The notes beneath the pieces are model-generated. The model saw only the letters and a program-made list of their open reading frames with translations. It was not told the DNA's origin and made no database searches. This document shows positions 1 to 64,000 of a stretch of 64,000 bases of DNA, one piece after another. Source of the DNA: Hyunsoonleella pacifica (lineage in GTDB: Bacteria > Bacteroidota > Bacteroidia > Flavobacteriales > Flavobacteriaceae); contig NZ_SIRS01000007.1 in NCBI RefSeq assembly GCF_004310335.1, positions 173,719 through 237,718 of the forward strand. The letters run 5' to 3'. Within the stretch, counting starts at the first letter, position 1. Each line of letters starts with the position of its first letter. The translations under genes and the position numbers were made by a program.

Positions 1-2
1 GA

Positions 3-767
3 TCAGAAACATATACATGGGCAGCTAATGGCCAAGATTATACAACAGCGCAATCTGGACTTACAATTACTAACGATGGATGTACAGCTGATGATGTACT
101 AAACTTAACTGTTACGCCAAAACCTGCAGACGACGTTACAAATGCAACCATCTGTTCAGGAGAAACATATACATGGGCAGCTAATGGCCAAGATTATACA
201 ACAGCGCAATCTGGACTTACAATTACTAACGATGGATGTACAGCTGATGATGTACTAAACTTAACTGTTACGCCTCAAACTGTTTGGTATTTGGATGCTG
301 ATGGAGATGGTTACGCAATATCAACGGTTTCTGATTGTTCATCTCCAGGAATAGAATACACATCTAGTGTACTTCCTGTGACTGATTGTGATGATACACC
401 TGGCACTGGAGCTAACATATATCCTGGAGCACCTGAAATCACAGATGATGGTATTGATCAAGATTGTGATGGGTTTGACCAAACCACGCTTGATAGAGAC
501 AAATTAGAATTCAGAAATATTTCTGTGCTACCAAATCCATTTGGTAATACTATTAACATTGATTTACCTTCAAGCTATAATAGTGTAGAGTTTGGTATAC
601 AGATATTCGACATGAATGGTAGATTAGTTATAGATAGACAATATTCTAGTTCTAACAGAAGAATAAGTGTAAATGGTTTAGATCAATTAGACCAAGCACC
701 TTATGTTGTGAAAATAATAAATATAGAAACTGGATTCTCTATGATGAAACAGTTAATAAAATTCTAA
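3..767 (+). CDS. C-terminal part of a T9SS-exported repeat adhesin (5' end outside window)
   Basis: The frame is open from the left window edge, so this is the tail of a larger gene; the TTG at 291 is internal. It starts with two copies of a 52-aa repeat (containing SGETYTW, GQDYTT and LTITNDGC), which are identical at DNA level over 113 bases. A MopE-like metal-binding motif follows (DADGDGY, DCDD, YPGAPE, DGIDQDCDG), rich in Asp as in calcium-binding repeats. The last ~85 residues are a T9SS type A sorting domain (SVLPNPFGN, then IFDMNGRLV, then a conserved end in MMKQLIKF), which directs export across the outer membrane and attachment to the cell surface. A hairpin terminator follows the stop. 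The role is probably adhesion; the target cannot be told from this fragment. Confidence 0.85.
   Translation, partial: SETYTWAANGQDYTTAQSGLTITNDGCTADDVLNLTVTPKPADDVTNATICSGETYTWAANGQDYTTAQSGLTITNDGCTADDVLNLTVTPQTVWYLDADGDGYAISTVSDCSSPGIEYTSSVLPVTDCDDTPGTGANIYPGAPEITDDGIDQDCDGFDQTTLDRDKLEFRNISVLPNPFGNTINIDLPSSYNSVEFGIQIFDMNGRLVIDRQYSSSNRRISVNGLDQLDQAPYVVKIINIETGFSMMKQLIKF
6..118 (+). repeat. 113-bp repeat unit, copy 1
   Basis: This stretch is identical base for base to 162..274, at a period of 156 bp (52 codons). It is a coding repeat inside the adhesin. Perfect identity at synonymous sites points to recent duplication or gene conversion. Confidence 0.95.
162..274 (+). repeat. 113-bp repeat unit, copy 2
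   Basis: Second perfect copy of 6..118. The flanking linker (PKPADDVTNATICSG) occurs once between the copies, so a full unit is 52 aa. More units probably lie beyond the left edge. Confidence 0.95.
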
Positions 768-791
768 TCAACTATAAGTAATAAAAAAAAG

Positions 792-823
792 AGGCTGAGT
801 TTAATGAAAACTCAGCCTTTTTT
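792..823 (+). terminator. Rho-independent terminator of the adhesin gene
   Basis: An 11-bp perfect stem (AGGCTGAGTTT at 792-802 with its complement at 808-818) and a 5-nt loop are followed by a run of T. Confidence 0.9.
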
Positions 824-900
824 CTATAAAATCATTCCTCAAACAATTTACACTTAAAATTTTAATTAATTGATTTTCAATAAATTAATTTTTAATAATG

Positions 901-984
901 TATTTCATCGATTATTTTTGTATTTCATGGAGTTACACTTTATATTTGGTGCTTAAATAATTAGTCCCAAGCTAAATTTAACCT
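901..984 (+). promoter_or_regulatory. Upstream module related to those of the two downstream paralogues
   Basis: TATTTCATCG (901-910) is repeated as TATTTCATGG (921-930), 20 bp apart. A leader of the form TTAGtCCCAAgCTAAAT..AACCT ends just before the ATG (961-984). Similar blocks precede the genes at 8196 and 11543. Confidence 0.55.
918..948 (+). promoter_or_regulatory. Bacteroidota-type promoter of the 2322-aa gene
   Basis: TTG at 918-920 and TATATTTG at 941-948 are separated by 20 bp. This matches the Bacteroidota sigma-ABfr pattern of TTG about 20 bp upstream of TAnnTTTG. The predicted leader is about 35 nt. Confidence 0.55.
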
Positions 985-987
985 CTC

Positions 988-3900
988 ATGAAAAAAATTA
1001 CTTTTTTATTAAGGAGTACTATCCTTATAGTAAGTATTCTTATTTCTAACAATTTATTTTCACAAACCTGTGGAACAACAATAAGCTCATTTCCTTATTC
1101 TGAAGATTTTGAATCTGGTACTGGAGCTTGGACACAAGCAACAGGTGATAATGGTGATTGGACAAGAGATAATAATGGAACATTATCAAGTGGTACTGGA
1201 CCAACTACAGTAGGAGTTGGCTCTACATTTTACATGTATGTTGAAGCTTCAACAAGTGGCGGTATAGGGTTTCCAAGTAATTTCACGAACTTTGATAGCC
1301 CTTGTTTTGATTTATCAGGAACAGCAAGTGCAACATTCTCTTTTGATTATCATATGTTTGGTGCAGATATGGGTACGCTTAACGTACAAATAAGTACTGA
1401 TAACGGAGCAACATTTCCGACGACATTATGGACAAGAACAGGTAATCAACAAGCAACTCAAGATTCTGGTTACCTTAATACCTCAATCGACTTATCAGCT
1501 TATGTTGGTTCAACAATAAAATTAAGATTTAATGGCATTTCAGGATCCACTGGTAGTGGCTGGAGCAGTGATATTGCTATAGATAATATAAGTTTAAGTG
1601 TTGTTGCTGGAAGTGTGCCAGAAATTAATATTACAGGAAATGCAACTAACATACTAGATGGAGATGTAACTCCTAATGTGAGTGATGATACAGATTTTGG
1701 TAGTGTTGATATTACTGGTGGTACTAACGCTAATACATTTACCATTCAAAATACAGGTACTGTAACATTAAATTTAACAGACCCTTCTCCTTACATCACT
1801 ATAAGTGGTACACACGCAGCCGATTTTTCATTAACAACAAATCCGTCAGCTACCATTGCTGCTGGTGGAAATACATCTTTTACTATTACATTTGATCCTA
1901 GTGCTACTGGATTAAGAACAGCAAACGTTAGTATTGCTAATGATGATTCAAATGAAAACCCATACACCTTTGATATTCAAGGAACTGGAATAGACCCATG
2001 CGGCTCAACAGTGAGTAGTTTTCCATATACTGAAGATTTTGAATCAAATACTGTTGGAGCATGGATTCAAGATACAACTGATAATTTTGATTGGACCGTT
2101 AACAGCGGCGGAACCACTTCTACAGATACCGGCCCAACTGGTGCTGGAGGTGGAACATATTACATTTATACGGAAGCTAGTTCAAATTACAATAATACAA
2201 GTAATCTTTTTAGCCCATGTTTTGACCTTAGTGGCTTAACAAATCCAGAGTTTTCCTTTAGCTACCACATGTATGGTGCTGATCTAGGAACTCTCAATGT
2301 AGATATTAGTACCGATAGTGGAATTACTTACCCTACAAATCTTTGGACACAAACTGGTCAAGTTCAAACTGCAAATGGAGATGCTTGGATTACCGTTACA
2401 TTAAACCTTGCTGCTTATGCTGGGCAAACTATTAAATTAAGAATTCAAGGCATAACAGGAAGTTCCTGGAATAGTGATATAGCAGTAGATGATATTTCTC
2501 TGTACAACACAGCACCAGAACCAGAAATAAACCTTATTGGTAATGCTACAACAATTACAGATGGAGATACAACGCCATCAACCACAGATGATACTGACTT
2601 TGGAAATATTGATGTTACCGTTGGTACTAATGCCAATACGTTTACCATTCAAAATACAGGTACCGCAACCTTAAATTTAACCGATCCATCCCCTTATATT
2701 ACAATAAACGGAACCCATGCAGCCGACTTTACATTAACAGCAAATCCTTCAGCTACTGTAGCTGCCAGTGGCAGTACAACATTTACTATTACATTTAACC
2801 CAAGCGCAACAGGCTTAAGAACCGCAACCGTAAGTATTGCTAATGATGATTCAGACGAAAACCCATATAGTTTTAATATTCAAGGTACGGGGATAACAAC
2901 AGTACAAGAAATAAATATTCAAGGTAATAGCGTTGATATCGCTGATGGTGATACCACACCAGATACAAGCGACGACACAGATTTTGGTAGCATTGTAGTT
3001 ACTAGTGGCAATAATGCCAATACCTTTACCATTCAAAACTTAGGTACCGTATCTAGTTTAAATCTTACAGGAGCTTCTCCTTATATAACTATTGGTGGAG
3101 CCCACCCTGGAGATTTTACTGTAACAAGTATCCCTTCAGCCACCATAGCAGCTAGCAGCAGCACTACTTTTGAAATTACATTCGACCCTAGCGCTCTAGG
3201 TACTAGAACTGCAACTGCATCTATAGCAAATGACGATGGAGATGAAAACCCTTATACTTTTGATATTCAAGGTACTGGAATAAGTGGTCCTCCAACATAT
3301 ACTATCTACTACGAAAATTTTGATAATAATGATGGTGGATGGACTATGACTAACAGTGGCTCTGGCTCAACATGGACATACGGAACAAACACTACTGATA
3401 TATGCGAAGCAAATTACTGGTATACTGATAGCTACAACAACTATTTAACAAATACCGATACATACGCAACAAGCCCTGTAATAGATTTAACAGGTTTCTA
3501 CAATTTAAAGTTCAGTATAGACATACGTTATAATACAGATGCTAATGATGGTGCTTTAATAGAATATTCAACTAATGGATCTACCTGGACCACTTTGGGA
3601 GCTATGGGGGATGGAACGCAATGGTATAATTCTGCAAGTGTAAACGCATTAGGAGCTGTAAATGGCTGGAGCGGAAATAACAGTACTGAATCATTCACGC
3701 CCATAAGAAATTTATCAGAACAAGCAAGCATTGGTTTACCTTCAGCTCTAGATAATGTAGCTACTGTTCAATTTAGAATACGTTTTGCATCCCAAACCTC
3801 AAATGGTGATGGATTTAACTTTGATAACGTGTTTATACATGGAGATCCTTACACGCCTTTTGCTGATCCAAGTTATGCGCCAGGAGGTGTTACCAATAAC

Positions 3901-6900
3901 CTGAAACTCTGGCTAAAAGCCGATTCTGAAATTGGTGTAGTAGCAGATGGATCAGACATTGCTACATGGACAGATCAAGCTCAAGATAACGATGCTGTAA
4001 GTGTTACTGCAACCAGTCCTGTATTTTATAATAGTGCTACCAATAACATCAACTTTAATCCCTATGTTGACTTCGTTAAGACAAACCAAGACGTTATGAA
4101 AGGTAAAGGTGGATATTTTGCAAGAGAATATTTTATTGTAATACAAACTGATGGCGTAATTGACGATGAATTATCTAATACGCAAGCACCAATTTCTGGA
4201 AGACATGCTATAGAAACAATGCATAGTGATGGTAGTGGCTTATACTTTGGAGCAGGATCAATGAGATTTCAAAATTATAACTCTATGGTTAACCACATGG
4301 TTAGTACTGTCCCAACAAGTTTAGCTGGATTAGGATCTAGTGGTTCATGGGGTAGAACGTATTCCAGCGCAACAGATTCTTATGATAATGAAGTTATTGT
4401 TTTCAATATTAAAAACAACGCTACCAATACATCTACAGAAATTTATAAAAATGGTATTAGAATAGATAATGAAACAGGAGAAGTATCATCCGCACCATTT
4501 GACCCATTACCCTTTGTAGAATACCTAAACTCTTACTATTGTTTGGGTAGTGGACGTATCTCTATAAACGGTCACCCTTTTGACACCTTCTTCGATGGAA
4601 AAATCGGTGAAGTTTTAAGCTACTCTCAGACCAACTCATCAACAGATCAGCATAAGATTCTATCTGCACTTTGTATTAAATATGGCATCACACTTCATGA
4701 TACAGCTAGTACTACAGCAGTTAACCTTAATGATAGAGACTATATTGACTCACAAGATACAGTAATATGGGATACAAGTGCCAACAGTGGTTATAACTAC
4801 GATGTTGCAGGTATAGGTAGAGATGATGCATCTGAATTAACACAAAAACAATCTAGCAGTTCTAATGATGCTACTGACGGCACAGGACTAATTGAAGGCA
4901 TATTAACTATTGGATTATCCGATATTTATGATACAAACAGCGACAATGTCACAAGTAATCCAACAAATTTTAATGATAGGGAATTCCTGATGTGGGGTAA
5001 CAATGGATCTGACTTAAATTTAGCAGCTACAGCTATAAGTGTTGATATGAGCTCTGGGATTTCAGGTTTATCTACACCTGTATCATTTGTCGCTATGCAA
5101 CGTAACTGGAAAGTAGTTGAAATTGGAGGAGATATACCTTCTTGTAAAGTTAGAATTCCACAAAATGCGATAAGAAACATAACGCCTCCAGGGAATTATT
5201 ATATGTTTATTTCTGACACTGGAGTTTTCGATCCAACAGCAGATTATAGAGTAATGACTCCTGATGGCAGTGGTAACTTAGAAGCAGACTATAACTTTAA
5301 TGGTACAAAATACATTACATTTGGTTATGCCCCACAAGTTGTTGTTGAACGTTCAGTGTATTTTGATGGTGTTGTTGACTATGTAGATATGGAAAACAAC
5401 TTAGACCTAAATACAACTGAATTTACATTGTCTGCTTGGATTAAAAGAGATACAGGAACAACAAACGCTTCTATAATATCTAAGAGAAATGCAGCAGATT
5501 CAGAAGGATATGATCTTAGAATTAATGGTTCTGGACAATTAGAATTTTCAGTAAATGGAGGAGCTGGCACTCTTAACACTACAGTAGCCATTCCTGAAAA
5601 CAAATGGCATCACGTGGCAGTAATTTATGAGAGTGGTACAGCAAGATTGTATATAGACGGTGTAGAAGCTGCGTCAAGCACTTTACCAGCACCAGTAGCT
5701 ACCTCGCAAAAATTCTTAGTGGCTGCCGCTGATGGTTTTGACCCAAATACAACTGACTATTTTACCGGAAACATTGATGAAGTAAGAGTTTGGGATGTAG
5801 CACTTTCTTTAGATCAATTAAGGTATGTTATGAATCAAGAAATCATTAATGATAGTACCTTAGCATTAGAATATGGAGATGTTATCCCAACTACTATTAC
5901 AAAATGTGAAATTAGTAGCATACCATGGACTGATTTAGCAGGATATTATCCAATGTCAGTATACACATATACCAACACAGATGACATGTCGGGTAATAAT
6001 ATTCAAGGCGCTTTACGAAATTTAAATACAGTTGATTACCAAACTGCCCCACTACCTTACAGCACCCAAGCTGCTGGTTCATGGGATACAGCAGGAACTT
6101 GGTTAAACAATTCGGTAGTAGATTTACCTAATGCTTTATCAATTGTAGATGGCACTACACCAATAAGTTGGAATATAGTAGAAATAAACCATGACACTTA
6201 CCTTGGTGCCTCATCTACAACAACAAGAACAAGAGATTGTTCAGTACAAGCTCTGATTATAAATAGTGGCGATTTACAAGTGAATGGAGACACAGCTGCT
6301 AATGAAGGTATAGGCTTAACCGTAACACATTATTTATTACTTGACGGCACCATTGATCTAGAAGGAGAATCGCAATTAGTACAATCAGACCGTAGTGATT
6401 TTGATATCGCTAGCACAGGCACATTAGAACGTGATCAACAAGGTGTACCTAGTACTTATATCTATAATTATTGGTGTTCCCCAGTTGCTCCAACTAGTAA
6501 TGCAGACCATACAGTTGCTAGTGTATTTAATAACATAGGCTTTCTAACCACAGGCTACAATGGTACAACATCTCCATTGCAAAATGCCGATTATTGGATT
6601 TGGACCTATACTAATTTACCAGACGATGATTATTCACAATGGCAACATGCTAGAAGCACAACTCCTATTTCTGTAGGAGAAGGGTTTACAATGAAAGGAC
6701 CAGGTGTAGCCACTCCAGAACAAAATTATGAATTTGTTGGACAACCTAATAACGGAGATTTTAGCTTACCAATTACTGTTGATAATGATTATTTAATTGG
6801 TAACCCATACCCTTCCGCCTTAGACGCAAATGCATTTATTTTAGATAACTTAAGTGCTGCTGACGGAGGAACTAATACACAAAATGTAATTAATGGTGCC

Positions 6901-7956
6901 TTATACTTTTGGGATCATTTTTCAGATAACACACATAACCTTGGTTCTTACGAAGGTGGTTATGCCACTTTAACCTTAATTGGTGGAACTCTGGCTATAT
7001 CAGACGATGCTAGAATTAATGTAACTTATGCAACAGGAACAAAACGCCCTGAAAGGTATATACCAGTAGGACAAGGGTTCTTTGCTTCAGCTGTAAACGA
7101 TCCTACCTTAACTGGGTTATCACAACCAATAGTTGGTGGAAATATCTTAATTAGAAACAGTCAAAGAGTATTTCAAAGAGAAACTGTTTCTGGATCAAAT
7201 ACAGGTTCTATTTTTGTAAAAAGCAACAATACAAAGAAATCTACAGCCAGTAATAACACAGAACAAGATACAAGACAAAAAATAAGACTAATGTTTGATT
7301 CTCCTGACGGATATCATCGTGAATTACTTGTGGGTGTAGATGAAAGAACCACAAATAATTTTGATCTTGGATATGATGCTATTTTATTAGATGTTGGCAA
7401 TGAAGATATGTATTGGAATTTTAATGATACACCACTGGTAATTCAAGGTGTTGATAATTTTGAAGAAAGCCAAGTACTTCCATTAGGCATAAAAACCTCA
7501 AAGCCAGGTATATCTACAATAAGAATTAATGAGTTAATAAATATTGAAACTAACAAAAGCATCTATTTACATGATAAAGAATTAGATGTGCACCATGATT
7601 TAAAACAAAGTGACTATACTGTCAATCTACAAGCTGGAGAATATAAAGATAGATTTGAAATAACCTTTGGCAATAATAATAGTGCTTCACTTGGAACAGA
7701 TGATTTTGAATTTGATGATTTAGTAATTCGTTATCAAAATGACAACAATAAATTAGTGATTGAAAATCCAAAAGAACGAACTGTCAATGCAATCGAAATT
7801 TTCAATTTGTTAAGTCAATCGATAAAAAATTTTGACGAAGCATCTAATAAGAATCAAATTCTACATGAAGTAAATGATGTTTCTACTGGTGTATACCTTG
7901 TAAAAATTCATTTAGATGATAACCAATCGATTTCACAAAAGATTATTATTGAATAA
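988..7956 (+). CDS. Giant secreted MAM / choice-of-anchor-D / LamG protein with T9SS tail
   Basis: A 2322-aa surface protein with a signal peptide at about residues 1-26 (ending LFSQ). Modules in order: MAM-like lectin domain (~28-205), choice-of-anchor-D module (~212-335), second MAM-like domain (~336-508), two more anchor-D modules (~513-765), a third MAM-like jelly-roll (~767-955), a lectin-like region ending in a DUF8202-type segment (~963-1330; [17 protein letters not shown]), and a LamG/Concanavalin-A domain (~1454-1620; WHHVAVIYE). A C-terminal region (~1690-2240) is shared with the next two genes ([36 protein letters not shown]). A T9SS sorting domain lies at ~2247-2322. Domain names are recognised by eye. 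A role in carbohydrate binding or adhesion is likely but unproven. Confidence 0.88.
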
Positions 7957-7980
7957 AAAATAAATTTAGTTTTAATAATA

Positions 7981-8030
7981 AAAAGTTGGAGATTTTAGGT
8001 AAAAGCTAATTCGCTCCAACTTTTTATTTT
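7981..8030 (+). terminator. Terminator of the 2322-aa gene
   Basis: An 11-bp stem (AAAAGTTGGAG at 7981-7991 with 8014-8024) closes a 22-nt loop and is followed by a T-rich run. Confidence 0.8.
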
Positions 8031-8082
8031 ATCTAAAATGAAAAGCTTATTTATACATCATTTTATTTTAAAAATGCTTTTC

Positions 8083-8191
8083 ATCGATTATTTCATACAT
8101 TTTATCGTTTATTTGAAAAATAAATCTTTATATTAGCACAATGCTATTTTTTAGCATACAAAACATATTTAGCCCCAAACTAAATAACCTA
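8083..8191 (+). promoter_or_regulatory. Conserved upstream module with 21-bp direct repeat
   Basis: ATCGATTATTT (8083-8093) and ATCGTTTATTT (8104-8114) are direct repeats 21 bp apart. They are followed by an AT-rich promoter region (TATATTAG at 8129-8136) and a leader at 8168-8191 (TTTAGCCCCAAACTAAATAA and the next 4 bases) that is identical to 11516-11539. This is probably a shared control region of the paralogues. Confidence 0.55.
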
Positions 8192-8195
8192 TAAC

Positions 8196-11100
8196 ATGAA
8201 GCATATTGCTATTACACTCTTAATAGTGTTCTCTCTCTTTTTTAATACTTTAAAAGTATTTGCTCAACTTCATACTACTCCCGAATGTGGAAATAATTAT
8301 ACACTAAATTGGTCTACATACCCAGAAGATTCAAATGAATATGGCTGGCCATCTGGCGCATTATCAAATGTGCTTAATAATGTTGATAATTCTGATGTAG
8401 ATATTACTATTACATTTACCGGAGAAACAAGTACCTTAGGGTTTTGGGCAGGACAAACCCCAAAAGTAGGGACAAAATCCAGTTATCTACACAAAGGCAT
8501 CGATTTGTTAAGCAATGGCTTCGTTAAAGATGGGATTACATGCACCATAACATTTAGCAAACCTATATATGCACTGTCTTTCGACATACACCATATCAAT
8601 GTATATGAAGTAAATGGGGATAAATATACCATTACTGGAAAAAATCTAGAAGGAGATATTATTTACCCTGAGTTCACGCATTCCCCTTCCCCTTCATATA
8701 CTACTGATGAAACAACAGGAATTGTAAATGCTGTATCTAATTTAACTTCTGGAGAAAATCCTATTGTAGGCGTAAACTTTACTGATCCAAACTATATAAC
8801 AAGCATAACTATTCTTTGGGAAGACTGTGAAAGCTGTGCAGCTGAAAAAGCACATGCTACAGGTATTGGTAATTTTAGTTTCTGTACACCACAAACACTA
8901 GACTTTGATGGAGAAGATGACTACATCAGTACTCCTGCATTTCTAGGAGGTCATGATCAAATAACAATGATGTCTTGGATCAAAGCAGATAGCAATTCAG
9001 GTTCTAGTGAAATCATGGGACAACGTAATTTTAGATTATACCTAGATAACAATAACAAACTAAAAACTTTTATAAAAACCGATACTGGATTGGAAATAGT
9101 TTCTCCTGATATTACTGAAGGGTTCATTGAGCCTAATATATGGCAACATGTAGCTGTAGTGTATGATGGAGATACTGGTATAGTTCTTTTGTATTTAAAT
9201 GGCAATATTATTTGGAGTTATTCAGATGCAGTACTCGCCAACACTACAATTAATAACACCACAGATTGGAATACAGACCACGACTTTGAAATAGGTAGAA
9301 ACACCGAAATAAAAAATAATTATTTTGAAGGCTCCATTAATGAGATAAGAATATATAAAACTGCATTAAATAGCAATCAATTACATCAACAGATAAATCA
9401 AAAAATAAAAAACAATAATGGATATGTTAGAGGAACAACGATTCCTAAAGATATAGTTGATTTAACCTGGGACGATTTAATTCTTTATTACAAAATGGAT
9501 ATTCTGGACACAGGCTATACATTAGACAGTTCTCTCAGTAATAAACATGGCCTGTTACACAATATGTCTACATTTCAGGAATACACAGCTCCACTACCCT
9601 ATATCACAAAAACAAATAACAACAATAACAACTGGAAAGATGCCAATAGTTGGCTACATGGTAATACTTGGAATATACACAATGATGTTCCTGAACATGC
9701 TATTGTCTCAATACAAAGTAATATAGAAACCAACGAGAATTTGAACACTATAGGGCTAATAGTTAATCAAGGAAAAAATCTTATCATAAACAATAATTCT
9801 GGCTTATTTAACTCTTGGTATTTAAAACTAGATGGCAACATAAAACTAAAGGATGGAGGACAACTAATACAAACTGAAAATAGTACTTTAGATGAAACTA
9901 GTAGTGGTGTTTTAGAAAAAGACATTAAAGGTACTTCTGATAAGTATACTTATAATTACTGGTCATCTCCTGTAAGTAAACAAAGTAATATAAAAAATAA
10001 TACCAATTATACTGTTCAAGATATTTTTTATGGTATAGAATTTTTAACCAATGGATACGATGGTTCTGAAATTCCACTTGGTATTGCTGACTATTGGATT
10101 TGGAAATTCAGTAACAAGCTAAGTGATGATTATGCATCATGGCAACATGTTAGAAGTACTGGCGAGATTGCTCCCGGGGAAGGTTTCACTATGAAAGGCC
10201 CTGGCACAAACGCAATAGATTCTAAACAAGAATACACACTTAAAGGTAAACCAAATAATGGAGACATTAACTTGACCGTAAATGCAGGAAACGATTATTT
10301 AGTTGGCAACCCTTATCCATCAGCAATAGACGCTGTAGAGTTTCTTCTAGACAACAAAGCCGAAATATCTGGATTAGGTTCTACCAATGGTTCATTATAT
10401 TTCTGGCAACATTGGGGAGGTGGCTCACATGTTGCTAACGATTATCAAGGAGGATATGCTACATTTTCTCTTTCTGGTAGTATACCAGCAGCTTCTAAAG
10501 GAACTAATACACAAGAAACAGAAACTAAAAATACCGCTGCAGAAATACCTGGAAGATATATTCCAGTTGGTCAAGGGTTTTATATTACTTCAGAAACTAA
10601 TGGTACCATAAAATTCAATAACAGCCAGCGCGTATTTTATAATAATGATGATACTAATTCAATAAAGTTCAAAAATAATTCAGCAAACAAAAAAATAGAA
10701 AATAGCATTGGAGACTCAAGAATGAAACTTAGAATTGGATTTTATTCTGCAAATACAATAAAAAGACAGCTTCTTTTAACCGAAGACAAGAATGCAACTT
10801 TTGGTGTAGACTGGGGGTACGACTCAAAGTATATTGACACACAAATTGATGACATGTATTGGATGCTCAATCGTGAAAAATATTTAATTCAAGCCATTGA
10901 TACTATAACCCCTCAAACAATACTTCCTATAGGGGTTCACACCAATAAACCTGGTTTAAATAGCATAAGTATTGACAAACTAGAAAATCCAACTTCAGAA
11001 ATTGAGATATATCTTCATGACAAAGAACTCGATGTTTATCATAATTTAAAAGAATCAAAATATGAAACTTATTTACCTGAAGGGGAAGTCTTAGAAAGAT

Positions 11101-11399
11101 TTGAAATTACGTTTTCTAAATCTCAAAATATCTTAAGCACAGAAAAGCGCGAAAATCTGGAAACAATGGATGTTTACTATTCAAACAAAAATAATAGTAT
11201 TACAATAAATAACCCTAATGCTCAAAACATTAAACTTGTAGAAATGTTTAACATTCTTGGGCAGTCATTATTTAATCTCAATGTAGATTCCAATAAAAAA
11301 CTCATAGAATATAAAGTGCCTCAAAATATTTCTGGAAATTATGTAATTAATATTGAAACCGATTTAATGAAAATTACCAAAAAAATACTCATTAGATAA
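8196..11399 (+). CDS. Secreted LamG-domain protein with T9SS tail, paralogue A
   Basis: A 1067-aa protein with a signal peptide (~1-24, ending KVFAQ). An N-terminal domain of ~210 residues with a conserved Cys pair (CESC near residue 212) follows. A LamG/Con-A-like domain lies at ~235-415 (LDFDGEDDYI, IMGQRNFRLY, WQHVAVVYDG). The C-terminal half is homologous to that of the preceding giant protein ([47 protein letters not shown]). A T9SS-type sorting domain with the core MFNILGQSLF ends the protein. It is closely similar along its whole length to the next gene, so the two arose by duplication. It is probably a surface lectin or adhesin; no catalytic motif was seen. Confidence 0.88.
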   Translation: MKHIAITLLIVFSLFFNTLKVFAQLHTTPECGNNYTLNWSTYPEDSNEYGWPSGALSNVLNNVDNSDVDITITFTGETSTLGFWAGQTPKVGTKSSYLHKGIDLLSNGFVKDGITCTITFSKPIYALSFDIHHINVYEVNGDKYTITGKNLEGDIIYPEFTHSPSPSYTTDETTGIVNAVSNLTSGENPIVGVNFTDPNYITSITILWEDCESCAAEKAHATGIGNFSFCTPQTLDFDGEDDYISTPAFLGGHDQITMMSWIKADSNSGSSEIMGQRNFRLYLDNNNKLKTFIKTDTGLEIVSPDITEGFIEPNIWQHVAVVYDGDTGIVLLYLNGNIIWSYSDAVLANTTINNTTDWNTDHDFEIGRNTEIKNNYFEGSINEIRIYKTALNSNQLHQQINQKIKNNNGYVRGTTIPKDIVDLTWDDLILYYKMDILDTGYTLDSSLSNKHGLLHNMSTFQEYTAPLPYITKTNNNNNNWKDANSWLHGNTWNIHNDVPEHAIVSIQSNIETNENLNTIGLIVNQGKNLIINNNSGLFNSWYLKLDGNIKLKDGGQLIQTENSTLDETSSGVLEKDIKGTSDKYTYNYWSSPVSKQSNIKNNTNYTVQDIFYGIEFLTNGYDGSEIPLGIADYWIWKFSNKLSDDYASWQHVRSTGEIAPGEGFTMKGPGTNAIDSKQEYTLKGKPNNGDINLTVNAGNDYLVGNPYPSAIDAVEFLLDNKAEISGLGSTNGSLYFWQHWGGGSHVANDYQGGYATFSLSGSIPAASKGTNTQETETKNTAAEIPGRYIPVGQGFYITSETNGTIKFNNSQRVFYNNDDTNSIKFKNNSANKKIENSIGDSRMKLRIGFYSANTIKRQLLLTEDKNATFGVDWGYDSKYIDTQIDDMYWMLNREKYLIQAIDTITPQTILPIGVHTNKPGLNSISIDKLENPTSEIEIYLHDKELDVYHNLKESKYETYLPEGEVLERFEITFSKSQNILSTEKRENLETMDVYYSNKNNSITINNPNAQNIKLVEMFNILGQSLFNLNVDSNKKLIEYKVPQNISGNYVINIETDLMKITKKILIR

Positions 11400-11438
11400 T
11401 CTAAAAACAGTGTAAACATTTAACTAAATCGCATTTAG

Positions 11439-11539
11439 TCGATTATTTTATACTTTTCATCGTTTTTTGAAAACAAAATCGTACATTTACAACATATACG
11501 TTTCGTTTATAAATATTTAGCCCCAAACTAAATAACCTA
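11439..11539 (+). promoter_or_regulatory. Conserved upstream module, second copy
   Basis: TCGATTATTT at 11439 and ATCGTTTTTT at 11459 put their TCG cores exactly 21 bp apart, as in the previous gene. A near -7 element (TACATTTA, 11482-11489) follows, then the leader identical to 8168-8191. Confidence 0.55.
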
Positions 11540-11542
11540 CAT

Positions 11543-14500
11543 ATGAAGAATTTTACCATTACCATTATATTGGTATCGTCTCTCTTTTCTTATACTCAAA
11601 AAACTTTTGCGCAGATACACTTACCGCCTAGTTGTGGTGAGAACTTTACATTAGATTGGGCTTCTACGCCATCTGCAAGTAACGAATATAATTGGGCTCC
11701 TGATGGAGCTTTTACAAATACCTATACCAACGTAGATAACTCAGGTATTGACTTCACAATAACATTTACCGGAGAAACAAGTACACTTGGTAGCTGGGGA
11801 GGTCAGACACCAAGAGTTGGAACATCAGCAAGTGGAGGTACAACTGAAAATTTAGATCTATATACTACTGGCTTTTCATCCACAGGAATTACATGTACTA
11901 TTACATTTAGTTCCCCCATTTATGCTCTATCTTTTGATCTTTTACATGTTAATGCAGGAGGAGGGCATGGAGATATGTACACCATAAGTGCTACTACAGT
12001 CTCAGGAGGAACTATTTATCCAACTTTTACAAATTCTGCAACACCATCTTACACCTCAAATAATACAACTGGCGTTGTTGACGCCAATGCTTCTTCTACA
12101 ACAGGAACTAACGCAATGGTAGGGGTTAACTTTTCTGACTCAGATTACATTACAAGTGTTAGCTTTTTATGGGAAGATTGTAGTTCTTGTTCTACATCTA
12201 GAATTCACGGTTCTGGTTTAGGCGACTTTAGTTTTTGTATTCCACAAACATTAGATTTTGATGGCGTTAACGATTACATCAGTAGAAGTGCTTTTTTAGG
12301 AGGTAAATCTGAAGTTACTATGATGACATGGTTTAAAATGGATTCTAGTTCAGACGGAGGAGAAATTATGGGACAACGTAATTTTAGATTATTTGTAGAC
12401 TCAAATAAGAGACTTAAGGGTTTTATGAGTACAAATCTTGGATCAGAATTAGATTCTCCAGATATTTCAGAAGCATTACTAAGTGATAACATATGGTATC
12501 ATGCTGCTTTAACATTCAACAACGTATCTGGAACTTTCGAATTATTTTTAAATGGCACCAGTATTTATAACTATACAACCCCAGCTCTAATCGGAGTATC
12601 AATAAATAATCTTAGTGACTGGAATTCAAATCATGATTTTGAAATTGGAAGGAATACTTATAATGACAATAATTATTTTGAAGGATCCATATATGAATGT
12701 AGGGTTTATGATAAAGCACTTACTTTAGAACAACTACACAGACAAATTAACCAGGAAATTGAAAATAATGATGGAAATGTAAGAGGAACTGTAATACCTA
12801 AAGACATTGAAGATTTATCTTGGAGTGATCTAATTTTATATTACAAAATGGGCATTATTGATACTGGTTACACTCCAGATGATTCAAATTCCAATGTAGA
12901 TGGACAGTTGCATAATATGAGGACCTATCAAGAATACACTGCACCTTTACCTTATGTTACCACTACATCTTGCAGTGGTAATTGGAATAATTCCAATAAT
13001 TGGGAACATGGAAGTGTTTGGGATATTCACAGCATACCTCCAGATTGTGCAATAGTACATATACAAGGTAGCTTAGAAATAGACGAAAATATAAACACTG
13101 TAGGAATGATAATTGATAGCGGAGCCACTCTTGATGTAACAAATAGCTCTGGTTTATTCAATAGTTGGTATTTAAAGCTCGATGGGAAAATAGATTTAGA
13201 AGGCGAATCTCAACTCGTTCAACAAGAAGATAGTAGTTTAGATCCTACTAGTAGTGGTAGCTTAGAAAAAGATCAGCAAGGTACTGCAGATACCTACACT
13301 TATAACTATTGGTCGTCTCCTGTTGGTAGAACCAATAATTCCTCTAATAATAATGACTACAATGTAACTGATATTTTTACTAATGTTAATTTTTTAAGCT
13401 CTGGATACAATGGCACTGCATCTCCTTTAGGTATTGCAGATTACTGGATTTGGAAGTTTAATAACAGACTTAGTGACGATTATGCTTCATGGCAACATGT
13501 GAGGCAGTCTGGTACTCTCAAATCTGGCGAGGGGTTCACTATGAAAGGTCCAGGAAGTGGAAGTATTAGCGACGAACAAAATTACATACTTGAAGGCAAG
13601 CCTAATAATGGAGATATTGATTTAGACATAAGTGCTGGGAATGACTATTTAGTAGGTAACCCCTATCCATCTGCCATAGATGCAGAACAATTTATATTAG
13701 ATAATGGCGCTACAATAGCTGGACCTGGTTCAACAACAGGAACACTGTACTTTTGGGAACACTGGGGAGGTAATTCTCATATAGCAAACGAATATCAAGG
13801 TGGTTATGCTACTTATTCTCTAGCAGGAGGAGTTCCCGCGGCCGCTATTGGCACAACAGATCCTGATGTTGCTTCTGGTGGCACACCTACAAAAATACCA
13901 GGGAGGTATATTCCTGTTGGTCAAGGCTTTTTTGTAACCGCTGAAGCTACTGGTACCATTAAGTTTAATAACGCACAGCGTGTATTTCAAGTTGAAGATG
14001 GTAGTAACTCCCTATTTGTTAAAGGTCAAAACTCCAAAAAGACAAGTAAAAATGAAAGTTCTAAGGTAGCAGATTCAAGAATGAGGATTAGAATTGGGTT
14101 TAACTCCACCAACACCTTAAGAAGACAAATATTACTTACTGCAGATCCAAATGCATCAAAAAATGTAGACTGGGGATATGACTCCAAATATATTGATACT
14201 CAAATAGACGACATGTATTGGATGATAAATAATGAAAAATTTGTAATTCAAGCCCTAGATACCATTACAGACCAAACCATAATACCATTAGGCATACACG
14301 TAAAAGAAGCTGGACTTAACAGCGTTATTATTGATGAACTAGAAAACATACCTGATAACTTGGATATTTATTTACACGATAAAGAACTAGGGATACACCA
14401 CAACCTGAAAGTTGCTGGCATATACGAAACACAATTAACAGCAGGTGAGCACCTAAGCCGATTTGAAATTACATTTTCAAAATCTCAAACACTAAGTAAT

Positions 14501-14758
14501 GATGATTTTAAAACTGTTAAAAATATTGATGTATTATATTCTAACGAACAAGAAAGTATCGTAATAAACAATCCAGAATTTCATCTCATAACATCTGTAG
14601 AGATATTTAATATCCTTGGGCAGTCTTTATTCAAATTACAGCCAAATTCTAGTGAAGATAGTATTAGATATAAAATTCCAAAAAACATAGCTGGAAACTA
14701 TGTTTTAAGTATCGAAACAGATCTAGGTAAAATATCTAAAAAAATAGCGATAAAATAG
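11543..14758 (+). CDS. Secreted LamG-domain protein with T9SS tail, paralogue B
   Basis: A 1071-aa paralogue of the previous gene with the same order of parts: signal peptide (~1-24, ending KTFAQ), N-terminal domain with CSSC, LamG domain (~235-415; LDFDGVNDYI, IMGQRNFRLF), shared C-terminal half ([38 protein letters not shown]) and a sorting domain (EIFNILGQSLF). Export through the T9SS and surface attachment are expected. Why two near-copies are kept is unknown; different ligand preference or phase/gene conversion are possible. It is followed by a terminator shared with the convergent hisS. Confidence 0.88.
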   Translation: MKNFTITIILVSSLFSYTQKTFAQIHLPPSCGENFTLDWASTPSASNEYNWAPDGAFTNTYTNVDNSGIDFTITFTGETSTLGSWGGQTPRVGTSASGGTTENLDLYTTGFSSTGITCTITFSSPIYALSFDLLHVNAGGGHGDMYTISATTVSGGTIYPTFTNSATPSYTSNNTTGVVDANASSTTGTNAMVGVNFSDSDYITSVSFLWEDCSSCSTSRIHGSGLGDFSFCIPQTLDFDGVNDYISRSAFLGGKSEVTMMTWFKMDSSSDGGEIMGQRNFRLFVDSNKRLKGFMSTNLGSELDSPDISEALLSDNIWYHAALTFNNVSGTFELFLNGTSIYNYTTPALIGVSINNLSDWNSNHDFEIGRNTYNDNNYFEGSIYECRVYDKALTLEQLHRQINQEIENNDGNVRGTVIPKDIEDLSWSDLILYYKMGIIDTGYTPDDSNSNVDGQLHNMRTYQEYTAPLPYVTTTSCSGNWNNSNNWEHGSVWDIHSIPPDCAIVHIQGSLEIDENINTVGMIIDSGATLDVTNSSGLFNSWYLKLDGKIDLEGESQLVQQEDSSLDPTSSGSLEKDQQGTADTYTYNYWSSPVGRTNNSSNNNDYNVTDIFTNVNFLSSGYNGTASPLGIADYWIWKFNNRLSDDYASWQHVRQSGTLKSGEGFTMKGPGSGSISDEQNYILEGKPNNGDIDLDISAGNDYLVGNPYPSAIDAEQFILDNGATIAGPGSTTGTLYFWEHWGGNSHIANEYQGGYATYSLAGGVPAAAIGTTDPDVASGGTPTKIPGRYIPVGQGFFVTAEATGTIKFNNAQRVFQVEDGSNSLFVKGQNSKKTSKNESSKVADSRMRIRIGFNSTNTLRRQILLTADPNASKNVDWGYDSKYIDTQIDDMYWMINNEKFVIQALDTITDQTIIPLGIHVKEAGLNSVIIDELENIPDNLDIYLHDKELGIHHNLKVAGIYETQLTAGEHLSRFEITFSKSQTLSNDDFKTVKNIDVLYSNEQESIVINNPEFHLITSVEIFNILGQSLFKLQPNSSEDSIRYKIPKNIAGNYVLSIETDLGKISKKIAIK

Positions 14759-14808
14759 TTGTTTGAGTTAGTCTCATTAACCCAAATCTAATTTCAAAAA
14801 AGACTATT

Positions 14809-16206
14809 TCAAGTCCTGAACTGACCTTCAGGACTTCTTTTTATACTAGAAATTAATGCATCTAAAGCGACTTTCTCTTGTACACCCGTTTTCATATTCT
14901 TTAGTGTATACGTACTTGAATTGATCTCCTGATCTCCAACCAATACTACAAAAGGAATCTCTCGCCTATTAGCGTGTGTCATCTGTTTTTTCATTTTAGC
15001 AGCATCTGGATACAATTCTGCGTGTATACCTTGTTCTCGAAGTTGCTTTATAGCCTTTAAACTAAATAGAGCTTCTTTATTACCAAAGTTGATGAATAAA
15101 ACCTCTACATTTTTAGAAACAGTTTCTGGAAACAAGTTTAATTCTTCAAGTACTAAATAAATACGATCCAAACCAAAACTGATACCTACACCACTCATAT
15201 TAGGCATTCCAAAAATCCCAGTAAGGTCATCATAACGTCCTCCGCCACCAATAGAACCCATTTTCACACCCTCTGGAGCTGCAACTTCAAAAATTGCACC
15301 TGTATAGTAATTAAGTCCTCTTGCTAGAGTTACATCTAGTTGTAACTTAGCTGTTTTTAAGCCTAACACAGAAATGGCGTTATTTATAAATTCTAATTCC
15401 TCAATCCCTTTTTTACCTTCTTCAGAAATAGATAAAATAGCTTTTAAACTATCAATTTGAGATTCGAAATTACCAGAGATAGAAAACAAAGGTGCCAATT
15501 TATCTATTCCAGATTGTGGTATACCTTTACCTAACATCTCTTGTTTTACCTTCTCCTCTCCTATTTTATCAAGCTTATCTAGAGCAACAGTAAAATCAAT
15601 CAATTTATCACTTGCACCAATAACTTCTGCTATTCCTGAAAGGATTTTACGGTTATTAATTTTAATCGTAACACCATCAAGTTTTAATGCTGAAAATACA
15701 GTATCATACAGCTGAATAAACTCTACTTCTTGCCATAAAGAATCACTTCCCACCACATCAGCATCACATTGGTAAAACTCTCTAAAACGTCCTTTTTGAG
15801 GTCTATCAGCACGCCAAACAGGTTGAACTTGATAACGTTTAAAAGGAAATTCTATATCGTTTTGGTGTTGTACAACGTAACGGGCAAAAGGTACTGTTAG
15901 GTCGTAACGGAGAGCCTTTTCAGAAATACTTGATGTCAAAGTATTCGAGTCTTTCTCAGAATATGCCTTTTCATTTGCTTTTGACAAGTAATCTCCAGAA
16001 TTCAAAATTTTAAAAATCAAACGGTCGCCTTCATCTCCATACTTACCCATCAACGTATTAGAGTTTTCAAAACTTGGCGTTTCAATAGGTTGAAATCCAA
16101 ATGTTTCAAACGCACTGCGAACTGTACTAAAAATGTAGTTACGCTTTGCTACCTGCTCTGGGTTAAAATCTCTTGTACCTTTTGGAATGGATGGTTTTTG
16201 TGCCAT
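14809..16206 (-). CDS. hisS: Histidyl-tRNA synthetase
   Basis: A 465-aa class II aminoacyl-tRNA synthetase that charges tRNA-His. Motif 2 ([15 protein letters not shown]), the histidine-specific motifs ([10 protein letters not shown] and [12 protein letters not shown]) and the N-terminal start PKGTRDF are all present. The C-terminal anticodon-binding domain ([18 protein letters not shown]) is complete. The length fits the Bacteroidota form. The ATG at 16206 is directly preceded by a small palindrome (CCTGC/GCAGG, 16214-16227). Confidence 0.97.
14811..14842. terminator. Bidirectional terminator between the LamG gene and hisS
   Basis: A perfect 10-bp stem (AAGTCCTGAA at 14811-14820 with 14827-14836) has T-rich sequence on both outer sides. 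The hairpin overlaps the last codons and stop of hisS. Confidence 0.8.
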
Positions 16207-16336
16207 ATTACTGCCTGCTACCGCAGGTATTTGTTTTAGTTTTTACTCCGCATCATACTAGTTAATTTATGATGAAGAGCAACAAAAATAATAGATTATC
16301 TTGAAATAAATTACTGCCCATGCAGGAATGACAGAA

Positions 16337-16807
16337 CTAATTAATCAAATTATCAAAATAATGATACAACTCACCTTTGGTTATAGATGCACCTTGTTCA
16401 ATCATCTTAAATTTATCCAGATTTTTATCTTCTGAATAGTCTTTGTCTGCCTGTAAAAACTCTACACTATCGTCCATTAAGTTTTCACGCAACCAGCTAT
16501 AACCTTCTTTGGTGGTAATGTCAATACTATCATTCTTAACATTAACTACAATAGCATGCATCTTTTCTTCTCTTAAATTGAATAAATACATGTGTTGCGG
16601 TGCAAAATGCTCTAAATATTCTGCTTTGTTTAATACACCTTCCCAAATTAAATCACTAAAAACATCCAGTTCCATTTCAGCAACTTCAGGCTTATTTGCT
16701 TTTAAATTAGCCCATTCATCAGCAGTTATAGATTGTGTTGCTAAAAAGTTGATGAATTCTTGGTGTAATTCTTCAAACTGTTCTTTTGTTAGTCTTCTAT
16801 ACTTCAT
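16337..16807 (-). CDS. Conserved flavobacterial protein, probably DUF6495
   Basis: A 156-aa soluble, acidic protein with no signal peptide or membrane segment. From memory, the N-terminus (KYRRLTKEQFEELHQEFINF) matches a flavobacterial family of unknown function, DUF6495. No catalytic motif was seen. It sits between hisS and a GDPD lipoprotein gene on the same strand and could be cotranscribed with either. Function unknown. Confidence 0.7.
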   Translation of the reverse strand: MKYRRLTKEQFEELHQEFINFLATQSITADEWANLKANKPEVAEMELDVFSDLIWEGVLNKAEYLEHFAPQHMYLFNLREEKMHAIVVNVKNDSIDITTKEGYSWLRENLMDDSVEFLQADKDYSEDKNLDKFKMIEQGASITKGELYHYFDNLIN

Positions 16808-16853
16808 ATTTCTAAATAATTGTCCTAAATGGAGAAATTATAGTATTAATATC

Positions 16854-17741
16854 TTAATTATTAATAGCTGCTGCTACTTCAAATGGTCTATCCGTTGCTA
16901 TAACATCTACACCTTTGCTTATCCAAAAATTATACAGAGAATCTCCTTTTGTCTCTGCACGTTTGTCTAAATTACCTAAAGTACCTAATATAGTTTTTAT
17001 ACCATAACTATGGATTTTAGTGTATAACGAATCTGGCGACATACGTGTTCCTGTAAATGCTATCATATTTTTAGTTGGAATTGCTGAATGTAATAACCAA
17101 TTAAATTCTTGAAAATTTCTAGCCGATACAGATAATAATAAATTAGGTGCTGCTGCATTAGCCAATTCTGCCTGTCTTACATCATAAGTTATAATGATTG
17201 AAATGTCTTCTGCATTCTCTTTTTTAATACTATTAACTGCATCTTCCAAATCTACATCTCGTTTAATATCTATAGTTAATATTACGCCATTATCTTTAGC
17301 CCATTTTAAGACATTTTCAAATTTGGGAACTTTAAACTTGGTTTCGTTACCAAAATCGTCTTCTAAATTAAAACTAGCTAGTTGCTTAAATGTAAAATTT
17401 GCTATATCGCCTTTACCAGTAGTTGTTCTATCTAAAGTATTATCATGCATTAGCACCAAAACATTATCCTTGGTTTTAGCTACATCAATTTCAAAAATAG
17501 CACCATGTATACTATCATTAATATACTTTAAGGTTTCTAAACAATTCTCTGGATAATTTTCAACACCCTTTCCTCCTCGATGTACACTTATTAATGGCTT
17601 AGCTTTTGGATTATACTTAAAAGTTTCCAGTAAAACCGATGGTATATTTTCATTTTCAGTAATAACACGTTTTTGTTTTGCTTTTACATCTTTACATGAA
17701 AAACAAATAAATACTAATAAAATGATGATTACTTTCTTCAT
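16854..17741 (-). CDS. Glycerophosphodiester phosphodiesterase family lipoprotein
   Basis: A 295-aa protein with a lipoprotein signal peptide (Cys16 in the context FSC). The GDPD domain covers most of the rest: HRGG and ENCLET near residues 54-66, the metal ligand pair in FEIDV, and MHDNTLDRTTTG. The family hydrolyses glycerophosphodiesters to an alcohol plus glycerol-3-phosphate in a metal-dependent TIM barrel. Here it would act in the periplasm, salvaging lipid-derived phosphate and glycerol. Distal residues (DIKRD, TDRP) are also conserved. The substrate is not known. Confidence 0.88.
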   Translation of the reverse strand: MKKVIIILLVFICFSCKDVKAKQKRVITENENIPSVLLETFKYNPKAKPLISVHRGGKGVENYPENCLETLKYINDSIHGAIFEIDVAKTKDNVLVLMHDNTLDRTTTGKGDIANFTFKQLASFNLEDDFGNETKFKVPKFENVLKWAKDNGVILTIDIKRDVDLEDAVNSIKKENAEDISIIITYDVRQAELANAAAPNLLLSVSARNFQEFNWLLHSAIPTKNMIAFTGTRMSPDSLYTKIHSYGIKTILGTLGNLDKRAETKGDSLYNFWISKGVDVIATDRPFEVAAAINN

Positions 17742-17824
17742 TATTGCATTTGAATTTATATTCTCATTTCCAAAGAGTTTACAACCCTAATTATTCTTCA
17801 TTATAAGTTTCCTATTACTTTTAA

Positions 17825-17860
17825 CAAAAAAACCGCTTAGAGTGTATCCAAACGGTTTTA
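17825..17860 (-). terminator. Terminator of the rpsF-rpsR-rplI operon
   Basis: Read on the minus strand, AAAACCG and CGGTTTT pair around a 17-nt loop and are followed by a run of T, about 20 bp after the rplI stop. Confidence 0.7.
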
Positions 17861-17880
17861 AATATATAAGAATTTTGAAA

Positions 17881-18333
17881 TTACTTAGCTTGTGCTACAA
17901 CTTCAAATGGTAATTCTACAGACACTTCTCTGTGTAAACGAATAGTAGCATTGTACTGCCCTAAGCGCTTTACGTTTCCACCAGCAACAGAGATGAATTT
18001 TTTATCTATCGCATGTCCTTCTTTTTCAAGAGCAGCAGCTAAATCAATGTTGTTTACAGAACCAAATAACTTATCGCCTGCACCAACTTTTGAAGCTATT
18101 TTAACTTCTAATACCTTAATTGCTTCTGCAGTTTTATTAGCATCTTCAACTATTTTCTTCTCTTTAAATGCTCTTTGTTTCAAGTTTTCTGCCAAAACTT
18201 TTTTAGCAGATGGCGTAGCTATAACTGCATGCCCTTGAGGAATTAAATAATTTCTACCATAACCGTTCTTAACTGTTACAATGTCGTCTTTAAATCCTAA
18301 ATTTTCAACGTCTTGTTTTAATATAAGTTCCAT
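17881..18333 (-). CDS. rplI: 50S ribosomal protein bL9
   Basis: A 150-aa protein of normal length. The N-terminal RNA-binding domain (MELILKQDVENLGFKDDIVTVKNGYGRNYLIPQG region) is followed by the long connecting helix and C-terminal domain. It is the last gene of the conserved rpsF-rpsR-rplI operon and ends at a hairpin terminator. Confidence 0.97.
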   Translation of the reverse strand: MELILKQDVENLGFKDDIVTVKNGYGRNYLIPQGHAVIATPSAKKVLAENLKQRAFKEKKIVEDANKTAEAIKVLEVKIASKVGAGDKLFGSVNNIDLAAALEKEGHAIDKKFISVAGGNVKRLGQYNATIRLHREVSVELPFEVVAQAK

Positions 18334-18346
18334 TGTTATGATTGTT

Positions 18347-18643
18347 TTATTTTAATAAATCTGCAACGTATGGCATTAATGCTAAATGACGTGCTCTTTT
18401 CACAGCAACAGACACTTTACGTTGGTATTTTAATGATGTTCCTGTTAAACGTCTTGGTAAAATTTTACCTTGTTCGTTTACGAACTTTAATAAGAAATCT
18501 GGATCTTTATAATCGATATATTTAATACCTGATTTTTTAAAACGACAGTATTTCTTTTGCTTGTTAGTCTCTATATTAAGCGGAGTTAAATATCTAATTT
18601 CTCCGTCTTTTTTTCCTTTTGCTTGTTGATCTATTGATGCCAT
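18347..18643 (-). CDS. rpsR: 30S ribosomal protein bS18
   Basis: A 98-aa protein with the characteristic core [18 protein letters not shown] and [18 protein letters not shown]. The N-terminal tail is longer than in Enterobacteria, as usual in Bacteroidota. It lies 2 bp after rpsF and 13 bp before rplI, so it is cotranscribed. It binds bS6 in the platform of the small subunit. Confidence 0.97.
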
Positions 18644-18645
18644 AA

Positions 18646-18984
18646 TTAAGCTTTAGCGTTAAGTTTTTCTCTTCTTCTTTCTGCCCAAGCTACTGCGTGC
18701 TTGTCTAATTTCACTGTTAAGTAACGCATGAAACGCTCATCACGTCTAAACTCAACTTCTAATTGATCGATAGCTTCTCCTGCTACTTGATACTCAAATA
18801 AGTGATAAAAACCACTCTTTTTGTTCTGGATAGGGTATGCTAATTTTTTTAGTCCCCAATCTTCTTTTGATATCATCTTAGCACCTTTAGAAACGAGATA
18901 ATCCTCGTATTTCTTTACTGTTTCCTTTATCTGATCTTCAGATAAAACGGGATTTAAGATGAAAACAGTTTCATAATGATTCAT
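18646..18984 (-). CDS. rpsF: 30S ribosomal protein bS6
   Basis: A 112-aa protein opening with [17 protein letters not shown] and holding the typical ferredoxin-like fold residues ([34 protein letters not shown]). It is the first gene of the three-gene ribosomal operon, with a well-formed promoter about 30 bp upstream. Confidence 0.97.
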
Positions 18985-19015
18985 AAAAATCTATTTTATT
19001 GTTAAAAATTGGCTG

Positions 19016-19045
19016 CAAAAATAACCATTTTTTACTATATTACAA
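19016..19045 (-). promoter_or_regulatory. Promoter of the rpsF operon
   Basis: On the minus strand, TTG (19045-19043) and TATTTTTG (19023-19016) are separated by 19 bp. This is a full match to the Bacteroidota consensus, with a leader of roughly 25 nt. Confidence 0.7.
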
Positions 19046-19121
19046 CACTTTCTCAGCATTAAATTAATAGTGTTTTTAAAATGTTAATATTATGTTAAAA
19101 TCAACAGTTTACCGATGATTT

Positions 19122-19152
19122 TTGGTTTTTAGCGGAATTTATCGTACTATTG
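19122..19152 (+). promoter_or_regulatory. Possible promoter of the LytTR regulator
   Basis: TTG (19122-19124) and TACTATTG (19145-19152) lie 20 bp apart. The second box has one mismatch to TAnnTTTG. Confidence 0.4.
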
Positions 19153-19184
19153 TCGATATCTTAACCGAAATAATATAAAATGTT

Positions 19185-19880
19185 ATGACTTTAAACTGTG
19201 TAGTAGTAGACGATTCAGCGATACAACGTCTCTCTATTGTTAAGTTAGTCGAAAATCATCCTTCACTTAACTTAATAGCTGAGTACAGTAGCGCACTCGA
19301 AACAAAAAATGGTTTAAATACGCATCAAGTAGACTTAATCTTTTTAGACATTGAAATGCCAGTGCTAAATGGTTTTGAACTTTTAGACGTATTAAACAAA
19401 AAACCTCAAATTATCTTTGTAACCGGTAAAACTGAATATGCTTTTAAAGCATTTAATTATGATGCTACCGATTATTTACACAAACCAATTACTAAAGAAC
19501 GTTTTAACACATCTGTTGAAAAAGCTCTTGAACAACATAAATTAACCCTTGACTTCACAGAAGAAGAAGGCGAGCATATTTTTGTAAAGAGTAACCTTAA
19601 AAAACGTAAAGTTTACATAAAGGATATTAAATGGATAGAAGCTCTTGGCGATTATGTAAAATTAGTTACCGAAGAAACAAGTTTAGTAGTATTGTCTACA
19701 ATGAAAGCTTTTGAGGCAGAATTGCCAGAAAACAAATTTTTAAGAATCCACAAATCTTACATTGTTAATCTTGATAAAATTGACAGATTTAATAGTAAAA
19801 ATGTGGAAGTTGGTGCTTACGAAATACCGTTAAGCCGAAACAAAAAGACGCAATTGGTTGATGCTTTAAATAATATTTAG
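19185..19880 (+). CDS. LytTR-type response regulator (orphan)
   Basis: A 231-aa protein. The receiver domain (~1-120) has the acidic pair DD at 9-10, the phosphoacceptor Asp55 (FLDIEMP) and the KP motif (HKPIT). A LytTR DNA-binding domain follows (~130-231; IFVKSNLKKRKVYIKDIKWIEA region, RIHKSYIVNL). LytTR proteins bind paired direct repeats about 21 bp apart. No histidine kinase lies beside it, so its partner is elsewhere. Targets are unknown; a candidate is discussed in the findings. It is divergent from the ribosomal operon. Confidence 0.93.
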   Translation: MTLNCVVVDDSAIQRLSIVKLVENHPSLNLIAEYSSALETKNGLNTHQVDLIFLDIEMPVLNGFELLDVLNKKPQIIFVTGKTEYAFKAFNYDATDYLHKPITKERFNTSVEKALEQHKLTLDFTEEEGEHIFVKSNLKKRKVYIKDIKWIEALGDYVKLVTEETSLVVLSTMKAFEAELPENKFLRIHKSYIVNLDKIDRFNSKNVEVGAYEIPLSRNKKTQLVDALNNI

Positions 19881-19944
19881 ACCTTAATAGGTTATTGTCA
19901 AACTGAACTAACAATTACAGTTTATAAAAATTATTTTAACTCAT

Positions 19945-19966
19945 ATTCTGGAAGAACCTTCAGAAT
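19945..19966. repeat. Short palindrome between convergent genes
   Basis: ATTCTG and CAGAAT flank an inner GAAG/CTT pairing between the LytTR gene and priA. There is no T-tract. It resembles the short dispersed palindromes seen elsewhere in the window and may slow or end transcription from both sides. Confidence 0.45.
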
Positions 19967-19975
19967 GATAGACTA

Positions 19976-22426
19976 CTAATAATTATCGACATTTAAGATT
20001 ATTTTAACCGACCGAAAATCTTTAATACTAAAGAAGCTATTGTTTATTTTAATAATAGCTTCTTTTGTTTTTGAAAGAGACTGCTTTTTAGGAACCTTAA
20101 TTAGGAGATTTTTGTGAAATTGATTTCTTATTCTAGAAATAGGTGGAGACTCTGGGCCTAGAACGTTATCTCCAAATATTTGGCGTAACGACTTACCTAA
20201 CCAAATAGATGCTTGTTCCACTTTATTATAATCTTTATGCTTTAAAGTAATTTTTATTTGTTTGTAAACAGGTGGATATTTATAGTTAAAACGATCATCC
20301 ATCTGTTCTTTAAACATAGCATCATAATTATTAGAAGATACTTGCTGTAAGATATTATGATAAGGATTATAAGTTTGCACCAAAACCTTACCTCTTTTAT
20401 CAGTTCTACCTGCCCTACCTGAGACTTGCATAATTAGTTGAAAACTGCGCTCATGTGCTCTAAAATCTGGAAAATTTAGCATATTATCTGCGTTCATCAC
20501 TCCTACTAACTTCACATTTCTAAAATCCAACCCTTTTGTAAGCATCTGTGTACCTACCAAAATATCAACCTCTTGTTGTTCAAATGCAGTTATAATTTTT
20601 TCATAGCCGTATTTACCTCTAGTTGTATCTAAATCCATACGTGCTACTTTATGCTCTGAAAACAATAGTTTTACCTCTTGTTCTATTTGTTCTGTTCCAA
20701 AACCTTTATTATCCAACTCTGGGCTTCCACAAGCACTACAGGTTTTAAGCATAGGGGTATTATAACCACAATAGTGACAACGCAACTGGTTTCTGTATTG
20801 ATGGTATGTTAAACTCACATCGCAGTTAGGGCACTGTGGTGCATGCCCACAAGTATTACATTCTATTATTGGAGAAAAACCTCTACGGTTTTGAAATAAA
20901 ATAATTTGATGCCCCTCTGAAAGTGTCTCTGCCATTTCTTCCATCAATCTATCACTAAAATGACCTTTCATGAGTTTTCGCTTGTGCTTGTCCTTTATAT
21001 CTACAAGCTCTATTTCAGGCATTAATACGTTATTGTAGCGGTACTTTAATTCCACAAAACCATAACGTTTTTGTTGTGCATTAAAAAAACTTTCCAAACT
21101 AGGTGTTGCTGATCCTAAAAGGGTTTTAGCATTGTGCTTATGTGCTAACACTATAGCTGCATCTCTAGCATGATATCGTGGTGCGGGATCAAACTGTTTA
21201 AAGGATTGCTCGTGTTCTTCATCAACAATAATCAACCCTAAATTCGTGAAAGGTAAAAATATCGACGAACGGGCTCCCAAAACTATTTGCGCTTTTTCAA
21301 CATTTTTTAAAACATTATTCCATACTTCAACACGTTCGTGAGATGAGTATTTAGAATGAAATATTGCTACCCGATTTCCAAAATAGTTTTGTAATCTAGT
21401 TACCAATTGCGTAGTTAAAGCTATCTCAGGTAACAAATACAGTACTTGTTTACCTTTTGCTAATACATCTTCTATTAGTTTAACATAAATCTCTGTTTTT
21501 CCTGAAGATGTTACACCGTGTAATAAAACTGTATGTTGATTTTTAAATTCAGATTTTATTTGTGATAATGCTATTTCTTGATGTTCATTTAATGTTTTTG
21601 AAGCCGCTTTTACTTCTCCCAAAAATTCTACCCTATCTGTTTGAATTTGATATTCCTCTAAAACATTTTTATCTACTAATGCTTTAACAATTGAAGATGA
21701 TGCACCACTTTCCTTTACTAATTCTGAAACCTTAATAGGTTTTTTTGTTTTTGAAGACAACATAAATAAGGCCATTACAACCTGTTTTTGCTTATGAGCT
21801 CTAGCTAAGTCATTCAATAATTTTTGAAGATTTTCTTCAGAAGAAAAGTTTGAACTCATCTTCACATATCGCACTAACTTAGGTTTATACTTTTCAAAAA
21901 CTTCTTCCTGTACAGAAATAGCATCTTTATCTATTAAACGTTTAATTACAGGTAATACGGTTTTTTTATCCAAAATGCTCATCACATCTTGAATTTTAAG
22001 AGAAGACTGATGATGTAAGGCTTCATATACCAAAAACTCATCATCTTTTAAATCCTCATCATTAAGTTGTGCTTTAGTTTTTGTGATTATAGTTTCACTT
22101 TCTAAAATAAAAGCACTTGGTAAAGCTGCACGCATAACATCGCCTAGCGTACACATATAGTAGTTAGCAATCCATTCCCAAAATTCTAATTGGATGTTGT
22201 TTACTACTGGGGTTTCATCTAAAATTTGATGAATGTCTTTGGCTTCATAAACCAAAGGTGTTTCTGTATGAATTCTAGAAACAATTCCTGTATATATTTT
22301 AGATTTCCCAAAAGGAACTGAAACTCTCATCCCTACACTTAAATATGTAGCCTCAGCAGAAGTTATTCTATAAGTAAATAATTTCTGTAATGGAATGGGT
22401 AATATAACATCAATAAAATGTGACAA
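19976..22426 (-). CDS. priA: Primosomal protein N' (replication restart helicase PriA)
   Basis: An 816-aa superfamily 2 helicase that reloads the replisome at stalled forks. It has an N-terminal 3'-end-binding domain (~1-100), a winged-helix region, Walker A (GVTSSGKT, Lys near 310), the DEEH box, and the zinc-binding cysteines CNTCG..CPNC and CHYCG..CSACG. The helicase C motifs (GTQMLTKGLDF and QVSGRAGR) are intact. The start is a TTG at 22426: no ATG lies in frame between it and the upstream stop, and the translation from it (SHFIDVILPIPL) matches the usual PriA N-terminus. It lies 21 bp after the DUF2147 gene. Confidence 0.95.
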   Translation of the reverse strand: MSHFIDVILPIPLQKLFTYRITSAEATYLSVGMRVSVPFGKSKIYTGIVSRIHTETPLVYEAKDIHQILDETPVVNNIQLEFWEWIANYYMCTLGDVMRAALPSAFILESETIITKTKAQLNDEDLKDDEFLVYEALHHQSSLKIQDVMSILDKKTVLPVIKRLIDKDAISVQEEVFEKYKPKLVRYVKMSSNFSSEENLQKLLNDLARAHKQKQVVMALFMLSSKTKKPIKVSELVKESGASSSIVKALVDKNVLEEYQIQTDRVEFLGEVKAASKTLNEHQEIALSQIKSEFKNQHTVLLHGVTSSGKTEIYVKLIEDVLAKGKQVLYLLPEIALTTQLVTRLQNYFGNRVAIFHSKYSSHERVEVWNNVLKNVEKAQIVLGARSSIFLPFTNLGLIIVDEEHEQSFKQFDPAPRYHARDAAIVLAHKHNAKTLLGSATPSLESFFNAQQKRYGFVELKYRYNNVLMPEIELVDIKDKHKRKLMKGHFSDRLMEEMAETLSEGHQIILFQNRRGFSPIIECNTCGHAPQCPNCDVSLTYHQYRNQLRCHYCGYNTPMLKTCSACGSPELDNKGFGTEQIEQEVKLLFSEHKVARMDLDTTRGKYGYEKIITAFEQQEVDILVGTQMLTKGLDFRNVKLVGVMNADNMLNFPDFRAHERSFQLIMQVSGRAGRTDKRGKVLVQTYNPYHNILQQVSSNNYDAMFKEQMDDRFNYKYPPVYKQIKITLKHKDYNKVEQASIWLGKSLRQIFGDNVLGPESPPISRIRNQFHKNLLIKVPKKQSLSKTKEAIIKINNSFFSIKDFRSVKIILNVDNY

Positions 22427-22447
22427 ATGAGAAACTCTTGTTTTAAT

Positions 22448-22876
22448 TTATTCCTTAATGCGTTGCCAATATTGTGTAGCATAGAAAAAAGCAACATAAC
22501 CTCGTACTTGCAGTACATCTTTATTATCTTCATCTAATCCTAAGCGGCACTTGTATTTTTTTCCTTTTTGAGGGTCGAAAATAGTACCGTTCTCGTAATA
22601 ATCTCCATCTTTTTCCATATCTCTTATGAGCACAAAACCAATAACAGGTTTTCCTTTATCTTCTCCTTCGCATTTATCACAGACAGCATCGCGCCTCTCA
22701 GGGTTTATAATATCTATAATCTTACCGAAAACTGCTCCGTTTTCCTCATATATTTCAACAATAGATTTTGCTTCTCCAGTTTCGTCGTCAATCGTTTTCC
22801 ATTTACCAAAAATATCTTGAGCAGTAAGAAGGCTTGTCATCAAACTCAATATCAAAATAAAATATCTATTTATCAT
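22448..22876 (-). CDS. DUF2147 family secreted protein
   Basis: A 142-aa protein with a signal peptide (~1-19, ending LLTAQ). The body matches DUF2147: an opening GKWKTIDDETGEAKSIVEI, a C-x2-C pair (CDKC), GGxIFDPQKGKxYKC-like spacing, and a final aromatic stretch FFYATQYWQR. The fold is lipocalin-like and the function is not established. It overlaps the upstream YihY gene by 11 bp, so the two are translationally linked. Confidence 0.85.
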   Translation of the reverse strand: MINRYFILILSLMTSLLTAQDIFGKWKTIDDETGEAKSIVEIYEENGAVFGKIIDIINPERRDAVCDKCEGEDKGKPVIGFVLIRDMEKDGDYYENGTIFDPQKGKKYKCRLGLDEDNKDVLQVRGYVAFFYATQYWQRIKE

Positions 22877-23819
22877 CTCTATTAATTTTTCTTAAAATAT
22901 TTAAAGAAGCATTTAATTCATACCCCAATAACAAAATATTGGAGTTAAGCCATAAGTACAATAATAATATCAATAATGCGCCTATAGACCCATATAACTC
23001 ATTATACTTTGAAAAATTATCTATATAAATACCAAACAAATAAGAGGTTAGAATAATAAGCAAGGTAGTTAACAAAGCCCCTATTGAAAAAAAACGTGCA
23101 TGTTTACCTTCCTTAGTTCCAAAATAATACAAAGTTGCTGTTGCTAAATATACCATGATTACAAAAAACATGTATTTTGCAAAAATTATCCAACCCAAAC
23201 CGTTGTCATCATCGGTTAAAACTTCTCCACTCAGGCTTTCGTAAATAGGGCTTAAAATATAGATTTGAAAATACCCAAAAACAGCTACTGTTAGCAATAC
23301 TAAAACTGCTAATATTAGTGCAATACCTAGGGCATACATGTATTGTTGAAATACGTTACGTGTAAGCTGTTCGTGGTATGAATTTTCAAAACCAGAAAAT
23401 ACCGCATTAACACCATTAGCCATTAAAAGCATAGACAGTAAAAACACCGAAGATATTAAACCTGCTCCTCCACTATCACTGATATTATCAAAAATATTTG
23501 AAAAGAAAAAGTCTGAGGTTTGTGGTGGTAAAAAAGAATTTAAAAACTCTAAAAATTCAGTTTGAAAATTATCAATTGGTATATAAGGAATAAGAATAAT
23601 TACAAAAAGTAAAAACGGGAAAATAGCAGTAAAAAAACTAAATGCAATTGCACTTGCTCTGGTTGTAAGTGCTCCTTTTACAATTCCTAAAGCATAAAGC
23701 TCCAATAAATCGTATACAGATAATCCCTCAAAACCTGGTAACTTAATTTGTTTTAAAAACCTAACTAAGAGATTAACTACAGGAATTTTATCTAGTTTAT
23801 CTTCAATAGGTTTAGTCAT
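22866..23819 (-). CDS. YihY/BrkB family inner-membrane protein
   Basis: A 317-aa protein with about six predicted membrane segments. Family hallmarks are RASAIAFSFFTAIFPFLLF near the N-terminus and GALLILLLYLWLNSNILLLGYELNA near the C-terminus. Older annotations as ribonuclease BN were in error. The function is unclear, with transport or envelope maintenance suggested. The ATG at 23819 fits the family start. Confidence 0.9.
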   Translation of the reverse strand: MTKPIEDKLDKIPVVNLLVRFLKQIKLPGFEGLSVYDLLELYALGIVKGALTTRASAIAFSFFTAIFPFLLFVIILIPYIPIDNFQTEFLEFLNSFLPPQTSDFFFSNIFDNISDSGGAGLISSVFLLSMLLMANGVNAVFSGFENSYHEQLTRNVFQQYMYALGIALILAVLVLLTVAVFGYFQIYILSPIYESLSGEVLTDDDNGLGWIIFAKYMFFVIMVYLATATLYYFGTKEGKHARFFSIGALLTTLLIILTSYLFGIYIDNFSKYNELYGSIGALLILLLYLWLNSNILLLGYELNASLNILRKINRDDK

Positions 23820-23909
23820 TAACTGCTAACAATTTTCGTTTATGCATTATAAAATGCAAGTTAAAAAATTAGTAGCACTAACTTACAGGTAAAATCTAAA
23901 AAAATAGGA

Positions 23910-24770
23910 TTATTTTACAGCTTTTAAACTAAGATCCATGTTATGAACTGAATGTGTTAAGGCGCCACATGAAATATAATCTACTCCACATTCCGCATAA
24001 TGTCTAACAGTAGTTTCATTAATATTCCCTGAAGATTCTGTAAGGCACTTGTCGCCAATTAGCTCTACAGCTTTTCTAGTATCTTCGTAATCAAAATTAT
24101 CCAAAAGTATACGGTAAATACCATCGCTTTGCAGAATTTCTTCTACTTCAACTAAATCACGAGCTTCAACCATAATTTGCAAATCCTTGCCTGTCTCATT
24201 AAGATAATCCTTAGTCATATTTATAGCCTTGGTTATACCTCCTGCAAAATCTATATGATTATCCTTAAGCATTATCATATCATAAAGTGCAAAGCGATGG
24301 TTTTTACCTCCACCAATTTGTACTGCCCATTTTTCAAGGACTCTAATCCCAGGTGTAGTTTTCCTTGTATCTAGAATCTTAGTATCAGTCCCTTTAAGAA
24401 GCTCTACAAACCCTCTTGTTTTTGTAGCAATAGCACTCATGCGTTGCATTGAATTTAGCAAGGTTCTTTCGGCTTTTAATATAGATTGCGAAGGGCCTTC
24501 AACATAAAGCACTACATCTCCATAAGATACTGGTGTACCATCTTCAATTTTAACTTCTACTCTAAGTTTTTTATCAACATAGTCAAAAACACGCTTTGCA
24601 AAATTAACTCCTGCAATTACACCTCTATCCTTTACTAAAAGCTTAGCTCTTCCTCTAGCATTTTCTGGAATACATGCCAACGAACTATGGTCGCCGTCTC
24701 CAACATCCTCTCTTATAGCATTTTCAATAATATATGCTACCTCTTTTTCAAAATACTCTTTCGTAATCAT
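23910..24770 (-). CDS. nadC: Quinolinate phosphoribosyltransferase (NAD synthesis)
   Basis: A 286-aa enzyme that converts quinolinate and PRPP to nicotinate mononucleotide, CO2 and PPi. Signatures are DHSSLA, RTLLNSMQRMSAIAT, DTRKTTPGIRVLEKWAV, GGGKNHRFALYDMIMLKDNH and EARD. A longer frame opens with TTG at 24788, but that codon is part of a TAnnTTTG promoter box, so the ATG at 24770 is preferred. Other de novo NAD genes are not in the window. Confidence 0.95.
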   Translation of the reverse strand: MITKEYFEKEVAYIIENAIREDVGDGDHSSLACIPENARGRAKLLVKDRGVIAGVNFAKRVFDYVDKKLRVEVKIEDGTPVSYGDVVLYVEGPSQSILKAERTLLNSMQRMSAIATKTRGFVELLKGTDTKILDTRKTTPGIRVLEKWAVQIGGGKNHRFALYDMIMLKDNHIDFAGGITKAINMTKDYLNETGKDLQIMVEARDLVEVEEILQSDGIYRILLDNFDYEDTRKAVELIGDKCLTESSGNINETTVRHYAECGVDYISCGALTHSVHNMDLSLKAVK

Positions 24771-24785
24771 ATCAGGGAATTTGCG

Positions 24786-24793
24786 CAAAAATA
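24786..24793 (-). promoter_or_regulatory. -7 box of the nadC promoter
   Basis: TATTTTTG on the minus strand ends 15 bp before the nadC ATG, giving a very short leader. No clear TTG at the expected distance was seen. Confidence 0.5.
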
Positions 24794-24868
24794 ATAAATG
24801 GAACTTTAATTTACGAATTTTTTAGTTTTAATGGTCAAAAATGCTAATCTGATAAATTAAGGAAATCG

Positions 24869-24876
24869 TAATTTTG
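24869..24876 (+). promoter_or_regulatory. -7 box abutting the rlmH start codon
   Basis: TAATTTTG matches TAnnTTTG and ends 4 bp before the ATG, so transcription should begin at or next to the start codon. This suggests a leaderless or nearly leaderless mRNA. Confidence 0.55.
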
Positions 24877-24880
24877 CAAC

Positions 24881-25354
24881 ATGACTATAAAACTACTTGC
24901 CATTGGCAAAACCGACAATAAGGAACTTATTACTTTAATTAATAGTTATAAAAAACGCCTGAGCCATTATATTGCTTTTGATTTTGAAATAATTCCTGAT
25001 TTAAAAAAAGCTAAAAACTTAAGTGGAGCCGAACAAAAGCAAAAAGAAGGAGCGCTTATCTTAAAAAAGATATTACCTCAAGATGTTTTAATTCTTTTGG
25101 ATGAAAATGGAAAGCAATACACTTCGGTAGACTTCTCTATGTATCTCCAAAAACACATGAATTCTGGCAGAAAGCGATTGGTTTTTGTAATTGGTGGCCC
25201 TTATGGGTTTTCTGAAGCCATTCATAAAAAAGCAAATGGGAAAATATCACTATCAAAAATGACATTTTCCCATCAAATGGTACGTTTATTTTTTATTGAA
25301 CAGCTGTATAGAGGTTTCACTATTTTGAGAAATGAACCCTATCATCATCGATAA
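24881..25354 (+). CDS. rlmH: 23S rRNA pseudouridine-1915 N3-methyltransferase
   Basis: A 157-aa SPOUT-family enzyme of standard length that methylates pseudouridine 1915 in helix 69 of 23S rRNA. Conserved stretches are LLDENGKQYTS, the SAM-binding FVIGGPYGFSE, and the end LFFIEQLYRGFTILRNEPYHH. Its stop codon directly abuts the stop of the convergent hpf gene. Confidence 0.96.
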   Translation: MTIKLLAIGKTDNKELITLINSYKKRLSHYIAFDFEIIPDLKKAKNLSGAEQKQKEGALILKKILPQDVLILLDENGKQYTSVDFSMYLQKHMNSGRKRLVFVIGGPYGFSEAIHKKANGKISLSKMTFSHQMVRLFFIEQLYRGFTILRNEPYHHR

Positions 25355-25654
25355 CTAATGCGTTTTAAAAACTTGCTTTCGTTTTTTTAGTTGTCGGTCT
25401 AAATCATTAATAGTTTCTCGAACAGACACCTCAAAATTATGTTCGTTAGAAGTAGCATATATTCTCGGTCCCGGCAAACTCAATTCTATATTACATATTT
25501 TTCCAGCATCATGGTCTTTTTCATCCTGTTTAAAGTATACCATGGCACTTATTAAAAACTCATATTTATTAAACAATTTACCTAATTTCTCCTCTGTGAA
25601 CGCTGAAAGTGTTGCGCTAACATCCACACCTACATATTGAAAATTTACTGTCAT
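25355..25654 (-). CDS. hpf: Short ribosome hibernation-promoting factor
   Basis: A 99-aa protein of the HPF/RaiA family, which binds the 30S decoding centre in slow growth. Only the N-terminal domain is present (short form). Typical parts are NFQYVGVDVSATLSAF, the central acidic stretch QDEKDHDAGKICNIEL and the basic helix INDLDRQLKKRK. It is convergent with rlmH, with zero bases between the stops. Confidence 0.88.
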   Translation of the reverse strand: MTVNFQYVGVDVSATLSAFTEEKLGKLFNKYEFLISAMVYFKQDEKDHDAGKICNIELSLPGPRIYATSNEHNFEVSVRETINDLDRQLKKRKQVFKTH

Positions 25655-25765
25655 AATCCGTTTACTTTTAATTGTTAATTTATACTCTAAAATACAAATT
25701 TTAGCCCTTATAGTTACTGACCAAAATCATAAAAAAAGTTTAAAAATTTTAAGTTCTTTTGAAAG

Positions 25766-25793
25766 TTGAACTAATATTCTACGTCTATATTTA
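25766..25793 (+). promoter_or_regulatory. Candidate promoter of the DCC-family gene
   Basis: TTG (25766-25768), a 17-bp spacer, then TATATTTA (25786-25793), one base off TAnnTTTG. Confidence 0.4.
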
Positions 25794-25811
25794 AGTAAAG
25801 CATAATACATT

Positions 25812-26195
25812 ATGAAAAAAGATACAACTAAGGATATTATTATTTTTGATGGCGAATGCAATTTATGTAATGGCGTAGTGGGGTGGTTATTAAAGTTTGC
25901 TCCAAAAGATGTGTTTCAATTTGTAGCTTTTCAATCTCCATTCGGCCAACAATTACTCAAGACTTATGGTTTCCCTACCCATCAACTTGATACCGTAATT
26001 TTAATTGATAATAATGGTATAAAAACACACTCTGATGGGTTTTTAAAAATTGTATCTAAAATACCTAAATGGCAACGTGTAGCTGCACTTTTAGCTTTTA
26101 TTCCAAGGTTAATTAGGGATGGCATTTATAAAATGGCATCAAAAAACCGTGTAGCCTGGTTTGGAAAATCTAAAAGTTGCACTATTAGTTTTTAA
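25812..26195 (+). CDS. DCC-family (DUF393) thiol-disulfide oxidoreductase
   Basis: A 127-aa protein with the family hallmark IIFDGECNLCN (CxxC near residue 16-19), followed by FQSPFGQQLL and HSDGFLKIV. The family is thioredoxin-like; physiological partners are unknown. There is no signal peptide, so it is probably cytoplasmic. It is convergent with the short secreted-protein gene at 26207. Confidence 0.88.
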   Translation: MKKDTTKDIIIFDGECNLCNGVVGWLLKFAPKDVFQFVAFQSPFGQQLLKTYGFPTHQLDTVILIDNNGIKTHSDGFLKIVSKIPKWQRVAALLAFIPRLIRDGIYKMASKNRVAWFGKSKSCTISF

Positions 26196-26206
26196 GTCCA
26201 ACAAAT

Positions 26207-26596
26207 TTAATACTCTACTGTAATTGCAACATCAAAATACGTTTTACCTCCTGCTTTATAGTTATTTTCAAAAACTAATATTTCTTTGTAACTACTTTTA
26301 AAAATTCTTCTGTAATAATCAAATTCGTCTACAGATTTTGCAGTATAATGCACTTGTTTGGTTTTACCATTAGTCTTTCCATAAATAGAAATTTGATATG
26401 AATTTTCCTTTTCTTTTCCTTTATAATTTGTTGAATATACAATTCTATCAACAAAAAACACGCTAGCTTTCTCTCCTGGATTTTTATACTTTATGTTTTC
26501 GTATTTAGGCTTTTTTGCTTTTAATTTAACGGTTTGACTTTGCACAAATGAAACGCAAAACAAAACTATGCACATAGTTAATAATATTTTTTTCAT
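26207..26596 (-). CDS. Small secreted protein of unknown function
   Basis: A 129-aa protein. The frame is open further upstream, but the ATG at 26596 gives a clean signal peptide (MKKILLTMCIVLFCVSFVQSQ region) and avoids overlapping rdgB. The mature part is basic (KLKAKKPKYENIKYKNPGEKAS) and ends in YFDVAITVEY. No known domain was recognised. It is divergent from rdgB, with a 49-bp shared upstream region. Confidence 0.7.
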   Translation of the reverse strand: MKKILLTMCIVLFCVSFVQSQTVKLKAKKPKYENIKYKNPGEKASVFFVDRIVYSTNYKGKEKENSYQISIYGKTNGKTKQVHYTAKSVDEFDYYRRIFKSSYKEILVFENNYKAGGKTYFDVAITVEY

Positions 26597-26645
26597 ATCT
26601 AATAAATTTTGATTTGTTTTATTGTTTATAAAGCTAATTAAAATA

Positions 26646-27227
26646 ATGATACATCTAGTTTTTGCAACTAATAACCTAAACAAACTAAAGGAAGTTCAAG
26701 TTTTGATACCTGAAAACATAAAACTTTTAAGTTTGAAGGATATAGAATGTTTTGAAGATATCCCCGAAACCCAAGATACCATTGAAGGTAATGCTATTCA
26801 AAAAGCACAATTCGTGAAGGAAAATTATGGTTATAATTGTTTTGCTGACGATACAGGCTTAGAAGTTGATGTGCTTAACGGATCTCCTGGAGTATATTCA
26901 GCTCGATATGCTGGACCTAAAAGAGATGCAAATGACAACATGAATTTATTGCTACAAAACTTAAAGCCTACAGATAATAGAAGTGCACAGTTTAAAACTG
27001 TAATTGCACTTTCGTTAAATGATAAACTATCTACATTTTCGGGAATTTGCAAAGGACATATTACCAAAACAAGACATGGAAATAAAGGGTTTGGCTACGA
27101 CCCTATATTTAGACCTTTGGGTTATGATGAAACTTTTGCTGAGATGGATTTGACTTTAAAAAATAAAATTGGGCATCGCGGGAAAGCAGTAAACCAACTT
27201 GTAGATTTTTTAAATAAGCTTTCTTAA
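26646..27227 (+). CDS. rdgB: XTP/dITP pyrophosphatase (nucleotide house-cleaning)
   Basis: A 193-aa enzyme that hydrolyses non-canonical purine triphosphates to monophosphates. It opens with LVFATNNLNKLKE (the SxNxxK-type substrate loop) and has the conserved FADDTGLEVDVLNGSPGVYSARYAG and GNKGFGYDPIFRP. An upstream TTG at 26622 would add eight residues, but the ATG at 26646 matches the family start. Confidence 0.95.
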   Translation: MIHLVFATNNLNKLKEVQVLIPENIKLLSLKDIECFEDIPETQDTIEGNAIQKAQFVKENYGYNCFADDTGLEVDVLNGSPGVYSARYAGPKRDANDNMNLLLQNLKPTDNRSAQFKTVIALSLNDKLSTFSGICKGHITKTRHGNKGFGYDPIFRPLGYDETFAEMDLTLKNKIGHRGKAVNQLVDFLNKLS

Positions 27228-27280
27228 AAAAATAGAAAATCAGTATTGGCTATTAAAACGGTTTATCTTATTTTTATTCG

Positions 27281-29500
27281 ATGTCTGAAGAAGAGATTGA
27301 AAAAGAAAACAAATTAATAGCCAAGGCTTATAAAAACCTTTTAAAAGTTAGCTATACCACCTTAAGTGATGAGGATAAGAAGCTAATAAGAAAGGCTTTT
27401 GAAGTTGCTCTTGATGGCCATAAAAACCAGCGCAGAAAGTCTGGCGAGGCCTATATTTTTCACCCCCTAGCTGTTGCTAGAATTGTTGCTCAAGAAATTG
27501 GTTTAGATGCTACATCAATAGCCGCGGCATTACTTCACGATGTAGTTGAAGACTGCGAAGAGTATTCCATTGATGATATTGAACAATTATTCGGTGAGAC
27601 TGTAGCCCGAATTGTTGACGGACTTACAAAAATATCTTCTCTAAGTAAAGAGCAAGATATGGATGTGTCTTTACAAGCTGAAAATTTCAGGAAAATGTTA
27701 CTTACTTTAAATGATGATGTTCGCGTTATCATTATAAAAATAGCAGATCGTTTGCACAATATGCAAACCATGGATTCCATGAGACCTGATAAGCAAGTAA
27801 AAATTGCTTCTGAAACTTTATATATTTATGCACCGTTAGCTCATAGAATAGGGCTTTATAATATTAAAACCGAACTTGAAGATTTAGCCTTAAAATATAC
27901 TGAACCTGAAGTATATAGTGATATCCTTTTAAAAACAAAGGAAAGTAAAGAAGAGCAAGACAAATACATTGAACAATTTAGCGCTGTTATAAAAAAATCA
28001 CTAGATAAGGAGGAGTTTAATTATACTATAAAAGGAAGACCTAAATCCATCTTTTCTATTCGAAAAAAAATGGTAACCCAAGGGGTGTCTTTTGATGAAG
28101 TTTACGATAAGTTTGCTATCAGAATTATATATAAAAGTGATAAACAAAATGAAAAGTTTTTAGCTTGGAAAATTTATTCTATAGTTACCGATCATTTTAG
28201 ACCTAATCCATTACGTCTTCGGGATTGGATTACATCCCCAAAAGGAACAGGTTACGAAGCACTACATATTACAGTAATGGGCCCTAAAGGAAATTGGGTT
28301 GAAGTACAAATACGTAGTGAACGCATGAATGAAATTGCAGAAAAAGGCTATGCAGCGCACTACAAGTATAAACAAGGTGCAGAAAAAACGGATAACTTAG
28401 AAAACTGGATTAATAGATTGCAAGAAGCTCTGGAAAACCCAAGCTTAAATGCTGTGGACTTTGTTGAGCAGTTTAAACTTAATCTATATTCCCAAGAAAT
28501 ATTTGTGTTTACGCCAGCTGGTGAGCTAAAATCGTTACCTAAAGGTGCTACCTCATTAGATTTTGCATTTCACATTCATACTGAAGTTGGGATGCATACC
28601 CGAGGAGCTCGGGTTAATGGAAAACTTGTACCATTAAGTCACGAGCTAAAAAGTGGTGATCAGGTTGAAGTTATTACATCAGAAGGCTCTAAACCTAATG
28701 CTAACTGGCTAAATTATACTACTACCGCTAGGGCTAGAGCAAAAATAAAATCTGCCCTTAGAGAAGACAGAAAACTTATCGCTGAAGAAGGTAAAGAAGT
28801 TTTAAGACGTAAGCTAAAACAACTTAAAATAACACTAAATGAGTCATCAGTGAACCAATTAGTGAGGCATTTTAACTTAAAAACTAGCTTAGATTTATTT
28901 TATCGTGTAGGCATTGGTTCTATAGATAATTCCATGCTTAAAGACTTTGCAGCCTCAAGAAGTAATGCTCTTGTGAGTTTTATTAAAAATAAAATCACAA
29001 GAAAACCAATCATTTCAAAAGAACAGATTGAAAAGGACGAAATTACTTCTAACTACGATTCTTTAGTATTTGGTAAAGAAGAAGAAAAGCTAGACTACAA
29101 ACTATCTAACTGCTGTAACCCAATACCAGGCGATGATGTTTTTGGATTCTTAACAGTTTCAGAAGGCATCAAAGTACATAAGCACAATTGCCCAAATGCT
29201 TTAAGTCTACAATCCAATTATGCTTATAGAATTATGCAAGCAAAATGGATTGATTCGAGCCAACAAGAATATGCTACTGAGATTAGAATTTCTGGAATTG
29301 ATCACATGGGACTTGTTAACGACATTACAAAAGTAATTTCTAACAACTTACATATTAACATGAAAAGTTTAAGCTTTGAAACAGATGATGGGATTTTCTC
29401 TGGTAAAATTAAGTTAGTAGTTAAGAACAAAGCATTGTTGAAAAAAATATTGGATAATCTTAAAAAAATTAATGGTATTGATAAGGTTTCCAGAGTTTAA
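27281..29500 (+). CDS. Bifunctional (p)ppGpp synthetase/hydrolase
   Basis: A 739-aa RSH protein. An N-terminal HD hydrolase domain (~45-200; FHPLAVARIV, LLHDVVEDC, KIADRLHNMQT) is followed by the synthetase domain (~250-370; GRPKSIFSIRKKM, GTGYEALHITVMGP, VEVQIRSERMNEIAEKGYAAH), a TGS domain (~410-470; VFTPAGELKSLPKGATSLDFAF) and an ACT domain at the end. Both active sites look intact, as expected for the single Rel/SpoT enzyme of Flavobacteria. It controls the stringent response and is followed closely by a Fur-family gene and purA. Confidence 0.95.
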   Translation: MSEEEIEKENKLIAKAYKNLLKVSYTTLSDEDKKLIRKAFEVALDGHKNQRRKSGEAYIFHPLAVARIVAQEIGLDATSIAAALLHDVVEDCEEYSIDDIEQLFGETVARIVDGLTKISSLSKEQDMDVSLQAENFRKMLLTLNDDVRVIIIKIADRLHNMQTMDSMRPDKQVKIASETLYIYAPLAHRIGLYNIKTELEDLALKYTEPEVYSDILLKTKESKEEQDKYIEQFSAVIKKSLDKEEFNYTIKGRPKSIFSIRKKMVTQGVSFDEVYDKFAIRIIYKSDKQNEKFLAWKIYSIVTDHFRPNPLRLRDWITSPKGTGYEALHITVMGPKGNWVEVQIRSERMNEIAEKGYAAHYKYKQGAEKTDNLENWINRLQEALENPSLNAVDFVEQFKLNLYSQEIFVFTPAGELKSLPKGATSLDFAFHIHTEVGMHTRGARVNGKLVPLSHELKSGDQVEVITSEGSKPNANWLNYTTTARARAKIKSALREDRKLIAEEGKEVLRRKLKQLKITLNESSVNQLVRHFNLKTSLDLFYRVGIGSIDNSMLKDFAASRSNALVSFIKNKITRKPIISKEQIEKDEITSNYDSLVFGKEEEKLDYKLSNCCNPIPGDDVFGFLTVSEGIKVHKHNCPNALSLQSNYAYRIMQAKWIDSSQQEYATEIRISGIDHMGLVNDITKVISNNLHINMKSLSFETDDGIFSGKIKLVVKNKALLKKILDNLKKINGIDKVSRV

Positions 29501-29504
29501 AGTG

Positions 29505-29512
29505 TAAATTTG
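29505..29512 (+). promoter_or_regulatory. -7 box of the Fur-family gene
   Basis: TAAATTTG lies 10 bp before the ATG at 29523, overlapping the region just after the rel/spoT stop. It implies a leader of only a few bases. Confidence 0.45.
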
Positions 29513-29522
29513 CAGCGCATTT

Positions 29523-29993
29523 ATGGATTCGAATACAGACAGCAAAAATCAGGAAATTGTAAAAAGTGTATTTACTAGCTTTTTAGAAGAGAAGGGACAT
29601 AGAAAAACGCCCGAGCGTTATGCCATTCTTCAAGAAATATATGATAGTAATGAACATTTTGATATTGAGTCTCTTTACCTCAATATGAAAAACAAAAATT
29701 ACCGCGTTTCTCGCGCAACATTATACAACACCATAGAATTACTTTTAGAATGTAAATTGGTAAGAAAACATCAATTTGGACAAAACCAAGCGCATTACGA
29801 AAAGTCGTATTTTGATAGACAACACGACCATGTCATTTTAACAGATACGGGTGAGGTTATAGAATTTTGCGATCCAAGAATTCAATCTATTAAAAAAACT
29901 ATTGAAGAGGTTTTTAATATCGAAATTAATAACCACTCTTTATATTTCTACGGAAACAGAAAAACTTCAAAAACTAACGACGAGGACAACTAA
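29523..29993 (+). CDS. Fur-family transcriptional regulator
   Basis: A 156-aa metal-responsive repressor. The winged-helix domain ([43 protein letters not shown]) is followed by the dimerisation domain with the [20 protein letters not shown] signature, where His and Glu ligate metal. Only one Cys was noticed, so the CxxC structural zinc sites of some Fur proteins seem absent. Whether it senses iron, zinc or peroxide cannot be told. It precedes purA by 17 bp and may be cotranscribed with it. Confidence 0.9.
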
Positions 29994-30010
29994 CTAATTT
30001 ACTTTTTAAA

Positions 30011-31285
30011 ATGGCAGTAGATTTACTACTAGGATTACAATGGGGAGACGAAGGCAAGGGAAAAATTGTTGACGTATTAACAAATAACTACAATATAATA
30101 GCACGTTTTCAAGGAGGACCAAATGCAGGACACACCTTAGTATTTAATGGCAGAAAACATGTATTACATACCATACCTTCCGGGATTTTTCATGATGATG
30201 CGGTTAATTTAGTTGGTAATGGTGTGGTAATAGATCCTGTAATTTTTAAAAGAGAGTTAGATAAACTTGAAGAACAAGATGTAGATTACAGAAAATCGTT
30301 GATAATTTCTAGAAAAGCTCATATCATCCTACCTACGCATCGTTTACTAGATGCCGCTAGTGAAGCTGCAAAAGGTAAAGCTAAAATAGGCTCTACCTTA
30401 AAAGGGATAGGACCTACATATATGGATAAAACAGGTAGAAATGGTATTCGTGTAGGCGATTTAGAGTTAGCCGATTGGAAAGAACGCTACCAAAGTCTAG
30501 CTGATAAGCACGAGTCTATGATTGACTATTATGATGCTTCTATTGAATACGACTTAAAAGAATTAGAAACTGAGTTTTTTGAAGCTATAGAAGTATTAAA
30601 ATCCTTAACCTTTATTGATTCTGAGGAATATGTTTATCAGGCTCAAAAAAGTGAAAAGTCAATCTTAGCTGAAGGTGCTCAAGGTTCTCTACTAGATATT
30701 GATTTTGGAACTTATCCTTTTGTAACATCAAGTAATACAACAGCAGCTGGTGCGTGTACAGGTTTGGGTGTTGCGCCTAACCAGATAGGAGAAGTATTTG
30801 GAATTTTTAAGGCCTACACAACCAGAGTTGGTTCTGGCCCCTTCCCTACAGAATTGTTTGATGAAGATGGTGCTACTATGGCGAAAGTGGGACATGAATT
30901 TGGTGCTACTACAGGTCGTCCAAGACGTTGTGGCTGGTTAGATTTAGTAGCGCTAAAATACGCATGCCAAGTAAATGGTGTTACACAACTAAACATGATG
31001 AAAGGCGATGTACTTTCTGGTTTTAAAACCCTTAAAGTATGTACAGCATATAACTATAAAGGCGAAGAAATTAAACATTTACCTTATAACATAGAACCAG
31101 AAAACGTTACTCCTGTATATACTGAATTTAAAGGATGGAGTGAAGATTTAACCACTATGACGGAGGCTTCACAATTTCCTAAGGAACTTAATAAATATAT
31201 TGATTTTCTAGAAAAAGAACTGGAGATTCCTATTACTATTGTATCTGTAGGACCTGATAGGAAACAGACTATTTTTAGGGATTAA
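30011..31285 (+). CDS. purA: Adenylosuccinate synthetase
   Basis: A 424-aa enzyme that makes adenylosuccinate from IMP, aspartate and GTP, the first committed step to AMP. Signatures are the P-loop-like LGLQWGDEGKGKIVD, GGPNAGHT, GIGPTYMDKTGRNGIRV, TTGRPRRCGWLD and VGPDRKQTI at the end. The family length is normal. A small palindromic terminator follows. Confidence 0.97.
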   Translation: MAVDLLLGLQWGDEGKGKIVDVLTNNYNIIARFQGGPNAGHTLVFNGRKHVLHTIPSGIFHDDAVNLVGNGVVIDPVIFKRELDKLEEQDVDYRKSLIISRKAHIILPTHRLLDAASEAAKGKAKIGSTLKGIGPTYMDKTGRNGIRVGDLELADWKERYQSLADKHESMIDYYDASIEYDLKELETEFFEAIEVLKSLTFIDSEEYVYQAQKSEKSILAEGAQGSLLDIDFGTYPFVTSSNTTAAGACTGLGVAPNQIGEVFGIFKAYTTRVGSGPFPTELFDEDGATMAKVGHEFGATTGRPRRCGWLDLVALKYACQVNGVTQLNMMKGDVLSGFKTLKVCTAYNYKGEEIKHLPYNIEPENVTPVYTEFKGWSEDLTTMTEASQFPKELNKYIDFLEKELEIPITIVSVGPDRKQTIFRD

Positions 31286-31289
31286 ACAT

Positions 31290-31308
31290 CTGACTTAAGT
31301 CAGTTTTT
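31290..31308 (+). terminator. Probable weak terminator after purA
   Basis: The palindrome CTGACTTAAGTCAG is followed by five T. The stem is short (5-6 bp). Confidence 0.5.
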
Positions 31309-31333
31309 GCTTTCATTTATTTTGTTAGATTTG
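31307..31333 (+). promoter_or_regulatory. Candidate promoter of the 526-aa gene
   Basis: TTG (31307-31309), a 16-bp spacer and TAGATTTG (31326-31333). The second box fits TAnnTTTG; the spacer is slightly short. Confidence 0.4.
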
Positions 31334-31358
31334 TAACCACCAAAAAATCTAAACATAA

Positions 31359-32939
31359 ATGAAAAAATCTCTCTTACTGCTTTTTTTTATCTCGATAAGC
31401 ACAATACTTTATTGTCAAGATGTTTCTATAACTAAAAGCGAAATATTTAAGGATAAGAAAAAAAACTCCCGATTGTCATTCACACTGGAAAGTGAAAATG
31501 GGGGCATAGTTACTATCAGATCATATTACGGAGGTATGATGCAAAAGCTTAAGGGCTACTATATCCAATGTTTTGATCAGGATTTAAACGAAATTAAAAC
31601 ATTAGACTACGAAGTTAAAAATAAGACCATTAAGAACGCTTTTTTAAAAAATGACAAACTTCACTTAATAGAAATTGAAGAGTTAAAGAAAGAAAAAGCT
31701 ATTGCCATTAATGTCTCTTCATCCAATATATCTACACTAGATTTCTCTACCGAAAATTTACTCAAATTCTCTGAGGAGAATATCAAAGAATATTTTGGAG
31801 TATTTCTATTTCCTTTTTTTATAAATAATGGATGGGGACAAATTGATGGCAATCACATGGGAGAAGTAATCTTTTCTTCAAATAATAAATTCTTCGCTAT
31901 TAATTTTGATATTAAAAACAAGGATCAAGAAACTCATAAAGTATTTGTTTTTAATGATGAATTCGAATTAGTTTTTGATAAGCTTATTACAAAAGACATA
32001 AAAGATAACCTATTTGAATACAACAGCTTTGAAGTTGACGATACTGATGGTACTATATACTTTTTAGGAAAATCATACGAAAAAGGTACTAAACGAGATA
32101 AAAAAGATGGTAAAGTAAATTATCATTTTGAGCTATATAAAGTCAGTGCAACAAATACAGAAAACACCAGCTTTAAAACGACAGGTAAGTTAATTGAATC
32201 TTTATATTTATTAAAAAACAATAATAGGTTAGTTTGCACTGGTTTCTTTGGTAATGAGAAAGAAAATAAAATTAATGGTGTTTGTATTTATGATTTAGAC
32301 CCTAACAGCCTTGAAATAAATTATAGTAAATTCAATAATTTCTCAGATAAATTTTTAAATGATAAATACGGAAACAAAAAGAATAAGAAAAAGCGCAAAA
32401 AAGATAAAGGCATAAAAAATATTGACTTTAAAGGCGTATACCTCATGGCTAATGGAGACATTGTAATTAATGCTGAAGAGTTTTTCATATCAACTTATAC
32501 AACTATGAATGCAAATGGGGGATGGAATACTTATACAGTATATCACTTTAACGATATAATGTCTATTCGATTAGACTCAGATGGGGATTTAAAATGGGCT
32601 AGAAATATTAATAAAGCACAAACTGGGTTTACCACAAGTTCTTTTACAACCCTTCCCATAGAAAATTCCACCTTCTTCTTTATCAACTGTTCAGACAATA
32701 TTACTAAACTAAATAATGGTAGAATAGCGTTTAGACAAACTTCGTCAAAAAAATCTAATCTTTACATCGTATCTGTTAATGAAGAAGGAAACTTTGATTA
32801 TAAGAAATTAATTGATGATAAAGACTCAAAAGTATACTATAAAGTAAATAACGGCATCGCTAATTTAAATAACCAAACGGTATTTCTTTTAGGAGAAAAA
32901 AAGAAAAATGGCAGGATTGTTAAACTAAAAGTAAATTAA
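31359..32939 (+). CDS. Secreted protein of unknown function
   Basis: A 526-aa protein with a signal peptide (~1-19, ending ILYCQ). No Cys follows at a lipobox spacing, so it is probably periplasmic or exported. It has no T9SS tail and no recognised domain. A very basic stretch (KNKKKRKKDKG, ~residues 340-355) interrupts an otherwise beta-rich sequence. Repeating motifs such as NNKFFAINFD, GTIYFLGK and NRLVCTGFFG suggest a propeller-like fold, which is an inference only. A strong terminator follows. Confidence 0.75.
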   Translation: MKKSLLLLFFISISTILYCQDVSITKSEIFKDKKKNSRLSFTLESENGGIVTIRSYYGGMMQKLKGYYIQCFDQDLNEIKTLDYEVKNKTIKNAFLKNDKLHLIEIEELKKEKAIAINVSSSNISTLDFSTENLLKFSEENIKEYFGVFLFPFFINNGWGQIDGNHMGEVIFSSNNKFFAINFDIKNKDQETHKVFVFNDEFELVFDKLITKDIKDNLFEYNSFEVDDTDGTIYFLGKSYEKGTKRDKKDGKVNYHFELYKVSATNTENTSFKTTGKLIESLYLLKNNNRLVCTGFFGNEKENKINGVCIYDLDPNSLEINYSKFNNFSDKFLNDKYGNKKNKKKRKKDKGIKNIDFKGVYLMANGDIVINAEEFFISTYTTMNANGGWNTYTVYHFNDIMSIRLDSDGDLKWARNINKAQTGFTTSSFTTLPIENSTFFFINCSDNITKLNNGRIAFRQTSSKKSNLYIVSVNEEGNFDYKKLIDDKDSKVYYKVNNGIANLNNQTVFLLGEKKKNGRIVKLKVN

Positions 32940-32957
32940 ACATAATAGATTTGTTGG

Positions 32958-32982
32958 AGACCGCTATAGCGGTCTTTTTTTT
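32958..32982 (+). terminator. Terminator of the 526-aa gene
   Basis: The palindrome AGACCGCTATAGCGGTCT (32958-32975) is followed by eight T. Confidence 0.9.
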
Positions 32983-32985
32983 ACA

Positions 32986-33729
32986 CTAGTACTCTAAACT
33001 AACCTCAATATGTTTAGTTTCAATTTTAGATATTAATTCAAGTTTTCCCTCTTGAAATAAATCATCCAGTATAATTAACTCTATATTTAAATTATCTGGC
33101 TTATAATTATTGTAATCCATAAATGTCATGCCATTTACAACTCTTTTATTGTAAGCTTCCCTAAATCTTATACCTCCGCCATTCACTGCGTAACTATAAG
33201 CTAAGTAATCTAATGCAAAATCATCTTTGGCTATCCAATATACAAATACGTCTTCAAAATCTTTCCCCCCACCCTCTTCATCAAAAGTTACTTCTATTTC
33301 ATAATACTGCTTTCCTTTTATTGTGGCTTCTCCCAACAATACTTTATTAGCTGCTGGCGCATTTAAACCATAAGGCAATTGGGCAAAATAATGCACACTA
33401 TTTACACTATTGGCATATTTAAACTTTTCGTCATCATTAAGTACAACCAAAGTATCATTAACATAACGTTTAAAACCATCGTTGGTCAATACATCCCTTA
33501 CAGCAAGTAAGCTATCTTTATATGTGCGCTCATATTCGTATATCCCCTTGTTTTTATAAGCTTTATATGTTTTATTTCTAAAACTAAAAGTAATAGTGCT
33601 GTTCTCACAATTCCCATTACAATGTTTAGCAATAGCATTGTTAATGATATCTTGAGCGGTTAATACTTTTTTAGATGCGTTGCAGGCGTATAAAAAACTA
33701 ACAAAAACAAAAATGTAGAATAATTTCAT
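32986..33729 (-). CDS. Lipoprotein, probably DUF6503 family
   Basis: A 247-aa protein with a lipoprotein signal peptide (Cys16 in LYACNAS). A motif early in the mature part (HCNGNCENSTITFSFRNKTY) and later stretches (FAQLPYGLNAPAA, YWIAKDDFALDYLAYSY) resemble the flavobacterial DUF6503 family as I remember it; the function is unknown. It follows the antiporter gene by 13 bp on the same strand and is probably cotranscribed. Confidence 0.75.
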   Translation of the reverse strand: MKLFYIFVFVSFLYACNASKKVLTAQDIINNAIAKHCNGNCENSTITFSFRNKTYKAYKNKGIYEYERTYKDSLLAVRDVLTNDGFKRYVNDTLVVLNDDEKFKYANSVNSVHYFAQLPYGLNAPAANKVLLGEATIKGKQYYEIEVTFDEEGGGKDFEDVFVYWIAKDDFALDYLAYSYAVNGGGIRFREAYNKRVVNGMTFMDYNNYKPDNLNIELIILDDLFQEGKLELISKIETKHIEVSLEY

Positions 33730-33742
33730 TGAAATTTAATGT

Positions 33743-34684
33743 TTAAGTTGTATAAACAAAAACCATAAAAACACTATAAGCCAGTACTAAAAAAAAGCCT
33801 TTAAACCTGCTTATTTGCATTTGCTTAGGGATAAAAATAAGAGGAATCAGTACCGCCGCAAAGCCTAGCATCCAAAAAATATCGTTAGTTAGAATTCGGG
33901 GGTCTGTAACTTCAATTGGCTTTACAAGTGATGTCAAACCCAAAACCGATGCTATATTAAAAATATTAGATCCAATTAAATTACCCAGAGAAATAGCTTT
34001 TTCTTGTTTAGCAGCAGCAATTATCGATGCTGCTAACTCTGGTACACTAGTACCTATGGCTATTAAAGATACGCCTATTACAGCTTCACTAACGCCTACT
34101 GAGCGTGCTATTTCCCTAGAACCATCCACAAGCCATTCGCTACCAAAATACAATGCTACTGCTCCTATCAACAACCAAACAATAATTTTAAAATTTGAAA
34201 CTGTAGCCAATGTATCATCCACCTCATCTGGTATGGAGTCCTTTTTTGCATGTTTAATTAATACCACTATAAAGAGTATTAATCCTGAAAATAAGCAAGC
34301 GCCTTCAATAGCGGTTAATACATTATCGTTTTTCAAAAAGTAGTAAAGCATAATGGAAAATACCATCATTACTGGCCAATTTAACTTGTAAAATGATCTG
34401 TCTACGATAATTGGACCAACTAATGTAGTAACACCCAATACCAAACCTATATTTGCGATATTTGACCCTACCACGTTATTAATGGCTATGGCAGGAGAAC
34501 CAGTAAATGCAGCTTGTAAACTTACTAATAACTCTGGCGCAGAAGTGGCGAATGATACTACTGTCATACCAATAACCATTTTTGATATATTAAATTTAAA
34601 GGAAAGTGCAACTGAGGAACGCACCAAATATTCCCCGCCTATTACCAACAAAACAAAACCAAGAACAACCCAAAGGACACTCAT
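33743..34684 (-). CDS. Calcium/sodium antiporter of the CaCA family (YrbG-like)
   Basis: A 313-aa membrane protein made of two inverted halves of five membrane segments each. Each half carries an alpha repeat: GMTVVSFATSAPELLVS with NNVVGSNIANIGLVLG in the first, and GVSLIAIGTSVPELAASI with GNLIGSNIFNIASVLG in the second. These Glu, Asn and Ser residues form the ion sites in the family. It exchanges sodium (or protons) for calcium at the inner membrane. Confidence 0.93.
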   Translation of the reverse strand: MSVLWVVLGFVLLVIGGEYLVRSSVALSFKFNISKMVIGMTVVSFATSAPELLVSLQAAFTGSPAIAINNVVGSNIANIGLVLGVTTLVGPIIVDRSFYKLNWPVMMVFSIMLYYFLKNDNVLTAIEGACLFSGLILFIVVLIKHAKKDSIPDEVDDTLATVSNFKIIVWLLIGAVALYFGSEWLVDGSREIARSVGVSEAVIGVSLIAIGTSVPELAASIIAAAKQEKAISLGNLIGSNIFNIASVLGLTSLVKPIEVTDPRILTNDIFWMLGFAAVLIPLIFIPKQMQISRFKGFFLVLAYSVFMVFVYTT

Positions 34685-35133
34685 AAACTTTTTTTGCGAA
34701 GATAAATTAAAGTTTGAAGACCTCAGAACTTAACAAAACTTATTAACTAACAATATTGGCAATTCATAAAATTATGATAAATACCTGTTACCTCATCAAA
34801 GCGTTAAGAAAGCGACAATTTTTATTAAATTCTCAAAACAAAAAAGATAAAACTATATAAAAACAAAGATTTCAAGATAAAATTCCCCTTGGTTTTAAAA
34901 ATACGCTCTCAAAAACCCCTACAATTATTACAAAATGAAACAAAATTTAAAATAAAAATTTCATTTTAATACATATTTAAAGAGAGTCACATAAATATTG
35001 AAATCAATATTATTTTTTTACTTACAAATCACTATTCAAATTCATCGATTTTTATAAAAACACTTGGTACAGATTAAGGCTATATATATATTGAGAAAAC
35101 ATTGATAACTATTAACCTTAAAAACCAAATAAA

Positions 35134-35193
35134 ATGATAACTCTTGCCAAATTTTTAGTTGATGTAATACTATTAATTATTTCTAGTATTTAA
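35134..35193 (+). CDS. Possible 19-aa hydrophobic micropeptide
   Basis: The ORF reads MITLAKFLVDVILLIISSI and stops at TAA 35191-35193. It sits in an otherwise gene-free ~890-bp region and is followed 11 bp later by a perfect hairpin and T-rich run, so it has the shape of a small transcription unit. Inside it, AATACTA (35166-35172) can pair with TAGTATT (35184-35190). Size and composition recall type I toxin peptides such as Ibs, but this is an analogy only. It could equally be a structured non-coding RNA or chance. Confidence 0.35.
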   Translation: MITLAKFLVDVILLIISSI

Positions 35194-35203
35194 CTTAAAA
35201 AAA

Positions 35204-35240
35204 GTAAAACTTAGTCTAGAATAAGTTTTACTATTTTTGT
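35204..35240 (+). terminator. Hairpin after the 19-codon ORF
   Basis: GTAAAACTTA (35204-35213) pairs perfectly with 35222-35231 around an 8-nt loop and is followed by TATTTTTG. The T-rich tail doubles as the -7 box of the next small gene. Confidence 0.6.
35232..35239 (+). promoter_or_regulatory. -7 box of the 50-aa gene
   Basis: TATTTTTG matches TAnnTTTG and lies 17 bp before the ATG at 35257. Confidence 0.5.
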
Positions 35241-35256
35241 TTTACAACAGTTTTAA

Positions 35257-35409
35257 ATGAAAAAGCAAGTTTTTAAATTTTTAGCAAAGGTTAATAAAGC
35301 GATTCTTCCTAGTTATTCCAAAAGCAAACTAGATTTAGCTAAAGCCAATAAACTACAATTGGCTATAATTGGTTGGCGTTGGTTTGTCACTAAAAATGCG
35401 TTGGGTTAA
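35257..35409 (+). CDS. Conserved 50-aa basic protein of unknown function
   Basis: The ORF starts at ATG 35257 and encodes 50 residues, opening MKKQVFKFLAKVNKAILPSY and ending WRWFVTKNALG. I recall similar ~50-aa proteins (KINK.ILPSY, LDL.KA.K.Q.A..WR..VTKN.L) in many Flavobacteria, sometimes mislabelled as SsrA-binding protein. It is strongly basic with an amphipathic helix, which hints at nucleic-acid or ribosome binding, without proof. A -7 box lies just upstream. Confidence 0.75.
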   Translation: MKKQVFKFLAKVNKAILPSYSKSKLDLAKANKLQLAIIGWRWFVTKNALG

Positions 35410-35574
35410 TAAAACGCAACTAAAGACTATGAACATTTGGAACACAAGTATTATTTGTGAACTATTTTAAAGATAAACGCCTTATCAAAATTGTCTAACC
35501 ACTAATATAAATAACATTAATTTTAATACTAAAAAAAATACTAACGAAATAGATAACGTTAATTATTCCATACA

Positions 35575-36870
35575 TCAACGTTTTAAAACATTTCTAAACT
35601 GATAAAACAAGCGTTCTATTAACCGTAAATCCTCGGTAATGATTTCTGCTGAACCAGACATTTCCTGTTTAAAATCAATGTCCTTATTATAAGTAGTGAT
35701 TAGCTTTTTAGGTAATTCCACATCAATAATATAAAAACCTTCTTTATTTGGGATTAGAGATATATTTTTCACAATGCCTTTTAGTACACCAAACTCGGTA
35801 TCTGGGTAATTTTCTAGTTTGATATTAACCGTTTGCCCAACCTTTATCTTTCCTGAGTTTTGCGTTGGTGCTTTCAATTTTGCTATAAATAACGAACTCT
35901 GAGCAGGAATAATAGTAAACACCAAATCGCTTTGGTTTACAGTTTGATTTACATTCCAATAATTTAAAAAGGATACCTTACCATTTATATCAGACCTTAA
36001 CACATATTGGTATTCCCAATCTTTAATGGCTTTCTTTAATTGGTTATAGGATTGTATGACTTGTTTAAGTAATGTCATTTCTTCCTTAACCCGATTGATT
36101 TCTGTACCTCTAGAATTTTTGTGCGCATTACTTAGGTTTTCTTTAATCTGAGAAATAGAGGACTCAAAACTTTGATAGTTTCGTTTTGCTTGGGCATACT
36201 CCAATTGCTTGTTCTCATAAGTCTGCTCTGAAATAATACCTTTTTCAAAAAGTGTTTCGTTGCGTTTTAAATCTTTGGCTTTAAACTCCATTTCAATGGC
36301 ATTTATCTCTTTTTGGGATTGCAGGTTTTTTAATCTCCTATTGAGTTCAGCAATGGAGTACTTATTAGCCAGAGCATCATTAGAAAAGGGCTTAAGTTCT
36401 CTATTTAGTTTATATTGTATATAACTGTTTTCAAAAAGTGCATATGGAGCATCTATATCACCTAAAAATAATACAGGCATGTTATCTAAAGGAAACTGAA
36501 ATGCTTTGGCATCAACAATTAAGGTGTCAATAATGCTCTTTAGGAGAAATACATCCTTGTAATCGGCAGTATTCTCAATAATAGCAAGGGGTTGATTGAC
36601 GTTTACGGTAGCATTATCTTTTACAAGAACAGCAGTAAGCTTTCCTGTAACTCTTGCATATTCTTTTTGCGGTGGTATTTGCGTTGTAACTAAGGCTTCA
36701 GAGGGAATAATGTCGGGATATTTAACCAACCAAAAGATAAGTAACAATAAAAGAATCAAAAGAAAACAGATTGTACTGCCCCAACGTATCACCCAATTAG
36801 GTACTTTAGTAAGGATGTCCTGTACTTCCTCACTGCGCAATTCAATGTTTTTTAAGCTATTATCCGCCAT
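35575..36870 (-). CDS. HlyD-family periplasmic adaptor of the peptide exporter
   Basis: A 431-aa membrane fusion protein. A cytoplasmic N-terminus of ~30 residues and one membrane segment (ICFLLILLLLLIFWLV, ~35-50) are followed by a lipoyl half (ARVTGKLTAVLVKDNATVNVNQPL), a long coiled-coil hairpin (~160-290) and the second lipoyl/beta-barrel part (VSFLNYW, GKIKVGQTVNIKLENYPDTEFG). It bridges an inner-membrane ABC exporter to an outer-membrane TolC-type channel. The gene directly abuts the C39 exporter gene upstream, so the two form a unit. Confidence 0.9.
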   Translation of the reverse strand: MADNSLKNIELRSEEVQDILTKVPNWVIRWGSTICFLLILLLLLIFWLVKYPDIIPSEALVTTQIPPQKEYARVTGKLTAVLVKDNATVNVNQPLAIIENTADYKDVFLLKSIIDTLIVDAKAFQFPLDNMPVLFLGDIDAPYALFENSYIQYKLNRELKPFSNDALANKYSIAELNRRLKNLQSQKEINAIEMEFKAKDLKRNETLFEKGIISEQTYENKQLEYAQAKRNYQSFESSISQIKENLSNAHKNSRGTEINRVKEEMTLLKQVIQSYNQLKKAIKDWEYQYVLRSDINGKVSFLNYWNVNQTVNQSDLVFTIIPAQSSLFIAKLKAPTQNSGKIKVGQTVNIKLENYPDTEFGVLKGIVKNISLIPNKEGFYIIDVELPKKLITTYNKDIDFKQEMSGSAEIITEDLRLIERLFYQFRNVLKR

Positions 36871-39057
36871 TTAATTTCCTAGTTCCAATTGATTCTTTAC
36901 CAAATTATAATACTCTCCTTTTTTCGCAACTAATGCCTTATGATGACCTACCTCGGCAATTTGTCCGTTGTCTATCACGACAATCTGGTCAGCATCTTTT
37001 ACAGTACTTAAACGATGTGCAATAACAACCACGGTTTTATTCTTAAAAAATGTATTTAGCTTTTCCATGATTACCCTTTCGTTATTGGTATCCAGTGCAC
37101 TGGTAGCTTCATCAAAAAATAAAAATTTAGGATTTTTGTATACTGCTCTTGCAATTAAAAGACGTTGCTTTTGTCCAGTACTTAAACCTATACCTTCCAT
37201 ACCTATTTTAGTATTGTAGCTTAAAGGCAGTGATTCAATATAGTCTTTAATATTGGCTATATCTACAGCGTGCGCCAGTTTAGTTTTATCTATAACATCC
37301 TCACCAACGGCAATGTTATTCGCTATAGTGTCGCTAAAAATATAACCCTCTTGCATTACCACACCACATTTCTCTCGCCAATGCTTATGGGAGATGTGTT
37401 TTAGATCGTTCTGACCAATTATAATTTTTCCCTGATTAGGTTCATAAAATTTCAATAATAATTTCATTAAGGTTGTCTTGCCACTTCCACTCACTCCAAC
37501 AATAGCCGTAATCTTATTAGCAGGGATTTCTAGATCAATTTTATTTAGCACTACTTGGTCAGAGCCAGAATACCTAAATGACACATCCATTATATTGAAG
37601 TTGATACCTTTCGGGATTTCATTTATTCTATTGTCAAATTCTTTTTCCTCATCTTCTTTTTGATGTATTTCCGATAAACGCTCTAGAGAAATTTTAGCAT
37701 CTTGAATTTCCTTAATAAAATCTATGAGTTGGACTATAGGAGAATTTAATTGCCCCACTATGTAGCTTATTGCTAACATCATACCCAGGGTAATTTCTCC
37801 ATCAATTACCAATTTAGCAGATAGTATGGTAATTAAAATATTTTTTAATTCGTTAAAAAAGTTAGATCCAACACTTTGGTATTGTTCCAATTTTAGGCCA
37901 TCTATAGAAACCTTAAATAATCTTGCTTGGATATTCTCCCACCCCCAACGTTTTTGTTTTTCAGCATTGTGGAGTTTAATTTCTTGCATGCCACTGATAA
38001 GTTCAATAACCCTGCTTTGTTCTTGGCTTACCTCAGAAAATCGTTTATAATCTAAATTGGCTCGCTTCTTTAGAAAAATACTAATCCATAAGAAATAGAG
38101 AACACTCCCTATAATAAAAACACCAAAAATCTGAAGATTATAATACAGTAGTACTAAACTGAACAAAATCAGATTAAATGTTGAAAAAAGGACACTCAAA
38201 GATGACGTAGTTAATACCTGTTCAATGCGTCTGTGGTCGTTTATACGCTGAAGAATATCCCCAGTCATTCTTGAATCAAAGAATGCTATTGGTAGATTCA
38301 TTAGTTTTATAAAAAAATCAGAAACCAACGAGATATTTATTCGAGTACTCAAATGCAGTAAAATCCAACTTCTAATTACTTCTATTGAAGTTCTTCCGAT
38401 AAAAAGAGCTAATTGTGCAAAAAGAATTAGATAAACAAAGTGAATATCCTGATTCTTTATACCTACATCAACAATACTTTGTGTTAAAAAAGGAAATACC
38501 AGTTGTAAAGCACTAGCTGCTATTAGACCAATTACCAACTGCCAAATAAACTTTTTATACTTCAGAATATATTTAGAAAGAAATAAAAAGCCAAGTTTAT
38601 TATCTTTATCAGTATAACAAATTTCATAAAATGCAGGTGTAGTTTCCAAAAGTAAAACTACTCCTTCTTCTGTTTTATCATTAGCATTATTTCCAATCCA
38701 ACATTTCAAGAACTCCTCTTTTGAGTATTTTAACAAACCATGTGCAGGATCTGAGACATAAAAAACACCTTTTACTATTTTATACAGGACCACAAAATGT
38801 TTTTTATTCCAATGTAAGATACAAGGTAAAGGCGCTACAAGTAATTTTTCTAGTGAAATTTTAACCCCAATAGAACGGAAGCCTAATTGCTCTGAAGCCT
38901 CTGCCAAACCGTGTAAACTAGAACCTAATCGCGTAGTCTCTGTAAGATTACGTAGTTGTTGAAGAGGTATCGTTTTATTATAAAATTTGGCAATAATTTT
39001 TAAGCATGTAGGACCACAGTCTTTTAAATCATATTGTTTGTAATGAGGAAATTTCAT
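36871..39057 (-). CDS. Bacteriocin-type ABC exporter with C39 peptidase domain (PCAT 1)
   Basis: A 728-aa exporter that both cuts and transports double-glycine peptides. The C39 peptidase domain (~1-135) has the catalytic Cys14 (DLKDCGPTCL), oxyanion Gln8, a His in KKHFVVLYK and an Asp in VSDPAHG. Six membrane segments follow (~165-440). The ATPase domain holds Walker A GVSGSGKTTL, signature LSTGQKQRLLIARA, Walker B FLFFDEATSALD and the H-loop AHRLS. All catalytic residues are present. It shares the operon with a second, different PCAT (39174..41336). Confidence 0.95.
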   Translation of the reverse strand: MKFPHYKQYDLKDCGPTCLKIIAKFYNKTIPLQQLRNLTETTRLGSSLHGLAEASEQLGFRSIGVKISLEKLLVAPLPCILHWNKKHFVVLYKIVKGVFYVSDPAHGLLKYSKEEFLKCWIGNNANDKTEEGVVLLLETTPAFYEICYTDKDNKLGFLFLSKYILKYKKFIWQLVIGLIAASALQLVFPFLTQSIVDVGIKNQDIHFVYLILFAQLALFIGRTSIEVIRSWILLHLSTRINISLVSDFFIKLMNLPIAFFDSRMTGDILQRINDHRRIEQVLTTSSLSVLFSTFNLILFSLVLLYYNLQIFGVFIIGSVLYFLWISIFLKKRANLDYKRFSEVSQEQSRVIELISGMQEIKLHNAEKQKRWGWENIQARLFKVSIDGLKLEQYQSVGSNFFNELKNILITILSAKLVIDGEITLGMMLAISYIVGQLNSPIVQLIDFIKEIQDAKISLERLSEIHQKEDEEKEFDNRINEIPKGINFNIMDVSFRYSGSDQVVLNKIDLEIPANKITAIVGVSGSGKTTLMKLLLKFYEPNQGKIIIGQNDLKHISHKHWREKCGVVMQEGYIFSDTIANNIAVGEDVIDKTKLAHAVDIANIKDYIESLPLSYNTKIGMEGIGLSTGQKQRLLIARAVYKNPKFLFFDEATSALDTNNERVIMEKLNTFFKNKTVVVIAHRLSTVKDADQIVVIDNGQIAEVGHHKALVAKKGEYYNLVKNQLELGN

Positions 39058-39098
39058 TCTAGTTAGAATCTAAAAAAGTATCAAATGTAATTTTTTTC

Positions 39099-39161
39099 TT
39101 AAAGATACTGATCTAGAATTCCCATTATTAGACCAATTATTAATATTATTAGCTGTATCAT
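39099..39161 (-). CDS. Possible 20-aa membrane peptide between the two exporters
   Basis: The ORF reads MIQLIILIIGLIMGILDQYL. It begins 12 bp after the stop of PCAT 2 and ends 41 bp before PCAT 1. A single hydrophobic helix with one Asp near the C-terminus would insert in the membrane. It is too short for routine gene callers. Existence as a real gene is uncertain; in AT-rich intergenic DNA such ORFs can arise by chance. Confidence 0.3.
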   Translation of the reverse strand: MIQLIILIIGLIMGILDQYL

Positions 39162-39173
39162 AAGTTATAATTG

Positions 39174-41336
39174 TTAAAGCAATGCAACTACAGGTAATTG
39201 TTGTTGCCATAAATTAAAATAATGTCCTTTTGTTGAATATAATTCATCATGAGACCCCGCCTCCAAAACACTCCCTTTATCTAAGACTACTATCTTATCA
39301 GCATTAATCACGGTACTCAATCTATGGGCAATTATTATGATGGTCTTATTGTTTTTTCTCAAATTATTAATAGTATTTTGAATGAAATTTTCAGATTTAC
39401 TATCTAATGAAGATGTAGCTTCATCCAATACTAATATTTCAGGTTCTTTATAAATGGCTCTGGCAATAGCAATACGTTGTTTTTGTCCTCCAGATAAGGA
39501 TACTCCATTTTCTCCCAAGTAAGTACCAAAGCTATTTGGCAAAGCTTCAATAAACTCTAAGATATTTATGGCTTTACAAATAGCAATAATACGTTCCATA
39601 TTTGGTGAAAATTCTCCAACAGCTATGTTTTCTACTACATTTCCTGCAAACAAATCTATTTTTTGAGGCACAACACTTACTAACTGTCTTAGACTTTCGT
39701 TTTCGATATATTTTAAATCCAAATCGCCTATAGTAATTCGCCCATTTTGTATAGGGTAAATGTTTTGAAGTAAAGACATTAAAGTAGATTTTCCGGAGCC
39801 ACTTTCTCCAACAATGGCTGTTATTTTGCCTTTTGGTACAGTTAAGTTGAAATCTTTAAATACTTCTACCCGCGTACCGTATCTAAACTTAACATTTTTG
39901 AAGCTTATGTTACCTATAGCATCTTTTGTAAGTTTTATTTTGTTATCAGACTCTTCTCGTTCTAAATCCATGATTTCAAATAATCTATCCGCTGCAATCA
40001 ACGCATTTTGTATTTGTTTATTAGCTCCAATTAAACTAGCTACAGGTCCAGTAAAATAACCAACAATAGCATAGAATGACATTAACTCTCCAGCTGTTAT
40101 TTCTCGTTCAATAACGAAGTAAGAACCGCTCCATAATAATATTATGGTAAATAATTGAGCTACTGAGCTTGAACTCGTCCCAGAAAAAACCGAATTTAAA
40201 GCAGACTTGTACCCAATTTGTAATAGGTTAATAAATTTTGTTTCTGTTTTAATATTTGCAAAATCTTCTAATCCGAATCGTTTTATAGTACCAACAGCAT
40301 TAAGAGACTCCACCAATTGGCTCTCTAAATCTGCACTTCTTTCCATAATAGTGCGTTCTGTTTTCTTGTTAAGCTTGTTAATAATAAAATAAATGAGCGC
40401 ATATACTGGGATAACCAATAGCATGATTAATGCTAACTTCCAGTAGTAGAAAAACATTAACCCAAAGGAGAAGCACAAAATGAGTACATTTACCGTAAGA
40501 CTTAGAGATACACCGTTAATAAAAGTGCGTATTTTAACAGCATCATTAATGCGAGAAATAATTTCTCCAACACGCATAGTATCGAAAAACTGTTGTGGTA
40601 ATTTAAATAGGTGTTTATAATAGCCTAAGATTAAACGTGCATCAATTTGCTGACCTGTTTTAATGAGGAAAACATCTTTAAAAGCGCCTATTACTATTTG
40701 TAATGCTAGTAAGGCAATCATTATAATTCCTAATAAATTAAGAAGTCTAGTATTGCCGCCTACCAAAACAAAGTCCGTTAATTTCTGTATGTAAATAGAT
40801 GTAGAAAACCCTAGTAAAGTGTAAACCACTGCACCTATGAAAGCCTGAATTAAAACAAATTTATGAGGTCTTAATAAAAACCAAAACCGTTTATAAATAG
40901 ATACTTTTTCGTTGCCAGTACTAAACGTATCCTTTGGCATTAATAATACTAAAACTCCTGTCCATTCTTTAGTAAATTCCTCATGCGTTTTTTTATGAAA
41001 TTTCCCTGTACCAGGATCCATTACGGTAACATGAGTTTTAGTAACCTCATAAATTACCACATAGTGATGTAAGCGCTCTTTCACTATAATGTGTGCTATA
41101 GCTGGCTTGGGTATTTTAAAAAGGCTTTCTAGCTCGCCACGAACCCCTTTGGATTCAAAGCCTAATTTATCTGCAGCCTCAATAAGACCTAATACATTAG
41201 TACCTTTTTTATCTGTACCTGCGTATTGCCGTATGCGAGCAATAGGGATTTGTAATTTATAATGTGCTGAGATGGATGCCAAACAAGCAGCACCACAGTC
41301 TGTAATATCGTGTTGTTTTATTTTGATGTTTGCCAT
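39174..41336 (-). CDS. Bacteriocin-type ABC exporter with C39 peptidase domain (PCAT 2)
   Basis: A 720-aa protease-exporter. The C39 domain (~1-130) has Cys14 in DITDCGAACL, Gln8, a His in RLHHYVVIYEV and an Asp in VMDPGTG. A six-segment membrane domain follows. The ATPase has Walker A GESGSGKSTL, signature LSGGQKQRIAIARA, Walker B ILVLDEATSSLD and AHRLS. It is clearly distinct in sequence from PCAT 1, so this is not a recent duplicate; the two may form a heterodimer or handle different precursors. Confidence 0.95.
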   Translation of the reverse strand: MANIKIKQHDITDCGAACLASISAHYKLQIPIARIRQYAGTDKKGTNVLGLIEAADKLGFESKGVRGELESLFKIPKPAIAHIIVKERLHHYVVIYEVTKTHVTVMDPGTGKFHKKTHEEFTKEWTGVLVLLMPKDTFSTGNEKVSIYKRFWFLLRPHKFVLIQAFIGAVVYTLLGFSTSIYIQKLTDFVLVGGNTRLLNLLGIIMIALLALQIVIGAFKDVFLIKTGQQIDARLILGYYKHLFKLPQQFFDTMRVGEIISRINDAVKIRTFINGVSLSLTVNVLILCFSFGLMFFYYWKLALIMLLVIPVYALIYFIINKLNKKTERTIMERSADLESQLVESLNAVGTIKRFGLEDFANIKTETKFINLLQIGYKSALNSVFSGTSSSSVAQLFTIILLWSGSYFVIEREITAGELMSFYAIVGYFTGPVASLIGANKQIQNALIAADRLFEIMDLEREESDNKIKLTKDAIGNISFKNVKFRYGTRVEVFKDFNLTVPKGKITAIVGESGSGKSTLMSLLQNIYPIQNGRITIGDLDLKYIENESLRQLVSVVPQKIDLFAGNVVENIAVGEFSPNMERIIAICKAINILEFIEALPNSFGTYLGENGVSLSGGQKQRIAIARAIYKEPEILVLDEATSSLDSKSENFIQNTINNLRKNNKTIIIIAHRLSTVINADKIVVLDKGSVLEAGSHDELYSTKGHYFNLWQQQLPVVALL

Positions 41337-41371
41337 AAATAGGTTTTATTATGGCAATATTAGAGAAGCTT

Positions 41372-41390
41372 ACTGCAAAACGTTTGCAGT
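41372..41390. other. Perfect hairpin upstream of PCAT 2
   Basis: ACTGCAAA and TTTGCAGT pair around a 3-nt loop, between the CPBP gene and PCAT 2. There is no T-tract on the minus strand, so it may be an RNA processing or stability element, or an operator. Confidence 0.45.
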
Positions 41391-41456
41391 TGAAATATTT
41401 ATTAGTAATGGTTTCTATTGGAGGTTAATTTCTTATACTTTTTAAATTATATCTAG

Positions 41457-42140
41457 TTATTGTATTAGCAGCCCCCAACCGAATATGAATGCATTATGGA
41501 TGATATGAAAGCTTATAGCAAATGATATATTATGTCTAAGCCTTATAAAACTTAGATACAGCCCAAAGAAAAACTGTAAAGAGATTAAAATAGGTATGAA
41601 CAAAAAATGAAAAATTTCGTAATAAGAAAAATTAAACGCATGTAAAAAACTAAACATCAATAAGTTAAAATATAAATAGATGTTAAAGTTTTTATTTAAA
41701 AGTGTACTTATTTTTTGACCTACAGTAAAATAACAGATTACGGCAAACACAATCATTAAAAGAACTCTCTCATAAAATGTGGCCTCAAAAATGTTAAGCA
41801 TATGCATATAGATTACTAGTTGTATAGACAGGCTAATAGAAATAGTTAATTTGTTGATTTTTATACTATATCTAAAAGCTAACTCTTCCATAATTGGTGC
41901 AATAAAAACTGTTAGTAAAAAAGCATTAACAACGTTAGTCTCAAGGTCTTTTTTACTCTTAAAGATCATAGCAAACTCATCAAATATTACCGAAAGTATA
42001 CCTACTACTAAAGCCCATAAAAATGTTACAGTCAGATCAAAAATTAAAAATCCCTTTAAAACTGTTATTAATTTCACTTTCTCTCTTTTTATTCTTTTCG
42101 GATTTTTAAGAAAAAGAGAGAGTTCGGATACTAATTTCAT
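41457..42140 (-). CDS. CPBP-family (Abi/CAAX-type) intramembrane protease, candidate immunity protein
   Basis: A 227-aa protein with about seven predicted membrane segments. The family motifs are present: PIMEELAFRY (EExxxR), a FLHAF His motif and HIIHNAF near the C-terminus. Members of this family process prenylated proteins in eukaryotes, and in bacteria often sit in bacteriocin operons as self-immunity or maturation factors. The position between two precursor peptides and two PCATs supports such a role, by inference. Confidence 0.82.
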   Translation of the reverse strand: MKLVSELSLFLKNPKRIKREKVKLITVLKGFLIFDLTVTFLWALVVGILSVIFDEFAMIFKSKKDLETNVVNAFLLTVFIAPIMEELAFRYSIKINKLTISISLSIQLVIYMHMLNIFEATFYERVLLMIVFAVICYFTVGQKISTLLNKNFNIYLYFNLLMFSFLHAFNFSYYEIFHFLFIPILISLQFFFGLYLSFIRLRHNISFAISFHIIHNAFIFGWGLLIQ

Positions 42141-42171
42141 GATTTTCTATTTAAATCAAATGTATTAAAAT

Positions 42172-42192
42172 ACGCCCGTAAATTACGGGCGT
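42172..42192 (-). terminator. Hairpin terminator after the two precursor genes
   Basis: ACGCCCGTAA pairs with TTACGGGCGT around a single base. On the minus strand it is followed by ATTTT. It would lower expression of the CPBP and exporter genes relative to the peptides. Confidence 0.7.
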
Positions 42193-42218
42193 TATTTAAA
42201 TATACTACTATATTAAAG

Positions 42219-42401
42219 CTATTGTTGCGCTTCATGTGTAAGTATGTGAACGGCTGTAACTACTGTGCCGGCTGCTACCCCAACAGCATAGCCAACAGCA
42301 TAGCCCACGTCTTCTGCAAAATCAGTAAACCAACCTCCTCCTTCAATTTCAGTTATTTCTTGTATGTTCATAATTTGAACATCTAATGTTTCTATATTCA
42401 T
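42219..42401 (-). CDS. Double-glycine precursor peptide 2 (bacteriocin-like)
   Basis: A 60-aa peptide with a 22-residue leader ending in EITEIEGG and a 38-residue core starting GWFTDFAEDV. The core contains three spaced glycines (GYAVGYAVGVAAG), which give tandem GxxxG motifs as used in helix pairing by two-peptide bacteriocins, and it has no Cys. The leader acids and hydrophobics match what C39 peptidases recognise. It starts 24 bp after the stop of precursor 1, in one transcript. Activity (antimicrobial or signal) is unknown. Confidence 0.88.
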   Translation of the reverse strand: MNIETLDVQIMNIQEITEIEGGGWFTDFAEDVGYAVGYAVGVAAGTVVTAVHILTHEAQQ

Positions 42402-42425
42402 CTTTTCAATTTTTAAAATTATTAA

Positions 42426-42620
42426 TTAATGATATGTATTTGCATGTGCATCAGTCGCACGATTTGCTCCATCACTAACTCCCTCTATAAAAGCGACAAG
42501 TACTTTGGTGCTTGTTGAAATATACCAAGCAGCTGCATCAGTCAACCAGCTACCACCCTCAGTAGTAGTTAATTCCATTGTATTCATTTCCTTGACATCA
42601 AAACTATGTAAATTTTTCAT
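42426..42620 (-). CDS. Double-glycine precursor peptide 1 (bacteriocin-like)
   Basis: A 64-aa peptide with a 23-residue leader ending in ELTTTEGG and a 41-residue core starting SWLTDAAAWY. The core has a hydrophobic helix (TKVLVAFIEGVSDG, including one GxxxG) and a polar, His-rich tail. There is no Cys, so no disulfide or lanthionine is possible. Leader and core openings (EGG then x-W) resemble precursor 2, so the two are paralogous. It is the first gene after the HTH regulator, preceded by two small tandem hairpins. Confidence 0.88.
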   Translation of the reverse strand: MKNLHSFDVKEMNTMELTTTEGGSWLTDAAAWYISTSTKVLVAFIEGVSDGANRATDAHANTYH

Positions 42621-42663
42621 TTTTTAAAATTTAATTATTAAACATTAATTCAAAAAACAAACA

Positions 42664-42693
42664 AGTTACGTCTAACTTTTACCACGTCTGGTT
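42664..42693 (-). promoter_or_regulatory. Tandem palindromes with identical centre upstream of the precursors
   Basis: GTTACGTCTAAC (42665-42676) and ACCACGTCTGGT (42681-42692) both enclose ACGTCT in short inverted arms, 16 bp apart, in the 92-bp gap between the HTH gene and precursor 1. They could be an operator pair or RNA hairpins with the same loop. Confidence 0.45.
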
Positions 42694-42712
42694 TTGTTTT
42701 TATGCTACTAAT

Positions 42713-43039
42713 TTATGCGGGTTGACTGCATAAACCTTGCAGTAGTGTATTTCTCTTAAAAAAATAAGTGCCTCCAAATAGTTGTAATACCTCGTTATTA
42801 CTTAGTGCTGTTACAGATATACTTATTTGCAACTCATAATCATCGTTATAATAATACGTTTTTATTCTACGGTTATAGGATATAGGGGCACCAAAATCCT
42901 TTAACTCTTCAATTAAATTATACAACAGCCGTTCGCTTATATTCATAAAACGTGCAAGTTCTTTAGGGGTACCTGTATTGGCTTGCTCTATACGCTGGTG
43001 GAGTTGTTGTAAACGCTCTAAGTGTTTTATACTTTTCAT
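42713..43039 (-). CDS. Small HTH transcriptional regulator of the peptide locus
   Basis: A 108-aa protein. An N-terminal winged helix of HTH_11/DeoR type (HLERLQQLHQRIEQANTGTP, then ELARFMNISERLLYNLIEELKDFGAPI) is followed by a beta hairpin (RIKTYYYNDDYELQ). The end (NNEVLQLFGGTYFF) looks like the stub of a WYL-type regulator without its effector domain. I recall such proteins beside GG peptides in Flavobacteria. It is 14 bp after the HlyD gene and directly upstream of the precursors, so local control is likely. Confidence 0.75.
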   Translation of the reverse strand: MKSIKHLERLQQLHQRIEQANTGTPKELARFMNISERLLYNLIEELKDFGAPISYNRRIKTYYYNDDYELQISISVTALSNNEVLQLFGGTYFFKRNTLLQGLCSQPA

Positions 43040-43053
43040 GTTTTGTATTCAGA

Positions 43054-44223
43054 TTAATTGTTTATAGCTACTAATTCGTTTTGGCTTGGGTTTACCCAAT
43101 CATCTACTTTATCGTATAATAAATCGAACAACGTGCGTTCGGTTAATTTAAATTGAGCATTAAGGGTCATGCCTTTTTTTAACTGCCCTTTAAATCCATT
43201 TTTTAAACCTAATTTTTTTTCGTTCAGTTGGCATAATACTTTAAATACTGGCGCATTATTCTTTATTTCAATATCTTCAGCAATATCTATAACGGTTCCT
43301 GTAGCTAAACCCCATTGGTTGTAGTTATAAGCATCTACTTGAAAAGTAACTGTATTATTAAGTTTTATTAAACCAATATCTTTTGGTGCAATAAAACACT
43401 CTACCAGTAATGAAGTGTTAGGGGATATACTTGCTAGCACTTCTCCAGCACTAACCATACTTCCTTTCTCTAGGGGTTTTAAGGTTACTATATTACCAGA
43501 AATAGGAGCTTTAATCACATATTCCAATCTGTTGTCTAGAAGTTGTTTTGTGTTGCTTTCCAACTCAATTACCTTGTTTTTATATTCGGTTAATTGAGAT
43601 TCCCACACACTCATTTGTTGCTGTTTTAATTGGTAAATGCTGTTGTTTATCAAGTCAAAATCTAGGGTAACATTTTCAAATTCTACTTTAGCTATTACAC
43701 CTTTTTTAAAAAGTAATTTATTTCTCTCATAGTCCTTATTTAATTTTTTATGGCGGGTGTATAGCTCCTGTAATTTTTGGGTATACAACAAATATTCTTT
43801 TTTATACTTTGGAGAAGATATCTTTCTGTTTTGAATTTTAGAATCACTAACTAAATATGCTAAATCATCTATTAATATATTGATGTTATCTGTTTGTAGT
43901 TTTAATAAGTTTAGTTTTTCGTTAATAAGAGTATTATCTAAACTAATTAAGGTATCTCCTTTATTGACAAACTGATTACTTTTTAAGTTTACAAAGACGG
44001 CCTTACCTGAATTTATAGAAGTAACGGTTAATCGTTCTTGATCTGGTTTTATTAAACCACGATGCGTACTATAAATATCAACTCTAACAAAGGGAAGCGC
44101 TACTAATACAGCTATTATTGCACATAAAATTGTAGTGTAAATAACTTTACTCTTTTTACTGTGCTTAAATTGATGGGAATGAATACTGGAATTTATAATT
44201 TCTTTTGGAAAAATTTGATGCAT
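43054..44223 (-). CDS. HlyD-family periplasmic adaptor, second copy
   Basis: A 389-aa membrane fusion protein with one N-terminal membrane segment (VIYTTILCAIIAVLVALPFV), a first lipoyl half (HRGLIKPDQERLTVTSINSG), a coiled coil (~90-220) and the second half (YVIKAPISGNIVTLKPLEKGSMV). It starts the minus-strand operon. It differs in sequence from the HlyD at 35575, matching the presence of two exporters. Confidence 0.9.
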   Translation of the reverse strand: MHQIFPKEIINSSIHSHQFKHSKKSKVIYTTILCAIIAVLVALPFVRVDIYSTHRGLIKPDQERLTVTSINSGKAVFVNLKSNQFVNKGDTLISLDNTLINEKLNLLKLQTDNINILIDDLAYLVSDSKIQNRKISSPKYKKEYLLYTQKLQELYTRHKKLNKDYERNKLLFKKGVIAKVEFENVTLDFDLINNSIYQLKQQQMSVWESQLTEYKNKVIELESNTKQLLDNRLEYVIKAPISGNIVTLKPLEKGSMVSAGEVLASISPNTSLLVECFIAPKDIGLIKLNNTVTFQVDAYNYNQWGLATGTVIDIAEDIEIKNNAPVFKVLCQLNEKKLGLKNGFKGQLKKGMTLNAQFKLTERTLFDLLYDKVDDWVNPSQNELVAINN

Positions 44224-44245
44224 TTAAAAAGCTAATTTTAGTGAA

Positions 44246-44271
44246 GCAGGCACAATTTTTGTTGCACCTGC
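44246..44271 (-). other. Hairpin in the leader of the HlyD operon
   Basis: GCAGG and CCTGC pair with a further CAA/TTG inside, 23 bp upstream of the HlyD ATG. There is no T-tract. It may act in attenuation or mRNA stability. Confidence 0.35.
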
Positions 44272-44393
44272 TAATAGACTAATCCAAAATAATTTATGTC
44301 GATATAAATTTTAGGACTGTTCAAAATTGCAATGTACGTAGTAGTTTTGCAAACAAAACACGTCAGCATTTATAAATTTCGGGGCTGAATTTG

Positions 44394-44401
44394 TAAATTT
44401 G
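44394..44401 (+). promoter_or_regulatory. -7 box of the TPR-AraC regulator
   Basis: TAAATTTG lies 18 bp before the ATG at 44420. A second candidate TAGTTTTG is at 44342-44349. Confidence 0.4.
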
Positions 44402-44419
44402 GTCTTACAAAAAAATATT

Positions 44420-46099
44420 ATGAACTTATCCTATAGTTGGTTTTTTGTGTTTTTTATAGTCTCAATTTACAACTCTGCTAATTGTCAAGATTATGAACAG
44501 GATTCATTAAAAAACAAACCTTATAAATACCTAGAAAAGAAATTTTTTAAGCATCAAGATGATTCTAAGGTAGCCTCAATTTATGTTGATGCATGGGTAA
44601 ATAAAGCGAAAGTAGCAAAGGATACTTTTAACCTAGCTAATGCATATTTGTATAAGTCTTATAACTTAGAATATAACGAAGCCATAAAATATTCAGATAG
44701 TATTGTTTTATTGACTAGAGATTATTTAAATGAAAAGTTCCCTGCTCTAGGATATATGATAAGAGGATATCATCATTATTCAATAGGTAAAGATAAAAAG
44801 GCGTTAGATGATTATTTAGTAGCTTATACCTATGCCTTAAAGCGAAATAACGTAAATCAACAAATTGAAATACAACAGTTCATTGGAGGAATGCATTATA
44901 ATTCGGGGAATTATAATGAAGCTATAAAAATTTTCAAAAATCAGTATTCTTATTTTGAAGCTAGACCTAAGTTTAAAATAAAAAATGGAGATGATTATTT
45001 GTTAGTTTTAGATGACTTGTCTAAGTCTTATTTAAGAGGTAAGAAAACCGATTCTGCTCTAATATATACTAATAAAGGAATTAAACTTAGTCTAAATGAT
45101 AATGAAATGTACAGTCGCTTTTTATTAAATAGTGCTATTTCTTTTTATTATAAACAGGAAAATTCCAAAGCTTTGGATAGCTTAAATAAAGTAGAATCAA
45201 TGTTAGACAATACTAGTTTGGCAATTTGTATGTATTATAAAGCTAAAGTTTTTCAAAATAATGACGAACAAAAAACAATTCAATATTTTAAAAAAGTCGA
45301 TTCAATATATAGAAAAAATAATGTTTCTTTTCTTGAATTAAGAGATGTATATAAATCAATGTTTGATTATTATTCTAAAAACGGAACTGAAAAAGAGCAA
45401 TTAAATTCGGTTAACAAATTGATAGAAATAGATAGTATTCTGGATATCGATTTCAAAGACATTAATGATGGGATTATTAAAAATTATGAAGTTCCTAAGC
45501 TTAAAAACGAAAAAGTTAAATTAGAAAAAGAATTAATTAAGTATAAATTAAATAACAAAGGAATAGTATATACAGCGATCATAATAATATTAGTTTTTAC
45601 TTTTTTATTATTAAATTTTTACAGAAAACAGAAACGTTACAAACAGAGATTTAACAAAATTATTAACGAGCAAGAACATAACAATAACACCAATAAAAGT
45701 AAAGCAATTACATTAAATAACAAAAGTAAACATGTAGGAATTTCTGAAGAAGTAATATCAAATATTTTGAGACAATTAGAACTTTTTGAATCTAAAGGTA
45801 ATTTTACAAAAAATGATATTACCTTAAACAAATTGTCAAAAGAATTTAGGACTAACACATCATATTTATCTAAGGTTATAAACTGTTACAAGAAGGAGTC
45901 TTTTTCAAGTTACTTAAGCAATTTGAGAATAGAGTATGCAATAAAAGAATTGAAAAACAATAAAGCTTTTAGAAATTATACAGTAACAGCTATGGCAAAA
46001 GAAATAGGATTCAACAACCCTGAATCATTTTCCAAAGCATTTTATAAAAAAACAGGCATTTACCCTTCCTACTTTATTAAACAACTAAATCAAACATAA
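44420..46099 (+). CDS. TPR - transmembrane - AraC-type HTH regulator
   Basis: A 559-aa one-component regulator. The frame is open from a TTG at 44399, but that overlaps a promoter box, and the ATG at 44420 gives a good N-terminal signal (SWFFVFFIVSIYNSANCQ). A periplasmic region of TPR-like helices (~30-370) is followed by one membrane helix (~381-400; TAIIIILVFTFLLLNFY) and a cytoplasmic AraC-type double HTH at the end (LSKEFRTNTSYLSKVIN, then MAKEIGFNNPESFSKAFYKKTGI). Such proteins sense something outside the inner membrane and act directly on DNA. Divergence from the exporter operon and proximity to a precursor peptide make a role in peptide sensing plausible. Confidence 0.9.
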   Translation: MNLSYSWFFVFFIVSIYNSANCQDYEQDSLKNKPYKYLEKKFFKHQDDSKVASIYVDAWVNKAKVAKDTFNLANAYLYKSYNLEYNEAIKYSDSIVLLTRDYLNEKFPALGYMIRGYHHYSIGKDKKALDDYLVAYTYALKRNNVNQQIEIQQFIGGMHYNSGNYNEAIKIFKNQYSYFEARPKFKIKNGDDYLLVLDDLSKSYLRGKKTDSALIYTNKGIKLSLNDNEMYSRFLLNSAISFYYKQENSKALDSLNKVESMLDNTSLAICMYYKAKVFQNNDEQKTIQYFKKVDSIYRKNNVSFLELRDVYKSMFDYYSKNGTEKEQLNSVNKLIEIDSILDIDFKDINDGIIKNYEVPKLKNEKVKLEKELIKYKLNNKGIVYTAIIIILVFTFLLLNFYRKQKRYKQRFNKIINEQEHNNNTNKSKAITLNNKSKHVGISEEVISNILRQLELFESKGNFTKNDITLNKLSKEFRTNTSYLSKVINCYKKESFSSYLSNLRIEYAIKELKNNKAFRNYTVTAMAKEIGFNNPESFSKAFYKKTGIYPSYFIKQLNQT

Positions 46100-46213
46100 A
46101 TATTACTTAAAAAGTTCTCTAAATTTATAAATTAAGAGATCAACATGAAATAGATACTAATAATCATAAGATTTTTGATGTAAGTTTGAGTATTAATCAT
46201 AATCTTTATAAAA

Positions 46214-46357
46214 ATGAAAAAAGACAAAAAACAAAACGTCAAAAATTTAGAAACTTTTTCTAAATTCAAACTAAACAATACTAACTTAGTATATGGAGGA
46301 GTTGGGAAAGACGACGACATTGATAGGAAGAAATTAAAAATACCAGGAAATAAATGA
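46214..46357 (+). CDS. 47-aa GG-leader precursor peptide with short charged core
   Basis: An ORF starting at ATG 46214. The leader of 29 residues contains NLETFSKFKLNNTNLVYGG, close to the Bacteroidota natural-product leader pattern in which an L..F..FKL..... stretch precedes GG. The predicted core is VGKDDDIDRKKLKIPGNK, short, highly charged and without Cys, Ser or Thr, so lanthionine formation is not possible. Such a core fits a signal peptide better than a pore-former. It lies between the TPR-AraC regulator and two protease genes and is followed by a strong hairpin. Confidence 0.78.
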   Translation: MKKDKKQNVKNLETFSKFKLNNTNLVYGGVGKDDDIDRKKLKIPGNK

Positions 46358-46387
46358 TAGAATTAATTAAAATTGCATAATAATATC

Positions 46388-46422
46388 ATATCCCTTAAAG
46401 ATAGAAGATCTCTTTAAGGGAT
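46388..46422 (+). terminator. Strong hairpin between precursor and protease genes
   Basis: A 13-bp perfect stem (TATCCCTTAAAGA and its complement at 46410-46422) with a 9-nt loop is followed by AT-rich sequence without a clean T-run. It is probably a partial terminator or a 3' stabiliser of the peptide mRNA. Confidence 0.6.
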
Positions 46423-46439
46423 AAAATTATTTTAACAAT

Positions 46440-48632
46440 ATGAAAAAACTGTTGATTACATTAAGTCTACTTTCCATAGTAGGCTGTATTAAAAAAAACA
46501 ACTTTTATAAGAATTACCCTTCTCCAAAAATCAGGAAAGAGCCTACTTTTGAAAAATATTTTAGTACTACTGTAAATGACAGTTATAGGAATTTAGAAGA
46601 CATTAAGGACTCCTTGGTTGATAATTGGTACAGAAGTCAGAACATTTTTGCTAAAACAATTTTAGATAATATTGAAGGAAGAGATGATTTGGCTAGAGAA
46701 TTATATAAAGTAAGCAATAGAAAATCTTTTAAAACAAAAAGGATTAATGTCACTTCAAACAGTAAATATTTTTTCCTGAAAAAGGAAGCAGACGAAAGTT
46801 ACTACAAACTTTATTACAAGGAAAATTCACTATCTGATGCAGTTATTTTATTAGATCCAAAAAAACTAAACATTAATAACAGGAATGATTATGTCATTAA
46901 TTACATTAAACCTAGTTGGAATGGTAAGTATGTAGCGGTGTCACTTACTTATTCAGGAAGAGACTTGTCTGATTTAGTAGTGTTAGATGTTACTAATAAA
47001 AAATTACTACCACAAATTTTGATTAATGCTTGGCCCACTAGTTTTTTAGGAATTAATTGGTTGCCTGACAACTCTGGTTTCACTTACTTAAGATTTCAAG
47101 ATACTGATATAACAAAACCAAAATTTAAACAAAATTCCCAATCCGTTTTACACTTATTGAAAGATAAAAATGGAAAAGTTGATTATATTTTTGGAAATAA
47201 AACGCATTCAAAATTAAATATTTCGGAAACTATTTATCCTACTACTAAAATTCATTCAGAGAAAGATAAATATATTATAGGTTACCTTTCAGAGGTAGAT
47301 AATTACTGGAAAGCATATTATGCTAATATTGTAGACATAAAATCTGGAAACTATAATTGGAAACCTTTGTATGGTAAAAAAGATAAAGTTTTAACCCAAA
47401 AAGGATATTTTATTGATGATAAATTCATTTTTTTATCAGCTAAAGATGCAGACAACAAAAAAATAATGTCGGTAAATACTTCTGAACTAAATTTTGACGA
47501 GGCAATCACTTTAGTAAATGAAAAACCAGAAGAAGTTATTGATGATTTTGAAATAACTAAAGATGCCATTTTTTATTCAACTCTAAAATATGGTGTGGAT
47601 GCCAATTTATACAGATTAGTTGATGGAAAAGAAGAAAAATTAAAAACTCCCAAAAAAGCAGGTAGAATAAGTTTAAGTAATAAGTCTCCTTATTCTAGCG
47701 ATTTGTGGGTAGCTATCGAGGGATGGACAAGTCCATACATTGAATATTTTTATAATATTAAATCTAATACATTTTCAAAACATAATCTATCTTCAAATAT
47801 AGAATATCCTGAATTCAATAATATAATTGCAGAAGAGGTGCTTATAAAAGCCCATGATGGAGAAGAAATTCCTCTATCGATTATTAGAAATATAGATTTT
47901 AATAAAAACCATAATGCTCCTGTTTTCTTGTATAGTTATGGAGCTTATGGAGATATCGAAAGTCCATATTTTTCAAGTTTAATGTTAAGTTTTGTCAAAA
48001 GGGGAGGTATTTATGCTATTGCTCATGTTAGAGGAGGAGGAGAAAAAGGTGATAAATGGCATAAAGGAGGATACAAGTCTACTAAGTCTAATTCATGGAA
48101 AGACTTGATTTCCTGTTCTGAATACCTTGTAGAAGAAAAATTAACAACCAAGGATAAAATTACACTATATGGAGCAAGTGCTGGAGGTATAACTGTTGGA
48201 AGAGCCATGATCGAACGTCCAGACCTTTTCAAAGTTGTTATTTCTCAATATGGTTATTTAAATCCTTTTAGAGGTGAGGTTATAGGCTCTGCAGGCACTA
48301 ATTCTGAAGAGTTTGGATCTGCAAAAGATTCTTTGGAATGTTTGTCTTTAATTAAAATGGATCCATATTTAAATCTTAAAAAAAATGTGGATTATCCCGC
48401 AGTCTATTTAACTACAGGCATGAACGATCCTCAAGTTCAGCCTTGGATGTCAGGAAAATTTGTTGCTAAATTACAAAGTAATAATAAACTCAAAAATCCT
48501 GTTTTATTGTTAGCAGATTATGAAACTGGACATGGTGATAATCCAGATGAGCTCAAGGTATATAAAGATTGGGCAAACATCTTTTCTTTTATTTTTTGGC
48601 AAACAGGGCACCCTGACTATCAATTAAAATAA
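46440..48632 (+). CDS. Prolyl oligopeptidase family (S9) lipoprotein
   Basis: A 730-aa serine peptidase. The lipoprotein signal ends at Cys16 (SIVGC). An N-terminal seven-bladed propeller region (~60-430) is followed by an alpha/beta hydrolase domain with catalytic Ser580 (YGASAGG), Asp663 (TGMNDPQV) and His698 (ETGHGDN). S9A enzymes cleave after proline in short peptides; the propeller excludes folded proteins. Its placement after a precursor whose core has a single Pro (KIPGNK) allows a role in trimming or degrading that peptide, which is inference. It should be anchored to the outer or inner membrane facing the periplasm or surface. Confidence 0.92.
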   Translation: MKKLLITLSLLSIVGCIKKNNFYKNYPSPKIRKEPTFEKYFSTTVNDSYRNLEDIKDSLVDNWYRSQNIFAKTILDNIEGRDDLARELYKVSNRKSFKTKRINVTSNSKYFFLKKEADESYYKLYYKENSLSDAVILLDPKKLNINNRNDYVINYIKPSWNGKYVAVSLTYSGRDLSDLVVLDVTNKKLLPQILINAWPTSFLGINWLPDNSGFTYLRFQDTDITKPKFKQNSQSVLHLLKDKNGKVDYIFGNKTHSKLNISETIYPTTKIHSEKDKYIIGYLSEVDNYWKAYYANIVDIKSGNYNWKPLYGKKDKVLTQKGYFIDDKFIFLSAKDADNKKIMSVNTSELNFDEAITLVNEKPEEVIDDFEITKDAIFYSTLKYGVDANLYRLVDGKEEKLKTPKKAGRISLSNKSPYSSDLWVAIEGWTSPYIEYFYNIKSNTFSKHNLSSNIEYPEFNNIIAEEVLIKAHDGEEIPLSIIRNIDFNKNHNAPVFLYSYGAYGDIESPYFSSLMLSFVKRGGIYAIAHVRGGGEKGDKWHKGGYKSTKSNSWKDLISCSEYLVEEKLTTKDKITLYGASAGGITVGRAMIERPDLFKVVISQYGYLNPFRGEVIGSAGTNSEEFGSAKDSLECLSLIKMDPYLNLKKNVDYPAVYLTTGMNDPQVQPWMSGKFVAKLQSNNKLKNPVLLLADYETGHGDNPDELKVYKDWANIFSFIFWQTGHPDYQLK

Positions 48633-48728
48633 TTTGCTTTTGGATAGGCTACATATCTGGTAGAAAACGTAAAGAAATATAAAAAAAGGCAAAAACAGAG
48701 AGATTAGGTTCATAAATACCATTTATAA

Positions 48729-50393
48729 ATGATCACCCGCTTTCTTATGAAATTTATTAGAATTTATTTTCTTTCAGTTATTACAATACTCCTTTTTCAG
48801 TGTACCAAGAAAAAGGAGTATCCTCAGATAAAAAAAATAGAAAACCCTTTGGTTTTTAGTGATACGTTATTTGACAAAAAAACTTGGTTTAAGAAAGATA
48901 TTATTGAAGACTCAATTCCTGGTATAAGTTTAGACAAAGCAAAAAAACTATTAAAAAACAAAAAGCACCAAAAGGTAATTGTTGCTATTATTGATGGTAC
49001 AGTCGATATCGAACACAAGGATTTGAAGGATCATATTTGGAAAAATTTTGATGAAATTGCCAACAATGGATTGGATGATGACCACAATGGCTATGTTGAT
49101 GACATTAATGGTTGGGATTTTCTAGGAAGCAATGATAGTATCGATCATAAGTATTTACACTACAGTTATACTAGATATGTAAAAAAGTATGACAGCCTTT
49201 ATAAGGGAAAAACCCTTAGTGATCTAGATCCAAAAGATTCGCTAGGTTTCATAACATATCAACATGCAAAATACAGATTAAACCAGAAATTAAAATCTGT
49301 ACCAGAAGAAAAACAATATGCAGAGAATGTTAAGAAATGGAAAGGTAAAGCCAAATCAAAAATTATTATGTCTCTCGGATATGATGATGATTTTAATTTT
49401 ACATTAAAAAAATTAGATAGTATTAAATCAAGTATAGTTAGGGATAGTATTTTGCTAGAAAATATACAGATTCTGTCTGGATTTATAGAACATGGCTATA
49501 CAGATGAGTATATTGAGCATTTAAATGTAAAGGCAAGAATACTAATAAATAAACAACTAAATATTGTTTATGATGAGCGAGCGTTTCTGGGCGATAATCC
49601 CAGTAATATCAATGATATTGGTTATGGGTCAAACCGAGTAAATAGTAATCTGGGTATATATTCTCATGGTACAAAGGTTGCTGGCCTTGTTGTAAAAGAA
49701 AGCACTGAGATTAAAATTATGCCTTTAGCCATATCTGGTCATGGATCGAATCATGATAAGGATATAGCTTTAGCGATTCGTTACGCGGTAGACCAAGGAG
49801 CAAAAGTTATCAATATGAGTTTTGGTAAGGAATTTTCAGTATATAAACATATGGTCGACGAAGCCTTTTTATATGCACAACAAAATAATGTATTGTTAGT
49901 AAGTTCTACAGGTAATGATTATTATGATGTAGACAATCCTAAAAATATTAAATACCCCACAGACTTGGACGCAAGTAGAAGGATTGAATTTGTAAATAAT
50001 TTTATATCAGTAGGTGGCTCTACTTGTTATGCAAACGAAGATTTGAATTTCGAAGATAGTAATTATGGTAAGAAGAATGTAGATATTTTTGCACCTGCAG
50101 ATAAAATTTATACTATGTATCCTAACGATGAATATAGATTCGATAGTGGCACTTCACTTGCCTCTGCTCTAACATCAAAAGTGGCTGCTTTACTATTTTC
50201 TTATTACCCCAATCTAACTGCCCCTCAAGTCAAACAAATCATCATGGATAGTGGCGTGGAATATACGTTTTCTGTAAAGATGCCTACCGTAGAAAACGAG
50301 AACAGAACTACACCCTTCAATCAACTCTCAAAATCTGGTAAAATTGTAAATGCTTACAATGCTTTAATTATGGCGGACAGTATTTCTAAATAA
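48729..50393 (+). CDS. Subtilisin-like (S8) serine protease lipoprotein
   Basis: A 554-aa S8 protease. Catalytic residues are Asp89 (IIDGTVDIEH), His313 (SHGTKVAGL) and Ser476 (DSGTSLAS), with Asn in SSTGNDY. About 220 residues lie between Asp and His, a long insert typical of Bacteroidota subtilases with NGLDDDHNGYVDDINGWDF. The signal peptide is lipoprotein-like with Cys at 25 (LLFQC); starting at the second Met (48747) would give a more usual signal length. It lies 97 bp after the S9 gene. Peptide processing or surface proteolysis is likely. Confidence 0.92.
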   Translation: MITRFLMKFIRIYFLSVITILLFQCTKKKEYPQIKKIENPLVFSDTLFDKKTWFKKDIIEDSIPGISLDKAKKLLKNKKHQKVIVAIIDGTVDIEHKDLKDHIWKNFDEIANNGLDDDHNGYVDDINGWDFLGSNDSIDHKYLHYSYTRYVKKYDSLYKGKTLSDLDPKDSLGFITYQHAKYRLNQKLKSVPEEKQYAENVKKWKGKAKSKIIMSLGYDDDFNFTLKKLDSIKSSIVRDSILLENIQILSGFIEHGYTDEYIEHLNVKARILINKQLNIVYDERAFLGDNPSNINDIGYGSNRVNSNLGIYSHGTKVAGLVVKESTEIKIMPLAISGHGSNHDKDIALAIRYAVDQGAKVINMSFGKEFSVYKHMVDEAFLYAQQNNVLLVSSTGNDYYDVDNPKNIKYPTDLDASRRIEFVNNFISVGGSTCYANEDLNFEDSNYGKKNVDIFAPADKIYTMYPNDEYRFDSGTSLASALTSKVAALLFSYYPNLTAPQVKQIIMDSGVEYTFSVKMPTVENENRTTPFNQLSKSGKIVNAYNALIMADSISK

Positions 50394-50565
50394 ATTTAGA
50401 TCTATTAAAGTTAAAATACAACGTATTTATATATACTTGTTCGCATTATAGCTTTAGTTAGCTATTAAAAAATCCAACCTAATAAATTCAAGAAAGCCTG
50501 TTTTAATGTTATTGTCCTTGTTTTATTCCTAAACTTCAAACGACGTTAGCTGTTCCATAAAATAA

Positions 50566-50592
50566 AAACCACGTCTTATTTGGACGTGGTTT
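50566..50592 (-). terminator. Hairpin terminator, tRNA-tail unit A
   Basis: AAACCACGTC (50566-50575) pairs with 50583-50592. On the minus strand a T-rich run follows. Confidence 0.7.
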
Positions 50593-50715
50593 CTTGTTTT
50601 TCTCGACCTCGACAGGACAGAGATCAAACTTTTTATATAAAGATATTAACCTGATAAATAAATTCACAACAGGATTCGCTAACGCGCATCCCTCAAAGCT
50701 CCGCTTTGAAAATAG

Positions 50716-50764
50716 AAAAACCGAAAACAAAATTTTGAGTAAACTCAATTTCGTTTCCGGTTTT
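50716..50764 (-). terminator. Hairpin terminator, tRNA-tail unit B
   Basis: AAAACCG (50717-50723) pairs with 50758-50764, with a further long imperfect inner stem. Confidence 0.6.
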
Positions 50765-50823
50765 CCATTTATTCGTGACCACGGCAGGATTGTATATCCT
50801 GACAAAGCTCCGCTTTGAAAAAT

Positions 50824-50875
50824 AAAAATCCCAGCTTATAAATTCAAGCAAGCTTGATTTAACACTGGGATTTTT
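50824..50875 (-). terminator. Terminator of tRNA-Arg
   Basis: AAAAATCCCAG (50824-50834) pairs with 50865-50875; an inner stem CAAGC/GCTTG adds strength. It begins 10 bp downstream of the tRNA 3' end on the minus strand. Confidence 0.8.
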
Positions 50876-50885
50876 ATTTTATTCG

Positions 50886-50959
50886 TGACCACGGCAGGAT
50901 TCAAACCTGCAACCTCTTGAGCCGTAATCAAGTGCGCTATTCAGTTGCGCCACGTGGCC
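50886..50959 (-). tRNA. tRNA-Arg (anticodon ACG)
   Basis: A 74-nt cloverleaf. The acceptor stem GGCCACG pairs with CGTGGTC (one G-U) with discriminator A. The anticodon stem CTTGA/TCAAG holds the loop TTACGGC, giving anticodon ACG. The T arm is GCAGG-TTTGAAT-CCTGC. CCA is not encoded. Confidence 0.95.
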
Positions 50960-51011
50960 TTTTTTAGTGGCTGCAAATATACATTTTTTATTAAATCTTA
51001 ACCAAACTTTT

Positions 51012-51028
51012 ATTTCAAATTTCGAAAT
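51012..51028 (+). promoter_or_regulatory. Palindrome upstream of the Crp/Fnr gene
   Basis: ATTTCAAATTTCGAAAT includes a perfect 10-bp palindrome (51019-51028) just before the -7 box. It is a possible autoregulatory site. Confidence 0.4.
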
Positions 51029-51031
51029 GAT

Positions 51032-51039
51032 TATTTTTG
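51032..51039 (+). promoter_or_regulatory. -7 box abutting the Crp/Fnr start codon
   Basis: TATTTTTG ends 3 bp before the ATG at 51043, which suggests a leaderless transcript. The earlier TTG at 51037 is part of this box and not a likely start. Confidence 0.5.
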
Positions 51040-51042
51040 ACT

Positions 51043-51672
51043 ATGACTTCTACTCTGTTACAACAAAAATTTAGTTATATTTTAGATAGTACTCTATTAC
51101 AAGAAATAGAAAGCATAGGTAAAATAGCATCATATCAAGCAAACGATATCATTATAGATATTAATCAGCCTTTACACTACATTCCCCTATTACTAGAAGG
51201 AAACATTAAAATTCTTCGCGAAGATCAAGACGGTAGCGAACTGCTTATCTATTTCTTAGAAGCAGGAGAAACCTGTACCATGTCACTTACCTGCTGTATG
51301 GGCACCACAAAAAGTAAAATACGAGCAGTGGCCGAAAAAGATTCTAAATTACTACTTATACCCGTTGAAAACATGCAAAAATGGTTTCACAATAATGCCA
51401 GCTGGCGAAATTTTATTTTGGAAAGTTATCAAAGCCGTTTTGACGAAATGTTAGAAGCCATAGACAATATAGCATTCATGAAAATGGATGAACGCCTCTA
51501 TAAGTACCTCATCAACAAAACCCAACTCTACAACTCTAGCACCATTATTGTAAAACACCAGGACATAGCAGAAGATTTGCACACCTCGCGTGTAGTAGTG
51601 TCACGTATACTAAAACAATTAGAAAACCAAAACAAAATAAAACTAAGCCGAAACAAAATAGAAGTGTTTTAA
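51043..51672 (+). CDS. Crp/Fnr-family regulator with conserved cysteines
   Basis: A 209-aa regulator. The cyclic-nucleotide-type sensor domain (~1-125) includes PLLLEGNIKILREDQDGSELLIYFLEAGETC, and a C-terminal HTH (~150-209) reads HQDIAEDLHTSRVVVSRILKQLE. Cys78, Cys84 and Cys85 lie in CTMSLTCCMG, in place of the usual cyclic-nucleotide phosphate loop. With the sulfur genes directly downstream, a thiol- or persulfide-sensing role is a reasonable inference. The start ATG 51043 is preferred over TTG 51037. Confidence 0.9.
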   Translation: MTSTLLQQKFSYILDSTLLQEIESIGKIASYQANDIIIDINQPLHYIPLLLEGNIKILREDQDGSELLIYFLEAGETCTMSLTCCMGTTKSKIRAVAEKDSKLLLIPVENMQKWFHNNASWRNFILESYQSRFDEMLEAIDNIAFMKMDERLYKYLINKTQLYNSSTIIVKHQDIAEDLHTSRVVVSRILKQLENQNKIKLSRNKIEVF

Positions 51673-51793
51673 TTTTTTTGCGTCTACTTACCAACAGGCA
51701 GCACAAAAACAACTTCTATCCAATATGTGCGAAGATTCCATTCCCAACTCCCCCACCCACCAGCTTGATTCTAAAATTATCACTCATTAACTT

Positions 51794-51832
51794 CTTGTTA
51801 TGTAACATGTATTACAAGAACTTACAAGTTCT
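51794..51832 (+). promoter_or_regulatory. Operator-like palindromes before the sulfur transport genes
   Basis: CTTGT and ACAAG (51794-51818) enclose ATGTAACAT. Immediately after comes the perfect 16-bp inverted repeat AGAACTTACAAGTTCT (51817-51832). The upstream Crp/Fnr protein is the obvious candidate binder. Confidence 0.5.
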
Positions 51833-51861
51833 CATTATAAATTCGCATAAAAACTCTAAAC

Positions 51862-52419
51862 ATGGAAACTATTTTAAATCCTTGGCCTTGGTATATTTCA
51901 GGTCCACTAATTGCCTTAGTCATGGCGCTACTGCTATACTTTGGAAAAACATTTGGTATGTCCTCAAACCTACGAACCCTGTGTACTATAGCCGGAGCAG
52001 GGAAGTTTGCCGACTTTTTCAATTTTAAATGGAAAGAACAAATATGGAATCTTACCGTTGTTTTAGGTGCCATTATTGGTGGTTTTATTGCAATACAATT
52101 TTTGTCAAACAACTCAGATACAGATTTAAACCCAACCACAGTAACAGAACTCAAAACTATGGGGTTTAACAACCCAGGACAAACATTAGTACCCAACGAA
52201 ATGTATAGTCTAGATGTTTTAGCATCTCCAAAAGCAATTTTACTATTGGTAATAGGTGGCTTATTAGTTGGCTTCGGAACCAGATATGCAGGAGGTTGTA
52301 CTTCTGGTCACGCAATTACTGGCTTGAGCAGTTTACAAAAACCATCATTAATAGCAGTTATCGGTTTTTTTATTGGTGGACTAATCATGACAAACTTTAT
52401 TTTACCTCTAATTTTTTAA
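51862..52419 (+). CDS. YeeE/YedE-family sulfur transporter, first half
   Basis: A 185-aa membrane protein with about four or five membrane segments and the family hallmark YAGGCTSGHAITG (Cys in the transport path). YeeE/YedE proteins import thiosulfate or related sulfur compounds. In Bacteroidota the transporter is often split in two adjacent genes, as here; the second half follows 4 bp later. Confidence 0.9.
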   Translation: METILNPWPWYISGPLIALVMALLLYFGKTFGMSSNLRTLCTIAGAGKFADFFNFKWKEQIWNLTVVLGAIIGGFIAIQFLSNNSDTDLNPTTVTELKTMGFNNPGQTLVPNEMYSLDVLASPKAILLLVIGGLLVGFGTRYAGGCTSGHAITGLSSLQKPSLIAVIGFFIGGLIMTNFILPLIF

Positions 52420-52423
52420 CCTT

Positions 52424-52837
52424 ATGAAAGCATTAAAATTTCTATTGGTTGGTATCTTTTTTGGCATAGTTCTAGTAAAATCAGAAGCCGTATCCTGGTA
52501 TCGTATCTACGAGATGTTTCGTTTCCAATCTTTTCATATGTATGGTATCATAGGAACTGCCATAGCATCAGGTATTTTGTTTTTACAGATTTCTAAAAGA
52601 GGTTACATAAAAAGCATAAAAGGTGCAGCTATTTTTGTACCAAAAAAGGAGAACGGGTTTATGCGCTACATAATTGGCGGAACAATTTTTGGTTTTGGTT
52701 GGGCGCTTATCGGTGCTTGTCCTGGCCCTATGTATATTCTTCTTGGCACAGGTGTGTGGAGTATGCTAATCGTTATAACTGCTGCCATATTTGGAACCTT
52801 TATTTACGGGCTCCTAAAAAACAAATTGCCCCATTAA
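52424..52837 (+). CDS. YeeE/YedE-family sulfur transporter, second half (DUF6691-like)
   Basis: A 137-aa membrane protein with the matching Cys motif GWALIGACPGPMY. It lies 4 bp after the first half and its stop directly abuts the start of the TauE/SafE gene, so all are cotranscribed. The two halves probably form one transport unit. Confidence 0.9.
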   Translation: MKALKFLLVGIFFGIVLVKSEAVSWYRIYEMFRFQSFHMYGIIGTAIASGILFLQISKRGYIKSIKGAAIFVPKKENGFMRYIIGGTIFGFGWALIGACPGPMYILLGTGVWSMLIVITAAIFGTFIYGLLKNKLPH

Positions 52838-53629
52838 ATGAATTCAATACACATTGTAGGATATATTGGTGCCCTAATTGTAGGTTTGGTTTTAGGACTA
52901 ATTGGCGGTGGTGGCTCCATATTAACCGTTCCTTTACTGGTATACCTACTAGGCTATAACCCAGTGTTAGCAACAGCGTATTCGTTATTTGTGGTGGGGA
53001 CATCGTCCTTGGTAGGTACATATCAAAAACACAAAAAGGGATTGGTAGATTTTAAAACAGGATTAGCATTCTCATTTCCGTCCTTTGTTGCGGTATATCT
53101 ATCAAGACGTTATTTAGTACCCGGAATTCCAGACACATTATTCAGCATAGGAAGTTTCAACCTTACAAAGGATATAGGTATAATGGTATTTTTCGCCATC
53201 ATCATGATAATTGCATCTTATTCCATGATAAAAAATGGAAAAAACAAGATAATAAATTCTAAAAGCCAGCCTTATTACAAAACATTTGTGCAAGGTTTAA
53301 TTATTGGTACAATTACAGGAATTGTAGGAGCTGGTGGCGGTTTTTTATACGTACCAGCACTTGTACTTTGGGCAAATATTCCCATGAAAAAAGCAGTAGG
53401 TACATCTTTAATTATAGTAACCATAAATTCCTTAATAGGCTTTATTGGAGATGTACAAACTCTAAATATAGAATGGGGATTTCTTTTAACATTCACAGGT
53501 ATAGCAATATTAGGTATCATTTTAGGTGTGTATATATCAAAATTTATCAGTGGAGAAAAACTCAAAAAAAGCTTTGGGTATTTCATACTCCTTATAGCTA
53601 CCTATATTATTTACAGAGAGTTAAAATAA
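52838..53629 (+). CDS. TauE/SafE-family sulfite/organosulfur exporter
   Basis: A 263-aa membrane protein with two similar halves: GLIGGGGSILTVPLLVYLLGYNPVLATAYSL at the start and GIVGAGGGFLYVPALVLWANIPMKKAVGTSL later, both classical for this family. About eight membrane segments are expected. In this cluster it would export sulfite produced by persulfide oxidation, which is inference from context. Confidence 0.92.
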   Translation: MNSIHIVGYIGALIVGLVLGLIGGGGSILTVPLLVYLLGYNPVLATAYSLFVVGTSSLVGTYQKHKKGLVDFKTGLAFSFPSFVAVYLSRRYLVPGIPDTLFSIGSFNLTKDIGIMVFFAIIMIIASYSMIKNGKNKIINSKSQPYYKTFVQGLIIGTITGIVGAGGGFLYVPALVLWANIPMKKAVGTSLIIVTINSLIGFIGDVQTLNIEWGFLLTFTGIAILGIILGVYISKFISGEKLKKSFGYFILLIATYIIYRELK

Positions 53630-53697
53630 ATCTAAATGTGATAATAGTTACAAACCATACACTCTAGGTTTATTAATTTTGAAAAAGAATCGAATAG

Positions 53698-53717
53698 ATT
53701 CCCTCCTTCGAGGGAAT
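53698..53717. repeat. Short REP-like palindrome
   Basis: ATTCCCTC and GAGGGAAT pair around CTTC, followed by GACA. Similar GGAATGACA-flanked palindromes occur at 16306-16334. Confidence 0.5.
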
Positions 53718-53732
53718 GACAAAAACGACACT

Positions 53733-55145
53733 ATGAAAATAGAACAAATCTACACAGGTTGTTTAGCCCAAGGAGCGTACTATATAGAATCTAATGGAGA
53801 AGTAGCCATAATAGATCCTCTTAGAGAAACACAACAATATATTAATAAAGCAGAAAAAGAAAATGCCAAAATCAAGTATATTTTTGAAACGCATTTTCAT
53901 GCAGATTTTGTTTCTGGACATGTAGATTTAGCAAAAAAAACTGGTGCTACAATAATTTTTGGACCTGGCGCTAAAACAGAGTATGACATTCACGAAGCTA
54001 GAGACAACGAAGAATTCCAACTGGGTAGCGTTACCATTAAGGTACTACATACACCTGGGCATACGCTAGAATCTGCTACATTTTTACTTATGGACGAAAA
54101 CGGGAAAGAACACGCTATTTTTTCAGGAGACACCCTATTTCTCGGCGATGTTGGCCGCCCAGATTTAGCTATTAAATCTGATTTAACTAAAGAAGATTTA
54201 GCTGGAATGTTATATGATTCACTACGAAATAAAATCATGACCTTATCTGATGATGTTATTGTATATCCAGCTCATGGTGCCGGCTCTGCCTGTGGTAAAA
54301 ATTTAAGTAAGGAGACCATAGGTGTTTTAGGAGAGCAAAAACAAAGCAATTATGCTTTACGAGCTGATATGACCAAAGAGGAATTTATTAAAGAAGTTTT
54401 AGATGGCATCACGCCGCCTCCGCAATATTTCGCAAAAAATGCAATGATGAATAAAGTAGGCTATGATACATTCGAAACTATATTAAAACAAGGTAATACC
54501 CCTTTGTTACCCGAAGATTTTGAGAACATAGCCAACCAAGAAGGGGCTTTGGTTTTGGATGTACGCAACGAAAAGGAATTTGTTGAAGCCCATATCCCAA
54601 ATTCTATTTTTATTGGGATCCATGGTGGTTTTGCACCTTGGGTTGGCGCCTTAATTACAGATTTAAAACAGCCTATTTTATTGATAACCCCAGAAGGACG
54701 TGAGGAGGAAACCGTTACAAGATTATCTCGTGTAGGCTACGATAACACCTTAGGGTATTTACAAGGAGGCATTGAAGCGTGGAAAAACTCTGGTAAGGAC
54801 ATAGAAACTATTACTTCAATATCTGCTGAAGCCTTCTCAAATCAGTTTAATAATGAAACAATTCATGTTTTAGATGTGAGAAAGGAGGGCGAGTATATCG
54901 CAGAACATCTTAAAGGAAATAGCGTGCAACATTTTGCTTTAGATTATATTAATGACAACATGAATGTTATTGATAAGGACAAAACCTATTATGTACACTG
55001 TGCTGGTGGGTATCGGTCTGTAATTGCTGCATCTATTTTAAAAGCACGTGGTTTTGATAAATTGGTTGACATTGCAGGTGGTTTTGCTGCAATAAAAAAT
55101 ACAGGTTTACCTACTACTGATTTTGTGTGTCCCTCATCTTTATAA
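53733..55145 (+). CDS. ETHE1-like MBL-fold persulfide dioxygenase fused to two rhodanese domains
   Basis: A 470-aa protein. The MBL domain (~1-245) has T-H54-F-H56-A-D58-F..H63, a further His in TPGHT and FSGDTLF, as in glyoxalase-II-like persulfide dioxygenases. Rhodanese domain 1 (~265-355) lacks its active Cys (ITPEGREEE in place of the CxxGxR loop). Rhodanese domain 2 (~370-470) is active, with Cys423 in HCAGGYRS. The protein should oxidise glutathione-type or other low-molecular-weight persulfides to sulfite and shuttle sulfane sulfur. The ATG at 53733 is preferred over a TTG at 53679, because the extra 18 codons cover a dispersed palindrome. Confidence 0.93.
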   Translation: MKIEQIYTGCLAQGAYYIESNGEVAIIDPLRETQQYINKAEKENAKIKYIFETHFHADFVSGHVDLAKKTGATIIFGPGAKTEYDIHEARDNEEFQLGSVTIKVLHTPGHTLESATFLLMDENGKEHAIFSGDTLFLGDVGRPDLAIKSDLTKEDLAGMLYDSLRNKIMTLSDDVIVYPAHGAGSACGKNLSKETIGVLGEQKQSNYALRADMTKEEFIKEVLDGITPPPQYFAKNAMMNKVGYDTFETILKQGNTPLLPEDFENIANQEGALVLDVRNEKEFVEAHIPNSIFIGIHGGFAPWVGALITDLKQPILLITPEGREEETVTRLSRVGYDNTLGYLQGGIEAWKNSGKDIETITSISAEAFSNQFNNETIHVLDVRKEGEYIAEHLKGNSVQHFALDYINDNMNVIDKDKTYYVHCAGGYRSVIAASILKARGFDKLVDIAGGFAAIKNTGLPTTDFVCPSSL

Positions 55146-55150
55146 ACAAA

Positions 55151-55184
55151 AAAAGACCTACCAGATTTAAAAACTTAGTAGGTC
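55151..55184 (-). terminator. Terminator of clpS, possibly bidirectional
   Basis: GACCTAC (55155-55161) pairs with GTAGGTC (55178-55184). Seven T follow on the minus strand; on the plus strand only a weak T-rich stretch follows. Confidence 0.75.
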
Positions 55185-55206
55185 AGCATATATTTTAATA
55201 AAACAT

Positions 55207-55482
55207 CTAGACAATTTCAGCACTCAATCCAGCTTCAAGAAGTTTAGAACAGCGTGGTTTTAAATCGTCATATTCTCCTGTTTTAACAGTACATTTTCCT
55301 TTGTAATGCACAATTAAAGAACATTGTTCTGCTTGTTCTGAAGTATGGTCACAAGCGTAAATTAACGTATCGATAACATGATCAAACGTATTTACATCGT
55401 CATTGTATAATACAATTTCGTTTTGTCTTAAAACATCTTCTTCGAGTAATAACTCTTCGGATACTTTTTCTTTTGAACTCAT
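55207..55482 (-). CDS. clpS: ATP-dependent Clp protease adaptor ClpS
   Basis: A 91-aa protein. The N-degron binding core is clear: IVLYNDDVNTFDHVIDTL, then EQAEQCSLIVHYKGKCTVKTG. ClpS delivers N-end-rule substrates to ClpAP-type proteases. It lies 28 bp after prmA on the same strand. Confidence 0.93.
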   Translation of the reverse strand: MSSKEKVSEELLLEEDVLRQNEIVLYNDDVNTFDHVIDTLIYACDHTSEQAEQCSLIVHYKGKCTVKTGEYDDLKPRCSKLLEAGLSAEIV

Positions 55483-55510
55483 TTTTAATCTTTAGGAAAC
55501 AATTTTTATA

Positions 55511-56347
55511 CTAATTTAAAAATTTTAATGATACCCAATTGTTCTTCTCCAATTTTTCTTCAAATTTTAACAGATGCTTTTCGCATTCTGCCTTAATCAT
55601 CGGTATATCATTGTTGTAGAATCCACTTAAAAACAACATCCCTTTTTTATTTAGGCATGATATATAAGTTTCCATATCCTGCATTAAAATATTACGATTA
55701 ATATTCGCTATAATGATGTCATACTTATTTTTACCCAATACAGATGCATCTCCTTCTATCACTGTGATGTGTTTACATTGATTACGCTCTACATTTTCTA
55801 TACTGTTTAAATAGCACCAATTATCGTAATCTACAGCATCTATAGGTTTTGCTCCTTTTTGTTCAGCTAATATTGCTAAAACGCCTGTACCACAGCCCAT
55901 ATCTAAAATCGACTTGTCTTTAAAATCGTTTTTTAAAATATGCTGAATCATCATGTGTGTAGTCTCATGATGTCCTGTACCAAAACTCATTTTGGGTTCG
56001 ATAACAATATCGTATTGGGTATTAAATGACTCATGAAATGGTGCTCTAACTGCACAAATATCATCAACAACAATAGGATTAAAATTCTTTTCCCATTCTG
56101 CATTCCAATTGGTTTGCTGTATCTCTTCAAAAGTGAATGTTATAGTAAACTCTTCAGAATTCAATATTTGGATATCTTCTAAAATATCCGCTCTCCACTC
56201 TTCTTTTTGAATGTATGCTGTTACGCCTTCTTCAGTTTCCACAAAACTCTCAAAACCTGCATATCCTAATTCTGCAATTAGGATTTCTACTGCTGGCTGC
56301 AATGGTTTTACTTTGAAATAGTAGCCAATGTAAATAATGTTTGACAT
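55511..56347 (-). CDS. prmA: Ribosomal protein L11 methyltransferase
   Basis: A 278-aa SAM-dependent enzyme that trimethylates uL11. The N-terminal recognition domain is followed by the SAM site (SFGTGHHETTHMM, DMGCGTGVLAILAEQKGA, IIIANINRNILM). The NxN-type motif ANIN and normal length support the call. Confidence 0.94.
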   Translation of the reverse strand: MSNIIYIGYYFKVKPLQPAVEILIAELGYAGFESFVETEEGVTAYIQKEEWRADILEDIQILNSEEFTITFTFEEIQQTNWNAEWEKNFNPIVVDDICAVRAPFHESFNTQYDIVIEPKMSFGTGHHETTHMMIQHILKNDFKDKSILDMGCGTGVLAILAEQKGAKPIDAVDYDNWCYLNSIENVERNQCKHITVIEGDASVLGKNKYDIIIANINRNILMQDMETYISCLNKKGMLFLSGFYNNDIPMIKAECEKHLLKFEEKLEKNNWVSLKFLN

Positions 56348-56389
56348 GTAACAATTTTAGACTGCAAAGTTACACGTAATTTTCTCAAA

Positions 56390-58000
56390 TTAGTGTTTAA
56401 CGACCTTCAATACAGAAATGATTTTATTTTCGGTCATTATCTCAACCATATATATTCCTTTTGGTTGGTAAAATTCTAATTGAATTGATTTTGAGTTTAG
56501 ATATGTTTTAGAAATAATTTTTTGCCCTAAAATATTGCTTACATTGATAGTAGTATTGGTATAATACGTTCCTAAATCAAGATTAAGCATTTCTTTAATT
56601 GGGTTTGGGTAAGCCCTAATGTTAGAATTAGCATCTTTATCAACTATGCTTAACGTAGCTAATGAACTTAAAGTATTAGGCTCATTAACATCAAATAGGT
56701 AGGCTGCTCCCGCTTGCGATAATGGATTCAATCCCATAACATCATCATCTTGCTCATAAGCTCCAACTATTGCAAAACCGCCACTAATCGCAACATCATA
56801 TCCAAAATCATCTCCAGAATTTACTGCATCATCATACATGACAGCAGTTTGATTCCAATCCCCATTAGTATCTTTTTCGAATATAAAAGCTGCACCTCCA
56901 AAGGATACACTTCCTATATCCATAAAATGAGCTCCAACAATCATACGATTACCATATATATCTACAGAATGTCCAAATTTTGATTGATGTATTAATGCAT
57001 CTGGTTTAATTTTTTGAGTTTCAATATAAACGCCATTTACATCCCTTTCAAACACAAATACAGCACCATATTGCGTACTTAAATTACCTTGTAAGTATTC
57101 GTTAGCAGCACCAATTACCAATGTGTTCCCGTATAGGTCGACTGACCGACCAAACCATTCTCCTTGTTCTCTACCTGACGCTACAATTTTTTGAATTTGG
57201 TTCCAAACACCATTAGTATCACGCTCAAAAACATATACTGCTCCTGCACTGGGAATTTCATTTTCTCCTAAAACGTCTGTATCATCCCTAAATGCACCAA
57301 CAGCAATAATATCTCCTAAAACAGCAAGAGATGTATCTCCCCAACGCTCATTTACACCTCTAAAACTGGATACTATTTTCTGCACTTCATTCCAAACACC
57401 ATTGGTATCTCGTTCATATATATAGCATGCTCCTGATTTATCAATATCATCCTGCCCTGCAAGTCCTTTATCTTCCAAAGGAGCATTAACTACAGCATAA
57501 TTACCATTTATAGCAACCGTTTCTCCTAAAAGTGGTTGAAATGTTTCTCTATCTGAAGCTACTAGTTTTTGGATTTCATTCCAATTACCATTGTTATCTC
57601 TTTCAAAAATATAAGCAGCACCTGAAGAATCTATAAAATTATTTCCATTCTCATCAAAATCTTGACTACGCGCACCAATAATCATATAATTACCGTCTAT
57701 AGCTATAGATTGCCCAAATCTATCAAACTGTCTTACATCAGAATTACGGAATTTTTGAGTTTCTACCCAATTACCTGTAGCATCTTTTTCAAAAATATAA
57801 ACTGCGCCATAATCACTACTTGAACCATCTTCAGATTTAGCTCCAATTGCAACTAAATCTCCTTGCATGACAACAGACCAACCAAATTCATCTCCTATAG
57901 CTCTGTCATCAGGTGTAAGTTTTTGTATTTCTCCCCAACCTTGTGCATTTAAATAATTTGAAATAACGAGTAATCCAGTAAAAAGTAATAAACGAAACAT
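56390..58000 (-). CDS. Secreted FG-GAP repeat protein with T9SS tail
   Basis: A 536-aa protein with a signal peptide (~1-19, ending YLNAQ). It has about seven repeats of ~55 residues of the type FGxSVAIxGxxxVIGAxxxD...GAxYIFExDxxGxWxExQK, which should form a beta-propeller related to FG-GAP domains. A T9SS type A sorting domain ends it (AYPNPIKEMLNLDL, VSNILGQKIISKTY, GIYMVEIMTENK). The protein is exported to the surface. A near-perfect copy of a 49-bp palindrome lies 53 bp upstream of its start. Confidence 0.9.
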   Translation of the reverse strand: MFRLLLFTGLLVISNYLNAQGWGEIQKLTPDDRAIGDEFGWSVVMQGDLVAIGAKSEDGSSSDYGAVYIFEKDATGNWVETQKFRNSDVRQFDRFGQSIAIDGNYMIIGARSQDFDENGNNFIDSSGAAYIFERDNNGNWNEIQKLVASDRETFQPLLGETVAINGNYAVVNAPLEDKGLAGQDDIDKSGACYIYERDTNGVWNEVQKIVSSFRGVNERWGDTSLAVLGDIIAVGAFRDDTDVLGENEIPSAGAVYVFERDTNGVWNQIQKIVASGREQGEWFGRSVDLYGNTLVIGAANEYLQGNLSTQYGAVFVFERDVNGVYIETQKIKPDALIHQSKFGHSVDIYGNRMIVGAHFMDIGSVSFGGAAFIFEKDTNGDWNQTAVMYDDAVNSGDDFGYDVAISGGFAIVGAYEQDDDVMGLNPLSQAGAAYLFDVNEPNTLSSLATLSIVDKDANSNIRAYPNPIKEMLNLDLGTYYTNTTINVSNILGQKIISKTYLNSKSIQLEFYQPKGIYMVEIMTENKIISVLKVVKH

Positions 58001-58052
58001 AGTATAATTTTATAATTAAAAACTTTAATAAAATTACTTTGACTGTCTCGAT

Positions 58053-58101
58053 AATAGTTAAGGGCATTCCTTGATTTGTGAAAAATCAGGGAATACCCTT
58101 A
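58053..58101 (-). promoter_or_regulatory. 49-bp palindromic element upstream of the FG-GAP gene
   Basis: An imperfect inverted repeat (58060-58077 with 58083-58100; AAGGGcATTCCtTGATTT on the plus strand). It differs from 61296..61344 at a single base (58080). It lies 53 bp before the minus-strand start, has no T-tract, and is best read as an operator. Confidence 0.65.
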
Positions 58102-58154
58102 GATTATAATTTTAATATTGAAAAACCATTTTAGATTCGACTTAACGAGGCATT

Positions 58155-58790
58155 CTAAATCAATCCATTTTCAATTGCTGCCTTAATAATTCCAACACTA
58201 TTTTTTGCACCAAGCTTACTCATAATATTCATACGGTGTGTTTCTACAGTTTTTGGGCTGATGAAGAGTTTTTTAGATATTTCTTGAGTTGTCAATTCTT
58301 CGGCAATAGCCTGCAAAACTTCATTTTCTCTTCTAGTCAATTTTACCAAAAGTGGGTTTTTTGATGTTTTCCCAATGGAAAGATTAAGCAGTTTCTTTTC
58401 TATATCTCTTTGTAAATATTGCTCGCCATTTAACACCGCTTTAAAGGCTGTTAATAATTCTAGCTTATCAGTATTTTTCAACAAATAACCATCGGCTCCA
58501 TTGCTAAGCATTCTTTTAATAAATGATACATCATCATAATTAGATATGGCTATTATTTTTAAATTTTTGTTAGATGATTTTAATTCTTTACATAGGTTAA
58601 TACCGTTAATGTCTGGAAGGTTAATATCTAATAATAATATATCTGGATTATCTTTTTGAACATTATCCAGTGTTTGCTTTCCACTATTATAAAGTCCCAC
58701 AATACTAATCTCTTTAGTTTCTGCAAGCATAGTTTCAATACCTTTTAAAACCATTTGATGATCATCAGTTATTGCTATCTTGGTTATCAT
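58155..58790 (-). CDS. LuxR/NarL-type response regulator
   Basis: A 211-aa two-component regulator. The receiver domain (~1-120) has DDH at 10-12, phosphoacceptor Asp55 (LLDINLPD) and a Lys in LLKNTDK. The HTH_LuxR domain (~145-211) has LTRRENEVLQAIAEELTTQEISKKLFISPKTVETHR. It overlaps the histidine kinase gene by 4 bp, so the two form a pair. A matching palindrome before the FG-GAP gene and before the lipoprotein gene is its likely binding site. Confidence 0.94.
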   Translation of the reverse strand: MITKIAITDDHQMVLKGIETMLAETKEISIVGLYNSGKQTLDNVQKDNPDILLLDINLPDINGINLCKELKSSNKNLKIIAISNYDDVSFIKRMLSNGADGYLLKNTDKLELLTAFKAVLNGEQYLQRDIEKKLLNLSIGKTSKNPLLVKLTRRENEVLQAIAEELTTQEISKKLFISPKTVETHRMNIMSKLGAKNSVGIIKAAIENGLI

Positions 58791-60724
58791 ATAATTTCTT
58801 TTGCATCTATATCTATAACATAAGACGTCCCTTTATTATCAGAAGTAACATCTAACTTGGCATTAAGATATTTTATTCTAGAGTAAACATTTTGAAGCCC
58901 AATACCATTATTTCCTTTTTTGTTTATGTCGAACCCCTTTCCGTTATCCTCTATCGTTAATTGAATACTATCATCCTGATGGCTTATTTGCACATGGATC
59001 TCTGTTGCTTCTGCATGTTTAATACTATTATTTACCAATTCTTGTACTATCCTAAATATGTTTACTTCTGCCTTTTTTGAGAGCGCTATTGCATTACCCA
59101 GGTGTTGAAATGTAATACGCATATCATGAATAGCATTTGATGTACTACAATAGTCTTCAATAGCTTCAACTAAGCTAAAATTCTTTAATGCAGGCGGCAC
59201 CAAATTATGTGAAATGGCACGTACTTGTTTGCAAGATTTATCAATCATGGATACAGCTTCGTTTATCACTTGGTTATTCTTTTCTAAAAGAGACGTGAGT
59301 TTATACTTTATAGCTGATAAATCTACATTAACACCATCATGCAACTCCTGTGCAATGCGTAAACGTTCTTTTTCTTCGCCTTCCATAAGTAATTCCAATG
59401 TTTGTACTTGTTGCTCCCGTTTTAAACTTAAGATTTCTTGATTTTTCTGCTTTTGGCGCTGTTGGTACAAAAACCAAATCAAAACACATGTTAGTAAAAG
59501 TACTATAACCAACCCTATCATAATTTTTTGTTGGGAGCTTTTCTTTTGGATTTCTAGTTGTTGTTGCTCAATATCTAGCTGTTGTTCTGCAATCTCTTTG
59601 TCTTTTTTAGCTGTTTCAAATTTTACTTGTAATGCGTTTAAACTTTCTTTGCTTTCTGTATTAAAAATTGAGTCTCGGGCAGTTTCATGTTGTAATCTGT
59701 ATGCATAAGCTTTTTTAAAATTTGATTCTTTAGAATAAATATCTGCTAAAATTTTTGTAACTATTTTTATCTCAGGCAAAACTTCGTTCTCAATAGCCAA
59801 TTCTAGAGCTTCATTCAAGTATGTTTTTGCCTTGGAATATTGATTATTTTTAAAGTATAAATTGCCTAACTCTCTATTGACATTGATATATTCTCTTGAA
59901 TAATTAGATTCAAGAAGGATTTCCCTTGCATCAAGCAAATACTTTATCCCCTTATCAACATCAAATAAAGCATGTATACTCCCTAAAGAATGTAGAGATT
60001 TCCCTATCAAGTTTTTATGCTGAATCTTTTTAGCTACCTCTAGTGCACTATTAGCATAATCTATGGCACTTTTATAATCTTCTTTTTTAAAGTACATCTC
60101 AGAAATATTGCTATTTGTGTTTGCAATATCCCGTTCAACGTTTTTAGCAGTAAAAAGTACTTTGGCATTTTTAAAATTAGAAATTGCTTTATCATAGCTT
60201 TCCATTTCCCCATACAATACAGCTATACTATTTAAAGTAGATGCTATTGCAAAAGTATCTTTACGTGTTTGAAAAATACTTAGTATCTCTAAATAAGTAC
60301 TTAAGCTTTTTTCTAAATCTCCTAAATTTCTATGTATAACTCCAACCTGAAACATTGCATAAGGTTTCATTAAAGAGTCGTTTTCAAAATAGTCTATATT
60401 TTTGTGTAAATGAGATAATGCTTTAGAATAATTGCCGGCCAATCGTTCTAAAACACCATATGCAAAATGATTCTTCGCCTCTAAATCCTTATGACCAGAA
60501 CGTGATGCATAATACATTGAACTGTCTGTATATAACCGCATTAGTTTAAGATCAGATAATTTTTGGGCACTATATGCTGCGGCATCATAATATTTACTTG
60601 CCCTTAAGCTGTCAGACTTTTGCTCTACGATAACTTTTGAAATGCTATCATAAAAATGTTTATTTTGGGAATAACTGCTACCAGCAATTACAATTAGGGC
60701 TATATACAGAACACAATTTTTCAA
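58787..60724 (-). CDS. TPR-containing sensor histidine kinase
   Basis: A 645-aa sensor. The signal peptide (~1-19, ending SSYSQ) is followed by about six TPR repeats in the periplasm (~60-350), a coiled coil, one membrane helix (~400-420; IGLVIVLLLTCVLIWFLY), a HisKA_3 dimerisation helix with phospho-His462 (AQELHDGVNVDLSAIKY) and a HATPase_c domain (VQELVNNSIKHAEA, DNGKGFD, GIGLQNVYSRI). The start is a TTG directly after an in-frame stop; the next Met is at residue 62 and would lose the signal peptide, so TTG is preferred. Confidence 0.92.
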   Translation of the reverse strand: MKNCVLYIALIVIAGSSYSQNKHFYDSISKVIVEQKSDSLRASKYYDAAAYSAQKLSDLKLMRLYTDSSMYYASRSGHKDLEAKNHFAYGVLERLAGNYSKALSHLHKNIDYFENDSLMKPYAMFQVGVIHRNLGDLEKSLSTYLEILSIFQTRKDTFAIASTLNSIAVLYGEMESYDKAISNFKNAKVLFTAKNVERDIANTNSNISEMYFKKEDYKSAIDYANSALEVAKKIQHKNLIGKSLHSLGSIHALFDVDKGIKYLLDAREILLESNYSREYINVNRELGNLYFKNNQYSKAKTYLNEALELAIENEVLPEIKIVTKILADIYSKESNFKKAYAYRLQHETARDSIFNTESKESLNALQVKFETAKKDKEIAEQQLDIEQQQLEIQKKSSQQKIMIGLVIVLLLTCVLIWFLYQQRQKQKNQEILSLKREQQVQTLELLMEGEEKERLRIAQELHDGVNVDLSAIKYKLTSLLEKNNQVINEAVSMIDKSCKQVRAISHNLVPPALKNFSLVEAIEDYCSTSNAIHDMRITFQHLGNAIALSKKAEVNIFRIVQELVNNSIKHAEATEIHVQISHQDDSIQLTIEDNGKGFDINKKGNNGIGLQNVYSRIKYLNAKLDVTSDNKGTSYVIDIDAKEII

Positions 60725-60783
60725 TTAAAAGTTTTTATAGTTACTTACAAGATACCTAATTTCATATTAATTCTTTTAAATGA

Positions 60784-61245
60784 CTAATTTGAAACTTTAG
60801 ACAATTGTAAAACTTCTGGTGTGTTGTTACTATAAAGTTCTCTAAAGCTTATAACAGTAGCATCGCTATTAACCTCTGTAACTAACCAATCCTCAACTAA
60901 ATCGTCTAAATCAGCATTACCAAGATCGTCCAGATCAAAATCAGTATAAACCACCCACATATTTTCTCCTTCAATGTCTTGTTGAAACACCTCAACCAAA
61001 GTAGATTGAGATGCCCCGTTATAAGATACAATAGCAGTTTCCTGCTCAACATTAAAAGTAAATTCATAGCCATTAAACTCTGAAGTTCGGTTACTACTCT
61101 CATCGGTAAATAAACTAATGCGCCAAGTTCCGTTAAGAAGCTCTGGCGAGAACCCCATAGTTGTAATGTCATTATCATCTTTACTACAACTTAAAATTGT
61201 AGCAACCATTATTACTATAGTTAAACATCTGCATAAAATTTTCAT
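60784..61245 (-). CDS. Small lipocalin-like lipoprotein
   Basis: A 153-aa protein with a lipoprotein signal (Cys20 in TILSCSKDD). The mature part begins LLNGTWRISLFTDES and continues FNGYEFTFNVEQETAIVSYNG, the pattern of lipocalin-like domains common in Flavobacteria. A strongly acidic stretch (DFDLDDLGNADLDDLVEDW) follows. It lies 59 bp upstream of the sensor kinase gene on the same strand, so it may be a sensing partner. A copy of the 49-bp palindrome lies 51 bp upstream. Confidence 0.75.
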   Translation of the reverse strand: MKILCRCLTIVIMVATILSCSKDDNDITTMGFSPELLNGTWRISLFTDESSNRTSEFNGYEFTFNVEQETAIVSYNGASQSTLVEVFQQDIEGENMWVVYTDFDLDDLGNADLDDLVEDWLVTEVNSDATVISFRELYSNNTPEVLQLSKVSN

Positions 61246-61295
61246 AACTTATTGTATTAATATTTATAGTTGCAAGCTATTGTATATCAATATAA

Positions 61296-61344
61296 AATAG
61301 TTAAGGGCATTCCTTGATTTGTAAAAAATCAGGGAATACCCTTA
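61296..61344 (-). promoter_or_regulatory. 49-bp palindromic element upstream of the lipoprotein/kinase genes
   Basis: 48 of 49 bases are identical to 58053..58101, in the same orientation and at the same distance (about 51 bp) from the start codon of the minus-strand gene. Confidence 0.65.
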
Positions 61345-61365
61345 AGCCTGCAGTATTTTTTATTT

Positions 61366-61463
61366 GGGGCATTACCCACAAGGGGTCGGGCTTTCACTAC
61401 TCAATCCCTCCTCCGTCGGGGATTTCAAACAGACCGTTCAATCCCTAATGCGGAAGTACCGGC
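61366..61463. other. GC-rich structured intergenic block
   Basis: An intergenic block clearly richer in G and C than its surroundings. CAATCCCT occurs at 61402-61409 and 61439-61446, and both contained AATCCC copies can pair with GGGATT at 61419-61424, giving alternative hairpins. I recall similar GGGGC.TTACCC...GGGTCGGGCTTTC blocks dispersed in Flavobacteria. No ORF was seen. Confidence 0.45.
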
Positions 61464-61518
61464 AAAAAACAGTCTTTTAAAACAAAAGTTCCTCTCTATT
61501 TTGGTACTTTTTTGAAAA

Positions 61519-61560
61519 TAAAAAAACCTGAAAGGCATTACCTGACAGGTTTTTTATTAT
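61519..61560 (-). terminator. Terminator of tpiA
   Basis: AAAAAACCTG (61521-61530) pairs with CAGGTTTTTT (61546-61555), with an inner AGG/CCT. A T-run follows on the minus strand. Confidence 0.85.
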
Positions 61561-61625
61561 AAGATACTAAAATACTGAAACAAGTTCAGTACAGGCAAGT
61601 TCAGCATGACAAAATGCTTTATTCC

Positions 61626-62375
61626 TTAGAATGCATTTACAATAGCAAAGAAATCTTCTGCTTTTAGTGAAGCACCTCCTATCAAGCCACCATCAACATC
61701 TGGTTTAGAGAAAATCTCTTGTGCATTTGCTGGTTTTACGCTTCCGCCGTAAAGGATAGAGACTTCATCAGCAACTTCAGCACCATACTTAGCTGCTAAC
61801 GTTTTTCTGATAAAGGCATGCATATCTTGTGCTTGCTCTGGTGTTGCAGTTTCTCCTGTACCTATAGCCCAAACTGGTTCGTAAGCTAAAACTATGTTTT
61901 TAAATGCGCTTGCTTCTAAATGAAATAACGCATTTTTAATTTGACTTTCTACAACTGCTTCCTCATTTCCTGCTTTTCTATCAGCCAATTCTTCTCCAAA
62001 GCAAAAAATAGTGCGCATACCATTGGCTAATGCTGCATCTACTTTTTGAGCTAATGACGCATCAGTTTCGTTGAAATATTCGCGACGCTCACTATGTCCT
62101 AGAATTACAGTGTTTATACCAACACTCTTTAACATATCTGCACTAACTTCTCCTGTGTAAGCACCATTAGATGCAAAATGCATATTTTGCGCAATAGCCT
62201 CAATTCCAGAACCTTCTAAAGCTTTTGTTGCTATAGCTAGGTTTGTAAATGTTGGTGCTACCATTACTTCTGCGTTACCAGAATTAGTTTGTTGTTTTAA
62301 ATCTGAAATTAACGCTTCGGTTTGTGCCAAATCGTTATTCATTTTCCAGTTTCCAGCTACGATATGTTTTCTCAT
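61626..62375 (-). CDS. tpiA: Triose-phosphate isomerase
   Basis: A 249-aa glycolytic enzyme interconverting dihydroxyacetone phosphate and glyceraldehyde-3-phosphate. Catalytic residues are in AGNWKMN (Asn, Lys), GHSERR (His) and AYEPVWAIGTG (Glu), with the phosphate loop YGGSVKP. The reading frame extends upstream to a TTG, but the first ATGs (62381 and 62375) fit the family start MRKHIVAGNWKMN; 62375 is chosen. The upstream part overlaps a palindrome at 62387-62403. Confidence 0.96.
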   Translation of the reverse strand: MRKHIVAGNWKMNNDLAQTEALISDLKQQTNSGNAEVMVAPTFTNLAIATKALEGSGIEAIAQNMHFASNGAYTGEVSADMLKSVGINTVILGHSERREYFNETDASLAQKVDAALANGMRTIFCFGEELADRKAGNEEAVVESQIKNALFHLEASAFKNIVLAYEPVWAIGTGETATPEQAQDMHAFIRKTLAAKYGAEVADEVSILYGGSVKPANAQEIFSKPDVDGGLIGGASLKAEDFFAIVNAF

Positions 62376-62386
62376 TCCCATACTAA

Positions 62387-62403
62387 CCTTCCCCAAGGGA
62401 AGG
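62387..62403. repeat. Short palindrome just upstream of tpiA
   Basis: CCTTCCCCAAGGGAAGG forms a perfect 7-bp stem with a 3-nt loop. It belongs to the short dispersed palindromes typical of flavobacterial intergenic DNA. Confidence 0.5.
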
Positions 62404-62452
62404 GACTTTTATTTTGTAGTTAATAAATTAAATTTTTGCGCTACAAAACTAC

Positions 62453-62941
62453 TTAATTTTTCAGAGCTTTTATTAACTTATTATCATCAGCTTCAATAAC
62501 ATTAAATACAACGATTTCGCTAGCCTTATTTATTACCATATATCGTGGAATCCAGCTAATATTTACAAAATCACCAAAGGCTGATTTTTTGGCTTTTGGC
62601 AAGTAATAATGTTCTCCTTCTACATTGTATCGTTTTATTCCTCGCTTCCAGGCTTCTATTCCTTTATCTAATGAAAAGAATAAATACACCACATCTGTAT
62701 ATTCTTTTTGAAGTGCCTTTACTTTAGGCATACCTCTTATACAATCACCACACCAAGATGCCCAAATATCTATAACTATAGTTTTGCCCTTGTGTTTCTC
62801 TAAGATTGATTGTAGGGTAACTTTGCTTCCCTCTAAAGTTATAAATGTATCGTTTAATGCAGCTTCATCAAATTGTGTTGGCGGTTCTGCACAACTTAAG
62901 TAGCTTAACAACATTAATAATAAATAACTTATCTTTTTCAT
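62453..62941 (-). CDS. TlpA/ResA-like thioredoxin-fold lipoprotein
   Basis: A 162-aa protein with a lipoprotein signal (Cys17 in SYLSCAEPP). The thioredoxin domain has the redox motif WASWCGDC and the cis-Pro region ISWIPRYMV. It should act in the periplasm on disulfides, for example in cytochrome maturation or protein repair. It lies 9 bp after the ABC permease gene on the same strand. Confidence 0.88.
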   Translation of the reverse strand: MKKISYLLLMLLSYLSCAEPPTQFDEAALNDTFITLEGSKVTLQSILEKHKGKTIVIDIWASWCGDCIRGMPKVKALQKEYTDVVYLFFSLDKGIEAWKRGIKRYNVEGEHYYLPKAKKSAFGDFVNISWIPRYMVINKASEIVVFNVIEADDNKLIKALKN

Positions 62942-62950
62942 ATTATACTT

Positions 62951-64000
62951 TTACTGTAATTTGACTTTAGGATCTAACCAAACATAGATTAAGTCGACTA
63001 AAATATTAATCATTACAAATAAAGTAGCTATTACTAAAACTGATCCCATTATTACGGGTAGATCCAATGTATTTAATGCATTTACTATTTCTTTACCTAA
63101 TCCGTTCCAACCAAAAATAAATTCCACAAAAACGGCACCTGTCAACATAGATGCAAACCAACCAGAAATAGCTGTAACTACAGGGTTTAACGCATTTTTG
63201 AGGGCATGACGTTTTATAATTTGAAATTCGCTTAACCCTTTAGCTCTAGCAGTTCTTATATAGTCTTGGTTAAAAACTTCTAGCAGTGAATTACGCATTA
63301 ATTGAATAACTACTGCTAACGGACGAATACCTAAAACTATGGCAGGTAAAATGAGATTTTTCCATTTAATATGTATAGCTTCTCCAAAGTCGTCAAGTTC
63401 GTATAGGCTGCCTGTCATTTCCAAATTAGTGAATTCGTGCAACACATATCCAAATAACCATGCAAACAGAATTGCACTAAAAAAAGAGGGGACACTCATA
63501 CCAAGGGTACTAAAAACTTGAATGGTTTTATCCAACCATCTATCTTTATACAGCGCAGAGACTATTCCCAATAAAATCCCTAAAATTATAGCAATAATAA
63601 TTGCTGATACTGCCAAAACGAATGTATTAGGTAATGTTTCTCCTAAAACTTGTGTTACTTTTTTACCTTGTTTGGTAAATGACTCTCGCAGATATGGAAA
63701 TTTTATTACTGTGGTTGTATTTCCTAAAGAGAACAGTGATGTAGCACTATATTTATTTTCTCCCAAATACGTATAATCTTCTTTGTTTTTAGAATGAAAT
63801 GATAACGGAGACAAATCATTAATGTAATAGGCATACTGCATTAAAACTGGCTTATCAAAACCATATTTTGCTTTTACTTTGACAAGCTGTTCACTATCTT
63901 CATTTTGCCCCATCATCATTTGTGCTGGGTCACCCGGAAGTACATTGAACAAAAAGAATAAGACGGTTACTACTCCTAGTAGAGTGAGTATAGCGTAAAG
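62951..64000 (-). CDS. Peptide/nickel-type ABC transporter permease (5' end outside window)
   Basis: A DppB-like permease, 349 codons visible, open at the right edge. The frame runs past a TTG at 63952 into LLGVVTVLFFLFNVLPGDPA, the normal N-terminal segment of this family, so the gene starts beyond the window. The EAA-type loop (RTARAKGLSEFQIIKRHALKNAL) and the end GWNGLGKEIVNALNTLDLPVIMG are intact. It would take up oligopeptides with partners encoded to the right. A ~50-residue periplasmic insert after PGDP is usual in Bacteroidota homologues. Confidence 0.93.
   Translation of the reverse strand, partial: LYAILTLLGVVTVLFFLFNVLPGDPAQMMMGQNEDSEQLVKVKAKYGFDKPVLMQYAYYINDLSPLSFHSKNKEDYTYLGENKYSATSLFSLGNTTTVIKFPYLRESFTKQGKKVTQVLGETLPNTFVLAVSAIIIAIILGILLGIVSALYKDRWLDKTIQVFSTLGMSVPSFFSAILFAWLFGYVLHEFTNLEMTGSLYELDDFGEAIHIKWKNLILPAIVLGIRPLAVVIQLMRNSLLEVFNQDYIRTARAKGLSEFQIIKRHALKNALNPVVTAISGWFASMLTGAVFVEFIFGWNGLGKEIVNALNTLDLPVIMGSVLVIATLFVMINILVDLIYVWLDPKVKLQ

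Follow-up and report, generated by a model that had tools for sequence, protein, structure and literature searches.

A signalling-like peptide cassette flanks a bacteriocin-like module in an accessory island of Hyunsoonleella pacifica

Results

Gene content of the island

The window, a stretch of 64,000 nucleotides from Hyunsoonleella pacifica (contig NZ_SIRS01000007.1, positions 173,719 to 237,718), contains an accessory island that lies between a conserved 50-aa ORF and a tRNA-Arg gene and holds two nested modules. Its features are listed below; other loci and genomes are cited by our handles (L and G).

35257..35409, plus strand: conserved ORF of 50 aa that marks the left edge of the insertion hot spot, outside the system
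35575-39057, minus strand: module 2, far exporter (ABC2-HlyD2)
35575..36870, minus strand: HlyD2, module 2 membrane-fusion adaptor (PF13437); adjoins ABC2-type exporters in relatives
36871..39057, minus strand: ABC2, C39 peptidase-ABC exporter (PF03412, PF00664, PF00005; motifs intact)
39174-44223, minus strand: module 1 (HlyD1, small HTH, pepA, pepB, CPBP-like, ABC1)
39174..41336, minus strand: ABC1, C39 peptidase-ABC exporter (PF03412; TIGR01193, 540 bits, cut-off 524)
41457..42140, minus strand: CPBP-like membrane protein (NF052640, 37.8 bits, under the cut-off of 220; motifs by eye)
42219..42401, minus strand: pepB, peptide with a GG leader and a Cys-free core of 38 aa that has GxxxG repeats (GYAVGYAVG)
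42426..42620, minus strand: pepA, peptide with a GG leader and a Cys-free core of 41 aa that has a single GxxxG (GVSDG)
42713..43039, minus strand: small HTH_11 regulator (PF08279, 26.6 bits, cut-off 25)
43054..44223, minus strand: HlyD1, module 1 adaptor (PF13437)
44368..44398, no strand: operator-like sites ATTTATAAAT / ATTTGTAAAT in tandem, spaced by 21 bp, within the divergent AraC / HlyD1 promoter
44420-50393, plus strand: module 2, near part (TPR-TM-AraC, pepC, S9, S8)
44420..46099, plus strand: TPR-TM-AraC regulator (PF12833; hydropathy; AF2 model, pLDDT 88.7)
46116..46139, no strand: palindrome TCTCTAAATTTATAAATTAAGAGA, presumed to be the AraC-family operator for pepC (motif counts)
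46214..46357, plus strand: pepC, peptide with a GG leader and the core VGKDDDIDRKKLKIPGNK; predicted precursor of a pheromone
46378..46434, plus strand: stem-loop between pepC and S9 (inverted repeat I3), possibly a partial terminator
46440..48632, plus strand: S9A prolyl-oligopeptidase-family lipoprotein (PF00326, PF02897; GASAGG, NDPQV and TGHG motifs)
48729..50393, plus strand: S8 subtilase lipoprotein (PF00082; IDG, SHGT and GTSLA motifs)
50885..50959, minus strand: tRNA-Arg(acg), which marks the right edge of the hot spot, outside the system

All the genes named in the first-pass annotation were confirmed in place by family searches and motif inspection: two C39 exporters, two HlyD adaptors, pepA, pepB and pepC, the small HTH regulator, the CPBP-like gene, the TPR-TM-AraC regulator and the two proteases. 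Both exporters had intact DCGxxC, His and Asp-Pro motifs (PF03412, E-values of 2e-33 and 4e-37); they are 34% identical to each other, and the two adaptors 25%. The S9 and S8 proteins exhibited intact catalytic motifs and lipobox-like N-termini, and the best PDB relatives of S9 were prolyl endopeptidases. The AraC gene probably starts at the ATG at 44420 rather than at the listed TTG at 44399. What had been called a CPBP membrane protease is indeed a membrane protein gene; its family assignment relies on a sub-threshold NCBIfam match and on EExxxR, FxxxH and HxxxN motifs read by eye, which we take to be those of CPBP proteins, and a Pfam search gave no match. No NCBIfam family was assigned to the small peptides of the locus in the NCBIfam scan. 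A sigma-70 promoter scan returned 78 sites versus 84 expected by shuffle, with a model that is not informative for Bacteroidetes.

Two separable modules

Module 1 appeared bacteriocin-like, with two Cys-free GG peptides, a CPBP-type protein that is a possible candidate for immunity, and its own exporter, to which pepA and pepB probably belong. In class IIb two-peptide bacteriocins, two GG peptides with GxxxG motifs are encoded side by side and have a CPBP-type gene as neighbour, and module 1 resembles this arrangement in its gene content. The pepB peptide weakly matched PF10439 (17.3 bits, cut-off 27.1), leaders similar to that of pepA were found in L061 and L065, and a relative of the CPBP-like gene in L103 (31%). 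Bacteroidetocins are described as having Cys in the mature peptide and a thiol oxidoreductase gene in most regions (PMC6671954). Module 1 shares their small GG peptides and C39 exporter, but has an HlyD adaptor and an HTH_11 regulator, and no thiol oxidoreductase family was matched at the locus in family searches; since pepA and pepB lack Cys, their identification as bacteroidetocins was rejected.

Copies of ABC1 (75-82% identical) were found in L061, L063, L064 and L080, adjacent or close to HTH_11 and HlyD1 genes, and HlyD1 adjoins ABC1-type and HTH_11 genes in L061, L063, L064 and L067, although in L061 and L067 it is not a single full ORF. The small HTH_11 regulator was present in 18 of the 148 other relatives' genomes. 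An inverted repeat near HlyD1 (44245-44272) was not seen by eye upstream of HlyD1 in loci with module 1 only.

The plus-strand genes had been proposed to travel with the minus-strand exporters; a co-occurrence check upheld this for ABC2-HlyD2 and mostly not for ABC1. AraC, the peptide gene, S9, ABC2 and HlyD2 form a single contiguous run in three other genomes (L043, L227 and L229), which indicates that the plus-strand genes travel with the farther exporter, not the nearer one. Counting loci with either protease, ABC2-HlyD2 is contiguous with AraC-pep-S9/S8 in L043, L227, L229, L040 and L041 (S8 broken in L041), with ABC2 relatives 63-73% identical in L043, L040 and L041, and lies close by in L045, L228, L230 and L239. 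The order is ABC2-HlyD2-AraC-pep-S9 in L230 and L239, and convergent in L228. This contiguity led us to reject the idea that the plus-strand genes are an unrelated neighbour. By itself, the S8 gene traced the locus poorly, as it was matched in 100 of 149 genomes, mostly by a paralogue about 40% identical. Two observations count against a pheromone role for pepC: L045 has no protease nearby, and no ABC2 lies close to L118 or L240, both from Kordia.

The full divergent composite recurs in four other loci (L112, L119 and L137, out of 79 AraC-anchored loci, plus G061). This recurrence, together with the AraC-type tandem sites in the promoter region common to AraC and HlyD1, would fit the original proposal of one system spanning the whole 15 kb, in which pepA, pepB and pepC are made, exported, sensed and trimmed together. 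However, L061, L063, L064 and L067 have module 1 but no TPR-AraC in the stretch, a TPR-AraC was near only 1 of the 10 other ABC1-type places among 149 relatives (G061), L043, L227-L230 and L239 have module 2 but not module 1, and exporter and adaptor are separate for each module. A single system of ten families is thus unlikely; the co-travel of ABC2, the mostly separate ABC1 and the recurring composite point to two separable modules that are joined in several genomes, and the sequence of making, export, sensing and trimming fits module 2 alone.

The pepC peptide and its family

The pepC gene starts 114 bp past the AraC gene. Using a family model trained on 13 peptides (that of the window and 12 from another locus set), we found 53 peptides within 600 bp downstream of TPR-AraC genes versus 8 elsewhere in 76 AraC-anchored test loci, a density of about 970 versus 3 per Mb. 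Because family peptides are concentrated directly downstream of TPR-AraC genes, pepC is not a chance ORF. Most of the family occurs in genomes bearing LanB, the lanthipeptide dehydratase. A scored peptide followed 45 of 91 related AraC genes; none was scored at the other 46, which speaks against the pheromone reading, and nine further peptides were found after those genes, below threshold or by eye.

The window's subfamily, termed U, comprises 12 loci, with S9 in 10, S8 in 3 (the window, L118 and L231) and ABC2-HlyD2 in 8 within the stretch examined. When a five-peptide U model was searched against 397 Flavobacteriaceae genomes, the five best new members (G224, G257, G434, G485 and G389; E-values from 6e-12 to 4e-6) all lay between a TPR-AraC gene and an S9 or S8 gene. 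L239 and L240 matched weakly (E-values of 0.018 and 0.027; at 0.05, chance would give about 20 matches across the 397 genomes) and were accepted on context and core, a point against the pheromone reading.

A core motif, loosely [DR][KRT]x[KN], was present in 11 out of the 12 U peptides, followed by Pro in 10; the exception was L231, whose receptor also falls outside the U clade, which likewise counts against the pheromone reading. A core pattern drawn by eye matched 11 of 9063 short ORFs in the DNA examined (the window, its copy L037, eight other U peptides and one stray) and missed L043, L227 and L231. The LxLxK leader motif was found in none of the 12 U leaders versus 45 of 53 other AraC-adjacent peptides, a comparison biased by the LxLxK-rich model from which those 53 came. 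The pepC leader has the GG but no LxLxK, and its core contains no Ser, Thr or Cys. Among the other 11 U cores, Cys is absent from all and Ser or Thr is retained in 10, the latter counting against the pheromone reading.

Operator-like sites

In 111 AraC upstream regions, paired sites were spaced by 21 bp in 16 cases and by 22 bp in 10, with at most one case at any other spacing; about 0.02 was obtained after two-base block shuffle. Between AraC and peptide genes, TTTATAAA was found in 22 of 47 gaps, window included, versus 2.5 expected. The ATTTATAAAT palindrome precedes the peptide gene in just 5 of the 12 U loci, which weakens the pheromone reading; it is absent there from L112, L118, L228, L230, L231 and L239, and L240 has a variant. 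A second class of operator-like site, resembling TTCCTGAAAACAGAC, was also observed.

The TPR-TM-AraC receptor

The regulator is predicted to be composed of a signal peptide, a TPR superhelix (residues 35-321), a long helix (324-424) that includes a TM segment (about 382-400), and a C-terminal HTH_18 domain. The predicted model of its TPR domain superposed on peptide-bound Rap and NprR with Z-scores of 20.0-22.2 (rmsd 4.4-6.0 over 287-314 residues). LGN-type proteins and the degron receptor APPBP2 scored higher (Z 23-24), which is a point against the pheromone reading; TPR superhelices are generic, and a common fold does not mean a common ligand. Eleven of the 12 U receptors and all 11 chosen peptide-less receptors formed one supported clade (99/96), apart from the LanB-linked rows.

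Relationship to lanthipeptide clusters

The LanB family (PF04738) had no match in the genome of the window (G000) and, by whole-genome search, was absent from 8 of the 12 U genomes (G000, G001, G149, G224, G257, G434, G485 and G370). The other four carry LanB or a LanB fragment, which counts against the pheromone reading. The U subfamily has lost LxLxK and Cys, mostly lacks LanB and has kept a charged core motif. A TPR-AraC relative lay within about 3.2 kb of split LanB at 10 of 14 split-LanB places. A peptide beside AraC was associated with LanB in the genome (44 genomes, 30/2/6/6; Fisher, p = 0.003), also when three model-missed peptides were added by eye (33/2/3/6; p = 0.0003), both tests ignoring kinship among related genomes. 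Contrary to this rule, Aquimarina agarilytica (L179) is LanB-free and has a peptide with an LxLxK-like leader.

Bacteroidetes class I lanthipeptide clusters of the pinensin type are described with LxLxKx5L-GG leaders, split LanB and C39 (PMC7268733). Module 2 resembles them in its GG leader and C39 exporter and in the TPR-AraC relatives near split LanB, but was rejected as a lanthipeptide cluster on account of the LanB-free genome and a core without Ser, Thr or Cys; the leader motif is also lost. The same features would suit a precursor that decayed after LanB loss and was retained by linkage only. This is very improbable, given a core motif present in several genera, receptors that group with peptide-less ones in their own clade, and intact exporter and proteases.

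Discussion

The locus looks like a signalling cassette, with peptide, pump, proteases and membrane receptor, flanking a separate bacteriocin-like module. We favour, at slightly better than even odds (about 55%), the prediction that pepC is an unmodified, exported, protease-trimmed peptide pheromone and the membrane-tethered AraC its sensor. From gene content and conservation, we infer the following course. pepC would be made with its GG leader, which ABC2 would remove, exporting the core together with HlyD2. The surface or periplasmic POP-type S9 lipoprotein would then trim the core, most simply after Pro, perhaps assisted by the S8 lipoprotein, and the trimmed peptide would bind the periplasmic TPR superhelix. 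The cytoplasmic HTH would act on the ATTTATAAAT palindromic operators before pepC-S9-S8 and on the 21-bp tandem at its own promoter, giving an autoinducing loop. As AraC and HlyD1 have this promoter in common, module 1 may come under the signal as well. At about 18 aa, the core is big for a peptide that would have to enter the periplasm passively, which argues against this scheme.

Alternatively, pepC could be an antimicrobial, a LanB-free relative of lanthipeptide-type precursors, with AraC a pathway regulator that senses something else (e.g. envelope stress) and module 1 a second bacteriocin. Its LanB-linked relatives resemble RiPP clusters in which leader and exporter are of the same type, the proximity of module 1 fits a bacteriocin island, and toxins are reported among Bacteroidetes GG peptides (bacteroidetocins, PMC6671954). 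However, the core is a short, highly charged and hydrophilic peptide that lacks any hydrophobic segment; its motif is found across several genera; no immunity gene was recognised beside pepC in an unsystematic look; and 53 of the 61 scored peptides in AraC-anchored loci are directly downstream of AraC. We regard this alternative as rather doubtful.

Firmicutes peptide pheromones are well known, and we know of no peptide pheromone established in Bacteroidetes; none of this design was found in searches of open-licence papers. Related bacteria have the cassette too, and we found no described system that it matches. As in the RRNPP systems of Firmicutes (Rap-Phr, NprR-NprX and PlcR-PapR), the peptide gene adjoins that of a TPR receptor controlling transcription, and the TPR model superposes on Rap and NprR, although other TPR proteins do so equally well or better. 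RRNPP peptides are described as trimmed by exported proteases, and their receptors as intracellular, the peptide being imported (PMC10075063). The receptor of the window differs in its predicted signal peptide and TM helix, which place it outside the cytoplasmic type, and in its AraC-type HTH; a C39 ABC exporter with HlyD and a Gram-negative host, of the Flavobacteriaceae, are further differences. Streptococcal pheromones of the ComC/ComAB type combine a GG peptide, a C39 ABC exporter assisted by an accessory protein, and membrane sensing by a histidine kinase pair. The window has the first two, the exporter being intact, and membrane sensing is proposed; its sensor would be a one-component TPR-TM-AraC protein, and POP and subtilase lipoproteins are added.

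More tentatively, the pheromone reading can be extended to an undescribed family of Gram-negative peptide quorum sensing, in which an unmodified C39-exported peptide would be cut after its Pro by a dedicated prolyl oligopeptidase and sensed by a one-component transmembrane TPR-AraC receptor, switching on the bacteriocin module in this island. Such a family would be sister to receptor-peptide pairs with LanB-substrate-like peptides, and would have a copy in Kordia algicida. Some POP-family enzymes are peptide cyclases, and S9 might possibly join the pepC peptide head to tail.

Kordia algicida has two AraC-pep-S9 cassettes, L240 being of the window's type and L145 of the other. In this species, protease was reported to be released earlier with its own cell-free filtrate, and no AHL to be detected, in PMC3117869; according to PMC10565126, fresh medium failed to restore algicidal activity and nutrient starvation was indicated. 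Since both cassettes are present, its density-dependent protease-release signal could be probed directly, and a tie between that signal and an AraC-pep-S9 cassette is offered only as a suggestion. The cassette provides a concrete, small candidate, with a peptide of about 15-18 residues (VGKDDDIDRKKLKIPGNK, VGKDDDIDRKKLKIP), a named receptor and a named operator, and it joins lanthipeptide-type peptides and signalling within one receptor family.

Gene content of the locus

The first-pass annotation read the region at 35575-50393 as one composite system for peptide production and export. Every gene that it listed was found by ORF calls and family profile matches, and the Cys, His and Asp of the C39 domains are kept in both exporters, as it had stated. 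The features considered here are:

35257-35409, conserved 50-aa ORF, left landmark of the 35.5-50.4 kb block
35575-39057, minus, exporter ABC2 and adaptor HlyD2 (module 2)
39174-44223, minus, HlyD1, small HTH_11 regulator, GG-leader peptides pepA and pepB, CPBP-like protein, exporter ABC1 (module 1)
44368/44389, paired sites upstream of AraC
44420-50393, plus, TPR-TM-AraC regulator (AraC), GG-leader peptide pepC, proteases S9 and S8 (module 2)
46116-46139, palindrome before pepC
46378-46434, stem-loop between pepC and S9
48721-48730, further site, overlapping the S8 start
50775-50791, 17 bp identical to the 3' end of tRNA-Arg
50885-50959, tRNA-Arg, right landmark of the block

A motif check showed the catalytic motifs of S9 and S8 to be intact. 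In pairwise alignments, the exporters were 34% identical and the adaptors 25% identical over their best stretch; therefore, neither pair is a recent duplication. Both pepA and pepB are Cys-free and carry GxxxG, and pepB, the only one of the two with a family match, weakly matched Bacteriocin_IIc (17.3 bits versus a cut-off of 27.1). GxxxG peptide pairs with a CPBP-type neighbour are a trait of two-peptide bacteriocins, which pepA and pepB, with their CPBP-like neighbour, resemble at the level of the genes; their activity is putative. The nearest relatives of S9 in a PDB sequence search were prolyl endopeptidases, and its match list also included the peptide cyclase PCY1 and OphP, which we take to be RiPP maturation enzymes. 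Our guess is that S9 would cut the pepC core after Pro, or join it head-to-tail. The stem-loop between pepC and S9 could be a partial terminator favouring peptide over protease.

Genomic setting

Within the genus, the 50-aa ORF and tRNA-Arg are about 250 bp apart in genome G007 (locus L245) and about 50 bp apart in G009 (L248), and in G002 and G003 the gap is filled with other cargo (about 14.9 and 7.6 kb). Counting the window, three genomes have intervals of 7.6-15.5 kb with differing cargo; in G001, G004, G005, and G008, the two landmarks were not found together within the stretch examined. Since the landmarks lie 50-250 bp apart or hold other cargo in congeners, the locus was most likely inserted at a hot spot of the genus. 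The 17-bp copy, 110 bp from the tRNA-Arg on the island side, looks like an old attachment scar.

Two separable modules

The S8, AraC, HTH, S9, ABC2, and ABC1 proteins were used as queries against the genomes of 149 relatives, and stretches of up to 20 kb were annotated around chosen matches. ABC2-type exporters (at least 58% identity) occurred in 30 places, window counted, with TPR-AraC less than 10 kb away in 11; in several of the others, the neighbours are other GG peptides plus an oxidoreductase of VKOR type or a grasp-with-spasm enzyme. Ten places besides the window had an ABC1-type exporter (E up to 1e-170), with TPR-AraC near one (G061, about 11 kb off). HTH_11 relatives were present in 18 other genomes, less than 5 kb from TPR-AraC in two (G061 and G037). 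Module 1 (HlyD1, ABC1, HTH_11, GG peptides) was observed in annotated stretches without TPR-AraC (loci L061, L063, L064, and L067), and module 2 alone as a contiguous run (L043, L227, and L229). The proposed co-travel of exporters with plus-strand genes thus holds for ABC2, but mostly not for ABC1.

In five loci (L084, L085, L086, L087, and L089), ABC2-type exporters are flanked by several Cys-rich GG peptides and by a protein whose L094 relative is a C39-VKOR-thioredoxin fusion; these loci are candidate disulfide-peptide clusters.

Among 79 named loci anchored on TPR-AraC, HTH_11, HlyD1, and ABC1 were divergent from the AraC operon in three (Flavivirga jejuensis L112, Bacteroidia MAG L119, and Aquimarina aggregata L137), and some HTH_11-like gene was present in eight. 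G061 also carries the complete composite set (L040, L080). In F. jejuensis, HlyD2-ABC2 lie at the end of an 18-kb contig (L191) and L112 starts at a contig end with ABC1; judging from these ends, its gene order may match the window's. Co-localisation of the modules exceeds gene-density expectation, in samples biased by being AraC-anchored and Aquimarina-rich.

The pepC family and LanB

A pepC-family model, built from 13 peptides (that of the window plus 12 of the first locus set), was run on 76 non-duplicate named loci. It identified 53 family peptides within 600 bp downstream of AraC versus 8 elsewhere, and 45 of 91 AraC genes had a scored peptide downstream. Nine further loci had one sub-threshold or found by eye (L163, L167, L176, L112, L118, L146, L168, L171, and L187). 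The family leader pattern, KKLxLxKxxIxKLxxxxxIxGG, is of the LxLxKx5L-GG type, which Walker et al. (2020, PMC7268733) give for class I LanA precursors in Bacteroidetes, whose systems use a split LanB (lanthipeptide dehydratase), as pinensin does. TPR-AraC lay within about 3.2 kb at 10 of 14 split-LanB places (Lant_dehydr_N plus Lant_dehydr_C) in the 149 genomes, and LanB was present in 36 of the 44 genomes behind named loci.

Four Aquimarina loci (L177, L178, L157, and L160) have AraC genes followed by 2-3 peptides with cores repeating TKT or related motifs; exporter and LanB are both absent from these stretches, and LanB is present in the genomes of L157, L177, and L178, the TKT-repeat loci searched. 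In L050 (14528-15544), four tandem GG peptides precede a grasp-with-spasm pair and adjoin an AraC-peptide-S8 set with split LanB. Tandem TPR-AraC arrays of seven genes (L049 4537-16679, Leptobacterium flavescens) and five genes (L149 9974-18920) had no scored peptide genes alongside.

The pepC subfamily of the window type (U) comprises 12 loci: the window, L112, L118, L043, L045, L227, L228, L229, L230, L231, L239, and L240.

Cores of U peptides (C-terminal parts unless stated)
window, core: VGKDDDIDRKKLKIPGNK
L118, part: ...QADKKKVKIPSNG...
L112: ...IIDKNKKKTPGRS
L043: ...IIDKDKIRTPKRR
L227: ...GPIDRDKIRTSERR
L229: ...GPIDRDKIKIPIRR
L230: ...GPIDTDKIRRPGRKRKN
L239: ...VIDRDKVRRPKPGKK

LxLxK was found in none of the 12 U leaders and Cys in none of the cores; Ser/Thr (0-4 residues) occur in 10, the exceptions being the window and L228. 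A loose motif, [DR][KRT]x[KN], is present in 11 of 12 cores, with Pro next in 10. PF04738 (LanB) had no match genome-wide in 8 of the 12 U genomes; it matched in G004, where it adjoins a different AraC, G160, and G465, and G389 has a 34-bit fragment. S9 adjoins the peptide in 10 of 12 loci and S8 in 3 (both in the window and L118, neither in L045), and ABC2-HlyD2 lie within the examined stretch in 8.

A U-peptide search gave matches at E <=0.05 in 23 of 397 genomes, about the chance rate there, with significance limited to the first few. L239 and L240, from its weak tail, were admitted on context and core; some other weak matches were LanB-type peptides adjoining TPR-AraC (L232, L233, L236, and L238), and AraC was absent from five stretches (L234, L235, L237, L241, and L242). 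In a tree of 50 hand-chosen AraC rows, midpoint-rooted and thus silent on which type came first, 11 of 12 U rows and all 11 peptide-less rows formed one starred clade (99/96), apart from LanB-type rows; L231 fell outside, on a long branch.

Operator-like sites

The palindrome TTTATAAA was present in 22 of 47 AraC-to-peptide gaps versus 2.5 expected from dinucleotide shuffles; where the AraC gene had no scored peptide, it was present in 8 of 45 downstream regions versus 1.65 expected. With one mismatch tolerated, long palindromes reached 24-28 bp (e.g., TATCGTGATATTTATAAATATCACGATA in Kordia L165). In 111 AraC upstream regions, paired sites differing from ATTTATAAAT at no more than one position were 21 bp apart in 16 and 22 bp apart in 10; over the range 12-45, each of the remaining spacings occurred in at most one region, with about 0.02 expected per spacing (two-base block shuffle). 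ATTTRTAAAT had 10 matches in the whole window, both strands, versus 3.6 expected. The TTTATAAA-type palindrome before the peptide was absent in 6 of 12 U loci, and L240 had a variant only.

In the AraC-peptide gaps of L126, L129, L132, L137, L151, and L152, ATTTATAAAT gives way ahead of the peptide to operator-like sites of a second class, namely repeats of the form TTCCTGAAAACAGAC / CTGAATTCAGG.

The receptor and its possible ligand

The AF2 model of the AraC protein (45 sequences; pLDDT 88.7) shows a signal-peptide region, a TPR superhelix at residues 35-321, one unbroken helix (324-424) that includes a hydrophobic segment (about 382-400), and an AraC HTH. Compared with known structures by Foldseek and VIA-align, the TPR part matched LGN/Pins (Z of at most 23.6, with rmsd in most cases 6-8), APPBP2 (Z 23.4, rmsd 4.1), and Rap and NprR in complex with peptides (Z 20.0-22.2, rmsd 4.4-6.0); pheromone- or peptide-bound matches included Rap-phi3T, NprR-NprX, RapF, and RapJ, among others. 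At the sequence level, the profile picks up Rap proteins as well, along with many other TPR proteins. This common fold, as modelled, fits a peptide-binding role without proving binding.

The AraC-peptide-protease-exporter cassette was not described in the accessible text of the open-licence literature searched, including PMC7268733, PMC6671954, PMC10352776, PMC6363468, and PMC10075063; the last, an RRNPP survey, is by its own account confined to Firmicutes. For Kordia algicida, density-dependent, filtrate-triggered protease release is reported, with AHL not detected (PMC3117869), and a 2023 paper indicates nutrient starvation (PMC10565126). We infer a pheromone role for the pepC cassette, the best supported of the readings. 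The locus is a real, conserved receptor-peptide-protease-exporter cassette around a bacteriocin-like module, and is more than the composite export locus initially described.

What the first reader, a model, noticed from the sequence alone, without database searches (positions are those of the whole stretch)
42219..42620. Paired GG precursors look like a two-peptide bacteriocin with Abi-type immunity in a Gram-negative
Both cores (41 and 38 aa) begin x-W after EGG, lack Cys, and contain GxxxG: one in precursor 1 (GVSDG) and three tandem in precursor 2 (GYAVGYAVGVAAG). In Gram-positive class IIb bacteriocins, GxxxG motifs drive pairing of the two peptides, and CPBP/Abi proteins give immunity. 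Here a CPBP gene (41457-42140) follows directly. The parallel is by motif and gene order; antimicrobial activity is not shown.
Basis: partly seen in the sequence, partly recalled or inferred. Interest (0 to 1): 0.75.

Follow-up and report, generated by a model that had tools for sequence, protein, structure and literature searches.

The report
Plantaricin-like bacteriocin pair in Flavobacteriaceae
A Gram-negative bacterium of the family Flavobacteriaceae carries two small exported peptides, a dedicated exporter and a probable self-protection protein laid out like the two-peptide antibiotics of lactic acid bacteria, and dozens of its relatives carry the same cassette with different peptide pairs; killing activity has not been tested.

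Summary
Two adjacent minus-strand genes encode double-glycine (GG) leader peptides (cores of 41 and 38 aa, no Cys, one and three GxxxG), followed by a CPBP/Abi-type membrane protein and a C39 peptidase-ABC exporter. Comparative work turns the analogy into a family. I collected 60 non-redundant HTH-marked loci, nearly all from Flavobacteriaceae; 54 hold 127 GG precursors, 40 hold two or more. In one core per sequence cluster, G residues four apart are about twofold enriched (47 vs 24.5, z 4.9) and no other spacing is. First and second peptides are co-conserved as pairs (partial Mantel r 0.90). Second-position cores resemble plantaricins K and E, first-position cores plantaricin J, not the reverse; the window's second core matches PlnK (shuffle p 1.5e-4). 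At least 15 of 60 loci carry a CPBP gene near the peptides, as in plnJKL and blp loci. Differences: cores are mostly anionic, the host is Gram-negative, core-only family-model hits are insignificant, and some cassettes hold single peptides or homologous arrays. Best reading: a new Gram-negative branch of class IIb-like two-peptide bacteriocins with CPBP immunity. Killing, synergy and immunity are inferred. Extra: the cassette's HTH regulator ends in a GG-leader-like motif.

The parts
42426..42620 (-). pep1: GG precursor, leader 23 aa, core 41 aa, one GxxxG (GVSDG)
   Evidence: related first-position peptides aligned in A3 (hand-picked)
42219..42401 (-). pep2: GG precursor, leader 22 aa, core 38 aa, three overlapping GxxxG; plantaricin K-like GYAVGYAVG
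   Evidence: (the only invariant columns of its family are the two Gly of a GxxxG)
41457..42140 (-). CPBP/Abi (Rce1-like glutamic intramembrane protease family) membrane protein, probable immunity protein; motifs EELAFR, FSFLH, HIIHN
42172..42192 (-). terminator-like hairpin between pep2 and the CPBP gene (9 pairs, 6 G-C, then ATTTTAATAC); could lower CPBP expression relative to the peptides
42713..43039 (-). 108-aa winged HTH (HTH_11) regulator, marker gene of the cassette
42770..42805 (-). C-terminal GG-leader-like motif of the HTH protein (LSNNEVLQLFGG, residues 79-90), followed by an 18-aa tail
43054..44223 (-). MFP1, HlyD-type membrane fusion protein
   Evidence: conserved in front of the HTH gene in many cassettes
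39174..41336 (-). ABC1, C39 peptidase-ABC exporter; TIGR01193 540 bits, above cut-off 523.85
   Evidence: 75-90% identical in most cassettes
36871..39057 (-). ABC2, second C39 peptidase-ABC exporter; membership of the cassette uncertain
   Evidence: close homologues with MFP2 lie elsewhere on the opposite strand in L151 and L158
35575..36870 (-). MFP2, HlyD-type partner of ABC2; membership of the cassette uncertain
44420..46099 (+). divergent TPR/AraC-type regulator next to MFP1; next to the cassette also in Flavivirga jejuensis (L098)

Best explanation
This is a two-peptide (class IIb-like) bacteriocin operon of a Flavobacteriaceae bacterium. Pep1 and pep2 are made as inactive GG precursors; the C39 domain of ABC1 cuts after GG and exports the cores with the HlyD protein MFP1 and a TolC-type outer membrane protein encoded elsewhere. 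Outside, the two helical cores pair through GxxxG faces and permeabilise the inner membrane of related bacteria, probably after engaging a membrane protein receptor. The CPBP protein in the producer's inner membrane gives self-immunity. The HTH protein, and perhaps the divergent AraC/TPR protein, control expression. Shown here by sequence: the anatomy, the conserved cassette, specific enrichment of GxxxG spacing, co-conservation of pairs, plantaricin K/J-type resemblance, the CPBP family. Inferred: cleavage, export, pairing, killing, immunity.
For: Conserved MFP1-HTH-[GG peptides + immunity]-ABC1 cassette: 60 non-redundant loci, 54 with GG genes, 40 with two or more. GxxxG: 47 vs 24.5+/-4.4 in shuffles, one core per sequence cluster; spacings 1-3 and 5-8 not enriched. 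Pairs in tandem (window gap 24 nt) and co-conserved: Mantel r 0.88, partial r 0.90 given HTH similarity, no permutation as high. The only invariant columns in the pep2 family are G15/G19; in the hand-picked pep1 family G24 is invariant, D27/G28 at 90% or more. Position-specific resemblance to PDB-verified plantaricins: pep1-PlnJ mean z 1.13, pep2-PlnK 2.28, pep2-PlnE 1.94, reversed combinations about 0.3; PlnK is the top PDB hit of the pep2 profile, though at E 0.14. Family models: TIGR03949 (class IIb) touches 30/59 precursors, best 2.3e-7; Bacteriocin_IIc 20/59. CPBP in at least 15/60 loci. PMC8538875: Abi-family PlnI and PlnL protect against plantaricins EF and JK, and nearly all class IIb peptides have GxxxG; PMC4860687: CAAX proteases are counted as immunity genes of the blp locus.
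Against: Net charge of the cores is negative on average (-1.2; window -2 and -4), whereas PlnE/F/J/K are +3 to +5. Core-only searches give no significant class II family hit; family-model scores are largely leader-driven. Pep1 does not resemble PlnJ beyond chance (p 0.43), and single-sequence search of pep2 hits other GxxxG membrane helices such as amyloid-beta at similarly weak scores. 14 cassettes show one peptide, and Sinomicrobium cassettes hold 3-7 peptides, mostly homologous, so the cassette does not always deliver pairs. No activity data exist.
Confidence: 0.72

Rival explanations
1. The peptides are secreted signals (ComC/BlpC-like pheromones) of a quorum-sensing circuit rather than toxins.
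For: Leaders weakly match ComC and BlpC models; a small HTH regulator marks the cassettes.
Against: Cores are mostly 30-45 aa and rich in GxxxG, not short tails; two or more different peptides per cassette; membrane immunity-type proteins next to them; pronounced turnover, as expected for arms-race toxins (L098: HTH 81% and ABC1 88% identical but unrelated peptides).
Confidence: 0.1
2. The peptides act on the producer itself (programmed lysis or membrane remodelling), as reported for the Neisseria gonorrhoeae nap island, which also pairs GG peptides with a small putative regulator and a LagC-like immunity protein.
For: PMC11798529: class II-like GG peptides of a Gram-negative that do not kill competitors but drive autolysis; similar gene set.
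Against: Nap peptides are cationic; the Flavobacteriaceae cassettes differ strongly in peptide content between related genomes and are accessory, which suits competition better than a fixed lysis programme.
Confidence: 0.08
3. Two independent single-peptide bacteriocins that merely sit side by side, each active alone.
For: Some cassettes hold one peptide or arrays of homologous peptides.
Against: First and second peptides form different sequence classes and are inherited as matched pairs.
Confidence: 0.1

Closest known systems
Plantaricin JK with PlnL (Lactiplantibacillus plantarum), also plantaricin EF with PlnI
   Same: Two adjacent GG precursors; the second core shares GYAxGYAxG with PlnK (SW 47, shuffle p 1.5e-4); peptide genes together with an Abi/CPBP immunity gene; C39-ABC exporter.
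   Different: Gram-negative host; HlyD-type fusion proteins and presumably TolC; anionic cores; no inducer or two-component genes recognised, instead an HTH protein; pep1 of the window not significantly PlnJ-like.
blp bacteriocin locus of Streptococcus pneumoniae
   Same: Hypervariable set of GG type IIb peptides with CAAX proteases and small membrane proteins as immunity genes (PMC4860687).
   Different: Different phylum, regulator and exporter type; the cassette here has one HTH gene at a fixed place beside the peptides.
Bacteroidetocins (class IIa-like, Bacteroidetes)
   Same: GG-leader peptides exported by a C39-ABC protein in Bacteroidetes (PMC6671954).
   Different: Bacteroidetocins have four Cys, an associated thiol oxidoreductase, 15-16 aa leaders, no immunity gene and single peptides; here no Cys in the pair, no oxidoreductase gene seen between 34 and 52 kb, 22-23 aa leaders, a CPBP gene and a pair.
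Neisseria gonorrhoeae nap island
   Same: Gram-negative GG peptides with a small putative DNA-binding protein, C39 peptidase and LagC-like immunity gene (PMC11798529).
   Different: Cationic peptides with autolytic role; FapF-related export channel; no CPBP mentioned in that paper's text (0 occurrences).

Membership tests
Class IIb two-peptide bacteriocins | Two different unmodified peptides, both needed in about equal amounts for full activity | not testable with these tools
   Needs synthesis and assay; co-conservation of pairs is indirect support
Class IIb two-peptide bacteriocins | Adjacent genes, GG leaders, C39-ABC exporter nearby | tested here: met
   conserved in most of 60 loci
Class IIb two-peptide bacteriocins | GxxxG or GxxxG-like motif in each peptide | tested here: met
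   Present in both cores; spacing 4 specifically enriched in the family, z 4.9; pep1 alone only p 0.048
Class IIb two-peptide bacteriocins | Cationic peptides (as the four plantaricin peptides compared) | tested here: not met
   Window cores -2 and -4; family mean -1.2; plantaricins +3 to +5. A usual property of lactic acid bacterial members, not a strict definition
Class IIb two-peptide bacteriocins | Sequence homology to described members above curated cut-offs | tested here: not met
   Window peptides below every Pfam/NCBIfam cut-off; core-only hits insignificant; PlnK resemblance by shuffle test only
CPBP/Abi (PF02517) immunity proteins | Motifs EExxxR, FxxxH, HxxxN in a multi-spanning membrane protein | tested here: met
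   9/11 homologues match PF02517; SpdC Z 8.2
CPBP/Abi (PF02517) immunity proteins | Protects against the cognate bacteriocin | not testable with these tools
   Only gene neighbourhood
Bacteroidetocins | Cys-containing single peptide with thiol oxidoreductase gene | tested here: not met
   No Cys in either core; no such gene recognised among the main ORFs of 34-52 kb

The most novel reading that the evidence does not exclude
The cassette's HTH regulator is itself a substrate or ligand of the C39 peptidase: its C-terminus carries a canonical double-glycine leader motif (LSNNEVxxhFGG, fitting the LSxxELxxIxGG pattern recalled for C39 leaders) and a variable tail, so that engagement by the exporter would set the regulator's activity or release its tail as a signal, directly coupling export capacity to bacteriocin expression.
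Probability: 0.17. Interest if true: 0.8.

Novelty: new variant of a known kind. Interest (0 to 1): 0.64.

Why it matters
The papers found here describe two-peptide bacteriocins from Gram-positive bacteria (e.g. the abstract of PMC6957408); I found none, in the held library, describing them with CPBP immunity in Bacteroidota. If the peptides kill, the family Flavobacteriaceae has a large, hypervariable arsenal of paired peptides that must cross or bypass an outer membrane, giving dozens of ready pair/immunity sets for testing how partner choice and CPBP specificity evolve. The GG-like motif on the regulator suggests a testable link between export and regulation.

Tried and rejected
Protein search of each precursor in 99 relatives found only a few weak true relatives and a large group of unrelated long proteins matching pep1 residues 20-60; I switched to the HTH gene as a marker, which worked. 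Single-sequence PDB search of pep2 returned amyloid-beta and of pep1 nothing; the pep1 profile found nothing. Foldseek with the CPBP model gave no significant match; only the VIA-align second look singled out SpdC. The idea that GG retention in cassette-linked HTH proteins is proved by Fisher's test (53/57 vs 11/29, p 8e-8) was tempered: on a tree only about 4-7 independent contrasts exist and the sign test is not significant. I considered a modified-peptide (RiPP) reading and put it aside because no modifying enzyme is recognisable among the main ORFs of 34-52 kb.

Full report
Observation. The window's minus strand carries, in order: a HlyD-type fusion protein (MFP1, 44223-43054), a 108-aa HTH protein (43039-42713), pep1 (42620-42426), pep2 (42401-42219), a CPBP protein (42140-41457), a C39 peptidase-ABC exporter (ABC1, 41336-39174), a second C39-ABC exporter (39057-36871) and a second HlyD protein (36870-35575). 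The leaders of pep1 and pep2 resemble each other. A terminator-like hairpin lies between pep2 and the CPBP gene.

A conserved cassette. The precursors themselves are too short and too variable for broad searching. The neighbouring HTH gene is a good marker: 51 of 397 genomes of the family have it, and a scan of named genomes gave 68 loci, all but one in Flavobacteriaceae or Flavobacteriia records, including Flavivirga, Tenacibaculum, Polaribacter, Sinomicrobium, Zeaxanthinibacter and Lutimonas. Around it, many loci show MFP1 and ABC1 with variable GG peptides and small membrane proteins. In a set of 60 non-redundant loci with HTH plus MFP1 or ABC1 homologues, 54 had at least one GG precursor, 40 had two or more, and two was the commonest number. 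The detection filter is strict and some contigs are cut, so these are lower bounds. The locus is accessory: none of the same-genus genomes in the sample has the HTH gene, and in the closest one (G002; flanking proteins 93-95% identical) the interval between the same two flanking genes holds other genes.

GxxxG is specific. In one core per sequence cluster (61 clusters), G-xxx-G occurs 47 times against 24.5+/-4.4 in composition-preserving shuffles; G pairs at spacings 1-3 and 5-8 are not enriched. In the family of second peptides that holds window pep2, the two Gly of a GxxxG are the only invariant columns; in the hand-picked first-peptide set G24 is invariant and G28 nearly so. In the window alone the signal is modest for pep1 (p 0.048) and good for pep2 (p 0.003).

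The peptides travel as pairs. Adjacent peptides are often separated by only 3-40 bases. Similarity of first peptides between loci predicts similarity of second peptides (Mantel r 0.88 over 39 pairs; partial r 0.90 over 32 loci after removing HTH similarity; no permutation came close). At least four pair families are conserved between loci (L094/139/142/154/161; L107/151/159; L072/125; L068/120). The result is driven by these families and does not prove physical pairing.

Resemblance to plantaricins. I verified the sequences of PlnJ, PlnK, PlnE and PlnF against their PDB entries. First-position cores score above their own shuffles against PlnJ (mean z 1.13+/-0.29) and second-position cores against PlnK (2.28+/-0.36) and PlnE (1.94+/-0.40); the exchanged comparisons are near 0.3. 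The window's pep2 aligns with PlnK over 17 residues without gaps (VGYAVGYAVGVAAGTVV / IGYAIGYAFGAVERAVL; p 1.5e-4). The window's pep1 does not match PlnJ (p 0.43), but GxYDGxxG peptides in related cassettes do (L142, L154). PlnK is the top hit of the pep2 profile among 177,635 PDB sequences, but at E 0.14. I therefore claim resemblance, not proven homology. Family models for class II/IIb bacteriocins touch many precursors (TIGR03949 30/59, best 2.3e-7; Bacteriocin_IIc 20/59), mainly through the leader.

Immunity protein. The 227-aa protein is sub-threshold in Pfam, but NCBIfam's nearest family is a glutamic-type intramembrane endopeptidase, the EExxxR motif is invariant in 11 homologues (the homologues were picked by that motif), 9 of the 11 match PF02517, and the predicted structure (pLDDT 83) has SpdC, which I know as a CPBP-family protein, as a clear best match (Z 8.2, next 4.2). 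Genes with the EExxxR motif in this size range lie close to GG peptides in at least 15 of 60 loci. Published work links Abi-family PlnI and PlnL to immunity against plantaricins EF and JK (PMC8538875) and CAAX proteases to the blp locus (PMC4860687).

What does not fit. The cores are anionic on average (window -2 and -4), the four plantaricins strongly cationic. Some cassettes carry one peptide; Sinomicrobium carries arrays of 3-7 mostly homologous, very hydrophobic peptides; L126 carries two near-identical Asp-rich peptides. So the exporter cassette is a general carrier of GG peptides, within which two-peptide sets are the commonest content.

A second, unexpected point. The cassette's HTH protein ends in LSNNEVLQLFGG-(18 aa), which fits the GG-leader pattern LSxxELxxIxGG (recalled) position by position; GG or AG is kept in 53 of 57 cassette-linked HTH proteins but 11 of 29 without the cassette nearby. 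The tail is modelled at very low confidence, without secondary structure. On a tree the loss outside cassettes amounts to few independent events and is not significant, and the segment may simply be a beta-hairpin inherited from HTH_11 regulators. It is listed as the most novel reading, at low probability.

Verdict. Supported: a Gram-negative, plantaricin-like two-peptide bacteriocin operon with CPBP immunity, one member of a widespread hypervariable family in Flavobacteriaceae. I found no description of such a family in the held literature, which is limited to open-access papers. BACIIalpha reported class II candidates from Bacteroides (PMC7494827) and NCBI has a leader model for Chryseobacterium 'bacteriocin-like' peptides, so GG peptides as such in the phylum are known. 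Activity, synergy and immunity remain to be shown.

Noticed in passing
window 42770-42805 (-), HTH residues 79-90: GG-leader-like motif LSNNEVLQLFGG near the C-terminus of the HTH regulator, kept as GG/AG in 53/57 cassette-linked homologues and 11/29 others; tails vary but often hold LQGLCS, ARKLQ or ASFLQ-like strings.
   Followed up: partly
window 46214-46357 (+): 47-aa peptide MKKDKKQNVKNLETFSKFKLNNTNLVYGGVGKDDDIDRKKLKIPGNK, leader-like up to YGG, followed by an S9-type peptidase (46440-48632) and a subtilase-like protein (48729-50393); no family hit for the peptide. The S9 and AraC/TPR genes also flank the cassette of Flavivirga jejuensis (L098).
   Followed up: partly
window 36871-39057 and 35575-36870 (-): A second C39-ABC exporter with its own HlyD protein directly behind ABC1; close homologues occur as a separate unit on the opposite strand in L151 and L158, so it may serve another substrate.
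   Followed up: partly
L112, L113, L117, L118, L123 (Sinomicrobium): Arrays of three to seven mostly homologous, very hydrophobic GG peptides (LLGGLDGVxxLVTGVxxTVxGVVG...) with many G-xxx-G spacings in the same cassette.
   Followed up: no
L151, L159, L108 (7916-8455): CPBP-like proteins that keep EExxxR but lack the HxxxN motif, possibly immunity proteins without protease activity.
   Followed up: no
L130 11987-12210, L091 7202-7345: A peptide pair or single peptide of the ILPxxxxxDxxLLGxMxGYIYES family next to another C39-ABC-like gene and unrelated conserved proteins, beside an HTH gene without the usual MFP1/ABC1.
   Followed up: no
L102 (NYSS01000119.1): A contig labelled Planctomycetota carries a typical Flavobacteriaceae cassette (ABC1 79% identical); probably mis-binned.
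   Followed up: no
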